This document shows, piece by piece, positions 1 through 64,000 of a stretch of DNA of 64,000 nt. The notes under the pieces are model-generated. The model saw only the letters and a program-made list of their open reading frames with translations, ran no database searches and was not told where the DNA came from. The first letter of the stretch is position 1. Each line of letters starts with the position of its first letter. Made by a program: the position numbers and the translations under genes. This DNA comes from Bacteroidales bacterium (GTDB taxonomy: Bacteria; Bacteroidota; Bacteroidia; Bacteroidales; P3), in the NCBI GenBank assembly GCA_017962545.1, contig JAGCVD010000009.1, positions 1 to 64,000 on the forward strand, read 5' to 3'.

Positions 1-1
1 A

Positions 2-772
2 ATGGCAAAGCAGACAGGAGGACACTTGGGCGGCTTCAGCGGCAAGCTGGGTACCGTCGTGGGTTACATGTGGCGCGGGAGGTGGTGCGTGAGGGCGCAC
101 AACCCCTATCCCGCCAATCCGCGCACCCCCAAGCAGGTGGAGCATCGCGAGATGTTCCGTCAGGAGGTGCAGCTGGCGGCGACGATGCGCGCGGCCGTCA
201 ACAAGGGCTTCAAGGAGGTGTCGTACGCGATGGGCATGACGCCGTACAACCTCTTCGTGCACCTGAACCAGCACGCCTTCACGCTCCGCGAGGGCGTCTT
301 CGAGGTGGACTACAGCGCGTTGCGTCTGAGCACGGGGCCGCTGGCGGAGGCCGTGTACGGGGCGCCGGAGTGGACGGCTGACAATGTGCTGACGGTGCGC
401 TTCGAGGGCGGCGCAGGGAGGTGGAACGACTATGTGCGGCTGTATGTCTACTGTCCGGAATGGCGGACGGGCATAGTGACGGCGCCAGTGTACCGCAACG
501 AGAAGAAAATCAGCGTCATGCTGTCGGATATGTTCGTGGGGCGCGAGGTGCACGTCTACGGCCTGGTGAGCAACGACGAGGGGCTGTGGGCGGAGACGAC
601 GTACGTGGGCGCGCTCGTCTGCGACGAGACGGCAGTTCGCTCGTCAGGCTCGCGGGCCTCAGCAGACAGTGGGCAGCAGGCGTTTGAGGGAGATTATGAG
701 CCTGCGGCGGAGGCTAAGGGGCAGGTAGGCAATGCTGAAGGGGCTCCGAGCGGGCCGCCGGCACCTCAGTAG
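2..772 (+). CDS. DUF6266-like hypothetical protein
   Basis: A 256-residue protein of unknown function. The N-terminal stretch (about residues 6-52), rich in Gly and aromatic residues and containing GGFSGKLGTVVGY and RTPKQVEHREMF, resembles the DUF6266 family that is common in Bacteroidota. The body, to about residue 210, has alternating hydrophobic patterns suggesting beta structure. The last 40 or so residues are low complexity (Ala, Gly, Glu, Pro). There is no signal peptide or membrane segment. The start codon is the second base of the window; family members begin in the same way, so I take it as the true start, but nothing upstream can be seen. The family assignment is from memory of the motif and is moderate. 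Confidence 0.65.
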   Translation: MAKQTGGHLGGFSGKLGTVVGYMWRGRWCVRAHNPYPANPRTPKQVEHREMFRQEVQLAATMRAAVNKGFKEVSYAMGMTPYNLFVHLNQHAFTLREGVFEVDYSALRLSTGPLAEAVYGAPEWTADNVLTVRFEGGAGRWNDYVRLYVYCPEWRTGIVTAPVYRNEKKISVMLSDMFVGREVHVYGLVSNDEGLWAETTYVGALVCDETAVRSSGSRASADSGQQAFEGDYEPAAEAKGQVGNAEGAPSGPPAPQ

Positions 773-795
773 GCAAAGCTATAAATATCGGTCAA

Positions 796-827
796 GGGGG
801 GGGGGGCGACGAAAAAAGATTCGTCGC
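796..827 (+). repeat. G11 homopolymer next to an 8-bp hairpin
   Basis: Eleven consecutive G (796-806) run directly into a perfect inverted repeat, GCGACGAA (806-813) and TTCGTCGC (820-827), with a 6-base loop. It lies between the DUF6266-like gene and the aquaporin gene. There is no clear T tract after the hairpin, so it is a poor terminator. A G tract of this length is prone to slippage in cells and in sequencing. Confidence 0.6.
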
Positions 828-840
828 GTACAATATTTAT

Positions 841-872
841 GTTAATATTTCGTTAATAAAATAAATATTAAC
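841..872. repeat. AT-rich inverted repeat upstream of aquaporin
   Basis: GTTAATATTT (841-850) and AAATATTAAC (863-872) form perfect 10-bp arms around a 12-base spacer and end 20 bases before the aquaporin start. It could be an operator or a leader hairpin. No protein or regulon can be assigned from sequence alone. Confidence 0.5.
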
Positions 873-891
873 CAACTAAAACTACAATATT

Positions 892-1623
892 ATGAAGATT
901 TGTAACAAGATGCTTGCCGAAGGTTTCGGTACCTTCGTGCTGGTGCTGGGCGGCTGCGGTACCGCGCTGTTCGGCCATGTGGGCTTCCTCGGCGTGGCCA
1001 TCGCTTTCGGCCTCACCGTCATCGCTATGGCCTACGGCATAGGTCATGTGAGCGGCGCTCACCTCAACCCCGCCGTCTCGTTCGGCGTGTGGGTCAACGG
1101 CCGCATGAGCCTGAAGGACATGTTGCTCTACTGGGTGAGCCAGATTGTCGGCGCCATCGTCGCCGGCGCCGTCCTCTATGCCGTCTGGCATGCCGCGGGC
1201 ATGGGCGCCACGGGTGTCTTTGCCGCCAACGGCTTCGGTGCCGACTTCCAGGCTGCCGCCGGTGAGGGCTACCTCAACATCGGCTGGATTGGCGCCTTCA
1301 TCGTCGAGGCTGTGCTGACCTTCGTCTTCCTGATGGTCATCCTCGGCGCCACCGACGAGCGTAGCAACACCAAGGCCGCCGGCCTTGCCATCGGCCTCAC
1401 GCTGACGCTCATCCACCTCGTCAGCATCCCGCTGACCAACACCAGCGTCAACCCCGCCCGTAGCATCAGCCAGGCGCTGTTCAGCGACTGCGCCACCTGG
1501 AGCGCCTGCAGCCAGCTGTGGCTCTTCATCGTGGCTCCGCTGGTGGGCGCCGCCATCGCAGGCTTGTTCTACAAGCTTGTCTGCGGCGACTGCTGCTGCA
1601 AGAAGTGCTGCAAGAAAGACTAG
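892..1623 (+). CDS. aqpZ: Aquaporin Z-like water channel
   Basis: Major intrinsic protein family, 243 residues with six predicted membrane helices, giving passive water (possibly small solute) flow across the inner membrane. Both half-helix motifs are intact: NPA at residues 59-61 in HLNPAVSF and NPA at 187-189 in SVNPARS. The Ser after the second NPAR, where glycerol facilitators carry Asp, favours an AqpZ-type water channel. The C-terminus is unusual: after the last helix come six cysteines within about ten residues (CGDCCCKKCC), which could bind metal or form disulfides. The gene is monocistronic and its stop codon TAG overlaps the stop of the convergent hydE gene in the four bases CTAG. 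Confidence 0.93.
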   Translation: MKICNKMLAEGFGTFVLVLGGCGTALFGHVGFLGVAIAFGLTVIAMAYGIGHVSGAHLNPAVSFGVWVNGRMSLKDMLLYWVSQIVGAIVAGAVLYAVWHAAGMGATGVFAANGFGADFQAAAGEGYLNIGWIGAFIVEAVLTFVFLMVILGATDERSNTKAAGLAIGLTLTLIHLVSIPLTNTSVNPARSISQALFSDCATWSACSQLWLFIVAPLVGAAIAGLFYKLVCGDCCCKKCCKKD

Positions 1624-2618
1624 GCGAAATCGCCTCGGTCGACAGGCACCTCGTAGCCTATGGCCTGCATGCGTAGACGCAGGTCGGCCAAACTCTCCGC
1701 GGCCTCGCTGCCCGTGGAGAGTTTGTTGTTATAGATGGCGTAGAGCGCGCGGGTGTCCTGCGGCGAGAGGTTGGGCATGACGACGTTGGCGCCGGCCTCG
1801 ACGGCACGTTCGCGGCCCGTGGGATGCAGCGTGCCCAGGGCCGTGGTGGCGGGCAGCAGCACATGGGGATGGAGGAGGCGTATGATGGCCAGCAGACGCA
1901 GCGTGAGTTCCACGCTGCCGGCGCGTTCATGTTCGAAGGGGGTGCCGTCGGCAGGGATGAAGGGACCTATGCCCACCATCTCGGGACGGAAGTCGCTGAT
2001 GAAGGCCAGGTCTTCGAGCAGCGTGTCGACGGTCTGGTGCGGCGAGCCCACCATGAAGCCCGCGCCGACCTGGAAGCCCAGGTCGCGGAGGTCGCGGAGA
2101 CATTGCATGCGGTGGTCGAAGCTCATCTCGGCGGGGTGGAGGAGGCCGTAGTGTGTGCGGTCGGCGGTCTCGTGGCGCAGCAGGTAACGGTCGGCGCCGG
2201 CGTCGCGCAGGCGCGCGAAGCTGTCGCGGCCCCGCTCGCCGAGCGAGAGGGTGACGGCGCAGTCGGGGTACTGGCGTTTGATGTCGCGGATGAGGGTGCA
2301 GAGCACCTCGTCGGTGAACCAGGCGTCCTCGCCGCCTTGCAGCACGAAGGTTCGGAAGCCCAGCGCGTGGCCGATGCGGCAGCAGTCGAGAATCTGCTCC
2401 GGAGTCAAACGGTAGCGTCTACAATGGGCGTCGCGGCGTATGCCACAATAGAGGCAGTTGTTGCGGCAGTGGTTGGTGATTTCTATGAGACCGCGCATGA
2501 AGACGCGGCGGCCATAGACCTCGTCGCGCACGTGCCGCGCCTCGGCGGTCAGCGCGTCGATGGCCGCAGGGTCGCTGGTGGTCAGCAGGTGGCGCAGTTC
2601 ATTTGATGACAAATTCAT
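1620..2618 (-). CDS. hydE: [FeFe]-hydrogenase maturase HydE (radical SAM)
   Basis: Radical SAM enzyme of H-cluster assembly, which works with HydF and HydG to build the di-iron subcluster. The CX3CX2C cluster motif is CRNNCLYC (Cys 51, 55, 58), and the family blocks LQGGED, LSLGERG, GADRYLLRHETA, MVGSPHQT and MVGIGPFIP are all present. I place the start at 2618 (MNLSSNEL); an in-frame start at 2708 would put 30 unlikely residues inside the neighbouring gene. Even so, the first 20 bases overlap the end of the GH20 gene, implying translational coupling. The extra C-terminal cysteines of some HydE proteins are missing, which is common. No HydF, HydG or hydrogenase gene lies in the window. Confidence 0.93.
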   Translation of the reverse strand: MNLSSNELRHLLTTSDPAAIDALTAEARHVRDEVYGRRVFMRGLIEITNHCRNNCLYCGIRRDAHCRRYRLTPEQILDCCRIGHALGFRTFVLQGGEDAWFTDEVLCTLIRDIKRQYPDCAVTLSLGERGRDSFARLRDAGADRYLLRHETADRTHYGLLHPAEMSFDHRMQCLRDLRDLGFQVGAGFMVGSPHQTVDTLLEDLAFISDFRPEMVGIGPFIPADGTPFEHERAGSVELTLRLLAIIRLLHPHVLLPATTALGTLHPTGRERAVEAGANVVMPNLSPQDTRALYAIYNNKLSTGSEAAESLADLRLRMQAIGYEVPVDRGDFA

Positions 2619-4500
2619 ATATCGAGTCGCGTTCGATATCTTTGTAGACGGGCAGTATCTTGATGTGTGTGCCGCGGCTGAGGTTGACGGGGCCGAGGTA
2701 GATGGCACTCTCGCGCGTGGGTGTGCTGAGGTCGGTGGTGTAGAAGATGTAGGTGTTGGGAACCTCGGTGCTGATGGCGATATTCATGGTGTTGTCTTCG
2801 ACGCGGCGGGCGGTGAACTGGGGCGTGAAGGAGCCCTCGCAGTAGTTGTAGCCCTTGATGCCGAGCCGGTCTTTCTGCTCTTCGACCTTGCGGCGGAAGC
2901 GGTTCCAGTCTTTCTTGTCGCGCGGGCTCCAGAGGCTCTCGCTGATGGCGAGCATGCGGGGCAGGAGCATGTATTCGGCATGGCGCGGGGTGTTGATGTA
3001 CTCGGTCCATAGGTTGCACTGGCCGCCGAGGATGTTGGCCTCGACGTGGAGGTTGGTGCCCATGGGGGCGGGGTCGAAGTCGTAGGCTTTACGGAGCGTA
3101 ATCATGCCGCCGATGGCGGTGGGCTGGTAGCGTTTGTCGGCCTGGTAGTAGTCGAGGTAGCAGTATTCGGTGGGGCACATGATGACGTGACGTCCCGCGC
3201 GGGCGGCCTCCATGCCAGGCTTGAGGCCGCGCCACGACATGACGACGGCGTCGTCGCCCAGCAGCGGGTTGCGGTCGTTGACGGCGGCATCGGGCTCCCA
3301 GGAGTCTCCTTTGAGGCCCATAATCTCGTCCCAGCCGATAATGGTCTTGCCTTTTCCGGCCAGGTGCTGCTGTATCTGTCCGATGAACCAGCTCTGCAGC
3401 TGTTCCTCGCCGCCGAGGTGCTGCTGGCGGATGCGCTGCTGGCATTTGGGACACTGGCGCCAGGCGTCTTTGAAGGCTTCGTCGCCGCCGATATGGATGT
3501 AGCGTGAGGGGAAGATATCGCACACCTCGTCGAGGATGTTCGTCATCACGGCCAGCGACGAGTCGTTGCCGGCGCATATCACCGGCGAGGGCCAGCAGGG
3601 ACCTATGGCCACCTGGCTTCCGTGGCCGTCGCACGACAGCTGAGGGAAGGCCGCCAGCAGGGCGGCGCTGTGACCGGGCATCTCCACCTCGGGGATGACC
3701 TCGATGCCGCGTTCGGCGGCGTACTGTATGATGTCCTGCAACTCCTCACGGGTGTAGTAGCCGCCATAGGAGGCCCGCTCACCGTCGTGCGGCGTGTCGG
3801 CATGACCCCAGGGTTGCGCGTCGCGGTCCACACGCCAGGAGCCCACGGTGTTGAGCTCGGGGTATCGCTCGCTGGGCAGACGCCAGCCGTGGTCGTCGGT
3901 GAGGTGGAAGTGGAAGCGGTTCATCTTGTAGGAGGCCATGACGTCGAGGTACTTCTTGATGAACTTCACGGGGAAGAAGTGGCGGCTGACGTCGAGGTGC
4001 ACGCCGCGCCAGGCGAAGCGCGGGTAGTCGAGAATGGTGCATTCGGGCAGCGTGATGGCGCTATAGGCGGTGCCGGTGACGTCGTTGGGGAGCATCTGCA
4101 CCAGCGTTTGGTAGGCGTAGAAGATGCCTTGCTCGGTGTTGGCGCTCAGCGTGATGCCGGTGTTGCGTATCTCCAGCAGGTAGCCCTCGTCGCCCAGTTC
4201 GGGGTTGACGGTGTCGTAGAGCACCAGCTGGATGTCGCTGTTCTGCGACGCCGCCACCAGCTTGGGGTGCAGGTGGCCGTGGCGCAGCGACTTCATGATG
4301 TATTTCACGGTGGCAGAGTTCTGTCCCAGCCCCACGACGCTCAGTTTGGGACTTCCGTGCAGCGTGAAGCCACCTTCTTTCTGTACCATGAACACGGGCT
4401 CGGGGACGACGTTGATTTCCCGTACCGTCGCCTTGCGTCCGCAGCCGGCGAGGAGCAGCAGCGTCGCCATCAGCAATATCGTTGTCTTGTTTTTCATCAC
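2599..4500 (-). CDS. GH20 beta-N-acetylhexosaminidase lipoprotein
   Basis: Exo-acting glycoside hydrolase family 20 enzyme releasing terminal GlcNAc or GalNAc from glycans, probably periplasmic or surface-bound. A lipoprotein signal (LLLLAGC, Cys about residue 20) leads into a GH20b-like domain (about 35-160) and the catalytic barrel (about 165-520). The catalytic Asp-Glu pair is Asp340-Glu341 in HIGGDEAF, and other family blocks such as FHFHLTDDHGWR, IPEVEMPGH and WDEI are intact. The last 80 or so residues look like a small beta domain with a chitobiase-like pattern. Two adjacent Met codons (4500, 4497) can start it. The TGA stop lies inside the start region of hydE, so the two are probably one transcript. 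Confidence 0.93.
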   Translation of the reverse strand: MMKNKTTILLMATLLLLAGCGRKATVREINVVPEPVFMVQKEGGFTLHGSPKLSVVGLGQNSATVKYIMKSLRHGHLHPKLVAASQNSDIQLVLYDTVNPELGDEGYLLEIRNTGITLSANTEQGIFYAYQTLVQMLPNDVTGTAYSAITLPECTILDYPRFAWRGVHLDVSRHFFPVKFIKKYLDVMASYKMNRFHFHLTDDHGWRLPSERYPELNTVGSWRVDRDAQPWGHADTPHDGERASYGGYYTREELQDIIQYAAERGIEVIPEVEMPGHSAALLAAFPQLSCDGHGSQVAIGPCWPSPVICAGNDSSLAVMTNILDEVCDIFPSRYIHIGGDEAFKDAWRQCPKCQQRIRQQHLGGEEQLQSWFIGQIQQHLAGKGKTIIGWDEIMGLKGDSWEPDAAVNDRNPLLGDDAVVMSWRGLKPGMEAARAGRHVIMCPTEYCYLDYYQADKRYQPTAIGGMITLRKAYDFDPAPMGTNLHVEANILGGQCNLWTEYINTPRHAEYMLLPRMLAISESLWSPRDKKDWNRFRRKVEEQKDRLGIKGYNYCEGSFTPQFTARRVEDNTMNIAISTEVPNTYIFYTTDLSTPTRESAIYLGPVNLSRGTHIKILPVYKDIERDSIYEFVIK

Positions 4501-4538
4501 TTCTTTGCCTTTTGTCCCCTATAACGGGAGGTGCGGCA

Positions 4539-4566
4539 TTTTATTGTATGTACCAATACAATAAAA
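4539..4566. repeat. Inverted repeat between divergent genes
   Basis: TTTTATTGTAT (4539-4549) and ATACAATAAAA (4556-4566) are perfect 11-bp arms with a 6-base spacer, midway between the divergent GH20 and flippase genes. The symmetry and position suit an operator or a shared promoter element, but no known consensus is recognised. Confidence 0.5.
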
Positions 4567-4594
4567 GCGGAGCTGCTGCGTTAAAGGAAGCGTT

Positions 4595-6079
4595 ATGGCA
4601 TCGTTGAAAAGACTTCTCTCCGACTCGGTCATCTATGGCCTGAGCAGTATCGTGGGCAGGTTCTTGAACTACCTGCTCGTTCCCGTCTATACCTACCACA
4701 TAAGCGCCGCCTCGGGTGGCTACGGCGTGGTGACCAACGTCTACGCCTACACGGCGCTGCTTGCGGTCATCCTCACTTTCGGCATGGAGACGACATTCTT
4801 CTACTATGCCAACCGCGAGGGCATGGACCGGCGCAAGGTGTTCTGCACGGCCCTGAGCGCAGTGGGCTCGGTGGCGGCATTATTCCTGCTGCTGGTGCTG
4901 ATGTTCATTGGTCCCATCAGCACTGCCATGGGCTACAGCGACCACCCCGAATACATACGCGCCATGGCTATCGTGGTGGCTATCGACGCATTTCAGGCCA
5001 TACTCTTCGTCCGTCTGCGGCAGGAAGGCCGCCCGTGGAAGTTCTTCGCGCTGAAGATTGCCTTCATACTGCTTACCGTGGCGCTGACGCTCTTCATCTT
5101 CCTCGTGGCGCCGCACTGGAGCCACCTGTCGTGGATGGGCTGGTATGACGAGGCCAACAACGTGAAGTATATATTCTACATCAACCTCTTCTGCACCTCC
5201 ATAGTCACCTTAGGCTTCGTCAAGGAGTTGCGCGACTTCCGCTTCTCGCTTTTCGACGGAGGCCTGCTCAAGCAGATGCTCAAGTATGCCTGGCCGCTGC
5301 TGATATTCGGCATCGTGGGCATCTTCAACCAGGTGGCCGACAAGATACTGCTGCCGAGGCTGCTGCCCGGCGAGGAGGGTCGCGTGCAGCTGGGCATCTA
5401 CGGTGCCTGCGTGAAGATTGCCATGCTGATGGCCCTCATCACCCAAGCTTTCCGCTACGCCTACGAGCCGTTTGTCTTCGGCGGGCAACGTGACAAGGGG
5501 AGCAAGGAGACGCAGGCGTTGGCCACCAAGTACTTCGTGATGTTCACCCTGCTGGCTTTTCTGGCGGTAATGTGCTATATCGACGTGATACAGTACTTCA
5601 TTGGCGGCGACTACCGCGAGGCGTTGCCTGCGGTGCCCATAGTGATGATGGCCGAGATACTGATGGGCGTCTACTTCAACCTGAGCTTCTGGTACAAGCT
5701 CAACGGGCAGACCTGGTGGGGCGCCGTGATGAGCGCCATAGGATGCGTAGCGCTGGTGGCGGTGAACGTCATCTTCGTGCCGCGTATAGGCTATATGGCC
5801 TGCGCTTGGGGCGGCCTGGTGGGCTACGGCATCTGCGTGCTGCTGAGCTATTTCATAGGGCAGAAGAAGAACCCTGTGCCCTATGACCTCAAGGCCATCG
5901 GGGGCTACTTTGTGTTGGCGCTGGCGCTCTTCGCCGCCACACAGCTGCTGCAGCCTGCCGCGCTGTGGCTGCGCCTGACGGTAAACACCCTGCTGCTGCT
6001 GGTCTATGTCGCCGTCGTCGCCTGGAACGAACGTGCCCTGCTGCAACCCATCCTGAAGAAATTAAGAATTAAGAATTAA
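4595..6079 (+). CDS. Polysaccharide flippase (MATE/Wzx-like, MVF superfamily)
   Basis: Inner-membrane protein of 494 residues with about 12-14 hydrophobic helices, of the oligosaccharide flippase type that moves lipid-linked saccharides to the periplasmic face. The N-terminal block LSDSVIYGLSSIVGRFLNYLLVPVYT is typical of the Bacteroidota members, followed by a C-terminal polysaccharide-biosynthesis domain. The start ATG at 4595 follows AAAGGAAG. The last residues (LRIKN) and the stop codon are encoded inside a heptamer array (AATTAAG repeated), so the C-terminus seems to have been set by the repeat. The cargo cannot be deduced, since no O-antigen cluster is adjacent. Confidence 0.85.
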   Translation: MASLKRLLSDSVIYGLSSIVGRFLNYLLVPVYTYHISAASGGYGVVTNVYAYTALLAVILTFGMETTFFYYANREGMDRRKVFCTALSAVGSVAALFLLLVLMFIGPISTAMGYSDHPEYIRAMAIVVAIDAFQAILFVRLRQEGRPWKFFALKIAFILLTVALTLFIFLVAPHWSHLSWMGWYDEANNVKYIFYINLFCTSIVTLGFVKELRDFRFSLFDGGLLKQMLKYAWPLLIFGIVGIFNQVADKILLPRLLPGEEGRVQLGIYGACVKIAMLMALITQAFRYAYEPFVFGGQRDKGSKETQALATKYFVMFTLLAFLAVMCYIDVIQYFIGGDYREALPAVPIVMMAEILMGVYFNLSFWYKLNGQTWWGAVMSAIGCVALVAVNVIFVPRIGYMACAWGGLVGYGICVLLSYFIGQKKNPVPYDLKAIGGYFVLALALFAATQLLQPAALWLRLTVNTLLLLVYVAVVAWNERALLQPILKKLRIKN

Positions 6080-6087
6080 GAATAATG
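6060..6087 (+). repeat. Heptamer array (AATTAAG x3 plus AATAATG)
   Basis: Three exact tandem copies of AATTAAG (6060-6080) are followed by a degenerate fourth, AATAATG (6081-6087). The flippase stop codon (6077-6079) lies in the third copy and the next gene's ATG is the end of the fourth copy. Confidence 0.85.
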
Positions 6088-6291
6088 AAACGACGTTCAC
6101 TATATCTCATTGTCTTCTGCCTCTTTATCTCCTTGTTTATGACAAGTTGTCACAAGGTGTGTACCTGCACGGGCTATGACGGGCGTGTCCATGAGTACAC
6201 ATCCGAGGAGGTCGACGCCCATGCCGGTGGCAACTGCTCCGAGATGACCGATTTCCCCGTTTCCAGCCATTATTCCTACTGTCATTGGTAA
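6085..6291 (+). CDS. Small five-cysteine lipoprotein
   Basis: A 68-residue putative lipoprotein. A hydrophobic signal ends in FMTSC, and the predicted lipidated Cys is followed by HKVCTC, a lone Cys in GGNCSEMT and a last Cys in YSYCHW. The pattern, lipid Cys, then CxC, then two spaced cysteines, is shared with the two small lipoproteins at 10948-11202 and 11208-11450, so I infer one family. Four cysteines after the lipid anchor could bind metal or form two disulfides. Its stop TAA shares a base with the ATG of the radical SAM gene, implying co-translation. Function unknown. Confidence 0.7.
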   Translation: MKRRSLYLIVFCLFISLFMTSCHKVCTCTGYDGRVHEYTSEEVDAHAGGNCSEMTDFPVSSHYSYCHW

Positions 6292-7193
6292 TGGGTCGCT
6301 GTCTGCTCTGTCCGCGTCAGTGCGGCGTCGACCGTGCTGTGGCCGCAGGTTTCTGCGGCGCCACCTCAGAGGTGGAGGTCAGCGCGGTGTGCCTGCACCT
6401 CGGCGAGGAGCCGCCGCTCAACCCCATCGTCAATGTCTTCTTCACGCATTGCAACCTGCAATGTGTCTACTGCCAGAACTGGCAGATTAGTCAAGGTGAA
6501 AGGGGAGAGGTGAAAGGGGAAAGGTGCCCGGTCGACATCCTTGTCGACCGCATCTGTGCCTTGTTGCCGGAGAGTGGCGGGATGCTGGGCTTCGTCACCG
6601 CGGCGCACTACGCCGACCGTTTGCCGGCCTTGCTGGCCACCGTCAGGGAGCGTGGCTTCACGCCCACGGTGGTGTATAACAGTGGCGGCTACGAGAGCGT
6701 GGAGACGCTGCGTGGCTTGGAGGGGCTGGTGGATGTCTACCTGCCTGACTTCAAGTATATGGATTCCACGCTGGCGCAGGCCTACAGCCATGCCGGTGAC
6801 TATCCCGCTGTGGCGCAGGCGGCGCTCCGCGAGATGCGGCGCCAGGTGGGCGGCGGTCTCAAGGTGGATGCCGACGGCCGTGCCTACCGCGGCCTCATCG
6901 TGCGCCATCTGGTGCTCCCCGGAGCCGTCGACAACTCGCTGCGCTGCCTTGACTGGCTGGCCGACGAGTTCCCCTTCGGGCTGCATATGTCGCTGATGGC
7001 GCAGTATTTCCCGCCACGGCCGGGCTTGCCGTCGCCGCTGGACCGTTGCGTCACCGCCGAGGAATATGGCGCTGTGGTGGCGCACGCTGAAGCGCTGGGC
7101 CTCACCGATGGATGGATACAGGAACTGGAGGCCCGCGACAACTACAGGCCCGATTTCGGCAACGCCGACAACCCTTTCAACGCTGAGATATGA
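6291..7193 (+). CDS. PflX-like radical SAM protein
   Basis: Radical SAM protein of the uncharacterised PflX type (COG1313), related to pyruvate formate-lyase activating enzymes. The cluster motif is CNLQCVYC (Cys 54, 58, 61), and the N-terminal cysteines Cys4, Cys7, Cys11 and Cys22 in CLLCPRQCGVDR and GFCG are a hallmark of this family and could hold an extra cluster. ATG 6291 overlaps the upstream TAA; an in-frame TTG at 6285 is less likely. Residues about 68-80 (GERGEVKGER) are encoded by a purine-rich repeat (6494-6524) that looks like an in-frame insertion after the cluster motif. The target is not known; the linked genes on both sides overlap it, so they may be functional partners. Confidence 0.85.
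   Translation: MGRCLLCPRQCGVDRAVAAGFCGATSEVEVSAVCLHLGEEPPLNPIVNVFFTHCNLQCVYCQNWQISQGERGEVKGERCPVDILVDRICALLPESGGMLGFVTAAHYADRLPALLATVRERGFTPTVVYNSGGYESVETLRGLEGLVDVYLPDFKYMDSTLAQAYSHAGDYPAVAQAALREMRRQVGGGLKVDADGRAYRGLIVRHLVLPGAVDNSLRCLDWLADEFPFGLHMSLMAQYFPPRPGLPSPLDRCVTAEEYGAVVAHAEALGLTDGWIQELEARDNYRPDFGNADNPFNAEI
6494..6524 (+). repeat. In-frame purine-rich repeat inside the pflX-like gene
   Basis: GGTGAAAGGGGA and GGTGAAAGGGGAAAGG are near-direct repeats in a purine-only stretch. It encodes a hydrophilic GERGEVKGER segment with no equivalent I recall in the family, and resembles insertions in other genes of this window. Confidence 0.6.
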
Positions 7194-7762
7194 AGTACAA
7201 ACTGGAGATAGAAGATGACTTGTTCGACTTCGAGGGCTGGGCTTTCCTGCACTTCCACACCTCGATGCCGGGTTATGCCTTCGCCGATTGCCTGAACCGT
7301 CTGTACGACTATAGGCTGGCGCGGGTCGACGATATGACGTCGCTCGAGGGTCAGTGGCCCGTCTACCGCTACGAGGATGCCGTGAGCCACCAGATATTTT
7401 TCCTTGTCGAGCGCCCCGCCGCCGCTGTTGACGCCCCATGGGAGGCGGGTGACAAACTGCTCGTTGTCAAATGCGAGAACGCCGAAACGGTGGCGCACCA
7501 CATCTTTGCCGACTTCACCAGCAATGCCGCCGTCGACGAGGCCGACCTGCTGGCGCGTGAGCATGCCGCCCTGCTGGAGGACCTGTTGGCTGAGTTCACG
7601 GTTGTCAATATACTGGACTTCTCCGCGCCTGTGGCCAGCCGCAAGGCAGCCAAGGAGCGTCAGCTGGTGCAGCAGCATTGCGACGGCATACTCGCTTACA
7701 TAGAGCAGCAGCATCTGGACCTCAGCGATGAGGAGCGTATGCGCTTGGAGAGGCTCAGCTAG
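7190..7762 (+). CDS. Hypothetical protein, weakly IPExxxVDY-like
   Basis: A 190-residue soluble protein without signal or membrane segments. The first half (a start like MKYKLEIEDDLFDF, then SMPGYAFADCLNRLYDYRL, then a hydrophobic strand around HQIFFLVE) is reminiscent of the small Bacteroidota IPExxxVDY family, but I do not see that family's namesake motif, so this is only a hint. The C-terminal 40 residues are predicted helical and charged. The ATG overlaps the stop of the PflX-like radical SAM gene in ATGA, so it is translationally coupled to that enzyme. Confidence 0.55.
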   Translation: MKYKLEIEDDLFDFEGWAFLHFHTSMPGYAFADCLNRLYDYRLARVDDMTSLEGQWPVYRYEDAVSHQIFFLVERPAAAVDAPWEAGDKLLVVKCENAETVAHHIFADFTSNAAVDEADLLAREHAALLEDLLAEFTVVNILDFSAPVASRKAAKERQLVQQHCDGILAYIEQQHLDLSDEERMRLERLS

Positions 7763-7786
7763 AATCCCCGGCAATTTGTATTTTAT

Positions 7787-7817
7787 TTTGTGGGATTCAA
7801 ATTTATTTGTATATTTG
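7787..7817 (+). promoter_or_regulatory. Bacteroidota-type promoter for pepD
   Basis: TTTG (7787-7790), a 19-base spacer, then TATATTTG (7810-7817) match the Bacteroidota -33/-7 consensus TTTG and TAnnTTTG. The ATG of pepD follows at 7864. Confidence 0.75.
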
Positions 7818-7863
7818 CACCCACATATCGTTTGGTAATCAATAATCATAAATATTCAATATT

Positions 7864-9321
7864 ATGACAATTAAAGACCTTGAACCCAAAGAGTTGTGGA
7901 GCAATTTCTACTCCCTCACCCGTCAACCCCGTCCCTCGAAACATGAGGAGAAAGTGCGTGCTTTCCTCGTCGACTGGGCCAAAAAGAACAAGATTGCCTG
8001 CCGTGTCGACGGTATCGGCAATGTGATTCTCAGCAAGCCCGCCACCAAGGGTATGGAGAACCGTATGCCCGTGGTGCTGCAGGCCCACATGGATATGGTT
8101 CCCCAGGCCCGTGCTGGCAAGAAGCACGACTTCATGAAAGACCCCATCGAGACCAAGATTGTCGGTGACTGGGTCTACGCCTGCGACACCACCCTCGGTG
8201 CCGACGACGGCATGGGTGTGGCCGCCATCATGGCTGTCTTCGCCAGCAAGAGCGTCAAGCACGGTCCGCTCGAGGCCCTCATCACCACCGATGAGGAGAC
8301 CGGTATGACCGGCGCCTTCGGCCTGAAGAAAGGTGAGCTGAAAGGTAAATATCTCCTGAACCTCGACAGCGAGACCGAGGGCGAGCTCTATGTGGGTTGC
8401 GCCGGCGGTATCGACGCTGCCATCTCCATCCCCTACACCACCGAGAAAGCCCCCAAGGGCATGGTGGCCTACAAGCTCACCATCGGCGGTCTCAAAGGCG
8501 GTCACAGCGGCATGGAAATCAACACTGGCCGTGCCAACGCCAACAAGCTGCTGTTCCGTCACCTTCGCTGGGTTGCTGAGTGCGGCATCCGTCTCATCAG
8601 CCTCGAGGGCGGCAACATGCGCAACGCCATCCCGCGTGATGCCGAAGCCGTCATCGCCATGCCCAAGGAGCACGAGGCTTGCATCCTCAAGGAGTGGGAC
8701 AAGGTGGCTGGCTGGGTGAAGAAAGAACTCGGCAACGTCGAGCCCGACTTCTTCATGAAATACGAGAAGGTGCGCATGAACCCCACCGTCATCTCGGAGG
8801 AGGGCACGCAGAAGATTATCAGCCTCATGATGGTGGCTCCCAACGGCGTCATCCGCATGAGCAAGGATATGGAAGGCCTCGTGGAGACCTCGCTGAATCT
8901 GGCCATCGCCAAGACTACAGTCAGCAAGAAGTTCGTCCTCTACGCCCTGCTGCGCAGCAGCGTCGACAGCGCCAAGGAGGCCCTTGCCGAGCGCCTCGTC
9001 TGCCTCGCCGAACTGGCCGGTGGCAAGTGCCAGCTCAGCGGTGCCTATCCTGGCTGGAAGCCCAACATGGAGAGCGCTCTGCTGAAGACCATGAAGCAGA
9101 CCTACAAGAAGCTCTACAAGAAGGAGCCCGCCGTTATGGCCATCCATGCCGGTCTGGAGTGTGGCCTGCTCGGCGGCAAATATCCCGACATGGAGATGAT
9201 CTCCTTCGGTCCCACGCTGCAGAGCCCCCACAGCCCCGATGAGCGTTGCTACATCCCCAGTGCCAAGAAGTTCTACGACTACCTCCTCGCCACACTGGAA
9301 GCCATCCCCGTGAAGAAGTAA
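7864..9321 (+). CDS. pepD: Cytosolic non-specific dipeptidase PepD (M20C)
   Basis: Zinc aminoacyl-histidine dipeptidase of peptidase family M20C, which splits Xaa-His and other unsubstituted dipeptides in the cytoplasm. Length (485) is normal. Metal ligands are seen in order: HMDMVPQ (His75, with Asp77), the GADDGMGVA Asp pair, the catalytic Glu in TDEETGMTGA, the Asp in LDSETEGELYVG, and the C-terminal His in LQSPHSPDE. A dimerisation lid lies between. The clear promoter upstream and a short gap to the following lipoprotein gene suggest a transcript of one or two genes. Highly biased codons suggest strong expression. Confidence 0.95.
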   Translation: MTIKDLEPKELWSNFYSLTRQPRPSKHEEKVRAFLVDWAKKNKIACRVDGIGNVILSKPATKGMENRMPVVLQAHMDMVPQARAGKKHDFMKDPIETKIVGDWVYACDTTLGADDGMGVAAIMAVFASKSVKHGPLEALITTDEETGMTGAFGLKKGELKGKYLLNLDSETEGELYVGCAGGIDAAISIPYTTEKAPKGMVAYKLTIGGLKGGHSGMEINTGRANANKLLFRHLRWVAECGIRLISLEGGNMRNAIPRDAEAVIAMPKEHEACILKEWDKVAGWVKKELGNVEPDFFMKYEKVRMNPTVISEEGTQKIISLMMVAPNGVIRMSKDMEGLVETSLNLAIAKTTVSKKFVLYALLRSSVDSAKEALAERLVCLAELAGGKCQLSGAYPGWKPNMESALLKTMKQTYKKLYKKEPAVMAIHAGLECGLLGGKYPDMEMISFGPTLQSPHSPDERCYIPSAKKFYDYLLATLEAIPVKK

Positions 9322-9341
9322 CTCCCCAAAAATCAAACATC

Positions 9342-9821
9342 ATGAAGAATACGTTTAAAATGGTTGCAACTATGGTCTGCGTTGCGCTGGCCTTGCTCTT
9401 TGCAGGTTGCACCGACATAGATGAAGGTCAGATTGTCGGCACATGGAATGTCAACAGTGTTGACTACATCGTTGCAGACAGCCCGGTTGCAGAGGACAAC
9501 CACACCGTCACCGAGACACCCGAAGAGGGACTATCAGTGACGATGACCTTCAACGAGGATTTCACTGGCACAACGTGCGAAACCTACAGGGGTCAGAGCA
9601 TTAATCACGCTTTTACATACGAGGTGACAGACAATGTTCTGAACATCACCGAAAACCTGGAGGGAGACTACCCCACGACCAGCACCACGAGTTTGACAAT
9701 TGAGAAACTCAATAAGAAGAAGTTGGTCGTCAGCATGGATGAAGTGCGCCATGGCCACGATAGTGACGGGGAAACGTATGAATACACTGAGACCATGAGA
9801 GTCAACATGACCAGGGCTTGA
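9342..9821 (+). CDS. Lipocalin-like lipoprotein
   Basis: A 159-residue putative lipoprotein with signal VALALLFAGC and Cys at about residue 23. The mature part starts with a GTWNVNSVDY block, then shows alternating short strands (VTMTFNEDFTGT, FTYEVTDNVLNI, SLTIEKLNKKKLVVSM), as in the lipocalin-like or DUF5004-type lipoproteins of Bacteroidota. I place the start at ATG 9342; an earlier in-frame start would lie inside pepD. It is 20 bases after pepD and is followed by a strong terminator. Ligand unknown. Confidence 0.75.
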   Translation: MKNTFKMVATMVCVALALLFAGCTDIDEGQIVGTWNVNSVDYIVADSPVAEDNHTVTETPEEGLSVTMTFNEDFTGTTCETYRGQSINHAFTYEVTDNVLNITENLEGDYPTTSTTSLTIEKLNKKKLVVSMDEVRHGHDSDGETYEYTETMRVNMTRA

Positions 9822-9848
9822 GATGTAGTACATGATGTAAACAATTGA

Positions 9849-9888
9849 GGGCTGGCGCGGTAGTGCCAGCCCCTTCGTTTTATTTATT
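9849..9888 (+). terminator. Rho-independent terminator
   Basis: GGGCTGGC (9849-9856) pairs with GCCAGCCC (9865-9872) around an 8-base loop, followed by CTTCGTTTTATTTATT. It ends the pepD-lipoprotein transcript. Confidence 0.85.
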
Positions 9889-10021
9889 TCCATTCCTACT
9901 ATTACGAAATGTTTCGAAGAAAACCAACAATCTGCCGACAGGAGAGGTCACAATGGTGATTGGCTCGGCGGAATGAGTTGGATCCAGGTGTTCTCAAGGC
10001 CTAAATTTATTTACCTGTTTC

Positions 10022-10057
10022 ACTGCTGTTTAACTGGAATTCTAGTCAAACAGCGGT
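10022..10057. repeat. 36-bp near-perfect palindrome centred on GAATTC
   Basis: Two 18-base arms without a spacer: ACTGCTGTTTAACTGGAA and TTCTAGTCAAACAGCGGT. Read as RNA all positions pair (two G-U wobbles) except one A-C mismatch. It sits in the 260-base gap between convergent genes, 165 bases past the upstream terminator and just beyond the end of the MauE-Trx gene. The remainder of the gap (9889-10021, 10058-10082) shows no gene or recognised motif. Confidence 0.75.
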
Positions 10058-10082
10058 TAATCAAAATACAATCAATTGTAAA

Positions 10083-10964
10083 TCAATGAAGAGCCGCAGC
10101 GAGTTGACGCTCGGAGATGTTGCGGTAGTGGTAGGTGGCTACGGGGTGCCCGTCGTCGAGCAGGACGACAAATGGCCGCTGGCCGTAGGTGATGCGCAGG
10201 AAGAGGCCCGCGGGCAGGTCGGCAGGCTCATAGTAATGTATGCGGCTGCTGTCGATGTGGTTGCGCTTGGCGATGGAGCCGAGCTTCTCACGGGTCATGC
10301 GGCAGTAGGGGCAGCCGCGTGTGACGAAGGCCATGAGCTGGTGCCCCTCGGCGAGGCCTTCCTCTTCCAGCACACCGCCGGGGAGGATGCTCTCCTCCAG
10401 CAGCTCGCGGTCGTAGCGGGCCTCCTCGGGGCCGAACATCCAGTTGTCGGGCACCGAGATGCAGAACACCGTCACGGTGACGGCTACCGCGAAGAGGGCG
10501 GAGAGGATGGCTCTGGTGGTTCTGGTTTTTCTAGTTGGACTGGTTTTTCTAGTTGGACCAGATATTCTAGAATAGAGGAGCACCAGCGCTATCAGCAGGG
10601 CGTTCTTGAGGAGCGACTGCACGGGGTTGAGGTCGGCGAGGCGTCCCATGCACTGGCACGAGTCGGTGCGGCCTATCAGGGCGGCATAGCCGAGGAAGAG
10701 CGAGAAGAGGATGAGCAGCAGGAATGCCGCCATGTTGACCCACCGGCGCCACCATCCGAGGGCGACGAACAGCGCCAGCAGCAACTCGGCGACGATGCAC
10801 AGGCGTGCCGCCAGATAGCTGATGTTCAGCGGCAGGAAGCCGTAGGAGAATATATACAACTCAAAGTCGTCGATGGCCACAATCTTGGCCACCGACGACA
10901 CTAGGAACAGCGCCGACAGGAGAACCCTCAGCACTAGGGAGAGCACTCTACTGCCTCTGCTCAT
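10083..10964 (-). CDS. MauE/DoxX-like membrane protein with thioredoxin domain
   Basis: Inner-membrane redox protein of 293 residues. Four hydrophobic helices (about 5-135) form a DoxX/MauE module with the family's CxC in SCQCMGRLADL. A fifth helix (about 152-172) leads to a periplasmic thioredoxin-like domain with the active site CPYC in VTRGCPYCRMTREKL. It likely passes electrons to or from extracytoplasmic thiols. The linker before helix five is encoded by two exact 18-base tandem copies (10523-10558), giving the PTRKT repeats. Its start overlaps the end of a five-Cys lipoprotein gene by 17 bases, which makes those lipoproteins candidate substrates. It is last in a five-gene minus-strand run with ftsK. 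Confidence 0.82.
   Translation of the reverse strand: MSRGSRVLSLVLRVLLSALFLVSSVAKIVAIDDFELYIFSYGFLPLNISYLAARLCIVAELLLALFVALGWWRRWVNMAAFLLLILFSLFLGYAALIGRTDSCQCMGRLADLNPVQSLLKNALLIALVLLYSRISGPTRKTSPTRKTRTTRAILSALFAVAVTVTVFCISVPDNWMFGPEEARYDRELLEESILPGGVLEEEGLAEGHQLMAFVTRGCPYCRMTREKLGSIAKRNHIDSSRIHYYEPADLPAGLFLRITYGQRPFVVLLDDGHPVATYHYRNISERQLAAALH
10523..10558 (-). repeat. Exact 18-bp tandem duplication inside the MauE-Trx gene
   Basis: TGGTTTTTCTAGTTGGAC occurs at 10523-10540 and again at 10541-10558. It keeps the frame and encodes a repeated PTRKT linker between membrane helices four and five. Confidence 0.85.
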
Positions 10965-11202
10965 GGCAGCTCACCTTGTGCACCTCGCGGCGGAGCGAAT
11001 GGGTGCCGTCTTCGGTGACGTACTTCTCTTCGATGGCCATCTCGGTGATGTCGCCGCAGTCAATGCCGTGGTCGACGACCAGTATGGGGTTGTAGTTGGT
11101 GACAAGGTCTTCGACGACGCATTCACAGTTGCGCTGTTTGCCGCAACCCACGGCTAGCAGGGCCATCAAGGCCATAGCGGACAATAATACTTTCTTCTTC
11201 AT
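10948..11202 (-). CDS. Small five-cysteine lipoprotein (paralogue B)
   Basis: An 84-residue putative lipoprotein. The signal ends at LLAVGC, then GKQRNCEC, a Cys in DHGIDCGDIT and a last Cys near the C-terminus (HKVSCHE). Signal and cysteine layout closely match the next gene upstream (11208-11450), so they are paralogues or a tandem duplication that has diverged. It overlaps the MauE-Trx gene by 17 bases and follows its paralogue by 5 bases. Function unknown; the cysteines and the neighbouring CPYC protein suggest redox or metal chemistry in the periplasm. Confidence 0.75.
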   Translation of the reverse strand: MKKKVLLSAMALMALLAVGCGKQRNCECVVEDLVTNYNPILVVDHGIDCGDITEMAIEEKYVTEDGTHSLRREVHKVSCHEQRQ

Positions 11203-11207
11203 GGCGT

Positions 11208-11450
11208 TCAGTCGTTAAAGAGGGTGTCAATATCAAATTCATAGTCCGTGCACACCAGCGAGTCGACCATGGCGGAGTCGAGCATGGTGTGGTAGTTGTA
11301 GGTGAGCAGTTGGTTGCACTCGCCGTGCTCAATCTTGATGATACGCACCGTCGACTGGCCTATCACCGAGCAGCGGCAGGTCTTCTGCTTCGAGCAGCCC
11401 ACGGCTAACAGGGCCAGTGCCGCTACACAAAGGATTGCTTTCTTTTTCAT
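11208..11450 (-). CDS. Small five-cysteine lipoprotein (paralogue C)
   Basis: An 80-residue putative lipoprotein. The signal ends at LLAVGC, then SKQKTCRC, a Cys in EHGECNQLL and a last Cys in DSLVCTDYE. It is the upstream partner of the similar gene at 10948-11202 and starts 9 bases after ftsK ends. The C-terminus is acidic. Five cysteines at comparable spacings are conserved in all three copies in this window (also 6085-6291). No function can be assigned. Confidence 0.75.
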   Translation of the reverse strand: MKKKAILCVAALALLAVGCSKQKTCRCSVIGQSTVRIIKIEHGECNQLLTYNYHTMLDSAMVDSLVCTDYEFDIDTLFND

Positions 11451-11459
11451 ATTCTTCTA

Positions 11460-13961
11460 TTATAATGATTTCAATAACTCTTCCAGAGATACCTCGTCGT
11501 GTATCAGCACGTCGCGTGGCTTGCTGCCGTTGCTGGGGCCCACGATGCCGGCGGCCTCGAGCTGGTCGATGATGCGGCCCGCGCGGTTGTAGCCCAGCTG
11601 CAGCTTGCGCTGCAAGAGGCTGGTGCTGCCGAACTGCGAGGCCACCACCAGTCGCGCCGCGTCGTTGAAGAACTCGTCCTTGCTCTTGGCGTCGAAGTCT
11701 TTGTTGGGCTCTTCGTTCTCGTCCAGGTACTCGGGTAGCTGGAAGTTGTCCTCGTCGGAGAAACCGCGCTGGTCGCCGATGAACTTCACTAGCCGCTCGA
11801 TCTCGGGTGTGTCGATGAGGGCGCACTGCATACGTATCATGTCCTTGCCGGCCAGTGAGATGAGCATGTCGCCGCGGCCTATCAGCTGCTGGGCGCCGCC
11901 GGTGTCGAGGATAGTTTTGCTGTCGATGCCGCTGGTGACGCGGAAAGCCACACGGGCGGGGAAGTTGGCTTTGATGGTGCCGGTGATGATGTTCGTCGTG
12001 GGACGCTGTGTGGCGATGATGAGGTGAATGCCCACGGCACGTGCCAGCTGGGCCAGACGTGCTATCGGCAGCTCCACCTCCTTGCCGGCCGTCATGATGA
12101 GGTCGCCGAACTCGTCGATGACCACAACGACATAGGGCAGGTAGCGGTGTCCGTTGGCGGGGTTTAGCATGCGCTTGCAGAACTTGTCGTTGTACTCCGT
12201 CACCTTGCGCACCTTGGCTTTCTTCAGCAGGTCGTAACGCGTGTCCATCTCTAGGCACAGCGAGTTGAGCGTGCGCACCACCTTCTTGACGTCGGTGATG
12301 ACGGCCTCTTCCTCGTCGGGCATCTTGGCCAGGTAGTGACGTTCGATGGCCGAATAGAGCGAGAACTCCACTTTCTTCGGGTCCACCAGCACGAGTTTTA
12401 GCTCGCAGGGGTGCTTGGTGTAGAGCAGCGACGCCAGTACGGCGTTGAGGCCTACCGACTTGCCGGTACCCGTGGCGCCGGCCATCAGCAGGTGGGGCAT
12501 CTTGGCCAGGTCGGTGACGAAGCACTCGTTGCTGATGGTCTTGCCGAAGGCCACCGGTAGCTCCATCTTGGCTTTGGCGGCCTTGAAGGCTTCGCTCTCG
12601 AGCATCGTCTTCATGGCCACAATCTGGGGCTTGGCGTTGGGGACTTCGATACCCACGTTGCTCTCGCCTGGGATGGGGGCGATGATACGGATGCCCAGCG
12701 CCGCCAGGCTCAGGGCGATGTCGTCCTCCAGGTTCTTTATCTTGCTGATGCGCACGCCAGGGGCGGGCTTTATCTTGTACAGCGTCACCGTGGGGCCAGG
12801 GTTGGCCGAAATCTCGGTAATCTCTATGCCGTAGTCGCGCAGCGTCTGAACGATGCGGTCTTTGTTGGCTATCAGCTCATCCTTGGTGACTCTGACGTTG
12901 GCTACCTCCCAGTCCTCCAGCATGGAGGTGTCGGGCATGACGAAGTCTTTCAGGGTCAGCAGGGGGTCGTAGGGCTCGTCGATGCCGTAGTGACGGCGGT
13001 AGTCGTCATCGTCCATCTCCTCCTCGTCGGGAGCTTCTGTGGTGTCGGTGTCTTCGGGCTCTTCCGTGAGGTCGGTGCTCTCCGAGGGGGTGTCGTCTTC
13101 GTTGATGGTGAAGGTGGGCTCTTGCTGCTGGCTGCCCTGGGCCCGCTCGTTGATGCGGGCAAACTCGTCGTCGATGCTGAAGGCGGGCTCGTCGTCCACC
13201 GGCAGATTCTCCTGTTGCACGGGCTGCTGGAAGAGCTTCATGGCCTCCTCGTCGAAGTCGACTTTGTCGTCGGTGGGTGTCGTCTCCACCACGGGGGTGG
13301 GGGTGACCACGACGGGCTCTTTCTCCTCGTCGCTGTGGTCGGTGGCTACGTTGGCCAGCTCTTTCTCCACCTCTTTGGCCATTTTCTTGATGTCCACCTT
13401 AGGCATCTTCACCTCGGGCAGCTCCATCTTGTGCACCAGCACCAGGAAGAGCACAGCGATGAAGAGCAGTATCACCAGGGTCCACCAGCTCAGCCAGTGG
13501 TGCAACGGCTGGGCCAGTTGCACGCCTATGCCGGCGTAGCTCTCGAAGCCGCCGCTGTCCACCCAGGCGCCGCCGATGTAGCCCAGCGTCAGCGACAGCC
13601 AGGCCATCCAGAATACGGTGCTGCCGAAGGTCTTCCACCACGGCATCACCACCACGTCCCACAGCCGCATGCCGTAGACGAAGAAGAGCAGCGAGAAGCC
13701 CAGGCTGCCGATGCCGAAGAGGTTAACGGCGAAGAACTCCGCCACGGCGCTGCCTGCCGTCCCCAGCCATCCGCGGCCGGCGGTGGAATAGTAGCCCACC
13801 ATGGCTATCACCAGGAATATGGAGAAGAGAATGTACAGCGCTCCGCGGATGTGGGCGAAACGCTTGCTGCGCAGAAATGCGACAAAGCCGTCGCCTTTTT
13901 TCCGGACAGCGGCCTTGCCTTTCTTGCCTTTTGAAGCGGTTTTCTTTTTCTTGCCAGCCAC
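11460..13961 (-). CDS. ftsK: DNA translocase FtsK/SpoIIIE
   Basis: Septal DNA pump that clears and aligns the chromosome terminus during division. It is 833 residues: basic N-terminus, four or five membrane helices (about 35-195), an acidic low-complexity linker (about 200-345), the alpha-beta motor with Walker A GATGTGKSVGLN (Lys501) and Walker B VVVVIDEFGDL, and a C-terminal winged-helix gamma domain (GRIIDQLEAAGIVGP) that reads the polar KOPS-like sequences. All parts are intact. It lies 33 bases after a secreted-protein gene and 9 bases before the small lipoproteins, in one run of minus-strand genes. Confidence 0.95.
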   Translation of the reverse strand: MAGKKKKTASKGKKGKAAVRKKGDGFVAFLRSKRFAHIRGALYILFSIFLVIAMVGYYSTAGRGWLGTAGSAVAEFFAVNLFGIGSLGFSLLFFVYGMRLWDVVVMPWWKTFGSTVFWMAWLSLTLGYIGGAWVDSGGFESYAGIGVQLAQPLHHWLSWWTLVILLFIAVLFLVLVHKMELPEVKMPKVDIKKMAKEVEKELANVATDHSDEEKEPVVVTPTPVVETTPTDDKVDFDEEAMKLFQQPVQQENLPVDDEPAFSIDDEFARINERAQGSQQQEPTFTINEDDTPSESTDLTEEPEDTDTTEAPDEEEMDDDDYRRHYGIDEPYDPLLTLKDFVMPDTSMLEDWEVANVRVTKDELIANKDRIVQTLRDYGIEITEISANPGPTVTLYKIKPAPGVRISKIKNLEDDIALSLAALGIRIIAPIPGESNVGIEVPNAKPQIVAMKTMLESEAFKAAKAKMELPVAFGKTISNECFVTDLAKMPHLLMAGATGTGKSVGLNAVLASLLYTKHPCELKLVLVDPKKVEFSLYSAIERHYLAKMPDEEEAVITDVKKVVRTLNSLCLEMDTRYDLLKKAKVRKVTEYNDKFCKRMLNPANGHRYLPYVVVVIDEFGDLIMTAGKEVELPIARLAQLARAVGIHLIIATQRPTTNIITGTIKANFPARVAFRVTSGIDSKTILDTGGAQQLIGRGDMLISLAGKDMIRMQCALIDTPEIERLVKFIGDQRGFSDEDNFQLPEYLDENEEPNKDFDAKSKDEFFNDAARLVVASQFGSTSLLQRKLQLGYNRAGRIIDQLEAAGIVGPSNGSKPRDVLIHDEVSLEELLKSL

Positions 13962-13994
13962 GTTAAACTATAAGCCTTAAACTTTAAATTGGTT

Positions 13995-14750
13995 TTATTC
14001 GCCCTGCATCAGTTCGATGGCCTCCTGCAGCTCAGTGCCCAGGGTCTCCATCTCCTCTTCGCTGAGGGTCTCGTAGCCGTCGGGCAGCAGGAAATCGGCC
14101 TCTTTCACCTTGCCTTTAACAATCTCGGTGGCGGTGTAGGTGATGGCGCGGTCCTCGCCCACCTCCATGGTGCACTCCAGAGGCATGCCCTTGATGCCGC
14201 CGAAGAGGATGTTGATTCTCGGGCCTATCTCGTCGCTGTACCACATCGTCATCGGGTGGTCCGTGCCCTCCTCGTCGTAGGCGTGGCGTATCATCTTCTT
14301 GGCCGTGAAGCCGGCAATCGTCTTGGTCTCGCTGGGCACATACTCGTAGTAGAAGTGGCCGGGTTCGGTGTCGACGATGTCCACGCTGTCGTAGTCACTC
14401 TCCTTCGAAGTGTTCTTCACCAGTATCTTGCCGCTGCCCTGATAGGTGAACTCGAAGTCCTGGCTGCGGAAATAGTCCAGATACATCTTCAGGTTCTGGC
14501 AACTGGTGGAGGTGAGGTTCTGCACCAGCACGGCCTCGGTCATGCCGTTGCAGAAGATGGGGCTCTTGGTGAACATGTCATTGCCGTTCACCTTGATTTC
14601 GGCGTTGCGCACTTCCTCGGGCAGGTCTACGGCCACCTTGCCAGTCGACTCCACCTTGTACTTCACCACGCCTTTGAATGTGTTCTGCGCCATCATGGTG
14701 CTGACACCCATCAGCAGCACAGCGGCCAAAGTCAAAACTTTCTTCATCAT
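13995..14750 (-). CDS. Secreted protein of unknown function (DUF4412-like)
   Basis: A 251-residue exported protein with a Sec signal (VLLMGVSTMMAQ). The mature part begins NTFKGVVKYKVES and runs through many amphipathic strands with short turns. The start motif, size and order of strands resemble the periplasmic beta-barrel-like DUF4412 or GLPGLI-type proteins of Bacteroidota, but I cannot decide between them. The C-terminal 30 residues are acidic and helical. It is the first gene of the ftsK run; a second Met at 14747 is also possible as start. No catalytic motif is visible. Confidence 0.7.
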   Translation of the reverse strand: MMKKVLTLAAVLLMGVSTMMAQNTFKGVVKYKVESTGKVAVDLPEEVRNAEIKVNGNDMFTKSPIFCNGMTEAVLVQNLTSTSCQNLKMYLDYFRSQDFEFTYQGSGKILVKNTSKESDYDSVDIVDTEPGHFYYEYVPSETKTIAGFTAKKMIRHAYDEEGTDHPMTMWYSDEIGPRINILFGGIKGMPLECTMEVGEDRAITYTATEIVKGKVKEADFLLPDGYETLSEEEMETLGTELQEAIELMQGE

Positions 14751-14901
14751 TTATCTTTGTTTTTTAGTTTATTCAATTAGTTAGTATAACTTAAATGCAT
14801 TTTATTTATTGTGTGAATCAAAAAAAATAATTCCCCCGAGGTGAAGGGACTTGCCGACCGATGTGGATGGGGGTGTGCGTGATGTAATTGTTTCGTGCGG
14901 C

Positions 14902-16173
14902 TTAAAGACTTACGCGAACGATGTTGTCGGGGGTGAGGACAACGGACTCGACGGTGTTGATGAGCGCGGCGTCGTAAGGACGGCCGACACGGATGTAGTT
15001 GTCGGTCCAGCCTTCCATCCGGCCATTGTGGTTGGTGGACTCCCATAGGACTGGACGGGACTTGCCCAGTTGGCTGCCGATGAAGGCATGGTGTTTGCGC
15101 TCGCTGAGGTCGAGCAGGCGGGCGGTGTGCTCGCGGCGCACGCTGACGGGAATCTTCTCGCCGAGGCGCAGGGCAGCGGTGCCGGGACGGTCGCTGTAGG
15201 TGAAGACATGCAGGTAGCTGATGGGCAACGAGTCGACATAATCGAGAACCTTCTGGAATTCCTCTTCGCTCTCGCCGTTGAAGCCTGCCATGATGTCGGC
15301 GGCGATACAGCCGTCGGGCATGGCGGACTTGATTTTCTGCAGCTTGGCGCTGTAGAGAGCTGTGTCGTAGCGGCGACGCATGAGGCTGAGCACATGGTCG
15401 CTGCCGGCCTGCAGGGGGATGTGGAAGTGGGGCAGGAAGGCGCGGCTGTGGGCCACGAAGTCGATGATGTTGTCGGTGAGCAGGTTGGGCTCAATGCTGG
15501 AGATGCGGTAGCGCAGGATGCCGTCGATGGCGTCCAGTCCGCGCAGTAGGTCAAGGAACGACTCGCCGTGCTGCTGTCCGAAGGTGCCGGTGTTGACGCC
15601 AGTGAGAACCACCTCCTTGGCGCCGCTGTCGGCGATATGGCGTGCCATGCAGAGGGTCTCCTCGATGGTAGCGGAGTGGGAGCGGCCGCGGGCGTAGGGA
15701 ATGGCGCAGTAGGTGCAGAAGTAGTCACAGCCGTCCTGTATCTTGAAGAAGACGCGAGTCCTGTCGCCAGATGAATACTGCAGAGGGAAGGGGAGTGATG
15801 GGGAGTTAGAAGGTGTGGAAGGGAGTGAAGGGGCGTCACCTTTTAGCAATTGCGGTAGCAAATGTTTGCGGTCGTTGCCGAGGACGAGGGTGACGCCAGG
15901 GATACCTTTGAGGCTCTCGGCGGCGCAGCCTACGACGACAATCCGGGCCTCGGGGTTGTGGCGGTGGGCCTGGCGGATGGCGTTGCGGCATTTCTTCTCG
16001 GCGACGGCGGTGACGGTGCAGGTGTTGATGAGGAATAGGTCGGCGGTGACGTTGCCTGCGAGGGCGCTGTCCCATTCGACAATGGTGTGCCCCTCCGCCG
16101 CGAAGCGGCGGAGGATATCAGAGGTCTCGGCGTAGTTGAGCTTGCACCCCAGGGTGTGGGCAGCAATGGTCAT
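14902..16173 (-). CDS. mtaB: tRNA t6A37 methylthiotransferase MtaB
   Basis: Radical SAM methylthiotransferase that converts t6A37 to ms2t6A37 in ANN-decoding tRNAs. N-terminal cluster cysteines are in LGCKLNYAE, NTCTV and VVGCAAE; the radical SAM cluster is CDYFCTYC in an intact CDYFCTYCAIPYARGRS block; a TRAM-like tail follows. I place the start at ATG 16173 (423 residues); a much longer in-frame extension upstream lies inside the next gene and is not real. Between the two cluster domains, the segment after KGDAP is a Pro-Ser-Leu-rich run encoded by purine-rich repeats (15780-15838), an apparent in-frame insertion. The start overlaps the MORN gene stop in ATGA. Confidence 0.93.
   Translation of the reverse strand: MTIAAHTLGCKLNYAETSDILRRFAAEGHTIVEWDSALAGNVTADLFLINTCTVTAVAEKKCRNAIRQAHRHNPEARIVVVGCAAESLKGIPGVTLVLGNDRKHLLPQLLKGDAPSLPSTPSNSPSLPFPLQYSSGDRTRVFFKIQDGCDYFCTYCAIPYARGRSHSATIEETLCMARHIADSGAKEVVLTGVNTGTFGQQHGESFLDLLRGLDAIDGILRYRISSIEPNLLTDNIIDFVAHSRAFLPHFHIPLQAGSDHVLSLMRRRYDTALYSAKLQKIKSAMPDGCIAADIMAGFNGESEEEFQKVLDYVDSLPISYLHVFTYSDRPGTAALRLGEKIPVSVRREHTARLLDLSERKHHAFIGSQLGKSRPVLWESTNHNGRMEGWTDNYIRVGRPYDAALINTVESVVLTPDNIVRVSL
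15780..15838 (-). repeat. In-frame simple-repeat insertion inside mtaB
   Basis: On the plus strand this is a G/A-rich run with repeated GGGAGTGA-like units. It encodes a low-complexity Pro/Ser/Leu segment placed between the UPF0004 domain and the radical SAM domain, where family members vary in length. Confidence 0.6.
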
Positions 16174-17204
16174 TTGTCGGCTTTCAGCACGGGCTCGTCG
16201 TCGTAGTGGCGGCTGCGGATCATCTTGATGCCGTCCTCGTCGGGGAAGATGACGAAGGAGGGCTGGGGCTCCATGAGCAGTATGTCGCGTCCTTCGCTGT
16301 CCTTGCCGATGCCCTGTATGGCGCGGCGCGCCACCATGATGCGGCTCTTGCGGTTGGCGCAGTCGAAGAGTTCGTCGCCGATGCGGTCGTAGACGAGCTC
16401 GGGGTCTTCGCGGGTGACTTTCTGGGTGCCGTCGAGGAAGAGGACGACGACCTTGCCCTTGCCCTGCGGGGCGAGGCAGGCGATGTCGTGGATGGAGACG
16501 AACTCCTCCTGCGGCAGCAGGAGACGCACGCGGCGGTCGGCCATCATGCCGTGCTCCCAGCGCTCGTCGACGGTGAGTTTGCCGCCTTCGTAGTAGCGGT
16601 AGGCGCCGTGCTTGAGGCCGTCCTTGTAGTTGCCGTCGCGGCAGAGGAGTCCCTGCTCGTCGTATTCGACCAGACGTCCCTCGAGGCCGCCGTTGACGTA
16701 GGTGCCGGTGATGTATCCGTTGGTGCCTATGCGTTTCCACCAGCGGCCGTTGCGGTGGTTGTCGCGCCAGTGGGTCACCTCGGCGGTGTCGCCGCGCTGT
16801 GTGTAGATGACGTGCAGGCCGTCCTTGACGCCCATGCGGTAGTCGGCCTCTTTGATCATGTGGCCGTTCTCGTCGAAGAACTGCCAGCGTCCGTCACGGT
16901 TGCGGCGGTCGTACTCGCCGCGTGCCAGCAGGCGGCCTTTCTCGTCGAAGGCCTCGTGGCGGCAGCGGACGCCGGGGATGGTATAGACATTGCGCATGCG
17001 CACGGTGCCGTCGGCATAGTAGTAGGTGAAGGTGCCGGTCTCCTGGCCGTCGACGAAGTCGCCCTCGTAGATTTTGGTGCCGTCCTTGTCGAGACGCACC
17101 CAGTGACCCTGGCGGCGGCCCTGCTTGTCAATCTGGTTCTGCGCCGTGGCGGACATTGTCGTGAGCAGCATGGCGGCGGCAAAAAGTAGGATTGTCTTTT
17201 TCAT
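16170..17204 (-). CDS. Exported MORN-repeat protein (YwqK-like)
   Basis: A 344-residue exported protein with a Sec signal ending near MSATAQ. Residues about 25-235 hold eight or so MORN-variant repeats with the G-x-W-x-x-[YF]-x-x-x-G rhythm, for example GRRQGHWVRLDKDG, RDGRWQFFDENG and KHGAYRYYEGG. The last 110 residues are a different, non-repeat domain rich in charged residues. MORN variants of this sort occur in many Bacteroidota secreted proteins, sometimes named YwqK antitoxins, but nothing here supports a toxin-antitoxin role. ATG at 17204 is chosen because the longer frame has no signal. It is coupled to mtaB by a 4-base overlap. Confidence 0.8.
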   Translation of the reverse strand: MKKTILLFAAAMLLTTMSATAQNQIDKQGRRQGHWVRLDKDGTKIYEGDFVDGQETGTFTYYYADGTVRMRNVYTIPGVRCRHEAFDEKGRLLARGEYDRRNRDGRWQFFDENGHMIKEADYRMGVKDGLHVIYTQRGDTAEVTHWRDNHRNGRWWKRIGTNGYITGTYVNGGLEGRLVEYDEQGLLCRDGNYKDGLKHGAYRYYEGGKLTVDERWEHGMMADRRVRLLLPQEEFVSIHDIACLAPQGKGKVVVLFLDGTQKVTREDPELVYDRIGDELFDCANRKSRIMVARRAIQGIGKDSEGRDILLMEPQPSFVIFPDEDGIKMIRSRHYDDEPVLKADK

Positions 17205-17260
17205 TGCCTGTGTTATTCGTTGTTTTATTTGATTGAATAACGCACGTTTAGATAATTTAT

Positions 17261-17291
17261 TTTGAAGGAATGAAAAAAAGATGTATTTTTG
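17261..17291 (+). promoter_or_regulatory. Bacteroidota-type promoter
   Basis: TTTG (17261-17264), 19-base spacer, TATTTTTG (17284-17291), then ATG at 17327. It would drive the membrane protein and the polyol-phosphate cassette downstream. Confidence 0.75.
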
Positions 17292-17326
17292 CAATTTGAA
17301 CGTAGTGAAATAAATAGCGTAAAGAT

Positions 17327-17806
17327 ATGACCTATAAGACACAAACGGTAGGACGGCTGGCGGCGCTCGACGCGGTGCTGCTGACGCTGGCCTGCCTCGT
17401 CCCCGCGGCGTCGCATCTGCTGGCATTGCCGCTATATATGCTCAACCCCATGCTGGCGCTTTTGTTGGCGGCCATCGTGGTCGGCCGTGACTGGCGCAAC
17501 GCCTTGTTGGTGGCGGTGCTGTTGCCGCTGGTGAGCAGCCTGCTGACGGGTATGCCTGCGGCGCCTAAGATGGTCTGCATGATGGCCGAGTTGGCCACCG
17601 TGGCGGGGCTGTTCCATGTGTTTTCGCGCCGGTGGGCCGTGGTGCCTGCTGTGTTTACGGCCGTCGTCGCCGGCAAGGTGGTATACTACGCCTTCAAGGC
17701 CCTCGTTATCGCCCCCGCCGTCCTTGTGGGCACCGCTTGGTGGATGCAGTTGGGCGCCGTAATCGTCTGGGGTGGAGTGTTTGCGTTGGTGTACAAAAAG
17801 AATTAA
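17327..17806 (+). CDS. ECF-transporter S-component-like membrane protein
   Basis: A 159-residue integral membrane protein with five or six helices and short loops, high in Leu, Ala and Val. Size, helix count and the LNPMLALLLAAIVVGRDW-like early block fit substrate-binding S components of energy-coupling factor transporters, but no substrate signature is recognised and no ECF ATPase is nearby, so the call is tentative. It has the high GC of the surrounding genome, unlike the three genes that follow only 11 bases later, which suggests the cassette was inserted behind an existing promoter and gene. Confidence 0.55.
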   Translation: MTYKTQTVGRLAALDAVLLTLACLVPAASHLLALPLYMLNPMLALLLAAIVVGRDWRNALLVAVLLPLVSSLLTGMPAAPKMVCMMAELATVAGLFHVFSRRWAVVPAVFTAVVAGKVVYYAFKALVIAPAVLVGTAWWMQLGAVIVWGGVFALVYKKN

Positions 17807-17817
17807 ATACAAGACTT

Positions 17818-18504
17818 ATGAAATATACGCTGTTGTTTTTGTCAGGTGGCACGGGCAGTAGGATGCAAAACGCTGTGCCCAAACAGTACTTGCTGTTGGC
17901 AGGTAAGCCTGTTATTATGCATATACTGGAGCGTGTGGACCAGATAGAGGAGGTGGAAGATGTGGTTGTGGTGTGTGCCAAGGAGTATGAGGCATCGATT
18001 AGTTTGATGATAAACCAGTATGGCATAAGGAAGCCGATAGTTTTCGCTCCCGCCGGTGCCACACGTCAAGAATCGGTGAGAAATGGTCTAGCGTTGGTGA
18101 AGAACGAAGATGTGATAGTGCATGAGGCGGCGCGGCCGTTTGTGAAGGTGGATGATTTCAAGAGGCTTATTGCTGTCAAAGAACGCAATGCTACCTTTGG
18201 GGCGAGCATACCTTTCTCGGTGCTCAAGGGGCATGGTTATGTGGAAGGCCTACTTGAACGCTCCGAACTTATCAACGTGCAGTTGCCGCAGAAGTTCGAG
18301 ACACGCCTGTTGAAGGATGCCCATGAGCGTGCTGCTGCCGAGGGCCGTGAGTTCACCGAAGACGCCGGCATGATATACCTCTATCATCCCGATGTGCCAA
18401 TCAAGGTTTGTGAAGGCATGGACTATGATATAAAACTCACCACGCGCATCGATATGCTTGCCGGTGAGCAGATATACGAGGATGTTTTTAGCAGAAGGAA
18501 GTAG
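17818..18504 (+). CDS. IspD/TarI-family cytidylyltransferase (probable CDP-ribitol synthesis)
   Basis: A 228-residue sugar-alcohol phosphate cytidylyltransferase. The CTP loop SGGTGSRM, PKQYL, the metal and substrate block HEAARPF, TEDAGM and the C-terminal GMDYDIKLTT are all present. Sequence alone fits either IspD (methylerythritol phosphate) or TarI/Bcs1 (ribitol-5-phosphate). The order, this gene, then an SDR, then a CDP-glycerol-type phosphotransferase, is that of CDP-ribitol pathways; in Haemophilus Bcs1 the first two activities are fused. I therefore infer ribitol-5-phosphate cytidylyltransferase. GC is visibly lower than in flanking genes. The start ATG 17818 lies 11 bases after the membrane-protein gene. 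Confidence 0.8.
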   Translation: MKYTLLFLSGGTGSRMQNAVPKQYLLLAGKPVIMHILERVDQIEEVEDVVVVCAKEYEASISLMINQYGIRKPIVFAPAGATRQESVRNGLALVKNEDVIVHEAARPFVKVDDFKRLIAVKERNATFGASIPFSVLKGHGYVEGLLERSELINVQLPQKFETRLLKDAHERAAAEGREFTEDAGMIYLYHPDVPIKVCEGMDYDIKLTTRIDMLAGEQIYEDVFSRRK

Positions 18505-18506
18505 GT

Positions 18507-19220
18507 ATGGGTACTTGTATAATCACAGGAATAGGGTCCGGTATAGGCAAGGCTACGGCAATCATGCTTGCCAGTCAAGGTTTCTACAGCCATTATGCCT
18601 TGATAGGTCGTAATGATGAAGATATGCGACAGACGCAAGCCGAGATGCAGAGGTGCCTGCCGGAAGGATGTACTCGCTTATACCATATTGATTTGGCGTA
18701 TCCAGAGCAAATCCCAGACTTGGTGGCGAAGATAGATGCAGAAGTGGGCGACATAGAGGCGTTGCTGAACATTGCAGGCTATACTGACCCGCAATCGTTA
18801 TTGACAACGACACTGGAAAGTTTCGAGTTGACATATAAAGTGAATGTCTATGCGCCGTTCATGTTTATGCGTGAGTGTGTCAAGTATATGCGTCAGAAAG
18901 GAGGCAAGATACTGAATGTGGCATCTACCGCAGGCATGACACCCCGTCCCGGATGGCTGAGTTATGCCTCGTCAAAGTCAGCGGTAATCTCTATGTCAGA
19001 AACGTTGACTGCCGAGTTGTCGGAGTATGGAATAATGGTATATTGCGTCTCGCCAGGACGTTGTGCCACCAAGTTGCGTAAACGTCTGGCGCCCGACGAG
19101 GACCCCACCACCATCATGCAACCCGAAGAGGTAGCTCAGGTGATATGCAACCTAGTCAATCCCAACGAACATTGCTTGGACGGACAGAATATCGTTATTC
19201 GCAAGAGCGTTAAAAAGTAG
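18507..19220 (+). CDS. SDR-family reductase (probable ribulose-5-phosphate reductase)
   Basis: Short-chain dehydrogenase/reductase, 237 residues. The nucleotide loop TGIGSGIGKA, a NIAG strand, the catalytic Ser in VASTAG, Tyr in YASSK and the PGR turn are all intact. It corresponds to the reductase half of Bcs1-like CDP-ribitol synthases, which make ribitol-5-phosphate from ribulose-5-phosphate; the role here rests on its position 2 bases after the cytidylyltransferase and 3 bases before the phosphotransferase. It shares their lower GC. Other SDR roles cannot be excluded from sequence. Confidence 0.78.
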   Translation: MGTCIITGIGSGIGKATAIMLASQGFYSHYALIGRNDEDMRQTQAEMQRCLPEGCTRLYHIDLAYPEQIPDLVAKIDAEVGDIEALLNIAGYTDPQSLLTTTLESFELTYKVNVYAPFMFMRECVKYMRQKGGKILNVASTAGMTPRPGWLSYASSKSAVISMSETLTAELSEYGIMVYCVSPGRCATKLRKRLAPDEDPTTIMQPEEVAQVICNLVNPNEHCLDGQNIVIRKSVKK

Positions 19221-19223
19221 AAG

Positions 19224-20567
19224 ATGTCACTGCTGGGTACCCTTAAGAAAATGAATGTGGAGTCACCTCTGGTGTATGAATTCCGCATTTTGTTCCATTA
19301 TCCCGATGTGATACGCACACATGTTCCTTTCTTGTACCATTGGTGGATAAAGTGGGCGCGGAAGCGTACTCTGCAAGGAGCGCAGCGTCTGCAGGGCAAG
19401 GGTCGTATAGAGGTTGCTTTCATCTTGGCGGTGCCTGGGATGTGGAAACTGGACTATGTGTTCAAGGCCATGCAACAAAGCGAGCACTACCATCCTTATA
19501 TTGTGATTATCCCCTACACGGTGTTTAAGAGCTACTCGGCGGAGGAGAACGAGAAAACTATCCAAAGGACGGCGGCATTCGCCAAAGAGCATGGGTTTGA
19601 GTACATCATCCCCCGTGACGAGAAGACGGGGAAATGGATTGATATCAAGAAGACACTCAATCCTGATATCGTGTTCTTCACCTGTCCGTATAAGGATATG
19701 GAAGGTAAATACCACGCCTATCATTTTGTGGACCGTCTGACATGCTATGTGTCCTATGGTTTTACTTCCATGAAGCTTTTCAAGAACAACTTTGACAAGA
19801 TGGCCATTAATATGGCCGGCTGCTATTTTCTTGAGACGCCTATTCATAAACGTTTTGCAGAGCAATACAGTCATGCAAAAGGCCGAAACTGTTATGTGAC
19901 AGGCTATCCCGGGTGCGAGATGTATCTGCGTAATGACTATCAACCCAAGCAGGTGTGGCGCAAACAGGAATGCCCCAAAAAACGTGTCATCTGGGCTCCT
20001 CATCACACTATAGACGGTACTTTCAGTGTGTCGACATTCTTAGATGTGTGCGATATTATGCTTGAGATGACCAAGAAGTACACAGATTGTGTACAGTTCG
20101 CCTTCAAACCCCATCAGCTGTTAAAGTTCAAGCTTATTGAGATGTGGGGTGAAGAGCGTACCAATGCCTATTACAAGCAGTGGGAGACTCTGCCCAACTG
20201 TCAGTTGGAAGAGGGTGACTATGTGGACCTTTTCATAGGCTCTGACGCCATGATGCATGATAGTTGTAGTTTCACAACGGAATACCTATATCAACGCAAG
20301 CCGGTGCTGTACCTGTTGAAGAACAATCCGCAGGATGTGTTCAACGACTTTGGTATCATGTCGTTCAATCAGCACTACCATGGCTGCACAAGGGAAGATA
20401 TAGAACGCTTCATAGAAGATGTGGTGCTTGGTGGCAACGACCCCAAGAAAGAAAGCCGAGAGCAATTCTTCAAGGATTACCTTGGCCCCTACAATGGCGC
20501 TCTGCCGTCGGAGAATATCATGAAGACGATAGATTCCCTCATTGAGGGCAAAGACCCTAATGCATAA
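19224..20567 (+). CDS. CDP-glycerol/ribitol phosphotransferase-like protein
   Basis: A 447-residue protein of the CDP-glycerol:poly(glycerophosphate) glycerophosphotransferase family (TagF/TagB type). The family C-terminal block is clear: a motif around SDAMMHDSCSFTTEYLYQ then KPVLYL, preceded by WAPHHTIDGTF and FAFKPHQLLK. There is no N-terminal glycosyltransferase domain; amphipathic residues may give peripheral membrane contact. It likely transfers a polyol phosphate from its CDP carrier onto a surface glycan. It is last in the promoter-led run from 17327 and is followed by a strong terminator. Acceptor and exact donor are inferred only from context. Confidence 0.85.
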   Translation: MSLLGTLKKMNVESPLVYEFRILFHYPDVIRTHVPFLYHWWIKWARKRTLQGAQRLQGKGRIEVAFILAVPGMWKLDYVFKAMQQSEHYHPYIVIIPYTVFKSYSAEENEKTIQRTAAFAKEHGFEYIIPRDEKTGKWIDIKKTLNPDIVFFTCPYKDMEGKYHAYHFVDRLTCYVSYGFTSMKLFKNNFDKMAINMAGCYFLETPIHKRFAEQYSHAKGRNCYVTGYPGCEMYLRNDYQPKQVWRKQECPKKRVIWAPHHTIDGTFSVSTFLDVCDIMLEMTKKYTDCVQFAFKPHQLLKFKLIEMWGEERTNAYYKQWETLPNCQLEEGDYVDLFIGSDAMMHDSCSFTTEYLYQRKPVLYLLKNNPQDVFNDFGIMSFNQHYHGCTREDIERFIEDVVLGGNDPKKESREQFFKDYLGPYNGALPSENIMKTIDSLIEGKDPNA

Positions 20568-20572
20568 AGAAT

Positions 20573-20605
20573 ACGGAGCCAGAAGGCTCCGTTTCTAATT
20601 TTTAA
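20573..20605 (+). terminator. Rho-independent terminator
   Basis: ACGGAGCC (20573-20580), loop AGAA, GGCTCCGT (20585-20592), then TTCTAATTTTTAATTTC. It ends the polyol-phosphate operon. Confidence 0.88.
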
Positions 20606-20621
20606 TTTCTAATGTTCGCCG

Positions 20622-21719
20622 CTAGTTGGTGGGAAGCACGGCGCGGAATTTAGATACCATGCGGTCGGCGGAGTATTGGTTTAGATACACTTCGCGGCTG
20701 TAGGTGTTGAAGCGAGGTCGCGGTGTTTGGCAGAAATCTTGTATGGCCGCGATGAACTCGTCGGCCGTCAGGCAGCAGTCGCCGGCTTTGGTGTAGTCGA
20801 GTTCGTAGCCGCTCCAAGCTTCGGGGGTGCCGATGATGTTCTTACCATACATCATACTCTCACAAGTCTTCACCTTCATGCCGCTGCCTTTGAAGATGGG
20901 CAGCACCATGATGTCGGCAGCCTCGAAGAGAGGCTCTAGGTCGGGAACGTTGCTCAGTATCTCGATGTCGGAGGTTGTCCAGTCGGCCTCTTTCAGTTTC
21001 TCCATGCCTTTCCCCACAATTTGCATCCGGATATTGACGTGCGGCAGCACATTCTTCACAAACCATTCGATGCCCTCCACGTTGGCGGGGAAGTAGGCAC
21101 CAAGGAACATGCACAGCGGCTTCTCAGCTGTGAGTTCGGTGGGGTAGTTGTCACGCTTGTAGCGGTCGACAAAGGCGACGGGCACCAGCTGGTCGGCATG
21201 GCGGCCGTAGCGACGGAAGAGCTCGTCGTCGTCGCGTGTGGAGAGTGCGATGGTGTGGTCGGCGTAGCGGCAACTCCAACGGTCGTTGCGGTCGGCGCAG
21301 GGCACCACAAGCCACCGCATGGGGTTGAGCCGGTTGGAATATTTGGCGGCAAAATAGACGGCTTCCACATTGTGGAAGAAAGCTACGATACGGCCTTTAT
21401 AACCTGTTTCTTTGAGGCGTTTGGCCACGATGCCAAAAACCGACCGGTCCACGAAGACCACGTCGTATCCTTGCGCCAATGCTATAATCTCACGAACCCG
21501 CTTGGGCGTCAGGCCGAAATAGTAGCCGAAGGGCATATAGGCTATTCCTTGCAGGTATTCCCATGGAGTGCGGCGGTGGGTCTCATCGTGAATGAAATAG
21601 GTATCGACATTCTCCTTGCCGGCAATCTCACGCAGCACGACAAGGTTCTTCTCGCTGCCCTGTTCTCCCCCCTCGGGTACGCCACGCGTCTTCTTGTAAC
21701 GTATTATCAGTATTTTCAT
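20622..21719 (-). CDS. Glycosyltransferase, GT4-like (GT-B fold)
   Basis: A 365-residue GT-B glycosyltransferase. The C-terminal half has the family blocks MFLGAYFPANVEGIEWF, MQIVGKGM and PLFEAADIMVLPIFKGSGMKVKTCESM, the last containing the donor-binding acidic/helix region. The N-terminus has a Rossmann-like start (MKILIIRY) and a glycine-rich GVPEGGEQGSEKN loop. Sugar and acceptor unknown. It overlaps the yfhO-like gene by 4 bases (ATGA) and converges on the polyol-phosphate cassette, so it may act on the same surface polymer, though that is only proximity. Confidence 0.85.
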   Translation of the reverse strand: MKILIIRYKKTRGVPEGGEQGSEKNLVVLREIAGKENVDTYFIHDETHRRTPWEYLQGIAYMPFGYYFGLTPKRVREIIALAQGYDVVFVDRSVFGIVAKRLKETGYKGRIVAFFHNVEAVYFAAKYSNRLNPMRWLVVPCADRNDRWSCRYADHTIALSTRDDDELFRRYGRHADQLVPVAFVDRYKRDNYPTELTAEKPLCMFLGAYFPANVEGIEWFVKNVLPHVNIRMQIVGKGMEKLKEADWTTSDIEILSNVPDLEPLFEAADIMVLPIFKGSGMKVKTCESMMYGKNIIGTPEAWSGYELDYTKAGDCCLTADEFIAAIQDFCQTPRPRFNTYSREVYLNQYSADRMVSKFRAVLPTN

Positions 21720-24208
21720 GCTACCTTACGTTTGCGGTAGTAGAGCACGATGGCGCCAACGGCCAGCAGGACCAGCACAATGGAAGCGACGATGGTGACG
21801 GTGTCCATCTTGTGGAACAGCGGCGCCTCGTTGCGGAACTCAATCACATGATCGCCGGCGGGTATAACCATACCGCGGAGGATATAGTTGACCCGGAGGT
21901 ATTCGGCAGGCTTGCCGTCGATGTAGGCACGCCAGTCGGGCGAGTAGTATATCTCGCTGAACACCGCCAGTTGCTCGTCGCTGGTATGGGAGGTGTATTT
22001 CAGGTAGTCGGGATTGTAGGGCATCTGATGCACCATCTCGATGCGGTCGGTGCTGTCAAGGACCGACTCGTTGTCAGGCAGCGAGAACTCGTTGCTGTTG
22101 ATGATGGCCGTCGTGGAGGGGTCGAAGTCGCCCAGTGCCAGTATCTCGCCATTGGCGTCGTCCACCCACTTCACGTCGCGCACAAACCAGCAGTTGCCCA
22201 GCGCCTCGGGGTTGCGCTGCACCTGCCCCCCCTGCACCACGAAGTAGCGGGCGTTAAGCATATTGAGTACCTGCATGTTGATATGCCGGCTGATGTAGAA
22301 GTCGATGATGTCCTGATAACGCCGCATCTTCACGGCGCTGTATCCGCCAATCTGATGGTGGAAAGCCGCAGGCTTACTGTCGTTGAAGGTGTTGGTGGCC
22401 AGATTGAGCACACGGTAGTCTTGGTCGCCGAACTGTATGGCGTACTGGTCGATGACGGCATCCCACGGGTCGGGGCGCAGCTTCAGTTGTTGCTCGCTGA
22501 CATAGTTCTTCTCGTTCAGGTAGCGGCGGTCGACACCCCACAGGTCGACGACCACCAGCACGGTGAGCACCAGACAGATGATGATAGGCAGACTGGACTT
22601 TTGGGAGTCCTGCGATTTGCCCGATAGTCTCACATACAGCCACAGCGCTGCCGCAGCCAGTGCGATGAAGAGAATCGAGCGCCAGGTGTCGCTTTGGAAC
22701 AGCGCCCTGCGGTCCTCGATGAAGATACTCTGTATCAACGCCCACTGGTTGCCATACTGCGGCGCCATCTGAGTGTCGGCTACGCCAGTGAACGGGAGCG
22801 AGCCGCTGACGATGAGGCCGACGAGGAGAGTGAGGACGGTGCCGCCTCCAGAGATGTAGAGAGCCAGCGTCTTACGTTTGGCAGGCACCTCTTTTGACAA
22901 AAACTCACGCAGACCTAGCATGCCGAGCAGCACCATGGTGACGTTGGCCAGCACGAGGCTCATGCTGGGTGTGCGGAACTTGTTGTACAGCGGCAGATTG
23001 TTGAACAGCCATTCGTTGAGGGGCAAGAAATTACGACCCCACGACATCACAATGGCAATTAGTGTGGCGATGAGCAGCCACCAGCGTTCCGGTCCCTTGA
23101 CCAATATTAGACCTAGCAGGAAGAGGAACACCACGATGGCACCGAAGTAGACGGGGCCGCTGGTGAAAGGCTGGTTGCCCCAGTAGAGAGGAGCCTGGTC
23201 CTGACGGAAGTTCTTGTAGCAGGCGCTCTCCTTGCCGACGGGTTCCCCGCTGCCGCCACCCATGGCGCCGGGAACCAGAAGCGTATAAGTTTCGCCGATG
23301 CCGTAACTCCATGAGAAGGCGTAGTCGATGTCGAGTCCGCTTTTCTTTCCTCCAATGGAAGCGGGCTCGCCGTCGTGGTAGAGGTCTTCGGGGGTGACGG
23401 TGATGGCGTTGCCGCCACGCATGGTCTGTTTCGAGTACTGCTCGCTGACCATCAGTGTGCGGGCGTTACAGGCGAAAGCCAGTGCGCAGCCTGCCAGCAG
23501 GATGCCTACACCCACCATGAAACGGGGGAAGTGGCGTTTGGCGATGGAGTGTGCCAAGTACACCACACCCAGCACCAATGCGCCGATGATGGTGTAATAA
23601 GTAATCTGAATATGGTTGCAGATGAGCTGCAGGCCCAGTGCCACGGTGAAGAGTAGACCACCCCACAGCCAGTCGCTCCATTTCTTTGCACCCTCTTTCG
23701 GCCGTCGTAAGCAGAGTACCATGCCCGCCAGTATCGGCGCCGCCATAGCCAGCGCCCATGCTTTTGTGATGTGTCCGGCCTCGACGATGATGATGTTGTA
23801 ACTGCCCAGTCCGAAGGCCAGCGCGCCGAGCAGTGCCAGCCAGGGTGAGCATCCCAGCACCAGCAGTGCCACATAGAAACCGATGAGGTAGAAGAACAGC
23901 ACGCCGGCGCTACGCTCCAACCCCAGCACCTGCAGGGTTCCCAGGCGTTGAAGCGGAGTGAAGACGCTCTTTACTGGAGGATTGCCGCCCACCTGGTAGG
24001 CTGGCATACCGCTGAACATGGCGCTGTTCCAATGCACATAGACGCCAGTTTTCTTCTGGTAGTCCTTGGTCTCTTTGACCATGGCTTCGAATTTCTGTGT
24101 GTCGCCCTGATAGATGGCTTTGCCCTCAAGGGCAGGGGAGAAATAGGCCAGTGCCACCGCCAGCATTGCGACGACAAGACCTATGTGTAAAAGAATTCTC
24201 TTCTTCAT
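21716..24208 (-). CDS. YfhO family membrane protein (GT-C-like)
   Basis: An 830-residue inner-membrane protein with 12 or more helices and a large soluble loop (about 600-790), of the YfhO family. Members are GT-C-like and have been tied to decoration of wall or lipid-linked polymers in Gram-positives. The first 110 residues contain the typical PALEGK...QGD...YQVG...LQRL pattern and the extracytoplasmic acidic loop. It abuts the PgpH-like gene with no gap and overlaps the glycosyltransferase gene by 4 bases, giving a tight three-gene operon. The acceptor in this organism is unknown. Confidence 0.87.
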   Translation of the reverse strand: MKKRILLHIGLVVAMLAVALAYFSPALEGKAIYQGDTQKFEAMVKETKDYQKKTGVYVHWNSAMFSGMPAYQVGGNPPVKSVFTPLQRLGTLQVLGLERSAGVLFFYLIGFYVALLVLGCSPWLALLGALAFGLGSYNIIIVEAGHITKAWALAMAAPILAGMVLCLRRPKEGAKKWSDWLWGGLLFTVALGLQLICNHIQITYYTIIGALVLGVVYLAHSIAKRHFPRFMVGVGILLAGCALAFACNARTLMVSEQYSKQTMRGGNAITVTPEDLYHDGEPASIGGKKSGLDIDYAFSWSYGIGETYTLLVPGAMGGGSGEPVGKESACYKNFRQDQAPLYWGNQPFTSGPVYFGAIVVFLFLLGLILVKGPERWWLLIATLIAIVMSWGRNFLPLNEWLFNNLPLYNKFRTPSMSLVLANVTMVLLGMLGLREFLSKEVPAKRKTLALYISGGGTVLTLLVGLIVSGSLPFTGVADTQMAPQYGNQWALIQSIFIEDRRALFQSDTWRSILFIALAAAALWLYVRLSGKSQDSQKSSLPIIICLVLTVLVVVDLWGVDRRYLNEKNYVSEQQLKLRPDPWDAVIDQYAIQFGDQDYRVLNLATNTFNDSKPAAFHHQIGGYSAVKMRRYQDIIDFYISRHINMQVLNMLNARYFVVQGGQVQRNPEALGNCWFVRDVKWVDDANGEILALGDFDPSTTAIINSNEFSLPDNESVLDSTDRIEMVHQMPYNPDYLKYTSHTSDEQLAVFSEIYYSPDWRAYIDGKPAEYLRVNYILRGMVIPAGDHVIEFRNEAPLFHKMDTVTIVASIVLVLLAVGAIVLYYRKRKVA

Positions 24209-26188
24209 TTATTGTTGTTTGACAGTTGGGTACTCCACGCGAACGTGGTAGATGCTCATGATTTTATCTTTGAGGAATTTACGTATGCGAGCGATGTCGG
24301 CCAGCGACAGGGGACTGTTGTTCAGTTGCCCTGTCTGTATCTTACTGTCGATGAGTCGGTCGATCAGCGCGTCGGTATTCTCTTTGGTGTGCTGTTTCAG
24401 GCTGCGGCAGGCGGCCTCCACCGTGTCCACAATCATCACCACTGCCGTCTCGCGTGAATAAGGCTGTGGTCCTGGGTAGCGGAAGCGGCTCGTGTCGAAG
24501 TTCCCGTCGGGGTGCCGCTCCAGCTCCTTGGCGTAGAAATAGCCCGTATAGGTGGTGCCGTGATGCGTGCGAATAAAGTCCTGTACCTCCGCAGGCAGGT
24601 GGTAGTGACGTGCCAGCTCCAGGCCGTCGGTCACATGCTGCGTGATAATCTGTGCGCTCTCCATATAGTCCAGTTCGTCGTGCGGGTTGAATTCCGACGT
24701 CTGGTTCTCGGTGAAGTACAGAGGGTTGCGCACCTTTCCGATATCGTGGTACAGCGCTCCTACCTTGGCCAGCAGCGCGTCGCCGCCCAGCTCGCCCAGC
24801 AGGTCCTCCGTGATGTTGGCCACCTGGACTGAATGCTGGAAAGTCCCCGGTGCCCTCCTGCTCAACTCCCGTAGCGCCGGATGCCCTGTGCTGCTCAACT
24901 CCATCAACGTCAGGTGTGTCGTCATGCCGAACACCTTCTCGAACAGGTATATCATCGGGTAGGCCATCAGGGTCAGTAGCGCGTTCAGGAAGAACATCAG
25001 GTACTTCTCCGGTGTCAGCGACAGCAGGTTCGTATCTTGACTCAGCACGCCAGCCGAATAGATGAACGAATAGCTCAGGAAAATCACCAGAGCCAGCACA
25101 AAGAACTGGCTCCTCCTCTCCAGGTTGCGCACCGCGATGATGCTCATCATGCCCGTCACCAACTGGTAGAAAATGAACTCGAACGAATTCGGAACCAAGT
25201 TGGCCAGGATAATCACCGTTGTCAGATGGATGTACAGTGCCACCCGCATGTCGAAGAAGACACGCATCAGGATGGGCACTATACACAGCGGCACCAGCAG
25301 CACCCAGTCGGGGTTCACCCTTACTACCAGCGACACCAATGCCGACATCAGCAGTATCTGCAACATCACGAACAGCACCTTGCGGTCGTCCTTTAAGATG
25401 GGATGACGTGTGTTCTTCAGGAACATATACAATGCCACGAATGCAATCACCGCCAGTAGCAGCTGACCCAGCAGCTGTCCCCCGAGGCTGTAGTTCGAAG
25501 AAAACCTCCGGTCGTTCTCGGCCTCCAGACTACGTATCACCTGAGCCTTCTCCTCCGTCACCTCCTCGCCCTTGGAAACAATGTTCTCGCCAGCCATCAC
25601 CATACGGCTGCTGTGGCCTATCTGCGACAATCGGCTGTCCAGCTCGAGCGCAGTGCGGTTCTCGTCGAGAACCAGGCTGGGGGCCAACACCCTGTCGCGC
25701 AGCACCCCAGGTTCGAGGTCGGCGGCGCTGATGAACTCGCGGCTGCGGTGCATACTGCCCACCGCGCCGCCCAGCACCACCACCGAATGACCTTCCAGAG
25801 GTGTCTCTCCTGTCTCGATATAGCCGATGCGGTATATGCTGTCAATCTGTCGTTTGAGCGTCCGTTGTTCGGCCTGTGTCAGCTTCAGCGACTCCAGGCG
25901 TTCCAGCGCCGTCGTGCGTGCCGTCGAGTCCACACGGTAATACAGGATGGCCTTCTGCCGCTCCGCCTCCTGCTCCATCGCCAGTTCGTCTGACGAGAGC
26001 ATCACAGCAAAATCGTACGGAGCCACCAAATTCGTACCGCGCCAGATGGCGCCCACCTTGTAGTCATAATGCTCTCCATGACGCGTATGCGGGAAAAGCA
26101 CCACAATCAGTATCGCCGTGACCAGCATGGCCAGTATTCTGTAAATCAGCGACAAGCGCTTTACTGTTGCTGTTATTACACTATTCAT
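24209..26188 (-). CDS. PgpH-like 7TM HD phosphohydrolase
   Basis: Membrane HD-domain protein related to PgpH, which degrades cyclic di-AMP in Firmicutes. Layout: one N-terminal helix, an extracytoplasmic 7TMR-HDED-type domain (about 45-260), seven helices (about 270-480) and a cytoplasmic HD domain with HSVQVAN, the metal HD pair in LYHDIGK, and later THHGTT. The annotated frame could begin at TTG 26200, but ATG 26188 (659 residues) is more likely. It is first in an operon with yfhO and a glycosyltransferase, hinting that a nucleotide second messenger and envelope polymer synthesis are connected. Substrate is inferred from the family. Confidence 0.88.
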   Translation of the reverse strand: MNSVITATVKRLSLIYRILAMLVTAILIVVLFPHTRHGEHYDYKVGAIWRGTNLVAPYDFAVMLSSDELAMEQEAERQKAILYYRVDSTARTTALERLESLKLTQAEQRTLKRQIDSIYRIGYIETGETPLEGHSVVVLGGAVGSMHRSREFISAADLEPGVLRDRVLAPSLVLDENRTALELDSRLSQIGHSSRMVMAGENIVSKGEEVTEEKAQVIRSLEAENDRRFSSNYSLGGQLLGQLLLAVIAFVALYMFLKNTRHPILKDDRKVLFVMLQILLMSALVSLVVRVNPDWVLLVPLCIVPILMRVFFDMRVALYIHLTTVIILANLVPNSFEFIFYQLVTGMMSIIAVRNLERRSQFFVLALVIFLSYSFIYSAGVLSQDTNLLSLTPEKYLMFFLNALLTLMAYPMIYLFEKVFGMTTHLTLMELSSTGHPALRELSRRAPGTFQHSVQVANITEDLLGELGGDALLAKVGALYHDIGKVRNPLYFTENQTSEFNPHDELDYMESAQIITQHVTDGLELARHYHLPAEVQDFIRTHHGTTYTGYFYAKELERHPDGNFDTSRFRYPGPQPYSRETAVVMIVDTVEAACRSLKQHTKENTDALIDRLIDSKIQTGQLNNSPLSLADIARIRKFLKDKIMSIYHVRVEYPTVKQQ

Positions 26189-26272
26189 AATTGACTGCAA
26201 ATATACGAAAAAAAGATAAAACTAACGTAAAATATAAAAAGACCCTTTGACGAGGCTTTTTTAAAACTCTTT

Positions 26273-26302
26273 TTTGTATGTCGGGAAAAAAGTATATCTT
26301 TG
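26273..26302 (+). promoter_or_regulatory. Bacteroidota-type promoter for the flavodiiron operon
   Basis: TTTG (26273-26276), 18-base spacer, TATCTTTG (26295-26302), with ATG at 26327. It also shows that an in-frame start at 26300 cannot be used. Confidence 0.72.
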
Positions 26303-26326
26303 CACCGAGAAAAACAACATACCATT

Positions 26327-27520
26327 ATGGCGAAAAAGATAACAGACAGAGTGACTTGGGTCGGCAAGGTCGACTGGGAACTCACTCATTTCCATGGCGA
26401 CGAACTCTCCACCCATCGTGGTTCATCGTACAACTCATACCTTGTCCGTGACGAGAAGGTGGCGCTGATAGATACCGTCTGGCAGCCCTACGACCGTGAG
26501 TTCGTCAGCCGTCTGGCGCAGGAGATAGATTTGACGAAGATTGATTACATTGTGATGAACCACAATGAGATTGACCACAGTGGTGCCTTGCCAGAATTAA
26601 TGCGTGCTGTTCCCGTGGGCACCCCCATCTATTGCACAGCCAAAGGCGAGGCCATTATCCGTGGTCATTATCACGAAGACTGGAACTTTGTCAATGTCAA
26701 GAGCGGCGACACCCTCGACCTCGGCACTGGCACTCTCACGTTCATCGAGGCGCCCATGTTGCATTGGCCCGACACCATGTTTACCTACTACAATGGTGAC
26801 GGCGGCCTTCTCTTCAGCAACGATGGTTTTGGCCAGCACTATGCCACCGAAAGCCTCTTCAACGACGCTGTCGATGCCTCCGAGCTTTATTACGAGGCTA
26901 TGAAGTATTACGCTAACATCCTCAATACATACAGTCCCATCGCCCTGCGCAAGGTGAAGGAAATTATGGCCATGAATCTACCTTTGACGATGATATGCCC
27001 CTCGCACGGCGTCATTTGGCGCGACAATCCCATGCAGATTGTGGAGAAATACCTTGACTGGGCCGCCGACTACCAAGAGGACAGGGTCACTGTTGTCTAT
27101 GATACCATGTGGCAGTCCACGCGTCGCATGGCCGAAGCTATTGCCGACGGTATCCGACAGGTTAGCCCCACCACTGAGGTAAAGCTCTTCAATGCCGCCC
27201 TTTCCGACAAGAACGACATCACCACCGAGGTGTTTCGCTCCAAGGCCCTGCTTGTCGGCTCACCCACTGTCAACTATGGTCTTACCTATGCTATCGATGG
27301 TCTGCTGGGCATGATGAAAGGTCTCAAGTTTCGAAATAAAAAAGCCGCCGCTTTCGGCAGCTATGGTTGGAGCGGAGAAGGTGCCAAGCTTATCTCGGCA
27401 GCCCTTCAGGGCGCTGGATTCGAGCTTGTCAACGAAGGTGTCCGTGCCCTCTGGGTCCCCGACGAGGATGCCCTTAATCAATGTCGTGAATATGGACGCA
27501 ACTTTGCCCAAGCATTATGA
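26327..27520 (+). CDS. A-type flavodiiron protein (FprA family)
   Basis: Oxygen- or nitric oxide-reducing flavodiiron protein of 397 residues. The N-terminal metallo-beta-lactamase domain carries the diiron ligand motif HNEIDH (His79, Glu81, Asp83, His84) and later ligands in MLHWPDTMFTY and CPSHG; the flavodoxin domain (about 255-395) has the FMN loop TMWQSTRRMA and GSPTVNYG. It detoxifies O2 or NO in anaerobes, receiving electrons from a rubredoxin or similar protein not found here. The start at 26327 follows the promoter. Its stop overlaps the next start in ATGA. Confidence 0.94.
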   Translation: MAKKITDRVTWVGKVDWELTHFHGDELSTHRGSSYNSYLVRDEKVALIDTVWQPYDREFVSRLAQEIDLTKIDYIVMNHNEIDHSGALPELMRAVPVGTPIYCTAKGEAIIRGHYHEDWNFVNVKSGDTLDLGTGTLTFIEAPMLHWPDTMFTYYNGDGGLLFSNDGFGQHYATESLFNDAVDASELYYEAMKYYANILNTYSPIALRKVKEIMAMNLPLTMICPSHGVIWRDNPMQIVEKYLDWAADYQEDRVTVVYDTMWQSTRRMAEAIADGIRQVSPTTEVKLFNAALSDKNDITTEVFRSKALLVGSPTVNYGLTYAIDGLLGMMKGLKFRNKKAAAFGSYGWSGEGAKLISAALQGAGFELVNEGVRALWVPDEDALNQCREYGRNFAQAL

Positions 27521-28734
27521 ATTTGATAGATGAAATAAAGGCGCTGGCACATGCACAGCGAGAGGAGGTGATAGAGTGGCGTCGTTGGATGCACCGCCAC
27601 CCCGAGTTGAGCCAGGAAGAGTATGGTACTATGGCCTTCGTGGCTGAGCGGCTGACGGAGATGGGTCTTAAGCCCCGCACTGGCATCGGTGGCACTGGTG
27701 TAATGGCTATGTTGAAAGGAGAAGGGATAAAAGCGAAAGGTGAAAGAGATTATTGTGTGGCGCTTCGTGCCGACTACGATGCACTGCCCATCACTGAAGA
27801 TACTGGCCTGCCATTCTCTTCGGAGAACCCTGGCGTGATGCACGCTTGCGGCCACGATATGCATACATGCTCTTTGTTGGGTGCCGCTAAAATACTCTGC
27901 CAGTTGCGCAACCGACTACAGGGTGACATTATGTTCATCTTCGAGCCTTCGGAGGAGAAATACCCAGGAGGCGCACGTATGATGATGGACGATGGACTTT
28001 TCGAGGAGGTATTGCCAAACGAAATCTACGCATTCCATTGTCTGCCTGAGATGGACTGCGGTCGTGTGGGGATGCGCAAGGGACGCTATATGGCCTCTAC
28101 TGACGAACTCTACTGGACAGTCAAGGGTAAAGGTGGCCACGGAGCTACGCCTCACCTCAGTGTCGACCCTATTGTCGTTGCCAGCCATATCGTAATCGCT
28201 CTCCAACAGGTGGTCTCACGCAATGCTGTCCCCATGATGCCGACGGTGCTTACCATCGGAAAAATACAAGAGCAGGGTGGTCGCACCAACATTATCCCCG
28301 ACACGGTGAAGATGGAAGGTATTATCCGCACTTTCGATCCCGAGTGGCGCCTCGAAGCACATGAGAAGATACGCCATATCAGCACTGGCGTAGCCGAAGC
28401 CATGGGTGCTGAGTGCGACCTCTTTATCGACTACGGATATCCTCCAGTCATCAATGACGATGCCTGTACTCAGCAAGTCCATGACAACTCCTGCGCTTAC
28501 CTTGGTGCCGACAATGTTGAATGGCTTGACTTACGCATGACTGCCGAGGATTTTTCTTTCTATCAGCAACGCATACCGTCGTGCTACTTCCGCATCGGCA
28601 TCCATGAACCCGGTACCCCGTTCTGCAACCTGCATCGACCCAACCTTATCGTTGACGAGCGCAGCCTTGAGTTGGCCAACGGCCTTATCGCATACAATGC
28701 CATCATGGCTTTGAACAATAGAATTAAAAAGTAG
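27517..28734 (+). CDS. M20 family amidohydrolase (aminoacylase/hippuricase-like)
   Basis: Zinc-dependent M20D-type hydrolase of 405 residues that removes N-acyl groups from amino acids or similar amides. Motifs: RWMHRHPELSQEE, ALRADYDALPI, CGHDMHTCSLLGAA (metal His and catalytic region), EPSEEKYPGGARMM with the tandem Glu, and the C-terminal HRP of NLHRPN. Residues about 68-78 (KGEGIKAKGERD) are encoded by a purine-rich repeat at 27714-27752 that looks inserted. It overlaps the flavodiiron gene by 4 bases and abuts the MATE gene without spacing. The physiological substrate is unknown. Confidence 0.9.
   Translation: MNLIDEIKALAHAQREEVIEWRRWMHRHPELSQEEYGTMAFVAERLTEMGLKPRTGIGGTGVMAMLKGEGIKAKGERDYCVALRADYDALPITEDTGLPFSSENPGVMHACGHDMHTCSLLGAAKILCQLRNRLQGDIMFIFEPSEEKYPGGARMMMDDGLFEEVLPNEIYAFHCLPEMDCGRVGMRKGRYMASTDELYWTVKGKGGHGATPHLSVDPIVVASHIVIALQQVVSRNAVPMMPTVLTIGKIQEQGGRTNIIPDTVKMEGIIRTFDPEWRLEAHEKIRHISTGVAEAMGAECDLFIDYGYPPVINDDACTQQVHDNSCAYLGADNVEWLDLRMTAEDFSFYQQRIPSCYFRIGIHEPGTPFCNLHRPNLIVDERSLELANGLIAYNAIMALNNRIKK
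27714..27752 (+). repeat. In-frame purine-rich repeat inside the M20 gene
   Basis: Repeated GAAAGGAGAAGG and GAAAGGTGAAAG units encode a hydrophilic KGEGIKAKGERD loop between two conserved blocks of the enzyme. It resembles the run at 6494-6524. Confidence 0.55.
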
Positions 28735-30141
28735 ATGGACAACACCAAGGAGTTGGAGACTAGACCTGTTGGTAGCTTGCTGTGGCAGTATGCCCTGCCT
28801 GCCGTCATCACCCAGGTGGTGGCGTCGGTCTACAACATCGTCGACCGCGTGTTCCTCGGACAATATGTCGGTGCACTCGCTATTGCCGGCCTGGCCATCA
28901 CTATGCCTATCATGAATATCATCCATGCTCTCGGATCGTTGGTGGGCGCAGGCTCCAGTGCCCGTATGAGCATTGTGTTGGGTCGCAAGGATGTGCGCTG
29001 GGCCGAGAAAATCTTGGGCAACAGCCTGCTGCTCACATTCTTCTTTGGAGCCATCTTCCTCACGGGCGGCTATTGCTTCATGGACGACATTCTTCATCTC
29101 TTCGGCGCCTCGGGTGAGACTGTCGGCTATGCCCGTGAATATATGCTCATCGTGCTGCCAGGAATGTTCTTCACCACTCTCAGTTTTAACCTCACAGGTC
29201 TTATCCGCGCCAGCGGCTATCCGACCAAGAGCATGTGGATTATGGCAGGCGGCGCCATCCTCAATATCTTCCTTGACGCTCTCTTTATTATGTTACTGGA
29301 TTGGGGTATAGCTGGTGCCGCTTGGGCTACCACCATCTCAATGACCTCCACCTCGGTGGCGGCAGTGTTGCATTTCGTCCATCCGAAGTCTTTCATCCGC
29401 TTCCGTCGCCACGCTTGGGCTCCGAAACTCTACATCTTCCGTAATATACTGCTCATAGGTATGAGTCCTTTCCTGATGAATCTGGCAGCCTCGCTCGTTG
29501 TGGCTCTGCTCAACAGCCAGCTTATTCATTATGGCGGCGACTTGGCCGTAGGAGCCTATGGCATCGTCAATACCTTCGGCGCTTTTATGGTGATGCTCAT
29601 CTTCGGCATCTGTCAGGGTATGCAGCCCATTGCGGGTTACAATTACGGTGCCGGCCATAACCGTCGTCTGCGTGACGTCTACGTGCTGGCTATGAAGTGG
29701 GCGGTGGCTGTCGGCACCCTTGGCGCCCTGTTGGCCATGATTGTACCACGGCTCATCTTGCAGGCCTTCACAACCAGCGGTGAACTGATCGACATCGGTG
29801 TTCCCGCCATGCGCTACCTCAACGTGATGATGCCTTTGATAGCTTTCACCATCACTAACTCGCAGTTCTTCCAGAGCATCGACAAACCTTGGATATCCAT
29901 CGTCACCAGTCTCTCACGCCAGTTGCTCTTCCTGATTCCGTTGATGTATATCATCCCAGGCCTCTTCGAGGTTGCCGGTGGCAAAGGCCTGACGGGTATG
30001 TGGGCCACCTGTACCATCTGTGACGTGTTGGGAACCCTTCTGGCGGCGGCATTGTTGATGACACAACTCAAGGTCTTCCGTCCGGGCTATGTGCCGCCCG
30101 AGCGCAAGCCACGCAAGGAATTGGGTCCTAAGGAATCTTAA
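28735..30141 (+). CDS. MATE family efflux transporter
   Basis: Multidrug and toxic-compound extrusion protein, 468 residues with 12 helices in two halves, driven by Na+ or H+. The two MatE domains begin at PVGSLLWQYALPAVITQVVAS (about 11-31) and at the ILLIGMSPFLMNLAAS region (about 238). The gene starts directly after the amidohydrolase stop. Its C-terminus is basic. Substrate is unknown; the neighbourhood (flavodiiron protein, DNA polymerase) might be stress-related, but this is only adjacency. Confidence 0.92.
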   Translation: MDNTKELETRPVGSLLWQYALPAVITQVVASVYNIVDRVFLGQYVGALAIAGLAITMPIMNIIHALGSLVGAGSSARMSIVLGRKDVRWAEKILGNSLLLTFFFGAIFLTGGYCFMDDILHLFGASGETVGYAREYMLIVLPGMFFTTLSFNLTGLIRASGYPTKSMWIMAGGAILNIFLDALFIMLLDWGIAGAAWATTISMTSTSVAAVLHFVHPKSFIRFRRHAWAPKLYIFRNILLIGMSPFLMNLAASLVVALLNSQLIHYGGDLAVGAYGIVNTFGAFMVMLIFGICQGMQPIAGYNYGAGHNRRLRDVYVLAMKWAVAVGTLGALLAMIVPRLILQAFTTSGELIDIGVPAMRYLNVMMPLIAFTITNSQFFQSIDKPWISIVTSLSRQLLFLIPLMYIIPGLFEVAGGKGLTGMWATCTICDVLGTLLAAALLMTQLKVFRPGYVPPERKPRKELGPKES

Positions 30142-30147
30142 TGACTC

Positions 30148-31335
30148 ATGTATTGTCTGCACATAGACTGCAATGCTTATTTTGCCTCGTGCGAGATAGC
30201 TACCCGTTCGGAGTTGGAAGGCAAGCCTGTTGTGGTGGCCAACGACAATGAGAACGGCGGAGGAGTCATTCTGGCGCTCAATGGCGAGGCGAAAGCGTTG
30301 GGTTTGTCGCGAGGTATTCCCCTTTTCAAGGTGCGCCAAAAGTTGCAGGCAGAGCAGGTGGTGATATGTACTGCTGACCACAGGAAATACCGCCGCATCT
30401 CGCAGGCTATCATGGACGAGGTGATAAAACAAGGCATTGTGCAGGATTTTGTCCAGTATTCTGTCGATGAGTTCTTTGGTACACTGCCTTTGGATGACCC
30501 TAACGAGCTGCGGCTCTACGTTGCCAAGGTGCGCGACCTGATTTGGCAGAGCAATCATATACCCGTCGGGTGCGGCCTGTCGCAGACCTACACGCTGGCC
30601 AAGGTGGCCACCCATTTTGCTAAACGTCATCAAGGCTATGGCGGCATCTGCGTTCTGTCGCCCGAGAAGCGTGAACGAGCCCTGTCGCTGTTGACTGTGG
30701 GTGAGGTCTGGGGTATAGGTCGGCAGAACCGCCGCCATCTTGAAGCGGCGGGTTTCCATACAGCACTTGATTTTGCCAGAGCCCCTGAATCGGTGATTCT
30801 TAAGTTGCTCAATACGGCAGGTGTGCATACGTGGCAGGAGCTAAACGGCATGCCGGCCATTACGCTCGTCACCCGTGAACGGCAGAAGTCGATTATGCAG
30901 AGCCACACCTTTGCCGTGATGATTAAAGAGAATGAGCCTCTGGCACAAGAGGTGGCTACATTCGCCAGCCGATGTGCTGTCACGCTTCGTCACCAGGAGA
31001 GTCTCTGCTCTGTAGTGACGGTTTTTGTATCCACCAACCGCTATCGTGATGACCTGCCCCAGTATCGCAGCCAGGCTACCTGCCGTCTGGAGAAACCTAC
31101 CGCCGACACCCCAGCCATCATCAAGGCAGCTACCGCGTTGTTAGACGGACTCTATCGTCAGGGGTACCTGTACAAGCAGGCCGGCGTGGTGCTCTCAGGC
31201 ATAGTGCCCGACGAAGGGCACCAATTGGACCTCTTCTCAGTCGAAGCCGACGAGAGAAGACAGCGTCTGATGTCGGTCGCTGACAGCATCAATAATAAAT
31301 TCGGCCCTGACAGCGTCACTTTTGGCAAGCGTTAG
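30148..31335 (+). CDS. UmuC-like Y-family DNA polymerase
   Basis: Translesion polymerase of 395 residues. Catalytic acidic residues are Asp in HIDCNAYFASCE and the Asp-Glu pair in YSVDEFF; the thumb region has GVGxxT-like TVGEVWGIG, and the C-terminus LDLFSVEADERRQRLMSVADSIN matches the UmuC tail more than DinB. UmuC normally needs UmuD', but no umuD gene is adjacent, unlike in most umuDC operons. It is the last gene of the run from 26327, six bases after the MATE gene. No LexA-like site is recognised upstream. Confidence 0.87.
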   Translation: MYCLHIDCNAYFASCEIATRSELEGKPVVVANDNENGGGVILALNGEAKALGLSRGIPLFKVRQKLQAEQVVICTADHRKYRRISQAIMDEVIKQGIVQDFVQYSVDEFFGTLPLDDPNELRLYVAKVRDLIWQSNHIPVGCGLSQTYTLAKVATHFAKRHQGYGGICVLSPEKRERALSLLTVGEVWGIGRQNRRHLEAAGFHTALDFARAPESVILKLLNTAGVHTWQELNGMPAITLVTRERQKSIMQSHTFAVMIKENEPLAQEVATFASRCAVTLRHQESLCSVVTVFVSTNRYRDDLPQYRSQATCRLEKPTADTPAIIKAATALLDGLYRQGYLYKQAGVVLSGIVPDEGHQLDLFSVEADERRQRLMSVADSINNKFGPDSVTFGKR

Positions 31336-31394
31336 CGCTTTTTTGTTTTGTTCGGCATAATAATCGGAGTGCTGGCACGTTATCTATTATAATT

Positions 31395-32438
31395 ATGGAA
31401 ATCTACGACAACTATTCCCTTAAGGGACTCAATACTTTCGGCATCGACGTGAGGGCGCGGCGTGTCATATTCCTTCGGGGTAGCACGCTCGACGAGCCGT
31501 TTCGCTTCATGTATGATGTGGAGGAACTGCTGAAGAGCGACTTCCGTCAGGCACCCTATATGGTCATCGGTGAGGGCAGCAACCTCGTCTTTACAAAGGA
31601 CTACGAAGGGACGCTCATCAAAATTGGCGAGGCGGTGTTCCACGGCGACGGCTCCTCCCGCCGGGGAGATAACGATGTCCACTACAGGTATCTCACCGTG
31701 GGGGCGCGTATGCTCACCGACGAGATGGTGCGTATCAGCGTTGGCTACAAGTATTATGGCATGGAGAACCTGTCGGCCATCCCAGGTAACATCGGTGCCG
31801 CAGTAGTGCAGAATGTCGGCGCCTACGGTGTGGAGATGAAGGACATAGTGGAGACTGTCGACGCCATTGACCTCATGAGTGGTGGGCAACGTTCTTTCAC
31901 AGCCGAAGAGTGCGCCTTTGGCTACCGCACGTCGCTCTTTAAGCAGCAGGCGGGCCGCTGGCTCATCTGGCGAGTGAAGCTGCGTCTCAACAAGGAGTTC
32001 CGCCCTATACTAACTTACAAAGCTTTGGCTGACGAGCTGCAGCGACGTGGTATCGGCGAGCCCACGCAACAGCAGGTGCGCGACATCGTCACAGAGTTGC
32101 GATGGAGCAAACTGCCACGACCCGAGGAATACGGGTCCGCTGGCAGTTTCTTCAAGAATCCTGTGGTCGACGAGGTTTTGGCCACGAACTTAAAAAAGGA
32201 ATATCCGGATATGCCGCTATATCCGGGCAATAAGCTCTCGGCTGGCTGGCTGATAGACCGTGCGGGTTGGAAGGGGAGAACCCTTGGCCACGCGGGTGTG
32301 TGGCCTAAGCAGGCTCTGGTGCTTTACAACGCCGGCGGATGCACTGGTCAGGAAGTGGTGGACCTCGCACAAGCGATAAAAAAGGATGTGAAACAGAAAT
32401 TCGGCGTCACCCTCGAACCCGAAGCAATAATAATTTAG
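31395..32438 (+). CDS. murB: UDP-N-acetylenolpyruvoylglucosamine reductase MurB
   Basis: FAD-dependent reductase that makes UDP-MurNAc, the second committed step of peptidoglycan synthesis, 347 residues. FAD-binding block VIGEGSNLVF, AIPGNIGAAVVQNVGAYG, the catalytic Ser in AGSFFKNP and the C-terminal type I extension (SAGWLIDRAGWKG) are all intact. It is preceded by only 59 bases with a weak hairpin after the UmuC-like gene, and is followed 2 bases later by a hypothetical gene. All key residues are present, so it is probably the essential copy. Confidence 0.95.
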   Translation: MEIYDNYSLKGLNTFGIDVRARRVIFLRGSTLDEPFRFMYDVEELLKSDFRQAPYMVIGEGSNLVFTKDYEGTLIKIGEAVFHGDGSSRRGDNDVHYRYLTVGARMLTDEMVRISVGYKYYGMENLSAIPGNIGAAVVQNVGAYGVEMKDIVETVDAIDLMSGGQRSFTAEECAFGYRTSLFKQQAGRWLIWRVKLRLNKEFRPILTYKALADELQRRGIGEPTQQQVRDIVTELRWSKLPRPEEYGSAGSFFKNPVVDEVLATNLKKEYPDMPLYPGNKLSAGWLIDRAGWKGRTLGHAGVWPKQALVLYNAGGCTGQEVVDLAQAIKKDVKQKFGVTLEPEAIII

Positions 32439-32440
32439 TT

Positions 32441-33088
32441 ATGGAAAAGACAGAGAAATTTTGGCAGTGGTTTCAGGACCACAATGAACAGCTGATATCC
32501 CTGGGCGACCTTGACGAGAAAGGACGCCAAGAGTTGGAGAACGCCCTGCAGTACCAGCTCACCAAATACTGCGACGGCCTGACCTACGAGATGGGTGACC
32601 CCACCGCCGACGGACGCACGCTGACTTTCACCGCCGAGGGTGACACCGACCTCTTCCGTTATGTGGTGGAACTCGTCGATGCGGCGCCCGATCTCGACTG
32701 GTGGCAGTTTGTGGCTTTCAAGCAGCCCATGGGCACCGACCTCAAGGTGCGTTTCGACAAGATGCTCTTCGAGACCAAGAAGATGTACTTCCAGCAGCTG
32801 GAGTGTGAAGAAGAACCTGAGATGCTGGGACTGCGCATCGCCGTCCCCTTTGAATCCTCCCCTAAGGTAGGGGAGGTGCCCGAAGGGCGGAGGGGTATGG
32901 ACGACGAGGATTTCCAAGTGGGTGTCTATGTTACCCTCGAGGCCCTCATCGGCGAGTTCGACTGTGCCACCCTCATCGGCTACATGGAGACCGTCCCTGT
33001 GCCTGCCGAGCCTTTCAAGGCGGGTTTCCAGCCGTTGGACGACCTGTCCAAGTTCGTCGAGTGGTTCAAGGCCAAACGTGACGAGTGA
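32441..33088 (+). CDS. Hypothetical cytosolic protein with an inserted repeat
   Basis: A 215-residue protein without signal or membrane segments. It starts MEKTEKFWQWFQDHNEQ, is acidic, and has alternating helix and strand segments (LTFTAEGD, WWQFVAFKQPMG, VGVYVTLEALIG); the pattern recalls DUF695-like proteins but I would not assign a family. A palindromic repeat at 32856-32899 runs in frame and encodes SSPKVGEVPEGRRGMD (residues about 139-154), interrupting a strand region. ATG 32441 is chosen; a longer frame overlaps murB. It is 2 bases after murB and 1 base before the sialidase gene. Confidence 0.7.
   Translation: MEKTEKFWQWFQDHNEQLISLGDLDEKGRQELENALQYQLTKYCDGLTYEMGDPTADGRTLTFTAEGDTDLFRYVVELVDAAPDLDWWQFVAFKQPMGTDLKVRFDKMLFETKKMYFQQLECEEEPEMLGLRIAVPFESSPKVGEVPEGRRGMDDEDFQVGVYVTLEALIGEFDCATLIGYMETVPVPAEPFKAGFQPLDDLSKFVEWFKAKRDE
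32856..32899 (+). repeat. Two-hairpin palindromic repeat, in-frame copy 1
   Basis: A 21-bp near-palindrome (32856-32876, arms CCTCCCCTA and TAGGGGAGG), then a small palindrome GCCCGAAGGGC (32878-32888), then GGAGGGGTATG. The same three-part layout recurs on the minus strand at 63567-63618. Both copies are inside genes and keep the frame. Confidence 0.85.
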
Positions 33089-33089
33089 C

Positions 33090-34220
33090 ATGAAAAGGAT
33101 GATGCTTTGGGTCGCTGTAGCGCTGACATTGTTCGTCGGCTGCAGAAAACCTGATGGTGGACCCGAGCCTTCCAAGGAGCCTTATCTCGACAGCGTCTGT
33201 CTCTACCAAATGGGCGACTACGGGTCGCAGTTTTGGCGTATCCCGGCGCTGCTGTGTCTCGACGATGGCACCCTGTTGGCTGTCAACGACAGGCGTAAGT
33301 ACAGCTACAAGGACCTGCCGGAGGATATTGACATCGTCTGCCGCCGTTCGACCGACAACGGCACCACCTGGAGCGAACCGCAGACCATTGTTGCGGGCAC
33401 GGGCTATAAGCAGGGCTATGGCGACCCCGCGCTGGTGCAGTGCGAGAATGGCGACGTGCTTTGCTTTTTCGTAGGAGGTAATGGCCTTTGGGCCTCCACC
33501 GAGGCCGACCCCATCCGCAGTTATGTATGCCGCAGCAGTGACTGCGGCCTCACCTGGAGCGCTCCAGAGGAGATTACTTCGCTCATCTGGGGCAGTCAGG
33601 CGGTGAATGCTGCCTGCCGCAATTACAAGGCCTCCTTCTTCGGTTCGGGCAACGCCCTCCGACTGAGTAAAGGTCCCCACAAGGGGCGCGTGCTGGTGGC
33701 TGCCGCCCTGGGACGCAAGAATGTCAACAAGATCGACAACTTTGTGGTCTACAGCGACGACAATGGACAGACGTGGAATGTCTCCGCCAAGGCCTTCACC
33801 GAGGGTGACGAGGCCAAGCTGATGGAGCTGGCCGACGGCACGGTGCTTGTCAGCGTGCGGCGCAGTGGCGCAAGAGGTTACAACCACTCCGCCGACGGCG
33901 GCGAGACTTGGGGGACCCAGGGCACGTGGCCCGAGATGACTGTCAACGCCTGCAACGGCGACATGTTGCGCTTGGACGACAGCACCTTATTGCATTCTCT
34001 GCCCAACTCCATGCAACGCGAGGATGTCAGCATTTTCATCTCCAACGACGAAGGGGACAGCTGGCACTCTCCGGTGCGGCTGGTCGACGGACCGTCGGTA
34101 TACTCGTCGCTGACGCTCCTGGCCGACGGCGAGATAGGCTGTTTTGTTGAGAAAGGTCCCGACACGGGCTGTGAACTTTGGCTCTACCGTTTCAACCGCG
34201 AATGGCTTTTTAATTTTTAA
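33090..34220 (+). CDS. GH33-like sialidase lipoprotein
   Basis: Exo-alpha-sialidase-like six-blade propeller, 376 residues. The lipoprotein signal ends at LFVGC. The arginine-bearing FWRIPALL block (the FRIP-like motif) is followed by five Asp boxes: STDNGTTW, SSDCGLTW, YSDDNGQTW, SADGGETW and SNDEGDSW. It would remove terminal sialic acids from host glycans, matching the GH20 enzyme elsewhere in the window. ATG 33090 is chosen; an extension from 32922 would lie inside the preceding gene. The last residues (WLFNF) are encoded in a TTTTTAA-rich tract. It may instead be a sialidase-like propeller with another specificity. Confidence 0.85.
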   Translation: MKRMMLWVAVALTLFVGCRKPDGGPEPSKEPYLDSVCLYQMGDYGSQFWRIPALLCLDDGTLLAVNDRRKYSYKDLPEDIDIVCRRSTDNGTTWSEPQTIVAGTGYKQGYGDPALVQCENGDVLCFFVGGNGLWASTEADPIRSYVCRSSDCGLTWSAPEEITSLIWGSQAVNAACRNYKASFFGSGNALRLSKGPHKGRVLVAAALGRKNVNKIDNFVVYSDDNGQTWNVSAKAFTEGDEAKLMELADGTVLVSVRRSGARGYNHSADGGETWGTQGTWPEMTVNACNGDMLRLDDSTLLHSLPNSMQREDVSIFISNDEGDSWHSPVRLVDGPSVYSSLTLLADGEIGCFVEKGPDTGCELWLYRFNREWLFNF

Positions 34221-34230
34221 TTTTTATTTC

Positions 34231-34257
34231 TTGATTCTAAAAAAAGTCGTATCTTTG
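34231..34257 (+). promoter_or_regulatory. Bacteroidota-type promoter for purA
   Basis: TAnnTTTG element TATCTTTG (34250-34257) with a TTGA at 34231-34234. The -7 part is exact and the -33 part weaker. purA starts at 34323 after a leader with degenerate GTGGGTAGTGAGTAG repeats. Confidence 0.6.
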
Positions 34258-34322
34258 CATCGCGATTTTAGTGGGTAGTGAGTAGTGGGCGGTGAGTGGT
34301 AATAAGTGGTAAATATTAGAAA

Positions 34323-35627
34323 ATGACGAAGATAGATGTTCTATTAGGACTCCAGTGGGGTGACGAAGGCAAGGGTAAGATTGTCGACGTGCTCACCCCG
34401 AACTATGATGTCGTGGCCCGTTTCCAGGGTGGCCCCAATGCTGGTCACACCCTAGAGTTCAACGGCATGAAGCATGTGCTTCACATTATTCCCAGCGGTA
34501 TCTTCCATCAGGACAAGCTTAACCTCATCGGCAACGGTGTGCTCATTGAGCCGCGCATCTTCCGCCAGGAGATTGAGGGTATCGCCGAGAAGGGTGTCGA
34601 TGCTACCAAGAATCTTTATATCAGCAAGAAGGCGCACCTTATACTACCGTCGCACCGCATGATGGATGCCGCCAACGAGCAGGCCAAGGGCAATGCCAAG
34701 ATAGGCTCGACGTTGAAAGGCATAGGCCCCGCCTATACCGACAAGATTGCCCGCAATGGTCTCCGTGTGGGCGACACGCTGGCGGGTGACTTCATTGAGC
34801 ACTACGGCCAGCTCAAGCGCCAGCACCTGATGATGGCCCGCGCCATGGGCTTCGACGTTGACAGTTTCCGCATCGACGGAATGACGCTGGGCGAGTACGA
34901 GCAACTCTGGATGGAGAGTCTGGCTACCCTCAAACGCTTCACCTTCGTCAACAGCGAATACTTCATTAACCGCTGCCTCAAGGACGGCAAGCGCGTCCTT
35001 GCCGAGGGTGCACAGGCCATGATGCTCGACATCGACTTCGGCACCTATCCCTTCGTTACCAGTTCGAACACCATCACCGCTGGTGTTTGTACTGGTCTCG
35101 GTGTGGCGCCGAGCGCTATTGGCAAAGTGATGGGTATTACCAAAGCCTACTGCACACGTGTCGGCGCAGGTCCCTTCCCGACGCAACTTGATGACGAGAT
35201 TGGCCGACAGCTCTGTGAACTCGGCCATGAATACGGCGCCACCACCGGCCGTCCGCGCCGCTGCGGCTGGATTGACATCCCCGCGCTGCGCTACGCCTGC
35301 ATGGTCAATGGTGTCACCGAGCTCTACGTCACCAAGCCAGATGTGATGAATGACTTCGAAACTGTCAATATGTGCACATCGTACAACATCGACGGCCAGT
35401 GCACTGACGAAATACCCTACGAGTACAACACCGCCGCCATCACGCCGGTGCTTACCGCCTTCGACGGCTGGCGTCAAGGCCTGCAGGGTATCGCCAGTTA
35501 CGATGACCTGCCCGAGAACCTGAAAAACTTCCTCGCCGCCATCGAGCAGCAGGCGGGCGTCCCCATCGCCGCCGTCAGCATCAGCCCCGACCGCAAGGAT
35601 GTGCTGTTTAAGGAGATAAGGAGTTAA
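34323..35627 (+). CDS. purA: Adenylosuccinate synthetase
   Basis: GTP-dependent enzyme joining IMP and Asp to form adenylosuccinate in AMP synthesis. It is 434 residues, typical length. N-terminal GLQWGDEGKGKIVD holds the catalytic Asp and GTP loop; the NAGHT block (GGPNAGHTL) and the late TTGRPRRCGWID switch are intact. The final residues (DVLFKEIRS) extend past the last family block and are encoded in an intergenic-type repeat (AAGGAGATAAGGAGTTAAGG), as if the original stop was overrun. Its own promoter lies upstream. Confidence 0.96.
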   Translation: MTKIDVLLGLQWGDEGKGKIVDVLTPNYDVVARFQGGPNAGHTLEFNGMKHVLHIIPSGIFHQDKLNLIGNGVLIEPRIFRQEIEGIAEKGVDATKNLYISKKAHLILPSHRMMDAANEQAKGNAKIGSTLKGIGPAYTDKIARNGLRVGDTLAGDFIEHYGQLKRQHLMMARAMGFDVDSFRIDGMTLGEYEQLWMESLATLKRFTFVNSEYFINRCLKDGKRVLAEGAQAMMLDIDFGTYPFVTSSNTITAGVCTGLGVAPSAIGKVMGITKAYCTRVGAGPFPTQLDDEIGRQLCELGHEYGATTGRPRRCGWIDIPALRYACMVNGVTELYVTKPDVMNDFETVNMCTSYNIDGQCTDEIPYEYNTAAITPVLTAFDGWRQGLQGIASYDDLPENLKNFLAAIEQQAGVPIAAVSISPDRKDVLFKEIRS

Positions 35628-35646
35628 GGAGACTGGAGATAAGTAG
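35626..35646 (+). repeat. Intergenic repeat, copy 1 of a 21-bp sequence
   Basis: A 21-base sequence starting AAGGAGAC and ending GATAAGTAG, identical to 61421-61441 except for one base. It is embedded in longer AAGGAGATAAGG-type tracts that reach into the end of purA. Confidence 0.75.
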
Positions 35647-35714
35647 TAAAGGAGATAAGGCAATAGATGCAAGAAAACAGGATATAGCGATACTAAATAA
35701 GAAAACACACCGAT

Positions 35715-36767
35715 ATGAAAAAAATAGTTTTGATAATGCTCATGGTGCTGCCGCTGATGGCTGGCGCACAGACCAAAATCAAAGAGACCGCTGTGCCGCG
35801 CAGCGTCCTGCTGGCGTTGGAAAAAACCTACGACAGTTACAAGGTGCGCACCTGGTACCAGGCCCCCGGCCAGTACATCGCCGAGGTGGTTATCGACGGT
35901 CAGAACGGCCGCGCTTACTTCACCGCCGGCGGCGACTGGCAGTATAGCACCTTCCCCGTCAAAGCCGAGGAATGCCCCACGCTGATGAATACCTACTTCG
36001 TCAACAACTACCCGGGCTACCGCATCAAGAGCATCGACTTCATCGAGGAGATGAACGGTGACAACTACTACCGCATGATTATCGTCAAGAAGGGCATTGC
36101 CGAGGCCGACTGCGAGATGATTTTCGACACCCGCGGAAAACTCATGAAGAGCAATGCCCCCGACCCTGATGCCGTCAAGCGCGACTACTACACGCGCCAT
36201 AGTCCCGACATGACCGACCAGAAAGTCAACGAACAGGCTGGTACGCAGACTAGCCGTCTCACTCAGCGTCCAGCCCCCGTGGTCGACGAACCCCAGGTCG
36301 AGATTTTTACCCCCAGCGAGGCCGTCGTTGCTGCCTTCCAGAAGCAGATGGGCAAGCGCATCACCGCTGGTCCCGAGTGGGTCAACCGCAACGACGAGTA
36401 TGCTGTGGCTTACTTTAGCAATGCACAGAAAGTCAAAATGGAGGCCGTCTACAGTCTGGCTGACGACCGTCCCATCATGACCGGCAAGGTGCTCGCCAAA
36501 GACCGCTACAACAGCACCATACTCAAATACCTGGCCGAGAAATTCGCCGGCGAGAAATATAAGATTGAGAAGATGGTGGTCTACGAATTCAACTCTAAGT
36601 ATCGCGACCCTGTCAGCGGCAAGAAGCCCAAGCCTTACACCTACGTCGTCGTCAGCCAGAAGGTCAAAGGCACCAAGGAGACCAAGTTCATCCGCATGGA
36701 GTTCAATAGCAGCGGCCAGTTCATCGACCTCCTTGCCCAACCCCTTGACGAAAAAGACGTCCAGTAA
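35715..36767 (+). CDS. Secreted protein with tandem PepSY-like domains
   Basis: A 350-residue exported protein with signal MVLPLMAGAQ. Two similar beta-alpha units of about 110 residues (about 25-140 and about 215-330) have VPRSVLLALEKTYDS and PSEAVVAAFQKQMGK starts, aromatic strands and Tyr-rich ends, resembling the PepSY-like domain of Bacteroidota secreted proteins (beta-lactamase-inhibitor-like). A proline-rich linker separates them. The function of such proteins is unclear. It is separate from purA by 87 bases of repeat-rich sequence and is followed by a terminator. Confidence 0.7.
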   Translation: MKKIVLIMLMVLPLMAGAQTKIKETAVPRSVLLALEKTYDSYKVRTWYQAPGQYIAEVVIDGQNGRAYFTAGGDWQYSTFPVKAEECPTLMNTYFVNNYPGYRIKSIDFIEEMNGDNYYRMIIVKKGIAEADCEMIFDTRGKLMKSNAPDPDAVKRDYYTRHSPDMTDQKVNEQAGTQTSRLTQRPAPVVDEPQVEIFTPSEAVVAAFQKQMGKRITAGPEWVNRNDEYAVAYFSNAQKVKMEAVYSLADDRPIMTGKVLAKDRYNSTILKYLAEKFAGEKYKIEKMVVYEFNSKYRDPVSGKKPKPYTYVVVSQKVKGTKETKFIRMEFNSSGQFIDLLAQPLDEKDVQ

Positions 36768-36798
36768 GGGAGGGCGAAGCCGCCGTCAGACACTATGT

Positions 36799-36848
36799 GT
36801 GCCGACAACCGATATGAGGTGGTCGGCACTTCTTTTTATGGTGTCTTC
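36799..36848 (+). terminator. Rho-independent terminator
   Basis: GTGCCGAC (36799-36806) pairs with GTCGGCAC (36832-36839), with inner ACC/GGT pairing in the loop, then TTCTTTTTATG. It lies between the convergent secreted-protein gene and mfd. Confidence 0.8.
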
Positions 36849-36875
36849 GACTATGAAGACGGGCGACAGGTGATC

Positions 36876-39800
36876 TTAATTATTAACCAGCGAGCGCATC
36901 TGTTCCAGAGCGTCGGCAATGGTGGGAATGCGGTCAATGGAGAGGCTGAGGCGGTCGGGCGTCTCCTTGAGGTGTACGCGCTGGGGGTTGTTCTGGGCGT
37001 ATCGGATGAGCTGGGCGAAGCCTGTGCTGCTGTAGAAGGGGCTCTCGGGATTGCTCACCAGATGGCATACCATACGACCCTGCCGGAGGATGAGTTTCTC
37101 GATACCGAACTCCTTGGCCATACGGCGCAAGGTGATGGTGCTGATGAGTTCGTTGACACAGGGCGGCACAGGCCCGAAACGGTCCTGCAGCCGGTTGCGG
37201 TAGGCCGCCAGCTCCTCCTCGGAGGTTAGTTCATTTAATTCCTTATAGAGTACCAGGCGCTCGGTGCCAGATGTGACATAGTCATCGGGCAGCAGCACCT
37301 CGAGGTCGGTCTCGATGGTGCATTCGCGCACATACTCTTTGCGTTCCTCGGCTTCGGCGGCGAAGAGCTCTTTGAAGTCGGTTTCCTTGAGTTCGTCAAT
37401 GGCCTCGTTGAGTATTTTGTGGTACATGTCGTAACCTATCTCGGAGATGAATCCTGATTGCTCGGCGCCGAGGATATTGCCGGCGCCGCGGATGTCGAGG
37501 TCGCGCATGGCGATGTTGAATCCGCTACCTATGGAGGAAAATTCCTCGATGGCGCGCAGACGCCGCTGGGCGTCGTCGGTGAGGGTGAGGTAGGAGGGGA
37601 TGAGCAGATAGCAGAAAGCCTTGCGGTTCGAACGACCCACGCGGCCGCGCATCTGGTGGAGGTCGCTGAGACCGAACTGGTGGGCATTATTGATAATCAT
37701 GGTGTTGGCGTTGGGGATGTCGAGGCCGTTCTCGACGATGCTGGTGGCCACCAGCACGTCGATATCACCTTCGACGAAGCGCATCAAGGTCTCCTCGGCA
37801 TCTTTCCCGTCCATACGCCCATGCGCCATCGCCACGCGGGCGTCGGGTACCAGGCGTTGGACGAGACCCGCCATCTCGGGAAGGTTCTCCACACGGTTGC
37901 TGATGAAGAAAGTTTGTCCGTTGCGGCTCATCTCGTAACTGATGGCGTCGCGGATAAGCTCCTCGTTGAAGTCGCTGAGCTCGGTCTCGATGGGTTGGCG
38001 GTTGGGTGGCGGTGTCTGGATAACTGAGAGGTCGCGGGCGCCCATCAGCGAGAACTGCAAAGTGCGGGGGATGGGGGTGGCTGTGAGGGTCAGGCAGTCG
38101 ACGCCCACTTTCATCTGTTTCAGCTTCTCCTTCACGCTGACGCCGAATTTCTGTTCTTCGTCAATGATGAGCAGTCCTAGGTCCTTGAACTTGAGTTCCT
38201 TGTTGGTGATGGCATGGGTGCCTATGAGGATGTCTATCTTGCCACTCTCCACGTCGCGGTATATCTGTGTCTTCTCCTTGGCGGTGCGGAAGCGGTTGAG
38301 GTAGTCGATACGCACAGGCATGTCTTTCAGTCGTTCGCTGAAAGTGTTGTAGTGTTGGAAGGCGAGCACCGTTGAGGGCACAAGCACGGCCACCTGCTTG
38401 GAGTCGCAGCAGGCTTTGAAAGCGGCTCGGATGGCCACCTCGGTCTTTCCGAAGCCCACGTCGCCGCAGACGAGACGGTCCATAGGAGCCTGTTCTTCCA
38501 TGTCTTGTTTCACGGCCAGGGTGGCTTTCATCTGGTCGGGGGTGTCCTCATAGAGGAAGCTGGCCTCCAACTCCGTTTGCATCGAGCCGTCGGGCGAAAA
38601 AGCGAAGCCGCGCGAGGCCTTGCGTTTGGCGTAGAGGGCTATCAGGTCGCGGGCGATATCCTTGACTTGGCGCTTGGTTTTCTGCTTGAGCACCTGCCAA
38701 GTGTTCGAGCCCAGCCTGTTCAGCTGGGGAGCCTCGCCTTCGCGGCCCACGTAGCGGCTGATTTTGTGCAGGCCGTGGATGCTGATGTATAGAACGTCAT
38801 TGTTCTTGTATATCAGTCGTATCAGTTCCTGGCTCTTGCCGTTCTGTGTCACCTTTTCAAGACCGCTGAAGCGCCCCACGCCGTAGTCGATATGAGTCAC
38901 ATAGTCGCCCGGTTTCAGCTCGAAAAGCTCTTTCAGCGTCATTGCTTCATGGGTGGCACGCAGGTCGCGGACGGTGTATTTGTGGTAGCGGTCGAAAATC
39001 TCGTGGTCGGTGAAGCAGAGCACGCACTCATCGTGGTCGATGAATCCGTGGCTTAGGTTGAAAGTTATCAGTTCGCAATTGGCAGTTGGCAGTAATACTT
39101 TCTTTAAACGCTTCTCCTGGCTGTCGTTGCTGACGGTGATGATGAGGCGGTAGCCTTTGTCGGCGTATTGAGAGAGAGTGTCGGTCAGCAGGTCGAACTG
39201 TTTGTGGAACATCGGCTGGGGTTCGCTGTTCACCGTCACCTTCTCGGCTTGCGAGAAATAGTGGCTATTACCGTATTCCACGATGTTCTTCTCCAGCAGG
39301 CTGTGAAGGAATTCGTTGGGTGTGCAGCATAGCTCTTCGGGCTTGGGTAAGGTGCCCAGGATGGGATGAGCAGTGTCGGCTTGACGTTCGTTGTAGCCTT
39401 TTTGCACTTCGCCCAGCAGGTTCTCCATACGGCTGGCGACCATCATCAGACTCTGGGTCCATACAATGTCGTTGCTGCTAAAATATTCTAGGAGAGAGAC
39501 CATCTTGCCTGGCTTGTCTGACGAGTCCGGCATGTCGGACATCCGAGGAACGATATCGATGCGGTCCAGTTGTTTGACGCTGAGCTGGCTTACGGGGTCG
39601 TAGGTGCGCAGAGAGTCGATGCGGTCATCAAAGAATTCGATGCGGTAGGGGAGGTCGGAGGCGAAAGAAAAGACGTCCACTATCCCGCCACGTACAGCAT
39701 ACTGGCCGGGGTCCACCACAAAGTCCTCACGCTCGAACCCCATCTCCTGCAACTGTTCCACCACCTCCCACATGTCGATATTATCCTCTGTCGCTCGACA

Positions 39801-40226
39801 GAGACGTAGCGTATTGCTGGTCAGCACGCCACTCGACACCACTTTCTCACTCAGCGCCTCGGGATAAGTGACAACCGTTAGCGGTGTTCCAGCGGCAAGC
39901 TCTTTCACCACCTCGCTGCGCATCAGTATGTTGGCATTGTCGGCCTGTTCGGCATCGTATTGGTAGGCTTTGCGGTAACTTGTCGGGAAAAGCATTACGG
40001 GGGTGCTGAGCAGAGCCTCCAGGTCGTTCTGCAGATAGAAAGCCTCCTCTTTGTTGGATGCAATTACCATCTGGTTGGCTGTGGAGAGGCGAGCGCCCAC
40101 TGAGGCAGTCACCACGGCGGGCAACGAAGCAGTCATACCGTCAATATGTATGCGTGCTCCACGTGTGCGCAAGAGGATGGTCAGCCGCTCCACCACGGCA
40201 CTGTCGTTGTAAATCTCTCTAATCAT
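36876..40226 (-). CDS. mfd: Transcription-repair coupling factor Mfd
   Basis: ATP-dependent translocase that removes stalled RNA polymerase and recruits UvrA. It is 1,116 residues: UvrB homology region (about 30-320), RNA polymerase interaction domain (around KPGDYVTHIDYGVGRF), SF2 helicase core with Walker A DVGFGKTEVAIRA and Walker B LLIIDEEQ, and a C-terminal TRCF domain. ATG 40226 is chosen; the start overlaps the porX stop in ATGA. A segment VLLPTANCELITF (39061-39100) is encoded by an AATTGGCAGTTGGCAGT-type repeat, an apparent in-frame insertion near the UvrB-like domain. Confidence 0.95.
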   Translation of the reverse strand: MIREIYNDSAVVERLTILLRTRGARIHIDGMTASLPAVVTASVGARLSTANQMVIASNKEEAFYLQNDLEALLSTPVMLFPTSYRKAYQYDAEQADNANILMRSEVVKELAAGTPLTVVTYPEALSEKVVSSGVLTSNTLRLCRATEDNIDMWEVVEQLQEMGFEREDFVVDPGQYAVRGGIVDVFSFASDLPYRIEFFDDRIDSLRTYDPVSQLSVKQLDRIDIVPRMSDMPDSSDKPGKMVSLLEYFSSNDIVWTQSLMMVASRMENLLGEVQKGYNERQADTAHPILGTLPKPEELCCTPNEFLHSLLEKNIVEYGNSHYFSQAEKVTVNSEPQPMFHKQFDLLTDTLSQYADKGYRLIITVSNDSQEKRLKKVLLPTANCELITFNLSHGFIDHDECVLCFTDHEIFDRYHKYTVRDLRATHEAMTLKELFELKPGDYVTHIDYGVGRFSGLEKVTQNGKSQELIRLIYKNNDVLYISIHGLHKISRYVGREGEAPQLNRLGSNTWQVLKQKTKRQVKDIARDLIALYAKRKASRGFAFSPDGSMQTELEASFLYEDTPDQMKATLAVKQDMEEQAPMDRLVCGDVGFGKTEVAIRAAFKACCDSKQVAVLVPSTVLAFQHYNTFSERLKDMPVRIDYLNRFRTAKEKTQIYRDVESGKIDILIGTHAITNKELKFKDLGLLIIDEEQKFGVSVKEKLKQMKVGVDCLTLTATPIPRTLQFSLMGARDLSVIQTPPPNRQPIETELSDFNEELIRDAISYEMSRNGQTFFISNRVENLPEMAGLVQRLVPDARVAMAHGRMDGKDAEETLMRFVEGDIDVLVATSIVENGLDIPNANTMIINNAHQFGLSDLHQMRGRVGRSNRKAFCYLLIPSYLTLTDDAQRRLRAIEEFSSIGSGFNIAMRDLDIRGAGNILGAEQSGFISEIGYDMYHKILNEAIDELKETDFKELFAAEAEERKEYVRECTIETDLEVLLPDDYVTSGTERLVLYKELNELTSEEELAAYRNRLQDRFGPVPPCVNELISTITLRRMAKEFGIEKLILRQGRMVCHLVSNPESPFYSSTGFAQLIRYAQNNPQRVHLKETPDRLSLSIDRIPTIADALEQMRSLVNN
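39061..39100 (-). repeat. In-frame GTTGGCA-type repeat inside mfd
   Basis: AATTGGCAGTTGGCAGT on the plus strand (unit about 7 bases) encodes TANCEL on the minus strand. Such repeats are usually between genes in this group; here the frame is maintained. Confidence 0.55.
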
Positions 40227-41785
40227 TGTTCCTTGGGTACCAGTGTCACCCACGGCACCAGCGTCTCCTCCATCGAGATGCCGCCGTGTTGGAATGTGCC
40301 TGTATAGAGCTTCACGTATTCGTTGTAGTTGTTGGGATAGGCGAAGAAGTCGCCTGCACGGGCGAAGATATAGGGCGAAGTTACATGGCGGCGGGGCAGG
40401 AACAGTTGCGACGGGTCTTTCACTTCGAACACCTCCTTGGCAGTGTAGTCCAGCAGGCGCCCTTGTTTGTAGCGTAGATTCACGCTCACGTCGCGGTCGC
40501 CGCGCACCCTTACTGGATGTTCCACGCGTGTCGACCCGTGGTCGGTGGTGATGATAACTCTCGTGTTACGTTCCGACAGCGCTTTCAGCAGCTCTATTAG
40601 CGGCGAATGTTCCAACCACGACAGCGTTAGCGAGCGGTAGGCACGGTCGCTGTCGGCCAGCTGGCGCACCACATCGCTGTCGGTCGAAGCGTGCGAGAGC
40701 ATATCCACAAAGTTGTATATTATTACATTTAGAGGATTGCGCATCAGCTCGTCCACACGCTCCACCAGCCGCCGTCCGTATTGTGCGTTGAGCACCTTGT
40801 TGTACGAATGTTTGATGTTCAGCCCGTGGCGGCGCAGGTTCTCCTCCAGCAGCTGGTCTTCGTATTGGTTCTTGTAGCCCGTCTCGTCCTCGTTCACCCA
40901 GTACTGAGGGTATTTGCGTTCAATCTCGCTGGGCATCAGGCCTGCGAACATCGCATTACGGGCAAACTGCGTCGTCGTCGGCAGGATGGTATAGTACAAT
41001 TCGTCTCGTTCCACACGCAGGAATCTTTCAATGGCAGGTTGAACAAACTTCCATTGGTCGTAGCGGAAATTGTCGATGACGATGAGGAAAGTGGACGGCT
41101 GGCTGCCAGCGGTCAGCATCGGCATCAACCGTTGCGCCAGCACAGTGTGGCTCATCAGGGGCTTCTCCTCGCGTCCTCCAATCCAGTCCAGATAGAGCGC
41201 TTCATAGAAGCGGCCGAATTGCGCGTTGGCTTCGCGGCGTTGCGACAGGAAAATGTCGTGGATATTGTCGTCGTCCACCCCTGCCAGCTCCAGATCCCAG
41301 TACACCAACCTTCGGTACATGTCCTCCCAGTCACCTGTCGTCCGGCAGTCGCCCAACTGCATCCCGATTTCGCGGAACTGTTGCTGGTAGCCCATCGTGC
41401 TGTGTTCGCTCTGCAGCCTTCTCCGTTCAGTGTGCTTCTTCACGGTCAGCAGCAGTTGGCTGGGGCTCACGGGTTTGATGAGGTAGTCGCTGATTTTGCC
41501 ACCTAGCGCATCGTCCATGATGTGTTCCTCCTCGCTTTTGGTAATCATCACCACTGGAAGCTGGGGCCATTGCTCCTTGATGATTTTCAGCGTGTCGATG
41601 CCGCTCAGGCCGGGCATCTGCTCGTCAAGGAACACCATCTCGACCGTCGTCTCGGCAAGGGTGTCCAGCGCATCGCGTCCCGATGTCACGGGGAGCACAT
41701 GGTATCCACGCTCCTCTAAAAACAAAATATGTGGCCGCAACAGGTCTATCTCGTCGTCGGCCCAAAGTATTGTCACATTGCTCAT
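40223..41785 (-). CDS. porX: PglZ-domain response regulator PorX
   Basis: Two-component regulator of the type IX secretion system, 520 residues. The receiver domain (1-120) has the acidic pair in WADDEID, the phospho-acceptor Asp54 in FLDEQMPG and Lys in YLIKP. The long C-terminal part is a PglZ domain of the alkaline-phosphatase superfamily, with metal-binding blocks IVIDNFRYDQW, ITTDHGS and RHVTSPYIFARAG. In Porphyromonas and relatives PorX acts with PorY and an ECF sigma factor; neither is in the window. ATG 41785 is chosen. It is co-transcribed with mfd (4-base overlap), an unusual pairing. Confidence 0.93.
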   Translation of the reverse strand: MSNVTILWADDEIDLLRPHILFLEERGYHVLPVTSGRDALDTLAETTVEMVFLDEQMPGLSGIDTLKIIKEQWPQLPVVMITKSEEEHIMDDALGGKISDYLIKPVSPSQLLLTVKKHTERRRLQSEHSTMGYQQQFREIGMQLGDCRTTGDWEDMYRRLVYWDLELAGVDDDNIHDIFLSQRREANAQFGRFYEALYLDWIGGREEKPLMSHTVLAQRLMPMLTAGSQPSTFLIVIDNFRYDQWKFVQPAIERFLRVERDELYYTILPTTTQFARNAMFAGLMPSEIERKYPQYWVNEDETGYKNQYEDQLLEENLRRHGLNIKHSYNKVLNAQYGRRLVERVDELMRNPLNVIIYNFVDMLSHASTDSDVVRQLADSDRAYRSLTLSWLEHSPLIELLKALSERNTRVIITTDHGSTRVEHPVRVRGDRDVSVNLRYKQGRLLDYTAKEVFEVKDPSQLFLPRRHVTSPYIFARAGDFFAYPNNYNEYVKLYTGTFQHGGISMEETLVPWVTLVPKEQ

Positions 41786-41890
41786 ACATCCGAATAACGC
41801 ACCCGGCAAAAAAATATTGTGAAAACATTTCGAAGGCAATAAAAAAACGAAACGCGCGTTATTAACAAAAAATATTTAAAAACGGGTACT

Positions 41891-43333
41891 ATGAAAAGAA
41901 TAATCACCATGTTGTTGCTGGCGTTGCCGGCACTGTCGGCAATGGCGCAGCCGGCAATGACGAAAGGTATGGAGGGCAAGCATCTCTCGGTCGACGACTT
42001 GACCGAGGCGCGCTATGTGGGCACGCAGGACAACCTGGATGCATGGATAATGGAGGGGCGTAAGCATGTCAAGCAGGTCGTGCTGACCGACCTCAATCTC
42101 GTCCCCGTGTCGGTGGCCCCCATCGAGGGCAGCGGCAACAAAGAGGTGCTGGCCGCCAGCATCGACGGTAACCGTACCGGCGTGTTGTTGGTTGAACGTA
42201 GCAGCCGCCGTACCACTGTTTTCCGTTGCGAGGTCGATGCCGACAGCCGCGCCATAGTGGAAAGTTTCGACACAGTAGTCGTCTTCGACTATGGCCGCAA
42301 AGACGACTGCATGGTGTGGGCCGCCACATCGCCTTCCGGCCTTTTCAACGCCCTCATCTGTGTCGCACAGATGAACGAATCTATGCAGTATAGTACCTAT
42401 TCCGTCTTGTTCGACAGCCGTATGCGTAAAGTCTGGGACAAGGAATACGCCCTGGGGTCGTTGCATGACGTGTGGGTGACTGATGCAGGCCGTGTGGTGA
42501 CCTTGGGCGAGGAGCGTGAGGGTGAGGAGACACATTTTATCTTCAACCTCCTCGATTCGGTGCGTGCTGTCACTTATGATGCAGCAGTGAAGTGCGATCC
42601 TCTGCAGGAGCTCCATCTGGCTAATGTCGTGGGCGGCCGTGCTATAGTCATAGGTACCTACCGTCCTGAAGGGGGCAAGAAAGCCGAGAAACTGACGGAA
42701 GGGGTCATCACGATGGCTTTTGACATAGACTCGGCAATGATTGCGGGCATCATGATGCGTCCTTTCCAGAATGAGGATATGAATATCTTCCTCAACATGA
42801 AGACCAAGAAGATACAGAAAGAACAGCAGTGCGACCATATTGTCACCTTGGGTTGCGTGGCGACGCCTTATGGTGCAGTGTTGGCTTTGGGTCGCAATCT
42901 AGAGATTGAGAAGAGCAGCAATAGCGGCAGTGTGACGCGAGAGGGTCATGGTATGGGCGTTAATCTGGTGGCGACAGACACGTCCGGACGGGTGCGCTGG
43001 GTGCGTAACTTGAGACGCAACGATATGTCGAAAGAGGGTGGCGTTCCCAGATTGGGTGTGGCTTCTGCTGATGGCAAAGTCTGCATTTCCAAGTCTGAGG
43101 GTGCCAAGTATCCGGAGATATATGATATCAGTGACGACGCCAAGCAGTTCGAGGTGGGCGGCAAGGGAAATATGGTTGTCTACACGGTCGATGCTGATGG
43201 CGTCACAGAGAAGCTGCTGTTGGAACGCAAGTCGAAGCAGACGATTTTTCGGTCTTTGACCCGTGCCGACGGCACATTGCTGATGTTCAGCAACAATTCT
43301 AAGAAAACGCGACTGACGGAGTTGAGGTTCTAA
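41891..43333 (+). CDS. Secreted protein of unknown function
   Basis: A 480-residue exported protein with signal ALPALSAMAQ. The mature part is nearly all beta strand, with recurring hydrophobic-polar strands about 50 residues apart, suggesting a propeller-like fold. I recognise no catalytic motif. There are several cysteines (for example CMVWAA, LICVAQM, CDPLQ, CDHIVTLGC). It is divergent from porX, sharing a 105-base AT-rich gap, and lies 8 bases before uvrA, so a common transcript with uvrA is possible. No close family could be named. Confidence 0.65.
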   Translation: MKRIITMLLLALPALSAMAQPAMTKGMEGKHLSVDDLTEARYVGTQDNLDAWIMEGRKHVKQVVLTDLNLVPVSVAPIEGSGNKEVLAASIDGNRTGVLLVERSSRRTTVFRCEVDADSRAIVESFDTVVVFDYGRKDDCMVWAATSPSGLFNALICVAQMNESMQYSTYSVLFDSRMRKVWDKEYALGSLHDVWVTDAGRVVTLGEEREGEETHFIFNLLDSVRAVTYDAAVKCDPLQELHLANVVGGRAIVIGTYRPEGGKKAEKLTEGVITMAFDIDSAMIAGIMMRPFQNEDMNIFLNMKTKKIQKEQQCDHIVTLGCVATPYGAVLALGRNLEIEKSSNSGSVTREGHGMGVNLVATDTSGRVRWVRNLRRNDMSKEGGVPRLGVASADGKVCISKSEGAKYPEIYDISDDAKQFEVGGKGNMVVYTVDADGVTEKLLLERKSKQTIFRSLTRADGTLLMFSNNSKKTRLTELRF

Positions 43334-43341
43334 GCGTTAAG

Positions 43342-46125
43342 GTGAAAGGTTTTATTGAAATCAAAGGGGCAAGGGCCAACAATTTAAAGAGTGTTGACCT
43401 GAAGTTGCCGCAAGGTAAACTTATTGTCGTTACAGGTCTCAGTGGTAGCGGCAAGTCGAGTTTGGTATTCGACACCCTCTTTGCAGAGGGTCAGCGACGC
43501 TATGTCGAAAGCATGAGCTCGTATGCGCGCCAGTTCCTGGGGCGCATGTCGAAGCCCGAGGTGGACTATATCCACGGGTTGGCACCAGCAGTGGCCATAA
43601 GCCAGCGGGTGAACACTGCCAATCCTCGGTCGACAGTGGGCACCCAGACCGAAGTGTATGAGTACTTGAAGTTATTGTATGCCAGAGTAGGACACACGTT
43701 TTCGCCCATTAGTGGTGTGGAAGTGAAACGTCACTCGGTGAGCGATGTGGTGGATTTTATTTTGGGAGTGAAAGGGAGTGAAAGGAATGGTGTGAAGGTG
43801 ATGATTTTGGCGCCGTTGGAGGACAGCAAGGAACGACCTCTGCGGCAGCAGCTGGAAATGTTGCGGCAGGAGGGCTACCAGCGTGTTATGCTGAAAGGTA
43901 CGGTAGCCCGTATTGACGACCTTGAGGGTGTGAATCTCGACGGGGAGGTGTTTTTGGTCGTCGACCGTGTGACGGTGGACCCTGCTGACGACGGGTTGGC
44001 GGCCCGTGTGGCTGAGAGCGTGCAGGCTGCTTTCTTCGAGGGGCGCGGCGACTGCAGGATTGCTGTTGTCGGAGGCAGCACCGCCGATTTCAGCAATCGT
44101 TTCGAGGCCGACGGCATCACGTTCGAGAAGCCTAACCCCAATTTTTTCTCTTTCAACAACCCTTATGGTGCCTGTCCCACATGCCAGGGATACGGCAGCG
44201 TGATAGGCATCGACGAGAATCTGGTTGTGCCCAACAAGAGCCGAAGCATATATGAGAATGCGGTAGTGTGCTGGAACGGCGACAAGATGCAGGATGTGAA
44301 GCGAGAGTTTATTAGGCATGCCGCCGTCATCGATTTTCCCATCCACAAGCCTTATTTCGAGTTGTCTCGGCAGGAGAAGGATGTCCTCTGGCATGGTGAC
44401 GGAGTGTGGGAGGGCATTGAAGGTTTCTTCCGTTGGGTGGAGAGCCAAAGCTACAAGATACAGTACCGTGTGATGCTCAGCCGTTATCGAGGCCGTACGG
44501 TGTGTCCCGATTGTCACGGACACCGTCTGCGCAAAGACGCCGACTATGTGAAAGTGGCCGGCAATAGTATCAGCGAAGTCGTCGACATGCCTGTCGACCA
44601 GGCGCTGCAGTGGGTCTTCTCGCTCGACGAGTGTCTCTCTGCCACCGAACTGAAGGCAACCGACCGGCTGCGTACTGAACTGCGCCACAGGCTGGGATAC
44701 CTTGTCGATGTGGGGCTGTCGTACCTCACGTTGAGCCGTATGAGCAACACCCTCAGTGGTGGTGAGAGTCAGCGCATCACTTTGGCGACCTCATTGGGCA
44801 GTTCGTTGGTGGGGTCAATGTATATTCTCGACGAGCCTTCCGTTGGCTTGCACAGCCGCGATACGGAGCGTCTCGTTGGTGTGCTCAAACAGTTGCGCGA
44901 TTTAGGGAATACGGTCGTCGTGGTGGAGCACGACGAGGATATCATCCGGTCGGCCGACTGGCTGGTGGACATAGGTCCCGGCGCAGGACGTCTGGGTGGA
45001 GAGGTAATCTACAGTGGTCCCATCAATACTCCAGTTTTGAAGTCCCACACTGCGAACTCCCTAACCCTCGACTACCTCGCAGGACGTCGCTCGATTGCAG
45101 TGCCCCAGGAACGCCGCCGGTGGCGCGACCGTATCAGTATTCGTGGCGCCTACGCCAACAATCTGAAGCATATCGATGTGGATATCCCGCTGGGGGTGCT
45201 CACCGTGGTGACGGGTGTCAGCGGCAGCGGCAAGAGCACGCTGATACGGCGCGTGCTGTACGATGTGCTGCAACGCCGCATGGAGGGCAATGACGATTAT
45301 GTCGGCTCTTGCGTCAGCCTCGAAGGCGATGTACGTCGCCTGGCATCGGTCGAGATGGTGGACCAAAACCCCATTGGCCGCTCCTCTCGATCCAACCCCG
45401 CCACCTATATGAAGGTGTTCGACGAGGTGCGTGCCCTCTATGCACAGCAACCTCTGGCCAAAGCACGTGGCTATAAGAGCGGTTTCTTCTCGTTCAATGT
45501 CGAGGGTGGCCGTTGCGACAACTGTGAGGGTGAGGGTTATGTGACCGTGAGCATGCAGTTTATGAGCGACGTGCATCTGCTTTGCGACGAATGTCACGGT
45601 TCCCGCTATAAGGACGAAGCCCTTGAGGTGCTCTACAAGGGTGTCAATATCAGCCAAGTGCTCGACATGACCGTCGACCAGGCCTGTGAGTTCTTCGATG
45701 AAGCGTCTACGCGAAGCATCTACACACGCCTCAAGCCGCTGCAGGATGTCGGTCTGGGCTATCTCAAGCTGGGACAGTCCAGTTCGTCGCTCAGTGGCGG
45801 TGAGGCACAGCGTATCAAGCTTGCCTCCTATCTGGTGCATGGTGAGGCTGCGGAACGTCCTATACTCTTCATCTTCGACGAGCCCTCGACGGGTCTTCAT
45901 TTCCACGATATACAGAAACTCCTGACAGCGTTCGACAGGCTGATAGAACGGGGCCACTCGATTATTGTCATCGAGCACCACCACGATATCATCAAGACGG
46001 CCGACTGGGTGATAGACCTCGGGCCAGAAGGCGGCGAGGGTGGGGGACGGGTGGTCTTCGCCGGAACGCCGGAGGAACTCGTCAAATGCAAAGAGTCTTA
46101 TACGGCAAAGTATCTTAAACTATGA
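43342..46125 (+). CDS. uvrA: Excinuclease ABC subunit A
   Basis: Damage-recognition ATPase of nucleotide excision repair, 927 residues. Two ABC ATPase halves: Walker A GLSGSGKSSLVF and signature LSGGESQRI in the first, GVSGSGKSTLIRR and LSGGEAQRI in the second; zinc modules CPTCQGYG, CPDCHGH and the CDNCEGEG...CDECHGSRY pair are intact. It starts with GTG (43342). A purine-rich repeat (43767-43800) encodes GVKGSERNGVK in the signature-domain insertion region, apparently inserted. The stop overlaps the next gene in ATGA. Some Bacteroidota carry two uvrA copies, so this could be a paralogue. Confidence 0.95.
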   Translation: MKGFIEIKGARANNLKSVDLKLPQGKLIVVTGLSGSGKSSLVFDTLFAEGQRRYVESMSSYARQFLGRMSKPEVDYIHGLAPAVAISQRVNTANPRSTVGTQTEVYEYLKLLYARVGHTFSPISGVEVKRHSVSDVVDFILGVKGSERNGVKVMILAPLEDSKERPLRQQLEMLRQEGYQRVMLKGTVARIDDLEGVNLDGEVFLVVDRVTVDPADDGLAARVAESVQAAFFEGRGDCRIAVVGGSTADFSNRFEADGITFEKPNPNFFSFNNPYGACPTCQGYGSVIGIDENLVVPNKSRSIYENAVVCWNGDKMQDVKREFIRHAAVIDFPIHKPYFELSRQEKDVLWHGDGVWEGIEGFFRWVESQSYKIQYRVMLSRYRGRTVCPDCHGHRLRKDADYVKVAGNSISEVVDMPVDQALQWVFSLDECLSATELKATDRLRTELRHRLGYLVDVGLSYLTLSRMSNTLSGGESQRITLATSLGSSLVGSMYILDEPSVGLHSRDTERLVGVLKQLRDLGNTVVVVEHDEDIIRSADWLVDIGPGAGRLGGEVIYSGPINTPVLKSHTANSLTLDYLAGRRSIAVPQERRRWRDRISIRGAYANNLKHIDVDIPLGVLTVVTGVSGSGKSTLIRRVLYDVLQRRMEGNDDYVGSCVSLEGDVRRLASVEMVDQNPIGRSSRSNPATYMKVFDEVRALYAQQPLAKARGYKSGFFSFNVEGGRCDNCEGEGYVTVSMQFMSDVHLLCDECHGSRYKDEALEVLYKGVNISQVLDMTVDQACEFFDEASTRSIYTRLKPLQDVGLGYLKLGQSSSSLSGGEAQRIKLASYLVHGEAAERPILFIFDEPSTGLHFHDIQKLLTAFDRLIERGHSIIVIEHHHDIIKTADWVIDLGPEGGEGGGRVVFAGTPEELVKCKESYTAKYLKL
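43767..43800 (+). repeat. In-frame purine-rich repeat inside uvrA
   Basis: GGGAGTGAAAGGGAGTGAAAGG is an 11-base near-direct duplication (unit GGGAGTGAAAG). It encodes GVKGSERN in a variable loop of UvrA and matches the style of the repeat in mtaB. Confidence 0.6.
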
Positions 46126-46607
46126 AACATGTCAAAAACATACAGCGCACCTCCCGCATCGGTCTCTGGGGCTCGGTGACGGCGGTGCTGCTCACCGTGG
46201 TGTTCATCTATGCCAGTCCTTGGCGTTTCTATCCTTCGGCCTATACGTCGGGATGGATGCTTTCTGCTGGCGCAGTGCTGGCGGTACTGGCCGTCAGCAT
46301 GACGTTGCTGTCGGTGCGCCGTAGGATACCACAGCTGCGACAATCGGAAGACGAAGAGACCAAGTTGGCCGGCTACGAGGCCCATGTGCGTTCGCTCTAC
46401 ACGACGATGCTGGCGGTGGTTGTTGTGCTATGTGCCTTCACGATTCTTTCGGCACGCAATGTGCTGCTCATGCTGGCCATCGTCAGTGTGCTGGTGCTTT
46501 TCCTGAACTACCCCAATATCTACAGGATAAAGGTCGACCTGGGCCTTACTGACGAGGAGATGAAGAATCTCTTCGGGGACAAATACATCGGTGGCGATGC
46601 GCAGTGA
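46122..46607 (+). CDS. Membrane protein of unknown function
   Basis: A 161-residue protein with four predicted helices in two pairs (about 15-65 and about 92-128), separated by a charged cytoplasmic loop, and a short acidic tail GLTDEEMKNLFGDKYI. No family motif is recognised. It is sandwiched between uvrA (4-base overlap) and mnmE (start 11 bases before its stop), so the three are probably translated from one message. Confidence 0.7.
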   Translation: MKHVKNIQRTSRIGLWGSVTAVLLTVVFIYASPWRFYPSAYTSGWMLSAGAVLAVLAVSMTLLSVRRRIPQLRQSEDEETKLAGYEAHVRSLYTTMLAVVVVLCAFTILSARNVLLMLAIVSVLVLFLNYPNIYRIKVDLGLTDEEMKNLFGDKYIGGDAQ

Positions 46608-47931
46608 GACCATAGTGGCGGTGACCACCCCCGCAGGGGTGGGCGGCATTGCGGTGGTCCGTCTCAGCGGCACGGAGGCTTTGTCGATAGCCTTGCGTCA
46701 CCTCTCGGTGAAAGAGTTGTCGCCCCGCAAGGCTACCTATTGTCATTTCGGTGCGCTTGATGATGTGATAGCCGTGTACTACCCCACGGGCTACACCGGC
46801 GAGCCCACGGTGGAGATTTCTTGCCACGGGTCGCTGTATGTGCAGCAGGCCGTGGTGGAGACGCTGGTGGACGCTGGAGCGCGAATGGCGGAAGCTGGTG
46901 AGTTCACCATGCGGGCTTTTGTGAATGGACGTATGGACCTGTCGCAGGCCGAGGCGGTGGCGGACCTTGTCGACGCGGTGACGCCGGCACAGCATCGGCT
47001 GGCGGTGAGCCAGCTGCGGGGCGGCTACGCCAAAGTTCTCAAGGAACTGCGGCAGCAACTGCTCGACCTTACCAGTCTTCTGGAATTGGAATTCGACTTC
47101 AGTCAGGAGGATGTGGAGTTCGCCGACCGTAGCCAGTTGAGTCGGATTGTCGACGATATCGGTTCCAAAATCAGTGCCTTACGCAGTACATTCCATCTTG
47201 GCAACGCCCTCAAGCGGGGTATTCCCACAGCCATCATTGGCCGTCCCAATGCAGGCAAATCGTCGTTGCTCAATGCGTTGCTTGCCGATAACCGCGCCAT
47301 AGTCAGCCCTATCGCAGGGACCACACGCGACACTATTGAGGAAACGTTCAACATTGACGGCGTCACGTTCCGTCTTATCGACACGGCGGGCCTGCACCAT
47401 ACCGACGACCTGTTGGAGAATATGGGCATCGATCGGGCCATCGCAGCCGCCGTTGAGGCGGATATCATTCTTTATGTCCATGATGCCACACGTCCATGGA
47501 CAGAGGCTGTGGAGGATTTACAGGCATTGCAGGATGCAGGTGTGAAACTCGGTGACAAGCATCTATGGGTGGTGTTGAACAAGTTCGACTTGCCTGAAGC
47601 TATCGAAGCCTCACGGAAGCTCGGCATAGCTGTCTCGTCACTCAAAGGTACAGGGCTGGACGCTCTGCGGGAGCTGATGCTCAAGGCTGTCACTGCTGAT
47701 GTTGACTCCGCCAGTCAGACGCTGCTCACCAATGCACGCCATTATGACGCGCTCGGCCGTACCAACGATGCACTGCTTCAGGTAGCACAAGGGCTGAAGG
47801 AAGGCATCCCGTCCGACCTGTTGGCTGTTGACCTGCGTGACGCGCTCTATCACCTTGGCACCATCACCGGCGAGGTGGCCAACAACGAGGTGCTGGGCAA
47901 TATCTTTTCCCGCTTCTGCGTGGGGAAATAG
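46597..47931 (+). CDS. mnmE: tRNA uridine-34 modification GTPase MnmE
   Basis: GTPase that, with MnmG, installs the carboxymethylaminomethyl group at tRNA wobble U34. The N-terminal formyl-THF-binding domain has the typical ETIVAVTTPAGVGGIAVVRLSG start; the G domain has GRPNAGKSSLLNALL, the GTTRD switch, DTAG and NKFD; the C-terminus ends FCVGK with the conserved cysteine. About 444 residues, normal. ATG 46597 is chosen over GTG 46591; both overlap the previous gene. No mnmG in the window. Confidence 0.95.
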   Translation: MRSETIVAVTTPAGVGGIAVVRLSGTEALSIALRHLSVKELSPRKATYCHFGALDDVIAVYYPTGYTGEPTVEISCHGSLYVQQAVVETLVDAGARMAEAGEFTMRAFVNGRMDLSQAEAVADLVDAVTPAQHRLAVSQLRGGYAKVLKELRQQLLDLTSLLELEFDFSQEDVEFADRSQLSRIVDDIGSKISALRSTFHLGNALKRGIPTAIIGRPNAGKSSLLNALLADNRAIVSPIAGTTRDTIEETFNIDGVTFRLIDTAGLHHTDDLLENMGIDRAIAAAVEADIILYVHDATRPWTEAVEDLQALQDAGVKLGDKHLWVVLNKFDLPEAIEASRKLGIAVSSLKGTGLDALRELMLKAVTADVDSASQTLLTNARHYDALGRTNDALLQVAQGLKEGIPSDLLAVDLRDALYHLGTITGEVANNEVLGNIFSRFCVGK

Positions 47932-47954
47932 TTAAATGATGTTAACTGATGAGC

Positions 47955-48021
47955 CGAAACGAGAGGGTTGTGCGTCTATAAGACAATATACAATAAAATA
48001 TGCGCCCCTCGCGTTATAAAC
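47955..48021 (+). other. Structured leader candidate
   Basis: In the 109-base gap after mnmE, CGAGAGGG and CCCCTCGCG can pair, with GTCT(ATA)AGAC forming a perfect inner hairpin. It might be a structured 5' leader of the gene at 48041 or a weak mnmE terminator. No known riboswitch consensus is recognised. Confidence 0.3.
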
Positions 48022-48040
48022 CAAATCGATATAATATTAA

Positions 48041-49420
48041 ATGAAACGACTGTTCCTCATCGCACTCACAATGCTGCTACCGCTGATGGTGGTGGCCAAA
48101 GGCGGCTACAAGTTCACTCTGCAGATTGACGGCTGTAAGGATAGTATGGTGCTGGTGTGCTACTACCATGCCCAGACCCTGCGCGTCCTTGATACGGCCT
48201 TCAACGATGGTCACGGAAAGTTTGTCTTCCAGGGCGACCGTGAACTCAAGCCCGGTCTTTACTATTTCTCCAACGAAAAAGGGAAAACGGTCGACTTCGT
48301 CGTCTATCACGAGAAGCCCCACTTCAAGTTCCGTACCGACGACCGCAACTGGGAGCGCAATATCAGCGTCAGTGGTTCGCGCCAGAATACTCTCTTCTTC
48401 AATTTTAACCGCTCAACGGAGCATGTGTACGACGCTGTCCGCGCCGCCCGTGACGAGATGGATTCTGCAGCTTTTCTTGAGTTCCGCCGTCAGCAGTTCC
48501 TTCGTATCGACACCATCCGCATGGAGTTTATCGCCAAACATCCCGATGCTATGCTCTCCAAGATGATGCTGGCTACCAAGGACCCCGCAGCTCCGCCCGA
48601 CAGTCTTAAGGGCAATGACCGTTACTTCTACATCATGCACCATTATTTCGACAATATGCCTCTCGACGATGATTTCTTAGTGCGCACACCCCGTAGCGTT
48701 TTCTACGAGCGTGTGAACGAATACGTCGAAAAGAGGATGCATGGTCTTCCACCCGAACTCGTCATCCCGCTGATTGACAGTCTTATTGACCGTTCAGAGC
48801 CGGCCCCCGAGGTGTTCAACTGGCTTCTGCTCACGCTCACGGAGCGTTATCTGCAAAGCAATATCATGGTCTATGATGAGATTTATGTGCACCTAGTCCA
48901 GCGATATTTCGCCACCGGCAAGGCCTCTTTCCTCTCGCCCTCGACTATCGACGAGCAGGTGGAACGTGCCAATAAGTGGGACCGTCTGCTGGTGGGGCGT
49001 GAGGCGCCGGAGTTGATACTCTTTGATACCACACGCCGCGTGTGGTCGCTCCATCACATGCCCGGTCGTTACACGCTGCTGCTCTTCTGGAGTCCAACCT
49101 GTGGCCACTGCCGCGATATCATCCCGGCCGTCTATAAGGTCTTCGACCGTTTGGCCGACTCGCTCGACATGACGGCATTCGCCATTCTCTCCGAACCAGA
49201 AGAGTTGACCATTGTCAAGTGGAAGAAGTTCCTCGCCGAACACAATATGACCAACCCCCGCTGGGTGAACCTCAACGGCGGGGAGGCGAATATCGACTGG
49301 CGTGAGGTCTACGACGTCACCACGACGCCGCAGATTTACCTCATCAACAACGAGACGCACAAGTTTCTGGCCAAGAAACTCAGCGCCGATCTGCTGGAGC
49401 AAATTTGTAAACAATTATAA
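48041..49420 (+). CDS. TlpA-like thioredoxin with N-terminal DUF4369/DUF5106-type region
   Basis: An exported 459-residue redox protein with signal LPLMVVAKG. An N-terminal beta-rich region (about 20-120, DUF4369-like) and a helical middle region (about 125-320, DUF5106-like) lead to a thioredoxin domain with active site CGHC (Cys354-Cys357) in WSPTCGHCRDIIP and cis-Pro in TTPQIYL. It probably reduces or shuffles periplasmic disulfides. It lies 3 bases before a peptidase gene. Its domains are known from Bacteroidota; its partner is not identified. Confidence 0.85.
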   Translation: MKRLFLIALTMLLPLMVVAKGGYKFTLQIDGCKDSMVLVCYYHAQTLRVLDTAFNDGHGKFVFQGDRELKPGLYYFSNEKGKTVDFVVYHEKPHFKFRTDDRNWERNISVSGSRQNTLFFNFNRSTEHVYDAVRAARDEMDSAAFLEFRRQQFLRIDTIRMEFIAKHPDAMLSKMMLATKDPAAPPDSLKGNDRYFYIMHHYFDNMPLDDDFLVRTPRSVFYERVNEYVEKRMHGLPPELVIPLIDSLIDRSEPAPEVFNWLLLTLTERYLQSNIMVYDEIYVHLVQRYFATGKASFLSPSTIDEQVERANKWDRLLVGREAPELILFDTTRRVWSLHHMPGRYTLLLFWSPTCGHCRDIIPAVYKVFDRLADSLDMTAFAILSEPEELTIVKWKKFLAEHNMTNPRWVNLNGGEANIDWREVYDVTTTPQIYLINNETHKFLAKKLSADLLEQICKQL

Positions 49421-49423
49421 ATC

Positions 49424-51445
49424 ATGAAACGTACCGTTATCGTGGCCGCCGCTGTAATGCTGCTGCTGGCAGGCTGCAAAGACAAAAAGAACATGGAAAA
49501 TCCTTTCTTCAGCAAGTGGAATACGCCTTACGAGATTCCCGACTTCTCGCGTATCAAGACCGAGCATTACATGCCCGCTTTCAAGGAGGGTATGGAGCGA
49601 CAGAAGGCCGAAATCGACGCCCTCGTGAACAACCCCGAGGCTCCGACCTTCGAGAACACTATCCTGGCCTACGAGTATAGCGGCCAACTGCTCAACGAGG
49701 TCAGCGCTGTCTTCTTCAACCTCTCGGAGTGCGAGAACAACGACGCGATGGAGGCTATCGCCGAGGAGGTGACGCCCCTGCTCTCCAAGCATGGCGACGA
49801 CATAGCGCTCAACGCAGCCCTCTTCGATCGCATCAAGTCTGTCTATGAGCAGCGCGAGAGCCTCGGTCTCAACGCCGAGCAGATGCGCCTGGTGGAGAAG
49901 CACTACAAGGACTTTGTGCGCGCCGGCGCCAATGTGCCCGAGAATCAGCAGGCACGCTTCCGCGAGCTCAACGAGCAGATTGCCTCGCTGACCCTCCGCT
50001 TCGCGCAGAATGTGCTGAAAGCCACCAATGCTTACTCTAAGGATTTGCCTGATGGGGGTAAAGTGACGCTTGATATGCCCACCTGGGAGCCTTTCATGCA
50101 GACCTGTACCGACCGCGCCCTGCGTGAGGAACTGTGGCATGCCTTTACAGATAGGTGCAAGGAAGGTGAGTTCGACAATACCAAGATTATCGACACCCTG
50201 GTCAACCTCCGTCTCGAGCGCGCCAATATCCTCGGCTTCCCCACCCATGCCGACTGGGTGCTCGACGACTGTCTGGCCAAGACACCGGCTAATGTCTACA
50301 AGTGCCTCCTCGACATCTGGGGACCTGCCCTCAAGGTGGCCAAGCAGGAGCGCGACATCTATTCGAAGATGCTGGAGAAGGACGAGCCTGGAGCCAAGTT
50401 GCAGCCGTGGGACTGGCGTTACTATGCCGAGAAATACCGCATGGAGAAATACGCCCTCGACGATGCCGAGATGCGTCCCTACTTCAGCCTCGATAGTGTC
50501 CGTGCTGGTGCCTTCATGGTGGCCAACCGCCTCTACGGCCTGACCTTCACCGAGCGCACCGACTTGCCCACCTACGACAAGGAGGCCCGCTGCTTCGAGG
50601 TCAAGGACGGCGACCAGACCATCGGCATCCTCTACATGGACTTCCATCCTCGTGCCAGCAAGCGCAGCGGCGCCTGGATGACCGAATTCCGCGGCCAGAA
50701 ACGCGACCTCGAGGGTAACAATATCATCCCCATCATCCAAGTGGTCTGCAACTTCACCAAGCCCACCGCCGACAAACCGTCGCTGCTGAACTTCGACGAG
50801 AGCGAGACGCTCTTCCATGAGTTCGGCCACGCCCTCCACGGGCTCCTCAGCAAGTGCACCTATCCGTCGCTGGCCGGCACCAACGTGCCGCGCGACTTCG
50901 TCGAGCTGCCCTCGCAGGTGATGGAGAACTGGTGCCGTCATCCGCAGGTGATGAAGATGTATGCCCACCATTACCAGACTGGCGAGGCCATCCCCGACGC
51001 CCTTATCAAGAAGATTGAAGCGGCTGCCACCTACGGTCAGGGCTTTGTCACCACAGAGCTCCTCGCCGCCTCGCTGCTCGATATGGACTACTACAGCATC
51101 ACCGAGAAACAAGCCATCAATCCCCTCGTTTTCGAAGAGCAGGCGATGAACAAGATAGGCATTATCCCCGAAATCATCAGTCGCTATCGCAGCCCCTACT
51201 TCCAGCACATCTTCACCACTGGCTATGATGCCGGTTACTATAGCTACACCTGGACGGCCATCCTCGATGCTGACGCCTTCGAGGCCTTCGCCGAGAGCGG
51301 CGACCTCTTCAACCCCGAACTTGCTGCCAAGTTCCGCCACCTCCTCGAGAGTGGCAACACCGTCGAGCCCATGGACCTCTACCGCGCTTTCCGTGGCAAA
51401 GACCCCAGCCCCAAAGCCCTGCTGAAACGTAAGGGTATGTTGTAA
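49424..51445 (+). CDS. dcp: M3 peptidyl-dipeptidase (Dcp-like) lipoprotein
   Basis: Zinc metallopeptidase of family M3 releasing dipeptides from peptide C-termini, 673 residues. The signal VMLLLAGC indicates a lipoprotein, so it works outside the cytoplasm, unlike E. coli Dcp. The zinc motif is HEFGH (His465-His469) in ETLFHEFGHALHG, with the third ligand Glu downstream, and a substrate-contact block GYDAGYYSYTW near the C-terminus. It starts 3 bases after the TlpA-like gene. Together with pepD and the M20 hydrolase it suggests active peptide use. Confidence 0.93.
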   Translation: MKRTVIVAAAVMLLLAGCKDKKNMENPFFSKWNTPYEIPDFSRIKTEHYMPAFKEGMERQKAEIDALVNNPEAPTFENTILAYEYSGQLLNEVSAVFFNLSECENNDAMEAIAEEVTPLLSKHGDDIALNAALFDRIKSVYEQRESLGLNAEQMRLVEKHYKDFVRAGANVPENQQARFRELNEQIASLTLRFAQNVLKATNAYSKDLPDGGKVTLDMPTWEPFMQTCTDRALREELWHAFTDRCKEGEFDNTKIIDTLVNLRLERANILGFPTHADWVLDDCLAKTPANVYKCLLDIWGPALKVAKQERDIYSKMLEKDEPGAKLQPWDWRYYAEKYRMEKYALDDAEMRPYFSLDSVRAGAFMVANRLYGLTFTERTDLPTYDKEARCFEVKDGDQTIGILYMDFHPRASKRSGAWMTEFRGQKRDLEGNNIIPIIQVVCNFTKPTADKPSLLNFDESETLFHEFGHALHGLLSKCTYPSLAGTNVPRDFVELPSQVMENWCRHPQVMKMYAHHYQTGEAIPDALIKKIEAAATYGQGFVTTELLAASLLDMDYYSITEKQAINPLVFEEQAMNKIGIIPEIISRYRSPYFQHIFTTGYDAGYYSYTWTAILDADAFEAFAESGDLFNPELAAKFRHLLESGNTVEPMDLYRAFRGKDPSPKALLKRKGML

Positions 51446-51448
51446 AGG

Positions 51449-51476
51449 AATTAAGAATTTAGAATTTAGAATTATG
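51449..51476 (+). repeat. Heptamer array ending in a start codon
   Basis: AATTAAG, AATTTAG, AATTTAG, AATTATG, four 7-base units in tandem. The last three bases of the fourth unit are the ATG of the PspC-domain gene, as seen also at 6060-6087. Confidence 0.85.
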
Positions 51477-51677
51477 GAATCCTATCGTCGTTTAACCCGC
51501 AGCACCACCGACCGCCGCATTGCCGGCGTCTGTGGAGGCGTCGCCAAGTATTTGAATATTGACCCCACCGTGGTGCGTATTCTCTTCCTCCTTGCCCTCA
51601 TCTGTGGCAGCCTAGGCTTCTGGGCCTATCTCATCATCTGGATTGCAGCCCCCGAGGACAACTTAATTGAAAAGTAA
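51474..51677 (+). CDS. PspC domain membrane protein
   Basis: A 67-residue PspC-domain protein: a basic N-terminus with RRIAGVCGGVAKYLNIDPT, then two close hydrophobic segments (VVRILFLLALICGSLGFWAY...IIWIAAP). In enterobacteria PspC senses membrane stress; short stand-alone PspC proteins are common in Bacteroidota with no assigned role. Its ATG is part of a heptamer repeat array. The next gene begins 5 bases after it. Confidence 0.9.
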   Translation: MESYRRLTRSTTDRRIAGVCGGVAKYLNIDPTVVRILFLLALICGSLGFWAYLIIWIAAPEDNLIEK

Positions 51678-51682
51678 GCGTC

Positions 51683-52834
51683 ATGAGGAAGATTCAGTCA
51701 GTGCTCGCCATTCTCCTGTTCTCTTTTGCCGCATGGGGACAGGACTCTGCCGATACTTACATTCCCTCGTTTTTTCCGCCCGACTATCAGCAGATTCAAA
51801 AAGACTGCAGCGGCAAACAAGGAGCCCGTTTCTATTCCAAGTTGGCCCAACGTTTTGAAAATATGGATACCACCCTCGATATTAAGGACCTCCACACCTT
51901 CTATTACGGACAGGCCTATCTCGACGGCTATTTCCCATACGGAGATCCTGGTGGGTTCGACCAGATTCGCGATATCCTCAATAAAGAGGAGGAGCCTACA
52001 ATTCAGGACTCACGCACCATCGTTAAGTTGGCCAATGCCGCTATCGCCCGTTGCCCTGCGGAACCACGTGCTTATTATTATAAGTTCATTGGGCAAAGTA
52101 TCGCCTGCGAACACTTCGGTGGCGACACCAACGAATTGGAGAAAACAAGGGCTCAATTTCAGGTTTTGTTCCAGACCATTATGAGCACCGGTAACGGCCT
52201 GAGTCCGGAACTGGCCATACACGTAGTCAGTACCTCCCATGAGTATATGGTGATGAATATGTATGGCTTTCACCCCAACATGCAGGCATTGATGAACATT
52301 GACGGGCACAGCTACGATATGTTTACGGTTGAACCCAACGAATACGATGTCGATACCCTCTATTTCAATATCGATTGTATCGTGGGCTCATGGGACAAAT
52401 TGTTCCCCAAAATAAAAGAGAAAGAGGAAGGTCCTGTGACTTCCATCGATTTAAAGCTGGGGACTAAATTCGTGTTGGAAATGAAGAAAGCCAAACGGAA
52501 GAACAGCAAGTTTATGCTTGTGAAGGAAGAACAAATCGGCGACACGCTTGTAGCTAAACTTGACAGCCTGTTCCTTGAGTCTGTTCCCGAGAACCAGATT
52601 GTGGGTTACTTCTGTCCCATGCGCCTGTATGAGGGAGATGAAAGTGTGTTCAATTGTCTTGTATTCCGCAGCAATTGTGACAAAGGGTTGTATTACGACA
52701 CCTTTATCTCGCGGGATGGAAAACAATTCAATGCCACCTCGAACGTTGGTATGCCGCGAGGGACGATGATGAATGAGATGTGGCACGACGATGCCCAATA
52801 CCTCCGGATAAGCAATCTCCGAACCAAGGAGTGA
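51683..52834 (+). CDS. DUF4919-like secreted protein
   Basis: A 383-residue exported protein, signal FSFAAWGQ. The block FYSKLAQRFENMDTTLDIKDLHTFYYGQAYLDGYFPYG (about 50-87) and the TPR-like helices after it are typical of DUF4919 proteins in Bacteroidota. The C-terminal half is a beta-rich domain with charged strands. No catalytic site is visible. It follows the PspC gene by 5 bases and is ended by a strong bidirectional terminator. GC is a little lower than that of its neighbours. Confidence 0.78.
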   Translation: MRKIQSVLAILLFSFAAWGQDSADTYIPSFFPPDYQQIQKDCSGKQGARFYSKLAQRFENMDTTLDIKDLHTFYYGQAYLDGYFPYGDPGGFDQIRDILNKEEEPTIQDSRTIVKLANAAIARCPAEPRAYYYKFIGQSIACEHFGGDTNELEKTRAQFQVLFQTIMSTGNGLSPELAIHVVSTSHEYMVMNMYGFHPNMQALMNIDGHSYDMFTVEPNEYDVDTLYFNIDCIVGSWDKLFPKIKEKEEGPVTSIDLKLGTKFVLEMKKAKRKNSKFMLVKEEQIGDTLVAKLDSLFLESVPENQIVGYFCPMRLYEGDESVFNCLVFRSNCDKGLYYDTFISRDGKQFNATSNVGMPRGTMMNEMWHDDAQYLRISNLRTKE

Positions 52835-52844
52835 CAGATAATAA

Positions 52845-52878
52845 AGAGGCCCGCCGAAAGGCGGGCCTCTTCTTGTAT
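52845..52878. terminator. Bidirectional terminator
   Basis: AGAGGCCCGCC (52845-52855), GAAA loop, GGCGGGCCTCT (52860-52870), then TCTTGTATT. It has perfect 11-bp arms, between the convergent DUF4919-like gene and glmM. Confidence 0.9.
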
Positions 52879-52887
52879 TAAGTAGCC

Positions 52888-54303
52888 TTATATCTGCTCC
52901 ATCACTTGTTGCGCCAGCTCGTTGGCACGGGCTTCGGTGGCGGCTTCGCTGTAGATGCGGATGATGGGCTCGGTGTTGCTCTTGCGGAGGTGCACCCAGC
53001 CGTCGGCGAAGTCAATCTTCACGCCGTCGATGGTCGTCACCTTCTCCACGCCGGCCATGCCGTTGTACAGTTTGGCGACCTTGGCCAGCAGGGCGTCGAC
53101 ATCCATGTCGGGCGTCAAGTCCTTGCGGTTCTTGCTGATGATATATTCGGGATAGGTCTTCCTTAAACCGCTTACGGTTAGTTTTTCATTTTTCATTTTT
53201 GCTTTTTCCATTTCCTTGGCCAGTAGCGTGAGGAAGAGTGCCACACCCACCAGGGCGTCGCGTCCGTAGTGCAGGGCGGGATAGATGACGCCGCCGTTGC
53301 CCTCGCCGCCGATGACGGCGCCGGTCTCGCGCATCAAAGTCGTCACATTCACCTCGCCCACGGCGGCGGCGTTGTACTCGCAGCCGGCGTAGCGGCGTGT
53401 GACGTCGCGTAGCGCCCTCGAAGAGGAGAGGTTGCTGACGGTGTTGCCAGGCGTGTGCTGCAGCACATAGTCGGCCACGCTGACCAGCGTATACTCTTCA
53501 CCGAACATCTCGCCGGTTTCGCACACCAGCGCCAGGCGGTCGACATCGGGGTCGACGACGACGCCGAGGTCGCAATGGCTTTCACGCACGCAGTCGCTAA
53601 TCTGCGTCAGGTTCTGGGGGATGGGGTCGGGATTGTGGGCGAAATGGCCCGTGGGTTCGCAGTTGAGTTCAACGACCTCCTTTACACCCAGGGCGCGCAG
53701 CAGGCGCGGGATGGCGAGGCCGCCGGTAGAGTTGACGGCGTCTACGGCTACCTTGAAGTTGGCTTTCTTGATGGCCTCCACATCCACCAGCTCCAGACCC
53801 AGCACGCGCTCGATATGGCGGTCGATCCAGTCCTCCTCGACGGTCACCTGACCCAAGTTGTCAACGTCGGCATAATTGATATCGGTACTCTCCGCCAGAC
53901 GCAGCACCTCCTTGCCTTCGGCGTCGGAGATGAACTCGCCCTTGTTGTTGAGCAGCTTGAGGGCGTTCCAGTGTTTGGGGTTGTGTGAAGCGGTGATGAT
54001 GATGCCGCCGTCGCAGTGGCTGTCGATGACGGTCATCTCGGTGGTGGGGGTGGTGCTGAGACCTGTCTCCAGCACGTCGACACCCATGCCTTGCAGCGTG
54101 CCGACCACGAGGCGGTCGACCATGGCGCCGCTCAAACGTGCATCGCGTCCCACGGCAAGTTTCAGCCTGCGGCCAGGGTTGGCTCCTTTTAGGAAAGTTG
54201 CAAAAGCGGAAGTGAATTTGACGACGTCGAGGGGTGTGAGACCCTCGCCTGCGGGTCCGCCGATGGTGCCGCGGATGCCGGAGATGGATTTGATGAGGCT
54301 CAT
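52888..54303 (-). CDS. glmM: Phosphoglucosamine mutase GlmM
   Basis: Alpha-D-phosphohexomutase, 471 residues, making GlcN-1-P for UDP-GlcNAc synthesis. Catalytic Ser106 in TASHNPKHWN, the metal loop DPDVDRLAL, the sugar-binding GEGNGGVIYP and the C-terminal phosphate loop SNTEPIIRIY are intact. The overall form fits the Bacteroidota GlmM branch; a phosphomannomutase role is a lesser possibility. A segment MEKAKMKNEKLT (53179-53213) is encoded by an AAAAATGAAAAATGAAAA-type repeat, another in-frame insertion. Confidence 0.88.
   Translation of the reverse strand: MSLIKSISGIRGTIGGPAGEGLTPLDVVKFTSAFATFLKGANPGRRLKLAVGRDARLSGAMVDRLVVGTLQGMGVDVLETGLSTTPTTEMTVIDSHCDGGIIITASHNPKHWNALKLLNNKGEFISDAEGKEVLRLAESTDINYADVDNLGQVTVEEDWIDRHIERVLGLELVDVEAIKKANFKVAVDAVNSTGGLAIPRLLRALGVKEVVELNCEPTGHFAHNPDPIPQNLTQISDCVRESHCDLGVVVDPDVDRLALVCETGEMFGEEYTLVSVADYVLQHTPGNTVSNLSSSRALRDVTRRYAGCEYNAAAVGEVNVTTLMRETGAVIGGEGNGGVIYPALHYGRDALVGVALFLTLLAKEMEKAKMKNEKLTVSGLRKTYPEYIISKNRKDLTPDMDVDALLAKVAKLYNGMAGVEKVTTIDGVKIDFADGWVHLRKSNTEPIIRIYSEAATEARANELAQQVMEQI
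53179..53213 (-). repeat. In-frame AAAATGA-type repeat inside glmM
   Basis: TTTTTCATTTTTCATTTTTG on the plus strand is a near-exact 7-base repeat giving KAKMKNEK on the minus strand. It sits in a loop between domains of the mutase. Confidence 0.6.
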
Positions 54304-54382
54304 GGTTTTGTCAATTAGTGTTTTAATGAATCTCTAACGAATGTATGCCATATTTATTGTATTGGGAATGTATTTTATTTGC

Positions 54383-54583
54383 GCCCTCTTTTTGCCCTCT
54401 ATCCTCGCCCTGTCTTCGCTCTGTCTTTTATCTGTGAGCATAGTATTACATTGAGTAAAACTTCGAGGCTTAAGCGATGTTTAACCGAAGCTCAACCGAA
54501 ACTCAACCGAAACAAAAAGGGAGAGAATAGGGGGAGAATAGGAACGGAGCAGGAACCGGACGGGAGGGAAACAGGAACGGGAC
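54383..54583. repeat. 11-bp phased degenerate tandem repeats
   Basis: The 377-base gap between glmM and rpsP holds no gene. From 54383-54428 there are four pyrimidine-rich units beginning GCCCTCTTTTT (lengths 11, 13, 11, 11). From 54483-54515 there are three units AACCGAAGCTC, AACCGAAACTC, AACCGAAACAA. From 54518-54583 there are six 11-base purine-rich units such as AGGGAGAGAAT, AGGGGGAGAAT, AGGAACGGAGC and AGGAACCGGAC. Purine-rich strands switch between the two flanks, giving rough symmetry about 54430-54480. Confidence 0.75.
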
Positions 54584-54596
54584 GGCTGAATTTTTT

Positions 54597-54627
54597 TTTG
54601 TCAGTTTCAAAAAAGGTTGTATCTTTG
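54597..54627 (+). promoter_or_regulatory. Bacteroidota-type promoter for rpsP
   Basis: TTTG (54597-54600), 19-base spacer, TATCTTTG (54620-54627), 53 bases before rpsP. Confidence 0.78.
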
Positions 54628-54680
54628 CAGTCTGATTTTTAGTCAAAAAGTATTAATAAACAATTAAAAATTAAACAATT

Positions 54681-55232
54681 ATGCCAGCAAGAATTAGACT
54701 TCAACGTCATGGTAAGAAGAATCAACCCTTCTATCACATCGTTGTTGCGGATGGTCGTGCACCTCGCGATGGTAGATTTATCGAGAAGCTTGGCACCTAC
54801 AATCCGCTGACCAACCCTGCCACTATCGACCTCAACTTCGATCGTGCTGTCGAATGGGTCAAGAATGGCGCCCAACCCAGCGACACTGTCCGTCGCATAT
54901 TGTCGTACAAAGGCGTCCTGCTCCGTCGTCACCTCCAGATTGGTGTCGAGAAGGGTGCCATCAGCCAGGAAGTGGCCGACGGCCGTTTCAACGAGTGGCT
55001 GCAGGCCAAAGAGGCCAAGATTAACAGCAAGAAGAGCGATGTGGAGAACGAGGCTCGCAGCACCCGCAAGGCTCGTCTCGAGGCCGAGAAGAAGGCCAAC
55101 GAGACCAAGGCTGCCGCCGTCGCCGCCAAGCGTCAGGCTGCCGCTGAGGCCGCCGCTGCCGCCAAGGCTGAGGCCGAGGCTGCCGAGAACGCTGAGCCCG
55201 CTGCTGAGACTGAGGCTCCCGCCGAGGCTTAA
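54681..55232 (+). CDS. rpsP: 30S ribosomal protein S16
   Basis: Small-subunit protein S16, needed for assembly of the 5' and central domains of 16S rRNA. The S16 fold occupies residues 1 to about 85, with [38 protein letters not shown]-type blocks. A long Ala/Glu/Lys-rich tail (about 110-183) follows, predicted helical; such extensions are usual in Bacteroidota. It has its own promoter and terminator and lies before rimM, a classic order, although the terminator separates them. Confidence 0.96.
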
Positions 55233-55254
55233 TCAGTTAAAAATTAAATATTGA

Positions 55255-55300
55255 GAATTAAGAATCATGCTTGGCATGGTTCTTAATTCTTTTTGTTTTG
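55255..55300 (+). terminator. Rho-independent terminator after rpsP
   Basis: 16-base arms, GAATTAAGAATCATGC (55255-55270) and GCATGGTTCTTAATTC (55274-55289), with one T-G pair and a 3-base loop, then TTTTTG. The arm contains an AATTAAG heptamer like those elsewhere. Confidence 0.85.
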
Positions 55301-55340
55301 TTTGAAACAATAATAAAGGGTTGTTCCCGTTACAAACGAT

Positions 55341-55874
55341 ATGGATGTAAAGGATTGCTTTTACCTGGGTCGCGTGACCAAGCCTTGGGGCACGAAGGGG
55401 CAGATGGTGCTGTTCCTCGATGTGGACTCGACGGAGGACTATGCCGGGATGGACTCGGCTTTTGTGGAGGTCAAAGGTCAGCTGGTGCCTTACTTTTTCC
55501 ATATCGACCAGCTCAACGGCAACCGCGCCGTGGTGACCTTCGAGGATATCACTCCCGAGCAGGCGCAGAGTCTGGCGGGACACGAGCTCTACCTGCCCCT
55601 CGACCTGCTGCCCAAACTGGAGGGCAACAAGTTCTATTTCCACGAGGTGAAGGGCTTCCGAGTGGTCGACAGCGAGTATGGCGACATCGGTGTCCTGCAG
55701 CAGGTCGTGGAGTATCCGGCGCAGCCGCTCTTCCAGATTGATAAAAACGGCACGGAGGTGCTGGTCCCCGTGATTGACGAGGTTATCGACAAGGTCGACA
55801 GAGAGTTAAAAACGCTCTTCATCACAGCGCCTAAAGGGTTGATAGAGTTGTATCTGGGTGATATCAACAAATAG
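55341..55874 (+). CDS. rimM: Ribosome maturation factor RimM
   Basis: 16S rRNA maturation factor, 177 residues, binding S19 during 30S assembly. N-terminal domain block YLGRVTKPWGTKGQM and the PRC-barrel C-domain (FHEVKGFRVVDSEYGDIGVL...LVPVIDEVIDKVD) are intact. It follows rpsP after a terminator, with no exact consensus promoter found in the 108-base gap. Confidence 0.93.
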   Translation: MDVKDCFYLGRVTKPWGTKGQMVLFLDVDSTEDYAGMDSAFVEVKGQLVPYFFHIDQLNGNRAVVTFEDITPEQAQSLAGHELYLPLDLLPKLEGNKFYFHEVKGFRVVDSEYGDIGVLQQVVEYPAQPLFQIDKNGTEVLVPVIDEVIDKVDRELKTLFITAPKGLIELYLGDINK

Positions 55875-55913
55875 TGTTGAAACATTTTTCGCCTGTGTAT
55901 CAGAAATTATATC

Positions 55914-55921
55914 TACTTTTG
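55914..55921 (+). promoter_or_regulatory. TAnnTTTG element for the DksA-like gene
   Basis: TACTTTTG (55914-55921) matches the -7 consensus 22 bases before the ATG at 55944; no exact TTTG at -33. Confidence 0.5.
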
Positions 55922-55943
55922 CACCCAAGAAAGTATCCCCGTT

Positions 55944-56534
55944 ATGGAAAAGAAAGCCGTTAAGAAAGTCGCCAAGCCTGCCGCCAAGAAGCCCGCAGCC
56001 AAACCGGCCGCAAAGCCTGCAACAAAAGCAGCCGCAAAGCCCGCAGCGAAAGCTGTTGCGAAGCCTGCAACGAAAGCCGTTGCGAAGCCTGCCGCCAAGA
56101 AGCCCGTTGCGAAGCCTGCCGCCAAGGTGGTCGCCAAGCCCGCAGCGCCGGCGGTTGAGAAAAATAAATATTCTCCTGAGGAACTGCAGGAGTTCAAGGA
56201 GTTGATACTTGGCAAGATTGCCAAGGCTGAGAAGGACCTTGAGATGTTGCAGCAGGCCGTCGCCGGCAGCGAGAACGATGTCAGCGACACGGCTCCGACC
56301 TTCAAGACCCTCGAGGAGGGCAGCAACGTGCTCCTCAAGGAGGAGAACCAGAAGCTGGCCGCCCGTCAGCAGAAGTTCATCCGTGACCTGCGCGCCGCCC
56401 TCATCCGCATCGAGAACGGCACCTACGGCATCTGCCAGGCCACAGGCAAGCTCATCCCCAAGGAGCGTCTGATGATAGTGCCCCACGCCACCATGACCGT
56501 GGAGGCCAAGGAGGCCAGCAAGAGGCGTCGCTAA
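55944..56534 (+). CDS. DksA/TraR-like protein with histone H1-like N-terminus
   Basis: A 196-residue protein. Residues 1 to about 72 are Lys-Pro-Ala-rich repeats (KPAAK, KPATKA), as in histone H1 tails, expected to be disordered and DNA-binding. From about 75 on is a DksA/TraR coiled-coil domain (SPEELQEFKELILGKIAKAEKDLE), ending in GICQATGKLIPKERL and VPHATMTVEAK. Only one of the usual four zinc cysteines remains, as in other Bacteroidota DksA forms. It may contact RNA polymerase through its secondary channel while the tail binds DNA. A combined regulator-chromatin protein is an inference. Confidence 0.85.
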   Translation: MEKKAVKKVAKPAAKKPAAKPAAKPATKAAAKPAAKAVAKPATKAVAKPAAKKPVAKPAAKVVAKPAAPAVEKNKYSPEELQEFKELILGKIAKAEKDLEMLQQAVAGSENDVSDTAPTFKTLEEGSNVLLKEENQKLAARQQKFIRDLRAALIRIENGTYGICQATGKLIPKERLMIVPHATMTVEAKEASKRRR

Positions 56535-56537
56535 AGG

Positions 56538-58202
56538 CTAATCGATGCGAGGTATGGCATCCAGCAGGGTCCGCGTGTAGTCGGTCTGCGGATGCGTGAA
56601 GAGGTCGTCGGGAGTACCGCTCTCGACGACCTTTCCTTTTTGCATCACCATGATGCGGTCGGCCATGTAATGGACCACCGACAGGTCGTGGGTGATGAAG
56701 AGGTAGGTGAAGCGGTACTGTTCCTTGAGGTCGTTGAGGAGGTTGAGCACCTGGGCCTGCACGCTGACGTCGAGGGCCGAGACGCTCTCGTCGCAGACGA
56801 CCAGTTCGGGCTGCAGGATGAGGGCGCGGGCGATGCAGACACGCTGGCGCTGGCCGCCGCTGAGCTCATGGGGGTAGCGGCTGTACCAGTCGGGCTGCAG
56901 GCCGACTTGTTCCATAAGACTTATGACTTGTTCGCGGTCTCCTTTGCCATGCACTTTCTGCGGCTCGGCGATGGCGTCGCCTATTGTTATTCTCGGGTTG
57001 AGGGAAGAGTAGGGATCCTGGAAGATAATCTGCAACTTGGGGCGCAGGGCGCGCATCTCGCGGGCTGAGAGGGTGTCGAGGGTGCGGCCACGGTAGCTTA
57101 CAGAGCCCGACGAGTGGTCGATGAGGCGCAGCAGGGCGCGGCCGAGGGTCGTCTTGCCGCAGCCGCTCTCGCCCACGAGGCCGAGGGTCTCGCCCTCCAT
57201 GATGTCGAAGCTCACGCCGTCGACGCCCTTGAGCGTCTGCAACGGCTTGCCGAAGAGGCTTCGTCTGAGGGTATAGGTGACGGAGAGGTCGCGGACTGAG
57301 ATGAGTGGTTGCTGGGGTGAATGGGCGATTTGGGCAGAATGGGATTCATCTTGCCCATCAAGCCCATTAGCCCCATTAAGGAAATCTTCTACTGTCGGCA
57401 GTCTTCTGGGCCGCTCGTCCAGGGGCGGGCGGCAGGCCAGCAGGCCTTGTGTGTAGGGCTGCTGCGGGTGGTGCAGTATGTCGTCGGCGCTGCCTTGCTC
57501 GACGACGTGGCCGCGGTACATGACGAGGATGTCGTCGGCTATTTGGCTGATGACGCCGAGGTCGTGGGTGATGAAGATGACGGCGGTGCCGTGCTTGCGC
57601 TGCAACTGCTTGAGCAGGTCGAGGATGGTCTTCTGTACGGTGACGTCGAGGGCCGTGGTGGGCTCGTCGGCGATAAGTATGTCGGGATTGTTGACGAGCG
57701 CCATGGCTATCATCACGCGCTGCTTCTGTCCGCCGCTGAGCTCATGGGGGTAGCTGTCGAAGATTTTCTCCGGGCGCGGCAGCAGCACTTCTTTAAAGAG
57801 CGCGATAACGCGCTCTTTAAGGTCGAAGGTCGGAGGTCGGAGGTCGGAGTGTGCTTTCATCATTTCAAGCACTTGTGCGCCGCATTTCTGCACGGGGTTG
57901 AGGCTGGTCATGGGCTCCTGGAAGATCATGCTGATGCGGTGGCCGCGGATATTGCGGAAGCCCTCTTCGTCGAGGGCCAGCAAGTTGGTGTCGCCAAGAT
58001 TGGCGACACCTGTGACGGTGGCCTGCTTGGGCAGCAGTCCCATCAGCGCCAGGCTGCTGACGCTTTTGCCGCTGCCGCTTTCGCCCACGATGCCGAGCGT
58101 CATGCCCCGCTGCAGCGAGTAGCTGACATTCTCCACCACCGTCCGTCCGCCAAAGGCAACAGAGAGATTTTTTACCTCGAGTATGGTATTGTCTTTAGTC
58201 AC
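56538..58202 (-). CDS. Double ABC ATPase of a peptide/nickel importer (DppDF-like)
   Basis: A 554-residue protein with two complete ABC ATPase domains, Walker [11 protein letters not shown] and [11 protein letters not shown], signatures LSGGQKQRV and LSGGQRQRV, each with the oligopeptide-transporter C-terminal region ([22 protein letters not shown]). It powers import through permeases not found here. It starts with GTG (58202). Two in-frame repeat insertions lie in it: DLRPPTFD with the adjacent palindrome at 57793-57820, and a spacer between the domains at 57318-57385 ([15 protein letters not shown]). Confidence 0.9.
57318..57385 (-). repeat. In-frame CCCATT-type repeat between ABC domains
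   Basis: GAATGGGCGATTTGGGCAG and later CCCATCAAGCCCATTAGC blocks form an imperfect hairpin in the interdomain linker. On the minus strand they encode [19 protein letters not shown]-type residues. CCCATTA-type repeats are normally intergenic in this group. Confidence 0.6.
57793..57850 (-). repeat. Perfect 12-bp palindrome and GGTCGGA repeats in coding DNA
   Basis: TTAAAGAGCGCG (57793-57804) and CGCGCTCTTTAA (57809-57820) form perfect 12-bp arms with ATAA loop, next to GGTCGAAGGTCGGAGGTCGG-type repeats (57821-57850). They encode [19 protein letters not shown] in the first ATPase domain. Confidence 0.8.
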
Positions 58203-58232
58203 ACACTAATAACGTGTGATAATCTTAAAAAT

Positions 58233-58263
58233 TTTGTCAGTTTGATTATTTTGTGTATTTTTG
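58233..58263 (+). promoter_or_regulatory. Bacteroidota-type promoter for the LRR surface protein
   Basis: TTTG (58233-58236), 19-base spacer, TATTTTTG (58256-58263). It rules out a translation start at 58261. Confidence 0.78.
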
Positions 58264-58305
58264 CAAAACCAAAATTCCGTTGTTGGTATGACAAATAATT
58301 ATTGT

Positions 58306-60036
58306 ATGCTAAAGAAGCTCTTATCAATTGTTTTTGTTTTTCTTTTTCTGGGACAAATAGTGCATGGACAAACATTCACGGTGGTAACACCGAGTAGCCA
58401 TACAGTATATTTCCAGGTTGAGAATAACGAGGCAGCGGCAACCTATTGTACATATAGTATGCCCAATTACGGGTCGACATTGACTGGCAAATTGATTATT
58501 CCAGACAGTGTGGAATACAATAATGTCAAATACCCTGTTACCTCTATAGGTTATTATGCGTTTCATCATGCTTACGGTATAGACACGGTTGTGCTCCCCA
58601 ACACAATTACAGAAATCAAACAAGAGGCTTTTTGTGCTTGCGCGGATTTGAAATCGGTAGTTATACCGAACTCTGTGACTACCCTTGGAAATCTTGCATT
58701 TGCCGCATGCCACCAGTTGTCGGATTTGACGATAGGGGAGTCGGTGGTTACTATAGGAAATCAGGCTTTTGATGCTGACACGAGTCTTGTGACAGTGACA
58801 ATTCCAAACTCTGTGGTTTCCATTGGACAGTCGGCATTCTCTCAGAACTATAGTTTGCGCACGGTTAGGTTCGGTAGTTCCTTGGCAAGTATTGGATTCG
58901 CCTGCTTTACATATTGCAATAATCTTGATTCGTTGATTTTTGTTACTGATGTTTCGCCTTCTTATTCTGGTGAGTTTTGGGGCACTCCAGACACGTTGCA
59001 CATCATTATTCCTTGCGGCTCTTATCATTCCTATTCCTATTGGTTTGGGACACGCCACATTTATACAGTGCCAATCGTTCAGTTAAATATGTCGGTCGTT
59101 TCTTCCCAGCCACAATGGGGCAGCGCCACTATTGTGAAAGATGCCGATTCGAATGAGGTTCGTTGTGATTCAAGCGTGGTCGTCAAGGCAATGTCAAATT
59201 ACGGATACCATTTCTCGCAATGGAGCAATGGGAGTACACAAGTACAGGACACCTTGTTTCTCCAGGGTGATTCATCGGTCAGTGCAATATTTGCCAAGAA
59301 TCAGTATTCGTTAACCGTGGCAAGTCTTGACCCTTCTCTGGGCAGCGTGACAGGCAGTGGTGTCTATGATTACATGGATACGGTGGTTATTACAGCAACA
59401 GCCACAGCGCCGCATTACTTCTTTGAACGTTGGAGCGACGGAAGTACAGAAAGCACCCATTCTGTCGTTATTACGGGAAACAGGGCGTTGATTGCCTACT
59501 TCGCCATTGACACTCATTCAGTAACCGTGAATGCTGACAGCATCGCACATGGCAGTGTGTCGGGTGGAGGCCGTTATACCTATGGGACGGTGGCAACAAT
59601 AACGGCTGCTCCCTACAGCGGCTACAGGTTCTCGCATTGGAGCAATGGGGCCACGTTTAATCCTTACGTCTTTGCTGTGTTGAGCGACACAACTTTGACT
59701 GCATTATTCATAGCAGAAGGGGAACCGTACCAAGACACTGTTTATATTTACGACACAGTGTATGTGCTAGTTCATGATACGATATTTATATACGACACCA
59801 TTTATGTCGGTGTTGATGATGTGGAGACCATTAGTGCCAGAATTTACACGAGCAATGGCCAAATAATAGTGGACGGCTCGGAGGGTAACATTGTGTCGGT
59901 TATTGATATGTCTGGCCGCGTGCTTGCTACCCGACGTGATGAGAATACCCCGCTGCGCTTCGATGTGCCAGCCACTGGCGCGTATTTAATCAAGATTGGC
60001 AACCATCATGCACGCAAAGTGGTAGTGATACGATAG
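58306..60036 (+). CDS. BspA-type leucine-rich repeat surface protein with type IX sorting tail
   Basis: A secreted protein of about 576 residues. Signal MLKKLLSIVFVFLFLGQIVHG; ATG 58288 would add six residues. Five or so BspA-type LRR units (about 70-235; for example LKSVVIPNSVTTLGNLAF and VTIPNSVVSIGQSAF) are followed by three InlB B-repeat-like units (about 255-475; FSQWSNGST, FERWSDGST, FSHWSNGAT), a DTVYIYDTVYV linker and a C-terminal domain ending GAYLIKIGNHHARKVVVIR, as in type IX sorting domains. It likely adheres to host or bacterial surfaces. GC is lower than neighbouring genes. A porX homologue sits elsewhere in the window. Confidence 0.82.
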   Translation: MLKKLLSIVFVFLFLGQIVHGQTFTVVTPSSHTVYFQVENNEAAATYCTYSMPNYGSTLTGKLIIPDSVEYNNVKYPVTSIGYYAFHHAYGIDTVVLPNTITEIKQEAFCACADLKSVVIPNSVTTLGNLAFAACHQLSDLTIGESVVTIGNQAFDADTSLVTVTIPNSVVSIGQSAFSQNYSLRTVRFGSSLASIGFACFTYCNNLDSLIFVTDVSPSYSGEFWGTPDTLHIIIPCGSYHSYSYWFGTRHIYTVPIVQLNMSVVSSQPQWGSATIVKDADSNEVRCDSSVVVKAMSNYGYHFSQWSNGSTQVQDTLFLQGDSSVSAIFAKNQYSLTVASLDPSLGSVTGSGVYDYMDTVVITATATAPHYFFERWSDGSTESTHSVVITGNRALIAYFAIDTHSVTVNADSIAHGSVSGGGRYTYGTVATITAAPYSGYRFSHWSNGATFNPYVFAVLSDTTLTALFIAEGEPYQDTVYIYDTVYVLVHDTIFIYDTIYVGVDDVETISARIYTSNGQIIVDGSEGNIVSVIDMSGRVLATRRDENTPLRFDVPATGAYLIKIGNHHARKVVVIR

Positions 60037-60054
60037 CTTGGAAGTGAGCTATCG
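60031..60054 (+). terminator. Possible terminator hairpin overlapping a stop codon
   Basis: CGATAGCT (60031-60038) and AGCTATCG (60047-60054) pair perfectly, and the stop TAG lies in the first arm. Only a short T tract follows. A second inverted pair, ACAAGG (60064-60069) and CCTTGT (60088-60093), lies just downstream. Confidence 0.4.
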
Positions 60055-60129
60055 GCTTTGCTGACAAGGGATTTTGAACAATAGGAGCCTTGTTGATAAA
60101 ATATTTTTCGGGTATTCGGAAAATATATG

Positions 60130-60137
60130 TATATTTG
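60130..60137 (+). promoter_or_regulatory. TAnnTTTG element for rocD
   Basis: TATATTTG (60130-60137), 48 bases before rocD. The -33 part is only TTTTCG-like. Confidence 0.55.
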
Positions 60138-60184
60138 CAGTCACTTTAGTGGAGATATAATTAACAACAAAACATATTATAACT

Positions 60185-61405
60185 ATGACAAAATCAGAAC
60201 AATTCATGGAGATGGAAGCCAAGTACGGCGCCCATAACTATCATCCGCTGCCCGTTGTTCTCGCCAAGGGCGAGGGCGCTTTTGTGTGGGACTGCGAAGG
60301 CAAGAAGTATTTCGACTTCCTGTCGGCCTACAGTGCCGTGAACCAGGGCCACTGTCACCCGAAGATTGTCAAGGCGATGTGCGACCAGGCCCACGAGCTG
60401 ACGCTCAGCAGCCGCGCTTTCTACAACAACTGCCTGGGTGAGTGGGAGAAGTACGTCACCGAGTACTTTGGCTACGACAAGGTGCTGCCCATGAACACCG
60501 GCGCCGAGGCCGACGAGACAGGCCTGAAGCTGGCCCGCCGCTGGGGCGTCGTCAAGAAGGGCATCCCCAACGACAAGGTGAAGATTGTCTGCTGCGAAGG
60601 TAACTTCCACGGCCGCACCATCACCATCATCACCATGAGTAACGATCCCGAGAGCTACGCCAACTACGGTCCCATGACTCCCGGCTTCATCCGCATCCCC
60701 TACAACGATGCCGACGCGCTGGAGAAATGCCTGGCCGAATACGGCAAGGAGGTGGCTGGCTTCCTGCTGGAGCCCATCCAGGGCGAGGCGGGCGTCTATG
60801 TCCCCGACGACGGCTACCTGAAGAAATGCTACGACATCTGCAAGAAGTACAACGTGCTGTTCATGGCCGACGAGGTGCAGAGCGGTATCGCCCGCACGGG
60901 TAAGATGCTGGCCTGCGACCACGAGAACGTGCGTCCCGACATCCTCATCCTGGGCAAGGCCCTGGGTGGCGGCGTGATGCCCGTCAGCGCTGTGCTGGCC
61001 GACGACGATATCATGCTGAACATCAAGCCCGGCGAGCACGGCTCCACCTTCGGTGGCAACCCCATCGCTGCCAAGGTCAGTATCGCCGCCCTGCAGGTGA
61101 TCAAGGAGGAGCACCTGATGGAGAACGCCGAGCGTCTCGGTAAGATCTTCCGCGAGGAGATGACCAACTTCAAGAGCCCGATGATCGAGAAGGTGCGCGG
61201 CAAAGGTCTGCTGAACGCCATCATCATCAAGCCCCACAACGGCAAGGAGGCATGGGATGTCTGCCTGAAGATGCGCGACCTCGGCGTGTTGGCCAAGCCG
61301 ACCCACCAGCACATCATCCGCTTCGCTCCCCCGCTGTGCATCACCGAGGAGCAGCTGCGCGAGGCTATGGAGCTGATTAAAGAGGCAATTAAGAGTTTTG
61401 AATGA
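60185..61405 (+). CDS. rocD: Ornithine--oxo-acid aminotransferase
   Basis: Class III PLP aminotransferase converting ornithine and 2-oxoglutarate to glutamate semialdehyde and glutamate; joins arginine/ornithine breakdown to proline synthesis. 406 residues. Ornithine-type motifs [13 protein letters not shown] and [19 protein letters not shown] are clear; the PLP lysine is Lys258 in ILGKALGGG, with [11 protein letters not shown] and HGSTFGGNP around it. Very biased codons suggest high expression. A DUF975 gene follows after a repeat-rich gap. Confidence 0.95.
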
Positions 61406-61420
61406 TTATCTTTAGTAGAT

Positions 61421-61441
61421 AAGGAGACAGGAGATAAGTAG
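61421..61441 (+). repeat. Intergenic repeat, copy 2 of a 21-bp sequence
   Basis: Same as 35626-35646 except for one base (A in place of T). It lies in the 105-base gap after rocD with nearby AGATAAGG units. Confidence 0.75.
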
Positions 61442-61510
61442 ATAAGGCGATACATCTGCCGCAACGGTGCATTGGGCTTGACTACTTAGCTACTCTAATA
61501 TAATGAAAAA

Positions 61511-62128
61511 ATGGAAGAACCTGTAAAAACAATGACTGAGATGCCGCGCAACAGCGAGATACGCCGTGCAGCGCGTTATGCCCTGAAAGGCAACTGGACC
61601 CAGGCTGTGCTGGCCACGCTGGTGTTTACCCTCATCTGCGCCGCCGCCGGCTCGATACCTTTCGCCGGTCTGCTGGTGTTGTGCCCGCTGGAGTTCGGCT
61701 TCATGCTCTGCTTCCTGCGCCTGGTGCGCGGCGAGGACAGTAGCGAGATGGTGGGCGACCAGTTCAACGTGTTCAGCAAGTATGGCCGCTACCTTGGTGG
61801 CTCGCTGCTGATGACGCTCTACATCCTGCTGTGGTGCCTGCTGCTCATCATTCCGGGCATCATCATGGGCTATGCCTATGCCATGACGCCCTACATCATG
61901 AACGACCGTCCCGACTTGGATGCCCCCGACTGCATCCACGAGAGCCGTGTGATGATGAAAGGCTACAAGTGGAAACTCTTCTGCTTGGACTTTAGCTTCA
62001 TCGGCTGGGCAATCCTGTGCCTCTTCACGCTGGGTATCGGCTTCCTCTGGCTGCAGCCTTACATCGAGGCTTCGCACGCCAAGTTCTACGAGGAGCTGAA
62101 GGCCCGTCGTACACAGCCTGTCGAGTAA
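61511..62128 (+). CDS. DUF975 family membrane protein
   Basis: A 205-residue integral membrane protein with about five helices. The N-terminal NSEIRRAARYALKGNWTQAVLATLVFTLI and the late YAMTPYIMNDRPDLDAPDCIHESRVMMKGYKWKLFCLDFSFIGW block are characteristic of DUF975. Function unknown in all members I know. Met at residues 8 and 11 could also start it; a short upstream frame (ATG 61503, ending 61526) overlaps its start out of frame. It is followed by a strong terminator. Confidence 0.85.
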   Translation: MEEPVKTMTEMPRNSEIRRAARYALKGNWTQAVLATLVFTLICAAAGSIPFAGLLVLCPLEFGFMLCFLRLVRGEDSSEMVGDQFNVFSKYGRYLGGSLLMTLYILLWCLLLIIPGIIMGYAYAMTPYIMNDRPDLDAPDCIHESRVMMKGYKWKLFCLDFSFIGWAILCLFTLGIGFLWLQPYIEASHAKFYEELKARRTQPVE

Positions 62129-62162
62129 CTTCAGCTGCCACGTATAGGTTGCTACAAATAGG

Positions 62163-62200
62163 AAAAGCCCCCCGAAAGTCGAACTTTCGGGGGGCTTTAT
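62163..62200. terminator. Bidirectional terminator
   Basis: AAAGCCCCCCGAAAGT (62163-62178) pairs perfectly with ACTTTCGGGGGGCTTT (62182-62197) with a CGA loop. It works for the DUF975 gene and, on the other strand, for the lipoprotein gene at 62241-63101. Confidence 0.92.
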
Positions 62201-62240
62201 CGTTGAGGGTGTTTCCCCAATCTATTGGGGAACGATTTTA

Positions 62241-63101
62241 TTATTCGTAATCCCAGTAGGTGGCGTAGGCGCTGTTGCCGCCAGTGTAGGTGATGTTACG
62301 GATGGTCGGCCAGTTGCCGTCGTAGGTGTAGCTGTAGTGGAAGTCTGTGTTGTCCATGCCGGTGTTGTCTTGCACGGTGACAATCTGGGAGACGATGTTG
62401 TTCTTGCTGCCCCATGTGGAAGGACCTTCATCATAGAAGGCCATGAGGGAACCATAATAGGGGTTGTTTTTCTTGTCGTAGGTGTATTTGCGGGTTGTCC
62501 TGCTGCTGCCGCTGGTGAAAATCTGCTCGGAAATGTTGCTGCCGTTCCAAGTGAAGTTGTAGACGGCGGAGCCCACAGCCTTGGTGGCCACATTCTTGAT
62601 GTATTCCTCCTTGTCGAAGCAGGGGATAATCATGTTAAGGATGTCCGCGTTCATCTGGGTCAGCTCGGGAGTGTCCTCCGCGGCGCCCTTCTTGGAATAG
62701 TAGGTCAGGACCATCTTGCTCAGTTTTTTGTTGCTGTAGCCAGCCTCGCCGGTCAGGTAGAGGCTACCGTTGCTGTAGGTGGAGAACTTCTTGATTCGGC
62801 CAGCGTCATAGCTGAACTCGATGTAATAGTTGGCGGCGTAGCAGTCGACGCGTGTCAGCTGGTTGCCGTCGTAGGAGAAGTTGTAGATGTAGTTCAGTGC
62901 TCCGCTGGACGCGTAGAAGTCGATACTGGAGAGTTTCTTGCCGTCCCAATGCCATAACTCGGTCAGGTGTCTGGCCGAAGAACCGCTCGATTCGTATACG
63001 CGGCTAATCTTTTTCGACGGATTGAAGACTCCGTCTTTTGTGCACGCAGCAAACATGGTGATCATTGCCAGTGCCAAAACTGATAAGAGTACCTTTTTCA
63101 T
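62241..63101 (-). CDS. Lipoprotein with YD-like repeats
   Basis: A 286-residue lipoprotein, signal LAMITMFAAC. The mature part has Tyr/Asp-rich strands repeated at intervals (NYIYNFSYDGNQLTRVD, YYIEFSYDAGRIKKF, RKYTYDKKNNPYYGS, HYSYTYDGNW), as in DUF4595 or RHS/YD-like lipoproteins of Bacteroidales. It probably folds as beta sheet. No enzyme motif. An exact promoter lies upstream and a strong terminator downstream. Confidence 0.78.
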   Translation of the reverse strand: MKKVLLSVLALAMITMFAACTKDGVFNPSKKISRVYESSGSSARHLTELWHWDGKKLSSIDFYASSGALNYIYNFSYDGNQLTRVDCYAANYYIEFSYDAGRIKKFSTYSNGSLYLTGEAGYSNKKLSKMVLTYYSKKGAAEDTPELTQMNADILNMIIPCFDKEEYIKNVATKAVGSAVYNFTWNGSNISEQIFTSGSSRTTRKYTYDKKNNPYYGSLMAFYDEGPSTWGSKNNIVSQIVTVQDNTGMDNTDFHYSYTYDGNWPTIRNITYTGGNSAYATYWDYE

Positions 63102-63160
63102 TTTTGTGTGATTTTAATTGTTATTGGTTGAGTTCTGACGTTTCAATCCTAAATCAAGTG

Positions 63161-63192
63161 CAAAATTACGAAAATATTTTGATACGACCAAA
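63161..63192 (-). promoter_or_regulatory. Bacteroidota-type promoter (minus) for the lipoprotein gene
   Basis: On the minus strand TTTG (63189-63192), 20-base spacer, TAATTTTG (63161-63168). Confidence 0.7.
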
Positions 63193-63566
63193 AAATATTT
63201 TCTTTGAAGGCTTGAAAACGTGTCGGGAAACGAGGAATGTACTATCTGGAGAGTGAGAAAATACGCTGCGTTGTGTTGCCTGTGCCGTCGGTCACTTTGA
63301 CGCGAAATTCGTTATGTCCGGTGCGTAGTTTTCCTCGGGTATCAATGAAAAGAGTGGCCGTCTTGCCGTCGAATTCGGCCAGTATCCAACTGCCGTTGAG
63401 GTAGCAGTTGTAGGTCTCCACGCCGGCCAGGTTGTCGCCAATCTTCACCTTGAGGGTGGTGGCTTTAAGGGGCTTGCCTTCGCTGAAGTTGACGGGCTGC
63501 ACGGTGGGCGCCGTAGTGTCGGCGGCGAGGGTGAACTCACCCCAGTCGCGTACCGAGGCGGTGTGG

Positions 63567-63618
63567 CATACTCCTCCACCACCCGAAGGGCGGTCCCCCT
63601 CCCCTAACTTAGGGGAGG
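63567..63618 (-). repeat. Two-hairpin palindromic repeat, in-frame copy 2
   Basis: The same three-part element as 32856-32899, on the minus strand: near-palindrome with arms CCTCCCCTA and TAGGGGAGG (63598-63618), ACCCGAAGGGC-type palindrome (63581-63591) and CATACTCCTCC end. It encodes TSPKLGEGDRPSGGGGVC. Confidence 0.85.
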
Positions 63619-63839
63619 TGTTGTGGGTGGTCTTGTAGGCCGAGTATTTGGCGCTGCCGGCTTTGCGTGTCACGCGTACCACCACGGTCTTGTCGACAGG
63701 CACGCCAGGCAGGGAGCCGCGGATGCTCAGCGAGTAGGAGAGGTGGGGCGGAATGTCGTTGACGGTGGGAGCGATGGTGACGGTCTGGTTCGAGACGTTG
63801 ATGTCCAGCTGGTCGTCGGCATAGAGGGTGTGGGGTTTC

Positions 63840-63867
63840 AATTGAAAATTGAAAATTGAAAATTGAA
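63840..63867 (-). repeat. AATTGAA heptamer array x4 breaking the frame
   Basis: Four exact copies of AATTGAA on the plus strand (63840-63867). Seven is not a multiple of three, so each copy gained or lost shifts the frame of the minus-strand gene. A stop occurs at 63838-63840. Confidence 0.9.
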
Positions 63868-63892
63868 GGGCTGATCATATTTGACAGGGTGG

Positions 63893-63937
63893 GTGTTTGG
63901 AGTATTCTGAGTATTTGGAGTATTTTGAGTATTCTGA
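63893..63937 (-). repeat. 9-bp repeats encoding NTQNTP
   Basis: Degenerate tandem units such as GTATTTGGA and GTATTCTGA (9 bases each, five copies) keep frame and encode an Asn-Thr-Pro linker just upstream of the frameshift. Confidence 0.75.
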
Positions 63938-64000
63938 TTGGTGGTGACTGTCAGTGTGCGTTCGGCGCTGTTGCCCTTGATGTCGTAGACCTTGACGCCG

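Follow-up and report, generated by a model that had tools for sequence, protein, structure and literature searches.

Several systems of short repeats in bacterial genomes resemble the one studied here. Extracts of PMC3733652 describe GTAG/CGTC REPs as small palindromes situated in frame within conserved genes, including uvrA, and report that two Xanthomonas carry different REPs at about the same recB site. Rickettsia palindromic elements are about 150 bp long (Ogata 2000 and 2002, as given in extracts of the review PMC10969869). Heptamer repeats have been reported from Calothrix and Xanthomonas/Nostoc (PMC4692102, in extract), and a TAACTGA heptamer repeat from five Bacteroidetes (PMC4679880, in extract). 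In Porphyromonas gingivalis, the BrickBuilt MITE has a 23-base unit and is always intergenic, according to an extract of PMC4596501.

The window analyzed here, by which we mean the whole stretch of 64,000 nt (contig JAGCVD010000009.1), comes from a genus of uncultured rumen bacteria. In this genus short repeats are mainly intergenic, while some lie in frame within conserved proteins, where the same loops carry different repeats from one species to another. A first-pass annotation had listed 11 repeat stretches inside genes of the window, and all 11 were found as described, several of them being recovered independently by TRF. Such motifs were also commoner than composition predicts. Specifically, 464 kb of the window's genome contained 34 exact 7-base arrays where a 4th-order Markov model gives 2.3 (a ∼15-fold excess), and 400 kb of the relative G002 contained 168 against 2.0 (84-fold). 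Arrays of period 7, 6 and 8 occurred at 73, 9 and 39 per Mb in the window's genome and at 420, 25 and 72 per Mb in G002. The predominance of 7-base tandem units over other periods in both genomes is that of STRR-type heptamer repeats. As the annotation had also stated, the same kinds of repeat lie between genes: 16 of the 34 arrays were outside ORFs or just partly inside, with ORFs making up 93% of the sample. Examples from TRF and the 7-base array count, none assigned a strand, are AATTAAG at a gene end (6060..6083), TTTTTAA partly outside ORFs (34207..34226), GAATTTA outside ORFs (51448..51473) and AATTGAA nearly all outside (63840..63867); TRF also found the octamer array TAAGGAGA (35609..35660, no strand). 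When one heptamer was sought across the class, it turned up in 9 of 295 genomes, counting that of the window, and its reversed pattern, also a heptamer, in 6, so this heptamer is no mark of the class.

It is extremely improbable that chance composition or assembly artefacts account for these repeats. The genomes are metagenome-assembled and the sequence is of low complexity, but the arrays exceed Markov expectation and reversed-pattern controls, the reading frames are open, and near-identical mfd loops occur in separate genomes (for instance G099/G109 and G085/G060).

A more serious alternative is local slippage only, by which arrays would grow from chance seeds with a 7-base preference and no copying between loci. 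In its favour, heptanucleotides top the long simple repeats of most genomes surveyed (Mrazek 2007, via an extract of PMC4679880). Moreover, 69 of 116 distinct array units contained the soft motif [AC]A[CT]T, against 35 after permutation, so that unrelated loci could converge. An ACAAATG box recurred beside arrays in the window's genome (5 versus 0.44 expected) and in G083 (7 versus 0.58); having been picked from many flanking 7-mers without correction, it is no more than a hint of a core common to several kinds of array.

Slippage does not lead one to expect that some of the repeats are defined elements, as we observed for an array of 10-base units that has a constant end box and for a dispersed palindrome. 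A non-repeated end box, GGACRAWNG, lay within 100 nt of 55 of 81 decamer arrays but of only 4 of 405 control places; 5 of the 81, and none of the controls, had an inverted box as well, most copies being one-sided. The 10-base motif of uvrA occurred at 17 places in the window's genome (≤2 mismatches; reversed pattern 0), and the palindrome shared by two genes of the window at 16 (≤3 mismatches; 6 exact; reversed pattern 2). All six distinct palindrome copies inspected adjoined a second small hairpin of variable sequence. A scan of contigs for exact 21-mers, with no gene specified, returned copies in the mfd loop of L203, L267 and L268 and in the two ABC sites (L261, L230). The mfd loop of L267 (RUG10805) contained the full form of the decamer element.

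These palindromes could be REP elements moved by a transposase of the Y1 (RAYT) type, with the arrays as their debris. This fits G012 and G002, each of which has three Y1 matches; their samples also contain GC-rich palindromes that follow a single pattern, 19 in G012 and 6 in G002, and some palindromes form REPIN-like inverted pairs; REPs inside genes, uvrA included, are also on record (PMC3733652, in extract). We nevertheless consider it unlikely. Y1_Tnp (PF01797) occurs in 9 of 12 relatives from the same genus. The window's genome (81% complete) gave no match, nor did G006, G008 and G009, three of these four genomes being <90% complete. GTAG/CGTC or their complements were found within 10 nt of the palindrome foot in none of the six distinct own copies, and in G012 the tag was near the foot in 2 of 38 rows (19 palindromes, both strands), which is not the REP pattern. 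Furthermore, most arrays lack palindromic form. Reverse transcriptase PF00078, the sole such family searched, was found in G003, G005, G010 and G012 and was set aside as the copier, being absent from the window's genome (81% complete), G001 and G002.

We next consider what the repeats do to the proteins. Loop positions were judged by how lengths vary among relatives; in glmM and uvrA, alignment to solved homologues was a further guide. Clean extra residues were shown for glmM, uvrA and two other genes of the window. In glmM, a heptamer array (53179..53215, minus strand) adds 27 nt; all seven relatives are shorter and the best solved homologue also lacks the insert. The 10-base array GGGAGTGAAA of uvrA (43764..43800, plus strand, recovered by TRF) adds 12 nt; 9 of 12 relatives are shorter and without the array, and the other three are longer with other repeats. 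The palindromic element, together with its second small hairpin, adds 39 nt in frame to gene 32339 (32850..32894, plus strand), where four of four relatives are shorter and lack it. A member of the same family adds 45 nt to gene 63242-63841 (63567..63625, minus strand), where the single relative found is likewise shorter and lacks it. In a MauE-type gene (10083-10964), an 18-base unit detected by TRF occurs twice in frame (10522..10570, minus strand), and G012, the one relative recovered, is shorter by 4 residues at the repeat. For the purine-rich, repeat-like stretch of the M20 peptidase (27710..27752, plus strand), one of four relatives is shorter, while three have other purine-rich or palindromic DNA, including a palindromic insert common to G002 and G109.

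The annotation's expectation of extra residues relative to related proteins thus holds for glmM, uvrA, 32339, 63242 and the MauE-type gene, and for M20 against one relative in four. It does not extend to the pflX-like gene, mtaB, mfd and both loops of a double ABC ATPase, which relatives possess with unrelated DNA; this is in part the outcome that the annotation itself had named as counting against it, and insertion of extra residues is therefore not the whole story. The pflX-like gene (6285-7193) has an in-frame purine array (AAGGTGAAAGGGGA x2.4; 6493..6526, plus strand, from TRF), and G012, the only relative found, carries another 7-base array at the matching place. A Pfam search of the pflX-like, 32339 and 63242 proteins returned no family, so the annotation's labels for them (pflX-like, murB-linked and M23-like) are putative. 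The repeat-like loop of mtaB (gene 14902-16218; loop 15783..15843, minus strand) is pyrimidine-rich on the coding strand and of variable length among 13 relatives, and the reading frame is open across the whole gene.

The mfd loop (39055..39095, minus strand) consists of imperfect heptamers and is no longer than that of relatives, several of which have other arrays there; their loop DNA differs and is often repeat-like. All 33 mfd loops, the window's included, are free of stops and multiples of three. In several species the units of a single mfd array mostly agree (AACTTTC in G085, G060 and G092; AATTTTC in G002 and G029) and look homogenised in place, which fits slippage. A TTTCAAC-type array common to several species may be old and local. 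On the other hand, slippage does not predict that related species should fill a given loop with different families of unit; G002 and G109, 73-94% alike in aligned pieces, differ in their repeats at two mfd sites.

The double ABC ATPase varies at two sites. Its hairpin-type, repeat-like linker between the two ATPase domains (57310..57380, minus strand) was present in all 31 species aligned, with DNA that differs and in relatives is often repeat-like. At the second site, the palindrome (57791..57819, minus strand) that the annotation had counted as a repeat insert was rejected: it encodes ERVIALFK, which is kept in relatives with other DNA, and is therefore plain coding sequence. The variable part is the adjoining AGGTCGG heptamer array (57820..57849, minus strand; TRF and alignment). 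None of the 31 ABC genes, the window's included, had an internal stop. Apart from this palindrome, the copies agree with the annotation in being in frame, stop-free and in length-variable places. The mfd and ABC sites show replacement rather than simple insertion.

The two halves of these loops matched better within than across species, both in ABC linkers (9.18 versus 5.65; P = 5e-5, the lowest value that 20,000 permutations can give) and in mfd loops (5.95 versus 4.14; P = 5e-4), and the first half was the purine-richer in 31/31 linkers and 28/33 mfd loops. Such arms would be expected of a functional RNA hairpin, or of a purine-then-pyrimidine mRNA stretch at domain boundaries acting for instance in ribosome pausing, with pairing constrained and sequence free. 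Consistent with this, a folding z-score below −2 was reached by 10 of 31 ABC linkers, compared with 8 of 124 controls. This explanation is nonetheless quite improbable, as 21 linkers fall short of z −2, the window's glmM, pflX and uvrA inserts are purine-rich on one strand only, the seven glmM relatives and 9 of 12 uvrA relatives have no insert, purine-first order may reflect protein-level bias, and an Rfam search of the window gave no match.

We also surveyed five species for insertions, defined as residues without counterpart in most relatives. Their conserved genes contained 61 internal non-triplet arrays, of which 25 overlapped or abutted a called insertion (1.24 expected) and 36 lay away from any. 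This automatic survey left the window's uvrA and ABC arrays unmarked, although direct loop comparison shows the uvrA excess. The mean number of 11-mer matches per insertion per 100 kb of intergenic DNA was then compared between the own genome and the four others. Insert DNA clearly matched own intergenic repeats in two of the five species, G002 (147 versus 2.5-7.1) and G012 (15.9 versus 0.5-7.3), which slippage would not lead one to expect; the match was weak in the window's genome (5.7 versus 1.5-4.3), and G083 and G009 had no clear own-genome preference. A 12-mer copy test gave no enrichment in the window's genome (4 of 41 insertions; control 7.4%) or in G009 (0 of 29). The spreading process that the annotation proposed is thus supported, for at least some of the repeats, by the decamer end box, the palindrome family and the dictionaries of G002 and G012, whereas homogenisation within mfd fits slippage. 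Slippage as the sole process is rather unlikely.

We favour, at a probability of roughly 0.6, the reading that very short dispersed elements arise within each genome and survive in tolerant loops that are refilled species by species. On this reading, the genomes of the genus carry families of tandem arrays with 7-, 8-, 10- or 11-base units, some of them arranged as a pair of inverted arms with a short core in between; GC-rich palindromes are a further kind. New copies would come from the own genome's dictionary, dispersal being shown for some families, and could land anywhere or overwrite existing sequence. Once landed, they would lengthen, shorten and homogenise via slippage and fold-back copying, the latter in keeping with the closer within-species match between the two halves of ABC linkers and mfd loops. 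Purifying selection probably purges most genic copies, leaving in-frame, stop-free copies in loops and linkers. The same loops would be refilled with different repeats in different species because tolerance is a property of the protein. Turnover is not fast everywhere, as G002 and G109 have common repeats at uvrA and M20. More tentatively, since arms would remain complementary at a locus even as unit dictionaries change from species to species, composite hairpin elements with array arms and a core box might be made and spread without Y1 or reverse transcriptase, by fold-back template switching during replication, which would keep rewriting the same loops of conserved proteins. Among the papers listed by our literature search, which covered a minority of subscription journals, none described such a composite class.

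With 120 genomes of one genus and the same loops variously filled, this is a natural experiment on new coding sequence, and it bears on the joint shaping of genes by protein tolerance and a process that makes repeats. It is also relevant to the abundance of 7-base repeats in bacteria, a question to which the literature searched gave no settled answer. In practice, low-complexity inserts in such proteins are not necessarily conserved domains or assembly errors. Nor did any of the papers listed in that search treat arrays of short units within Bacteroidales genes as a class of their own.

Compared with known systems, the present repeats resemble intragenic REPs in that they include in-frame palindromes in conserved genes (PMC3733652, in extract). 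They differ from GTAG/CGTC REPs in that the own copies tested lack the tag and short-unit tandem arrays are prominent in this genus, and may differ from RAYT-linked REPs, no Y1 having been found in the window's genome at 81% completeness. Like known heptamer repeats (PMC4679880 and PMC4692102, in extract), they include 7-base tandem arrays that are mostly intergenic with few in ORFs, but there are many units per genome, these differ between species, and the same protein loops are occupied repeatedly. With BrickBuilt they share a Bacteroidales host and a tandem array. In BrickBuilt the array has leader and tail subunits and ends in small inverted repeats, to which the inverted boxes on both sides of 5 of 81 decamer arrays may correspond; unlike BrickBuilt, with its 23-base unit and always intergenic position, they have shorter units and are also genic (PMC4596501, in extract). 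As for Rickettsia palindromic elements, to which the first-pass annotation had compared the repeats, in-frame copies survive in unrelated housekeeping genes (PMC10969869, in extract), and in-frame palindromic inserts without counterpart in relatives occur in 32339 (4/4) and 63242 (1/1). The present elements are mostly shorter, of several kinds and with units that differ between species; the comparison is a fair analogy of outcome rather than one of membership.

All 11 repeat stretches described in the first-pass annotation were found in the window (contig C30 of a 1.95 Mb genome, 81% complete), and such motifs were commoner than composition predicts, for period-7 arrays relative to a Markov model and for the decamer and palindrome relative to reversed controls. 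Specifically, exact period-7 arrays numbered 34 in 464 kb of the window's genome and 168 in 400 kb of the congeneric genome G002, as compared to 2.3 and 2.0 under a 4th-order Markov model. Exact arrays of periods 6 and 8-11 were each rarer than those of period 7, and no exact period-7 array occurred in 80 kb of G009, also of the same genus, or in two genomes of other families (60 kb each). Across the whole genome, the 10-base unit of the uvrA array (decamer) was present at 17 places with at most 2 mismatches (reversed control 0). The palindrome of 32856 and 63567 was present at 16 places with at most 3 mismatches (6 exact; reversed control 2), each reading on both strands, and three of the five exact places inspected fall in ORFs of at least 100 codons. 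Of 116 distinct heptamer units, 69 carry the loosely defined motif [AC]A[CT]T, versus 35 after permutation (maximum 50 in 200 permutations). Cyanobacterial heptamers seem to match this motif as well. Densely packed 8-base CTCCTTAT arrays were also seen in the window's genome (loci L042 17262-17390 and L050 13555), and a tandem repeat with a 48-base unit at 55989-56147 of the window by eye encodes an alanine-, lysine- and proline-rich stretch.

The expectation that the repeats coincide with residues lacking in relatives was borne out at glmM, uvrA and genes 32339 and 63242, where the window is longer than most, and not at the linker of the double ABC ATPase, which all 31 aligned species possess with differing DNA. 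The glmM loop measures 48 nt in the window and 21 nt in all seven relatives, and the extra residues are missing from the best solved homologue as well. For uvrA these lengths are 36 nt versus 24 nt in nine of 12 relatives, the loop of a thirteenth (G011) being short as well; the other three carry different repeats (132 nt in G012, 42 nt in both G002 and G109). Gene 32339 has 57 nt versus 18 nt in four of four relatives, and gene 63242 has 69 nt versus 24 nt in the sole relative found. The M20 loop is 36 nt in the window, 24 nt in G012, a purine-rich 39 nt in G001, and a palindromic 102 nt common to G002 and G109, while the sole relative found for pflX has a different heptamer array. The palindrome at 57793, within the same ABC ATPase gene, had likewise been proposed as an insert; this was ruled out, as it encodes residues conserved among the aligned relatives.

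The ABC linker was stop-free in each of the 31 aligned species (the window's species, 29 others among the 30 best matches in 120 genomes, and G007), with differing and often repeat-like DNA. Its tandem score exceeded the 95th percentile of segments of the same genes in 15/31 species and the 99th in 6/31. The mfd region was matched in 113 of the 120 genomes of the genus set, which includes the window's genome, without an internal stop among the matches listed, and 18 of 33 mfd loops (30 best loci plus L098, L267 and L268) scored above the 95th percentile with the window's mfd gene as reference. Both sets are weighted to close relatives and their loops are non-independent (L268/G054 and G100/G106 are identical).

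We also surveyed partial samples of five genomes: the window's own (464 kb; 159 genes with orthologues in relatives), G002 (428 kb; 128), G012 (437 kb; 154), G083 (340 kb; 149) and G009 (200 kb; 104). These genes contained 76 arrays of period 7, 8, 10 or 11, of which 15 at most 45 nt from a gene end were excluded, leaving 61 (12, 22, 9, 15 and 3, respectively). Residues missing in most relatives were overlapped or abutted by 25 of the 61 (5, 11, 2, 7 and 0), versus 1.24 under random placement. We consider it shown that in-frame repeat copies lie in length-variable loops. Exact tandem runs were present in 3/41, 6/53, 0/34, 3/70 and 1/29 insertions (control segments 0.1-0.3%). Insertions containing a 12-mer with at least three other copies were enriched in G002 (23/53; control 12.7%), G012 (11/34; 10.1%) and G083 (5/70; 2.0%), and not in the window's genome (4/41; 7.4%) or G009 (0/29; 0.1%). 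By these two tests, the majority of insertions are therefore non-repeat.

Insert DNA was matched to intergenic sequence from all five genomes in turn. Expressed as hits per insertion per 100 kb, the preference was clear for two genomes: G002 inserts scored 147 in their own genome versus 2.5-7.1 elsewhere (control 7.6), and G012 inserts 15.9 versus 0.5-7.3 (control 1.5). The preference was weak for the window's genome (5.7 versus 1.5-4.3; control 2.0), G009 inserts (4.9) were barely above control (3.4), and G083 inserts showed no preference for their own genome (3.7 versus 6.7 with G002's DNA). An exact 21-mer of the decamer occurred in 84 stretches among 84,980 species genomes; by title, 78 of the 80 listed are Bacteroidota, one Streptomyces and one Rhodospirillaceae. 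Exact copies were seen in Prevotella histicola (L201), Streptomyces physcomitrii (L253) and a Rhodospirillaceae MAG (L243). The 80 stretches hold 105 occurrences, overlaps counted, of which 59 lie within ORFs of at least 120 codons, some perhaps spurious, and 42 of these 59 are antisense to the ORF. This gene-blind scan recovered the mfd loop (L203, L267, L268) and both ABC sites (L261, L230). When arrays at most 120 nt apart were merged, a non-repeated end box, GGACRAWNG, followed 55 of 81 arrays (control 4/405), and in five of 81 a short spacer and an inverted box came after it (control 0/405). A copy of the full form, with both boxes, occupies a 76-residue loop of the RUG10805 mfd gene (L267) and keeps the frame. 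Since this unique end box is shared, slippage alone is insufficient, and we consider the dispersal of at least two families, the decamer with its end box and the palindrome, to be shown. The full core box was found once in the G002 sample and not in that of the window's genome. At L058 3673 in G002, core boxes GGACAAATG and CTATTGTCC are flanked by arms of a different array, GTAGTTAAA, as if one core were combined with several array dictionaries.

Fold-back architecture was assessed with related species treated as points, though they are non-independent. Purines were richer in the first half of the ABC linker in 31/31 species (45% of control segments), an order that protein-level bias could explain. 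Complementarity between the linker halves (Smith-Waterman) was 9.18 within species versus 5.65 between species (p = 5e-5, the lowest value attainable with 20,000 permutations; at most 1e-4 without the five strongest), and for the mfd loop 5.95 versus 4.14 (p 5e-4). RNA folding z fell below -2 for 10/31 linkers and 8/124 controls. Exact inverted 12-mer partners within 250 bp accompanied 22 of 167 heptamer arrays in G002 (2.4 expected) and one of 34 in the window's genome (0.15 expected). Near-perfect long hairpins with arms of tandem 11-base units were observed in G012 (L076 2001-2109, L076 14160-14240, L079 19778, L102 19727) and the window's genome (L045 19896, L049 6501, L050 11178, L051 18655); the unit differs between the two species and the architecture is common to both.

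Taken together, dispersal within each genome, tolerance of copies in loops and species-wise refilling of these loops is, at a probability of roughly 0.6, the best overall explanation; selection would have purged other copies. It is slightly weakened because the close relatives G002 and G109 (73-94% similarity in aligned pieces) agree at two of the four loops compared. Their main mfd loops carry heptamers versus decamers and their second mfd sites heptamers versus octamers; the uvrA loop has similar octamer-like DNA in both. An identical in-frame palindromic insert was observed in their M20 loops (L096, L192), either kept across speciation or gained alike in both. This common uvrA and M20 content indicates that some copies persist.

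As to how copies may arise, template switching is our preferred candidate, because a single process would unite tandem units, hairpin arms and new copies: a nascent 3' end would switch template on the same strand, on the opposite strand or to a distant template, respectively. Neither the window's genome nor G006, G008 or G009 yielded a Y1 (REP-type) transposase, and no PF00078 reverse transcriptase turned up in the window's genome, G001 or G002; as the window's genome is incomplete, their absence there is no proof.

Our literature search found no report of differing short-unit arrays refilling the same protein loops genus-wide. Related kinds are known. PMC3733652 describes intragenic REPs, with uvrA among the host genes, and two Xanthomonas whose recB genes carry differing REPs at roughly the same position. 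TAACTGA heptamers, some within ORFs and some in Bacteroidetes, appear in PMC4679880, and a Bacteroidales MITE containing an internal minisatellite in PMC4596501. The Rickettsia palindromic elements, to which the repeats had been likened, are a known kind according to a review (PMC10969869).
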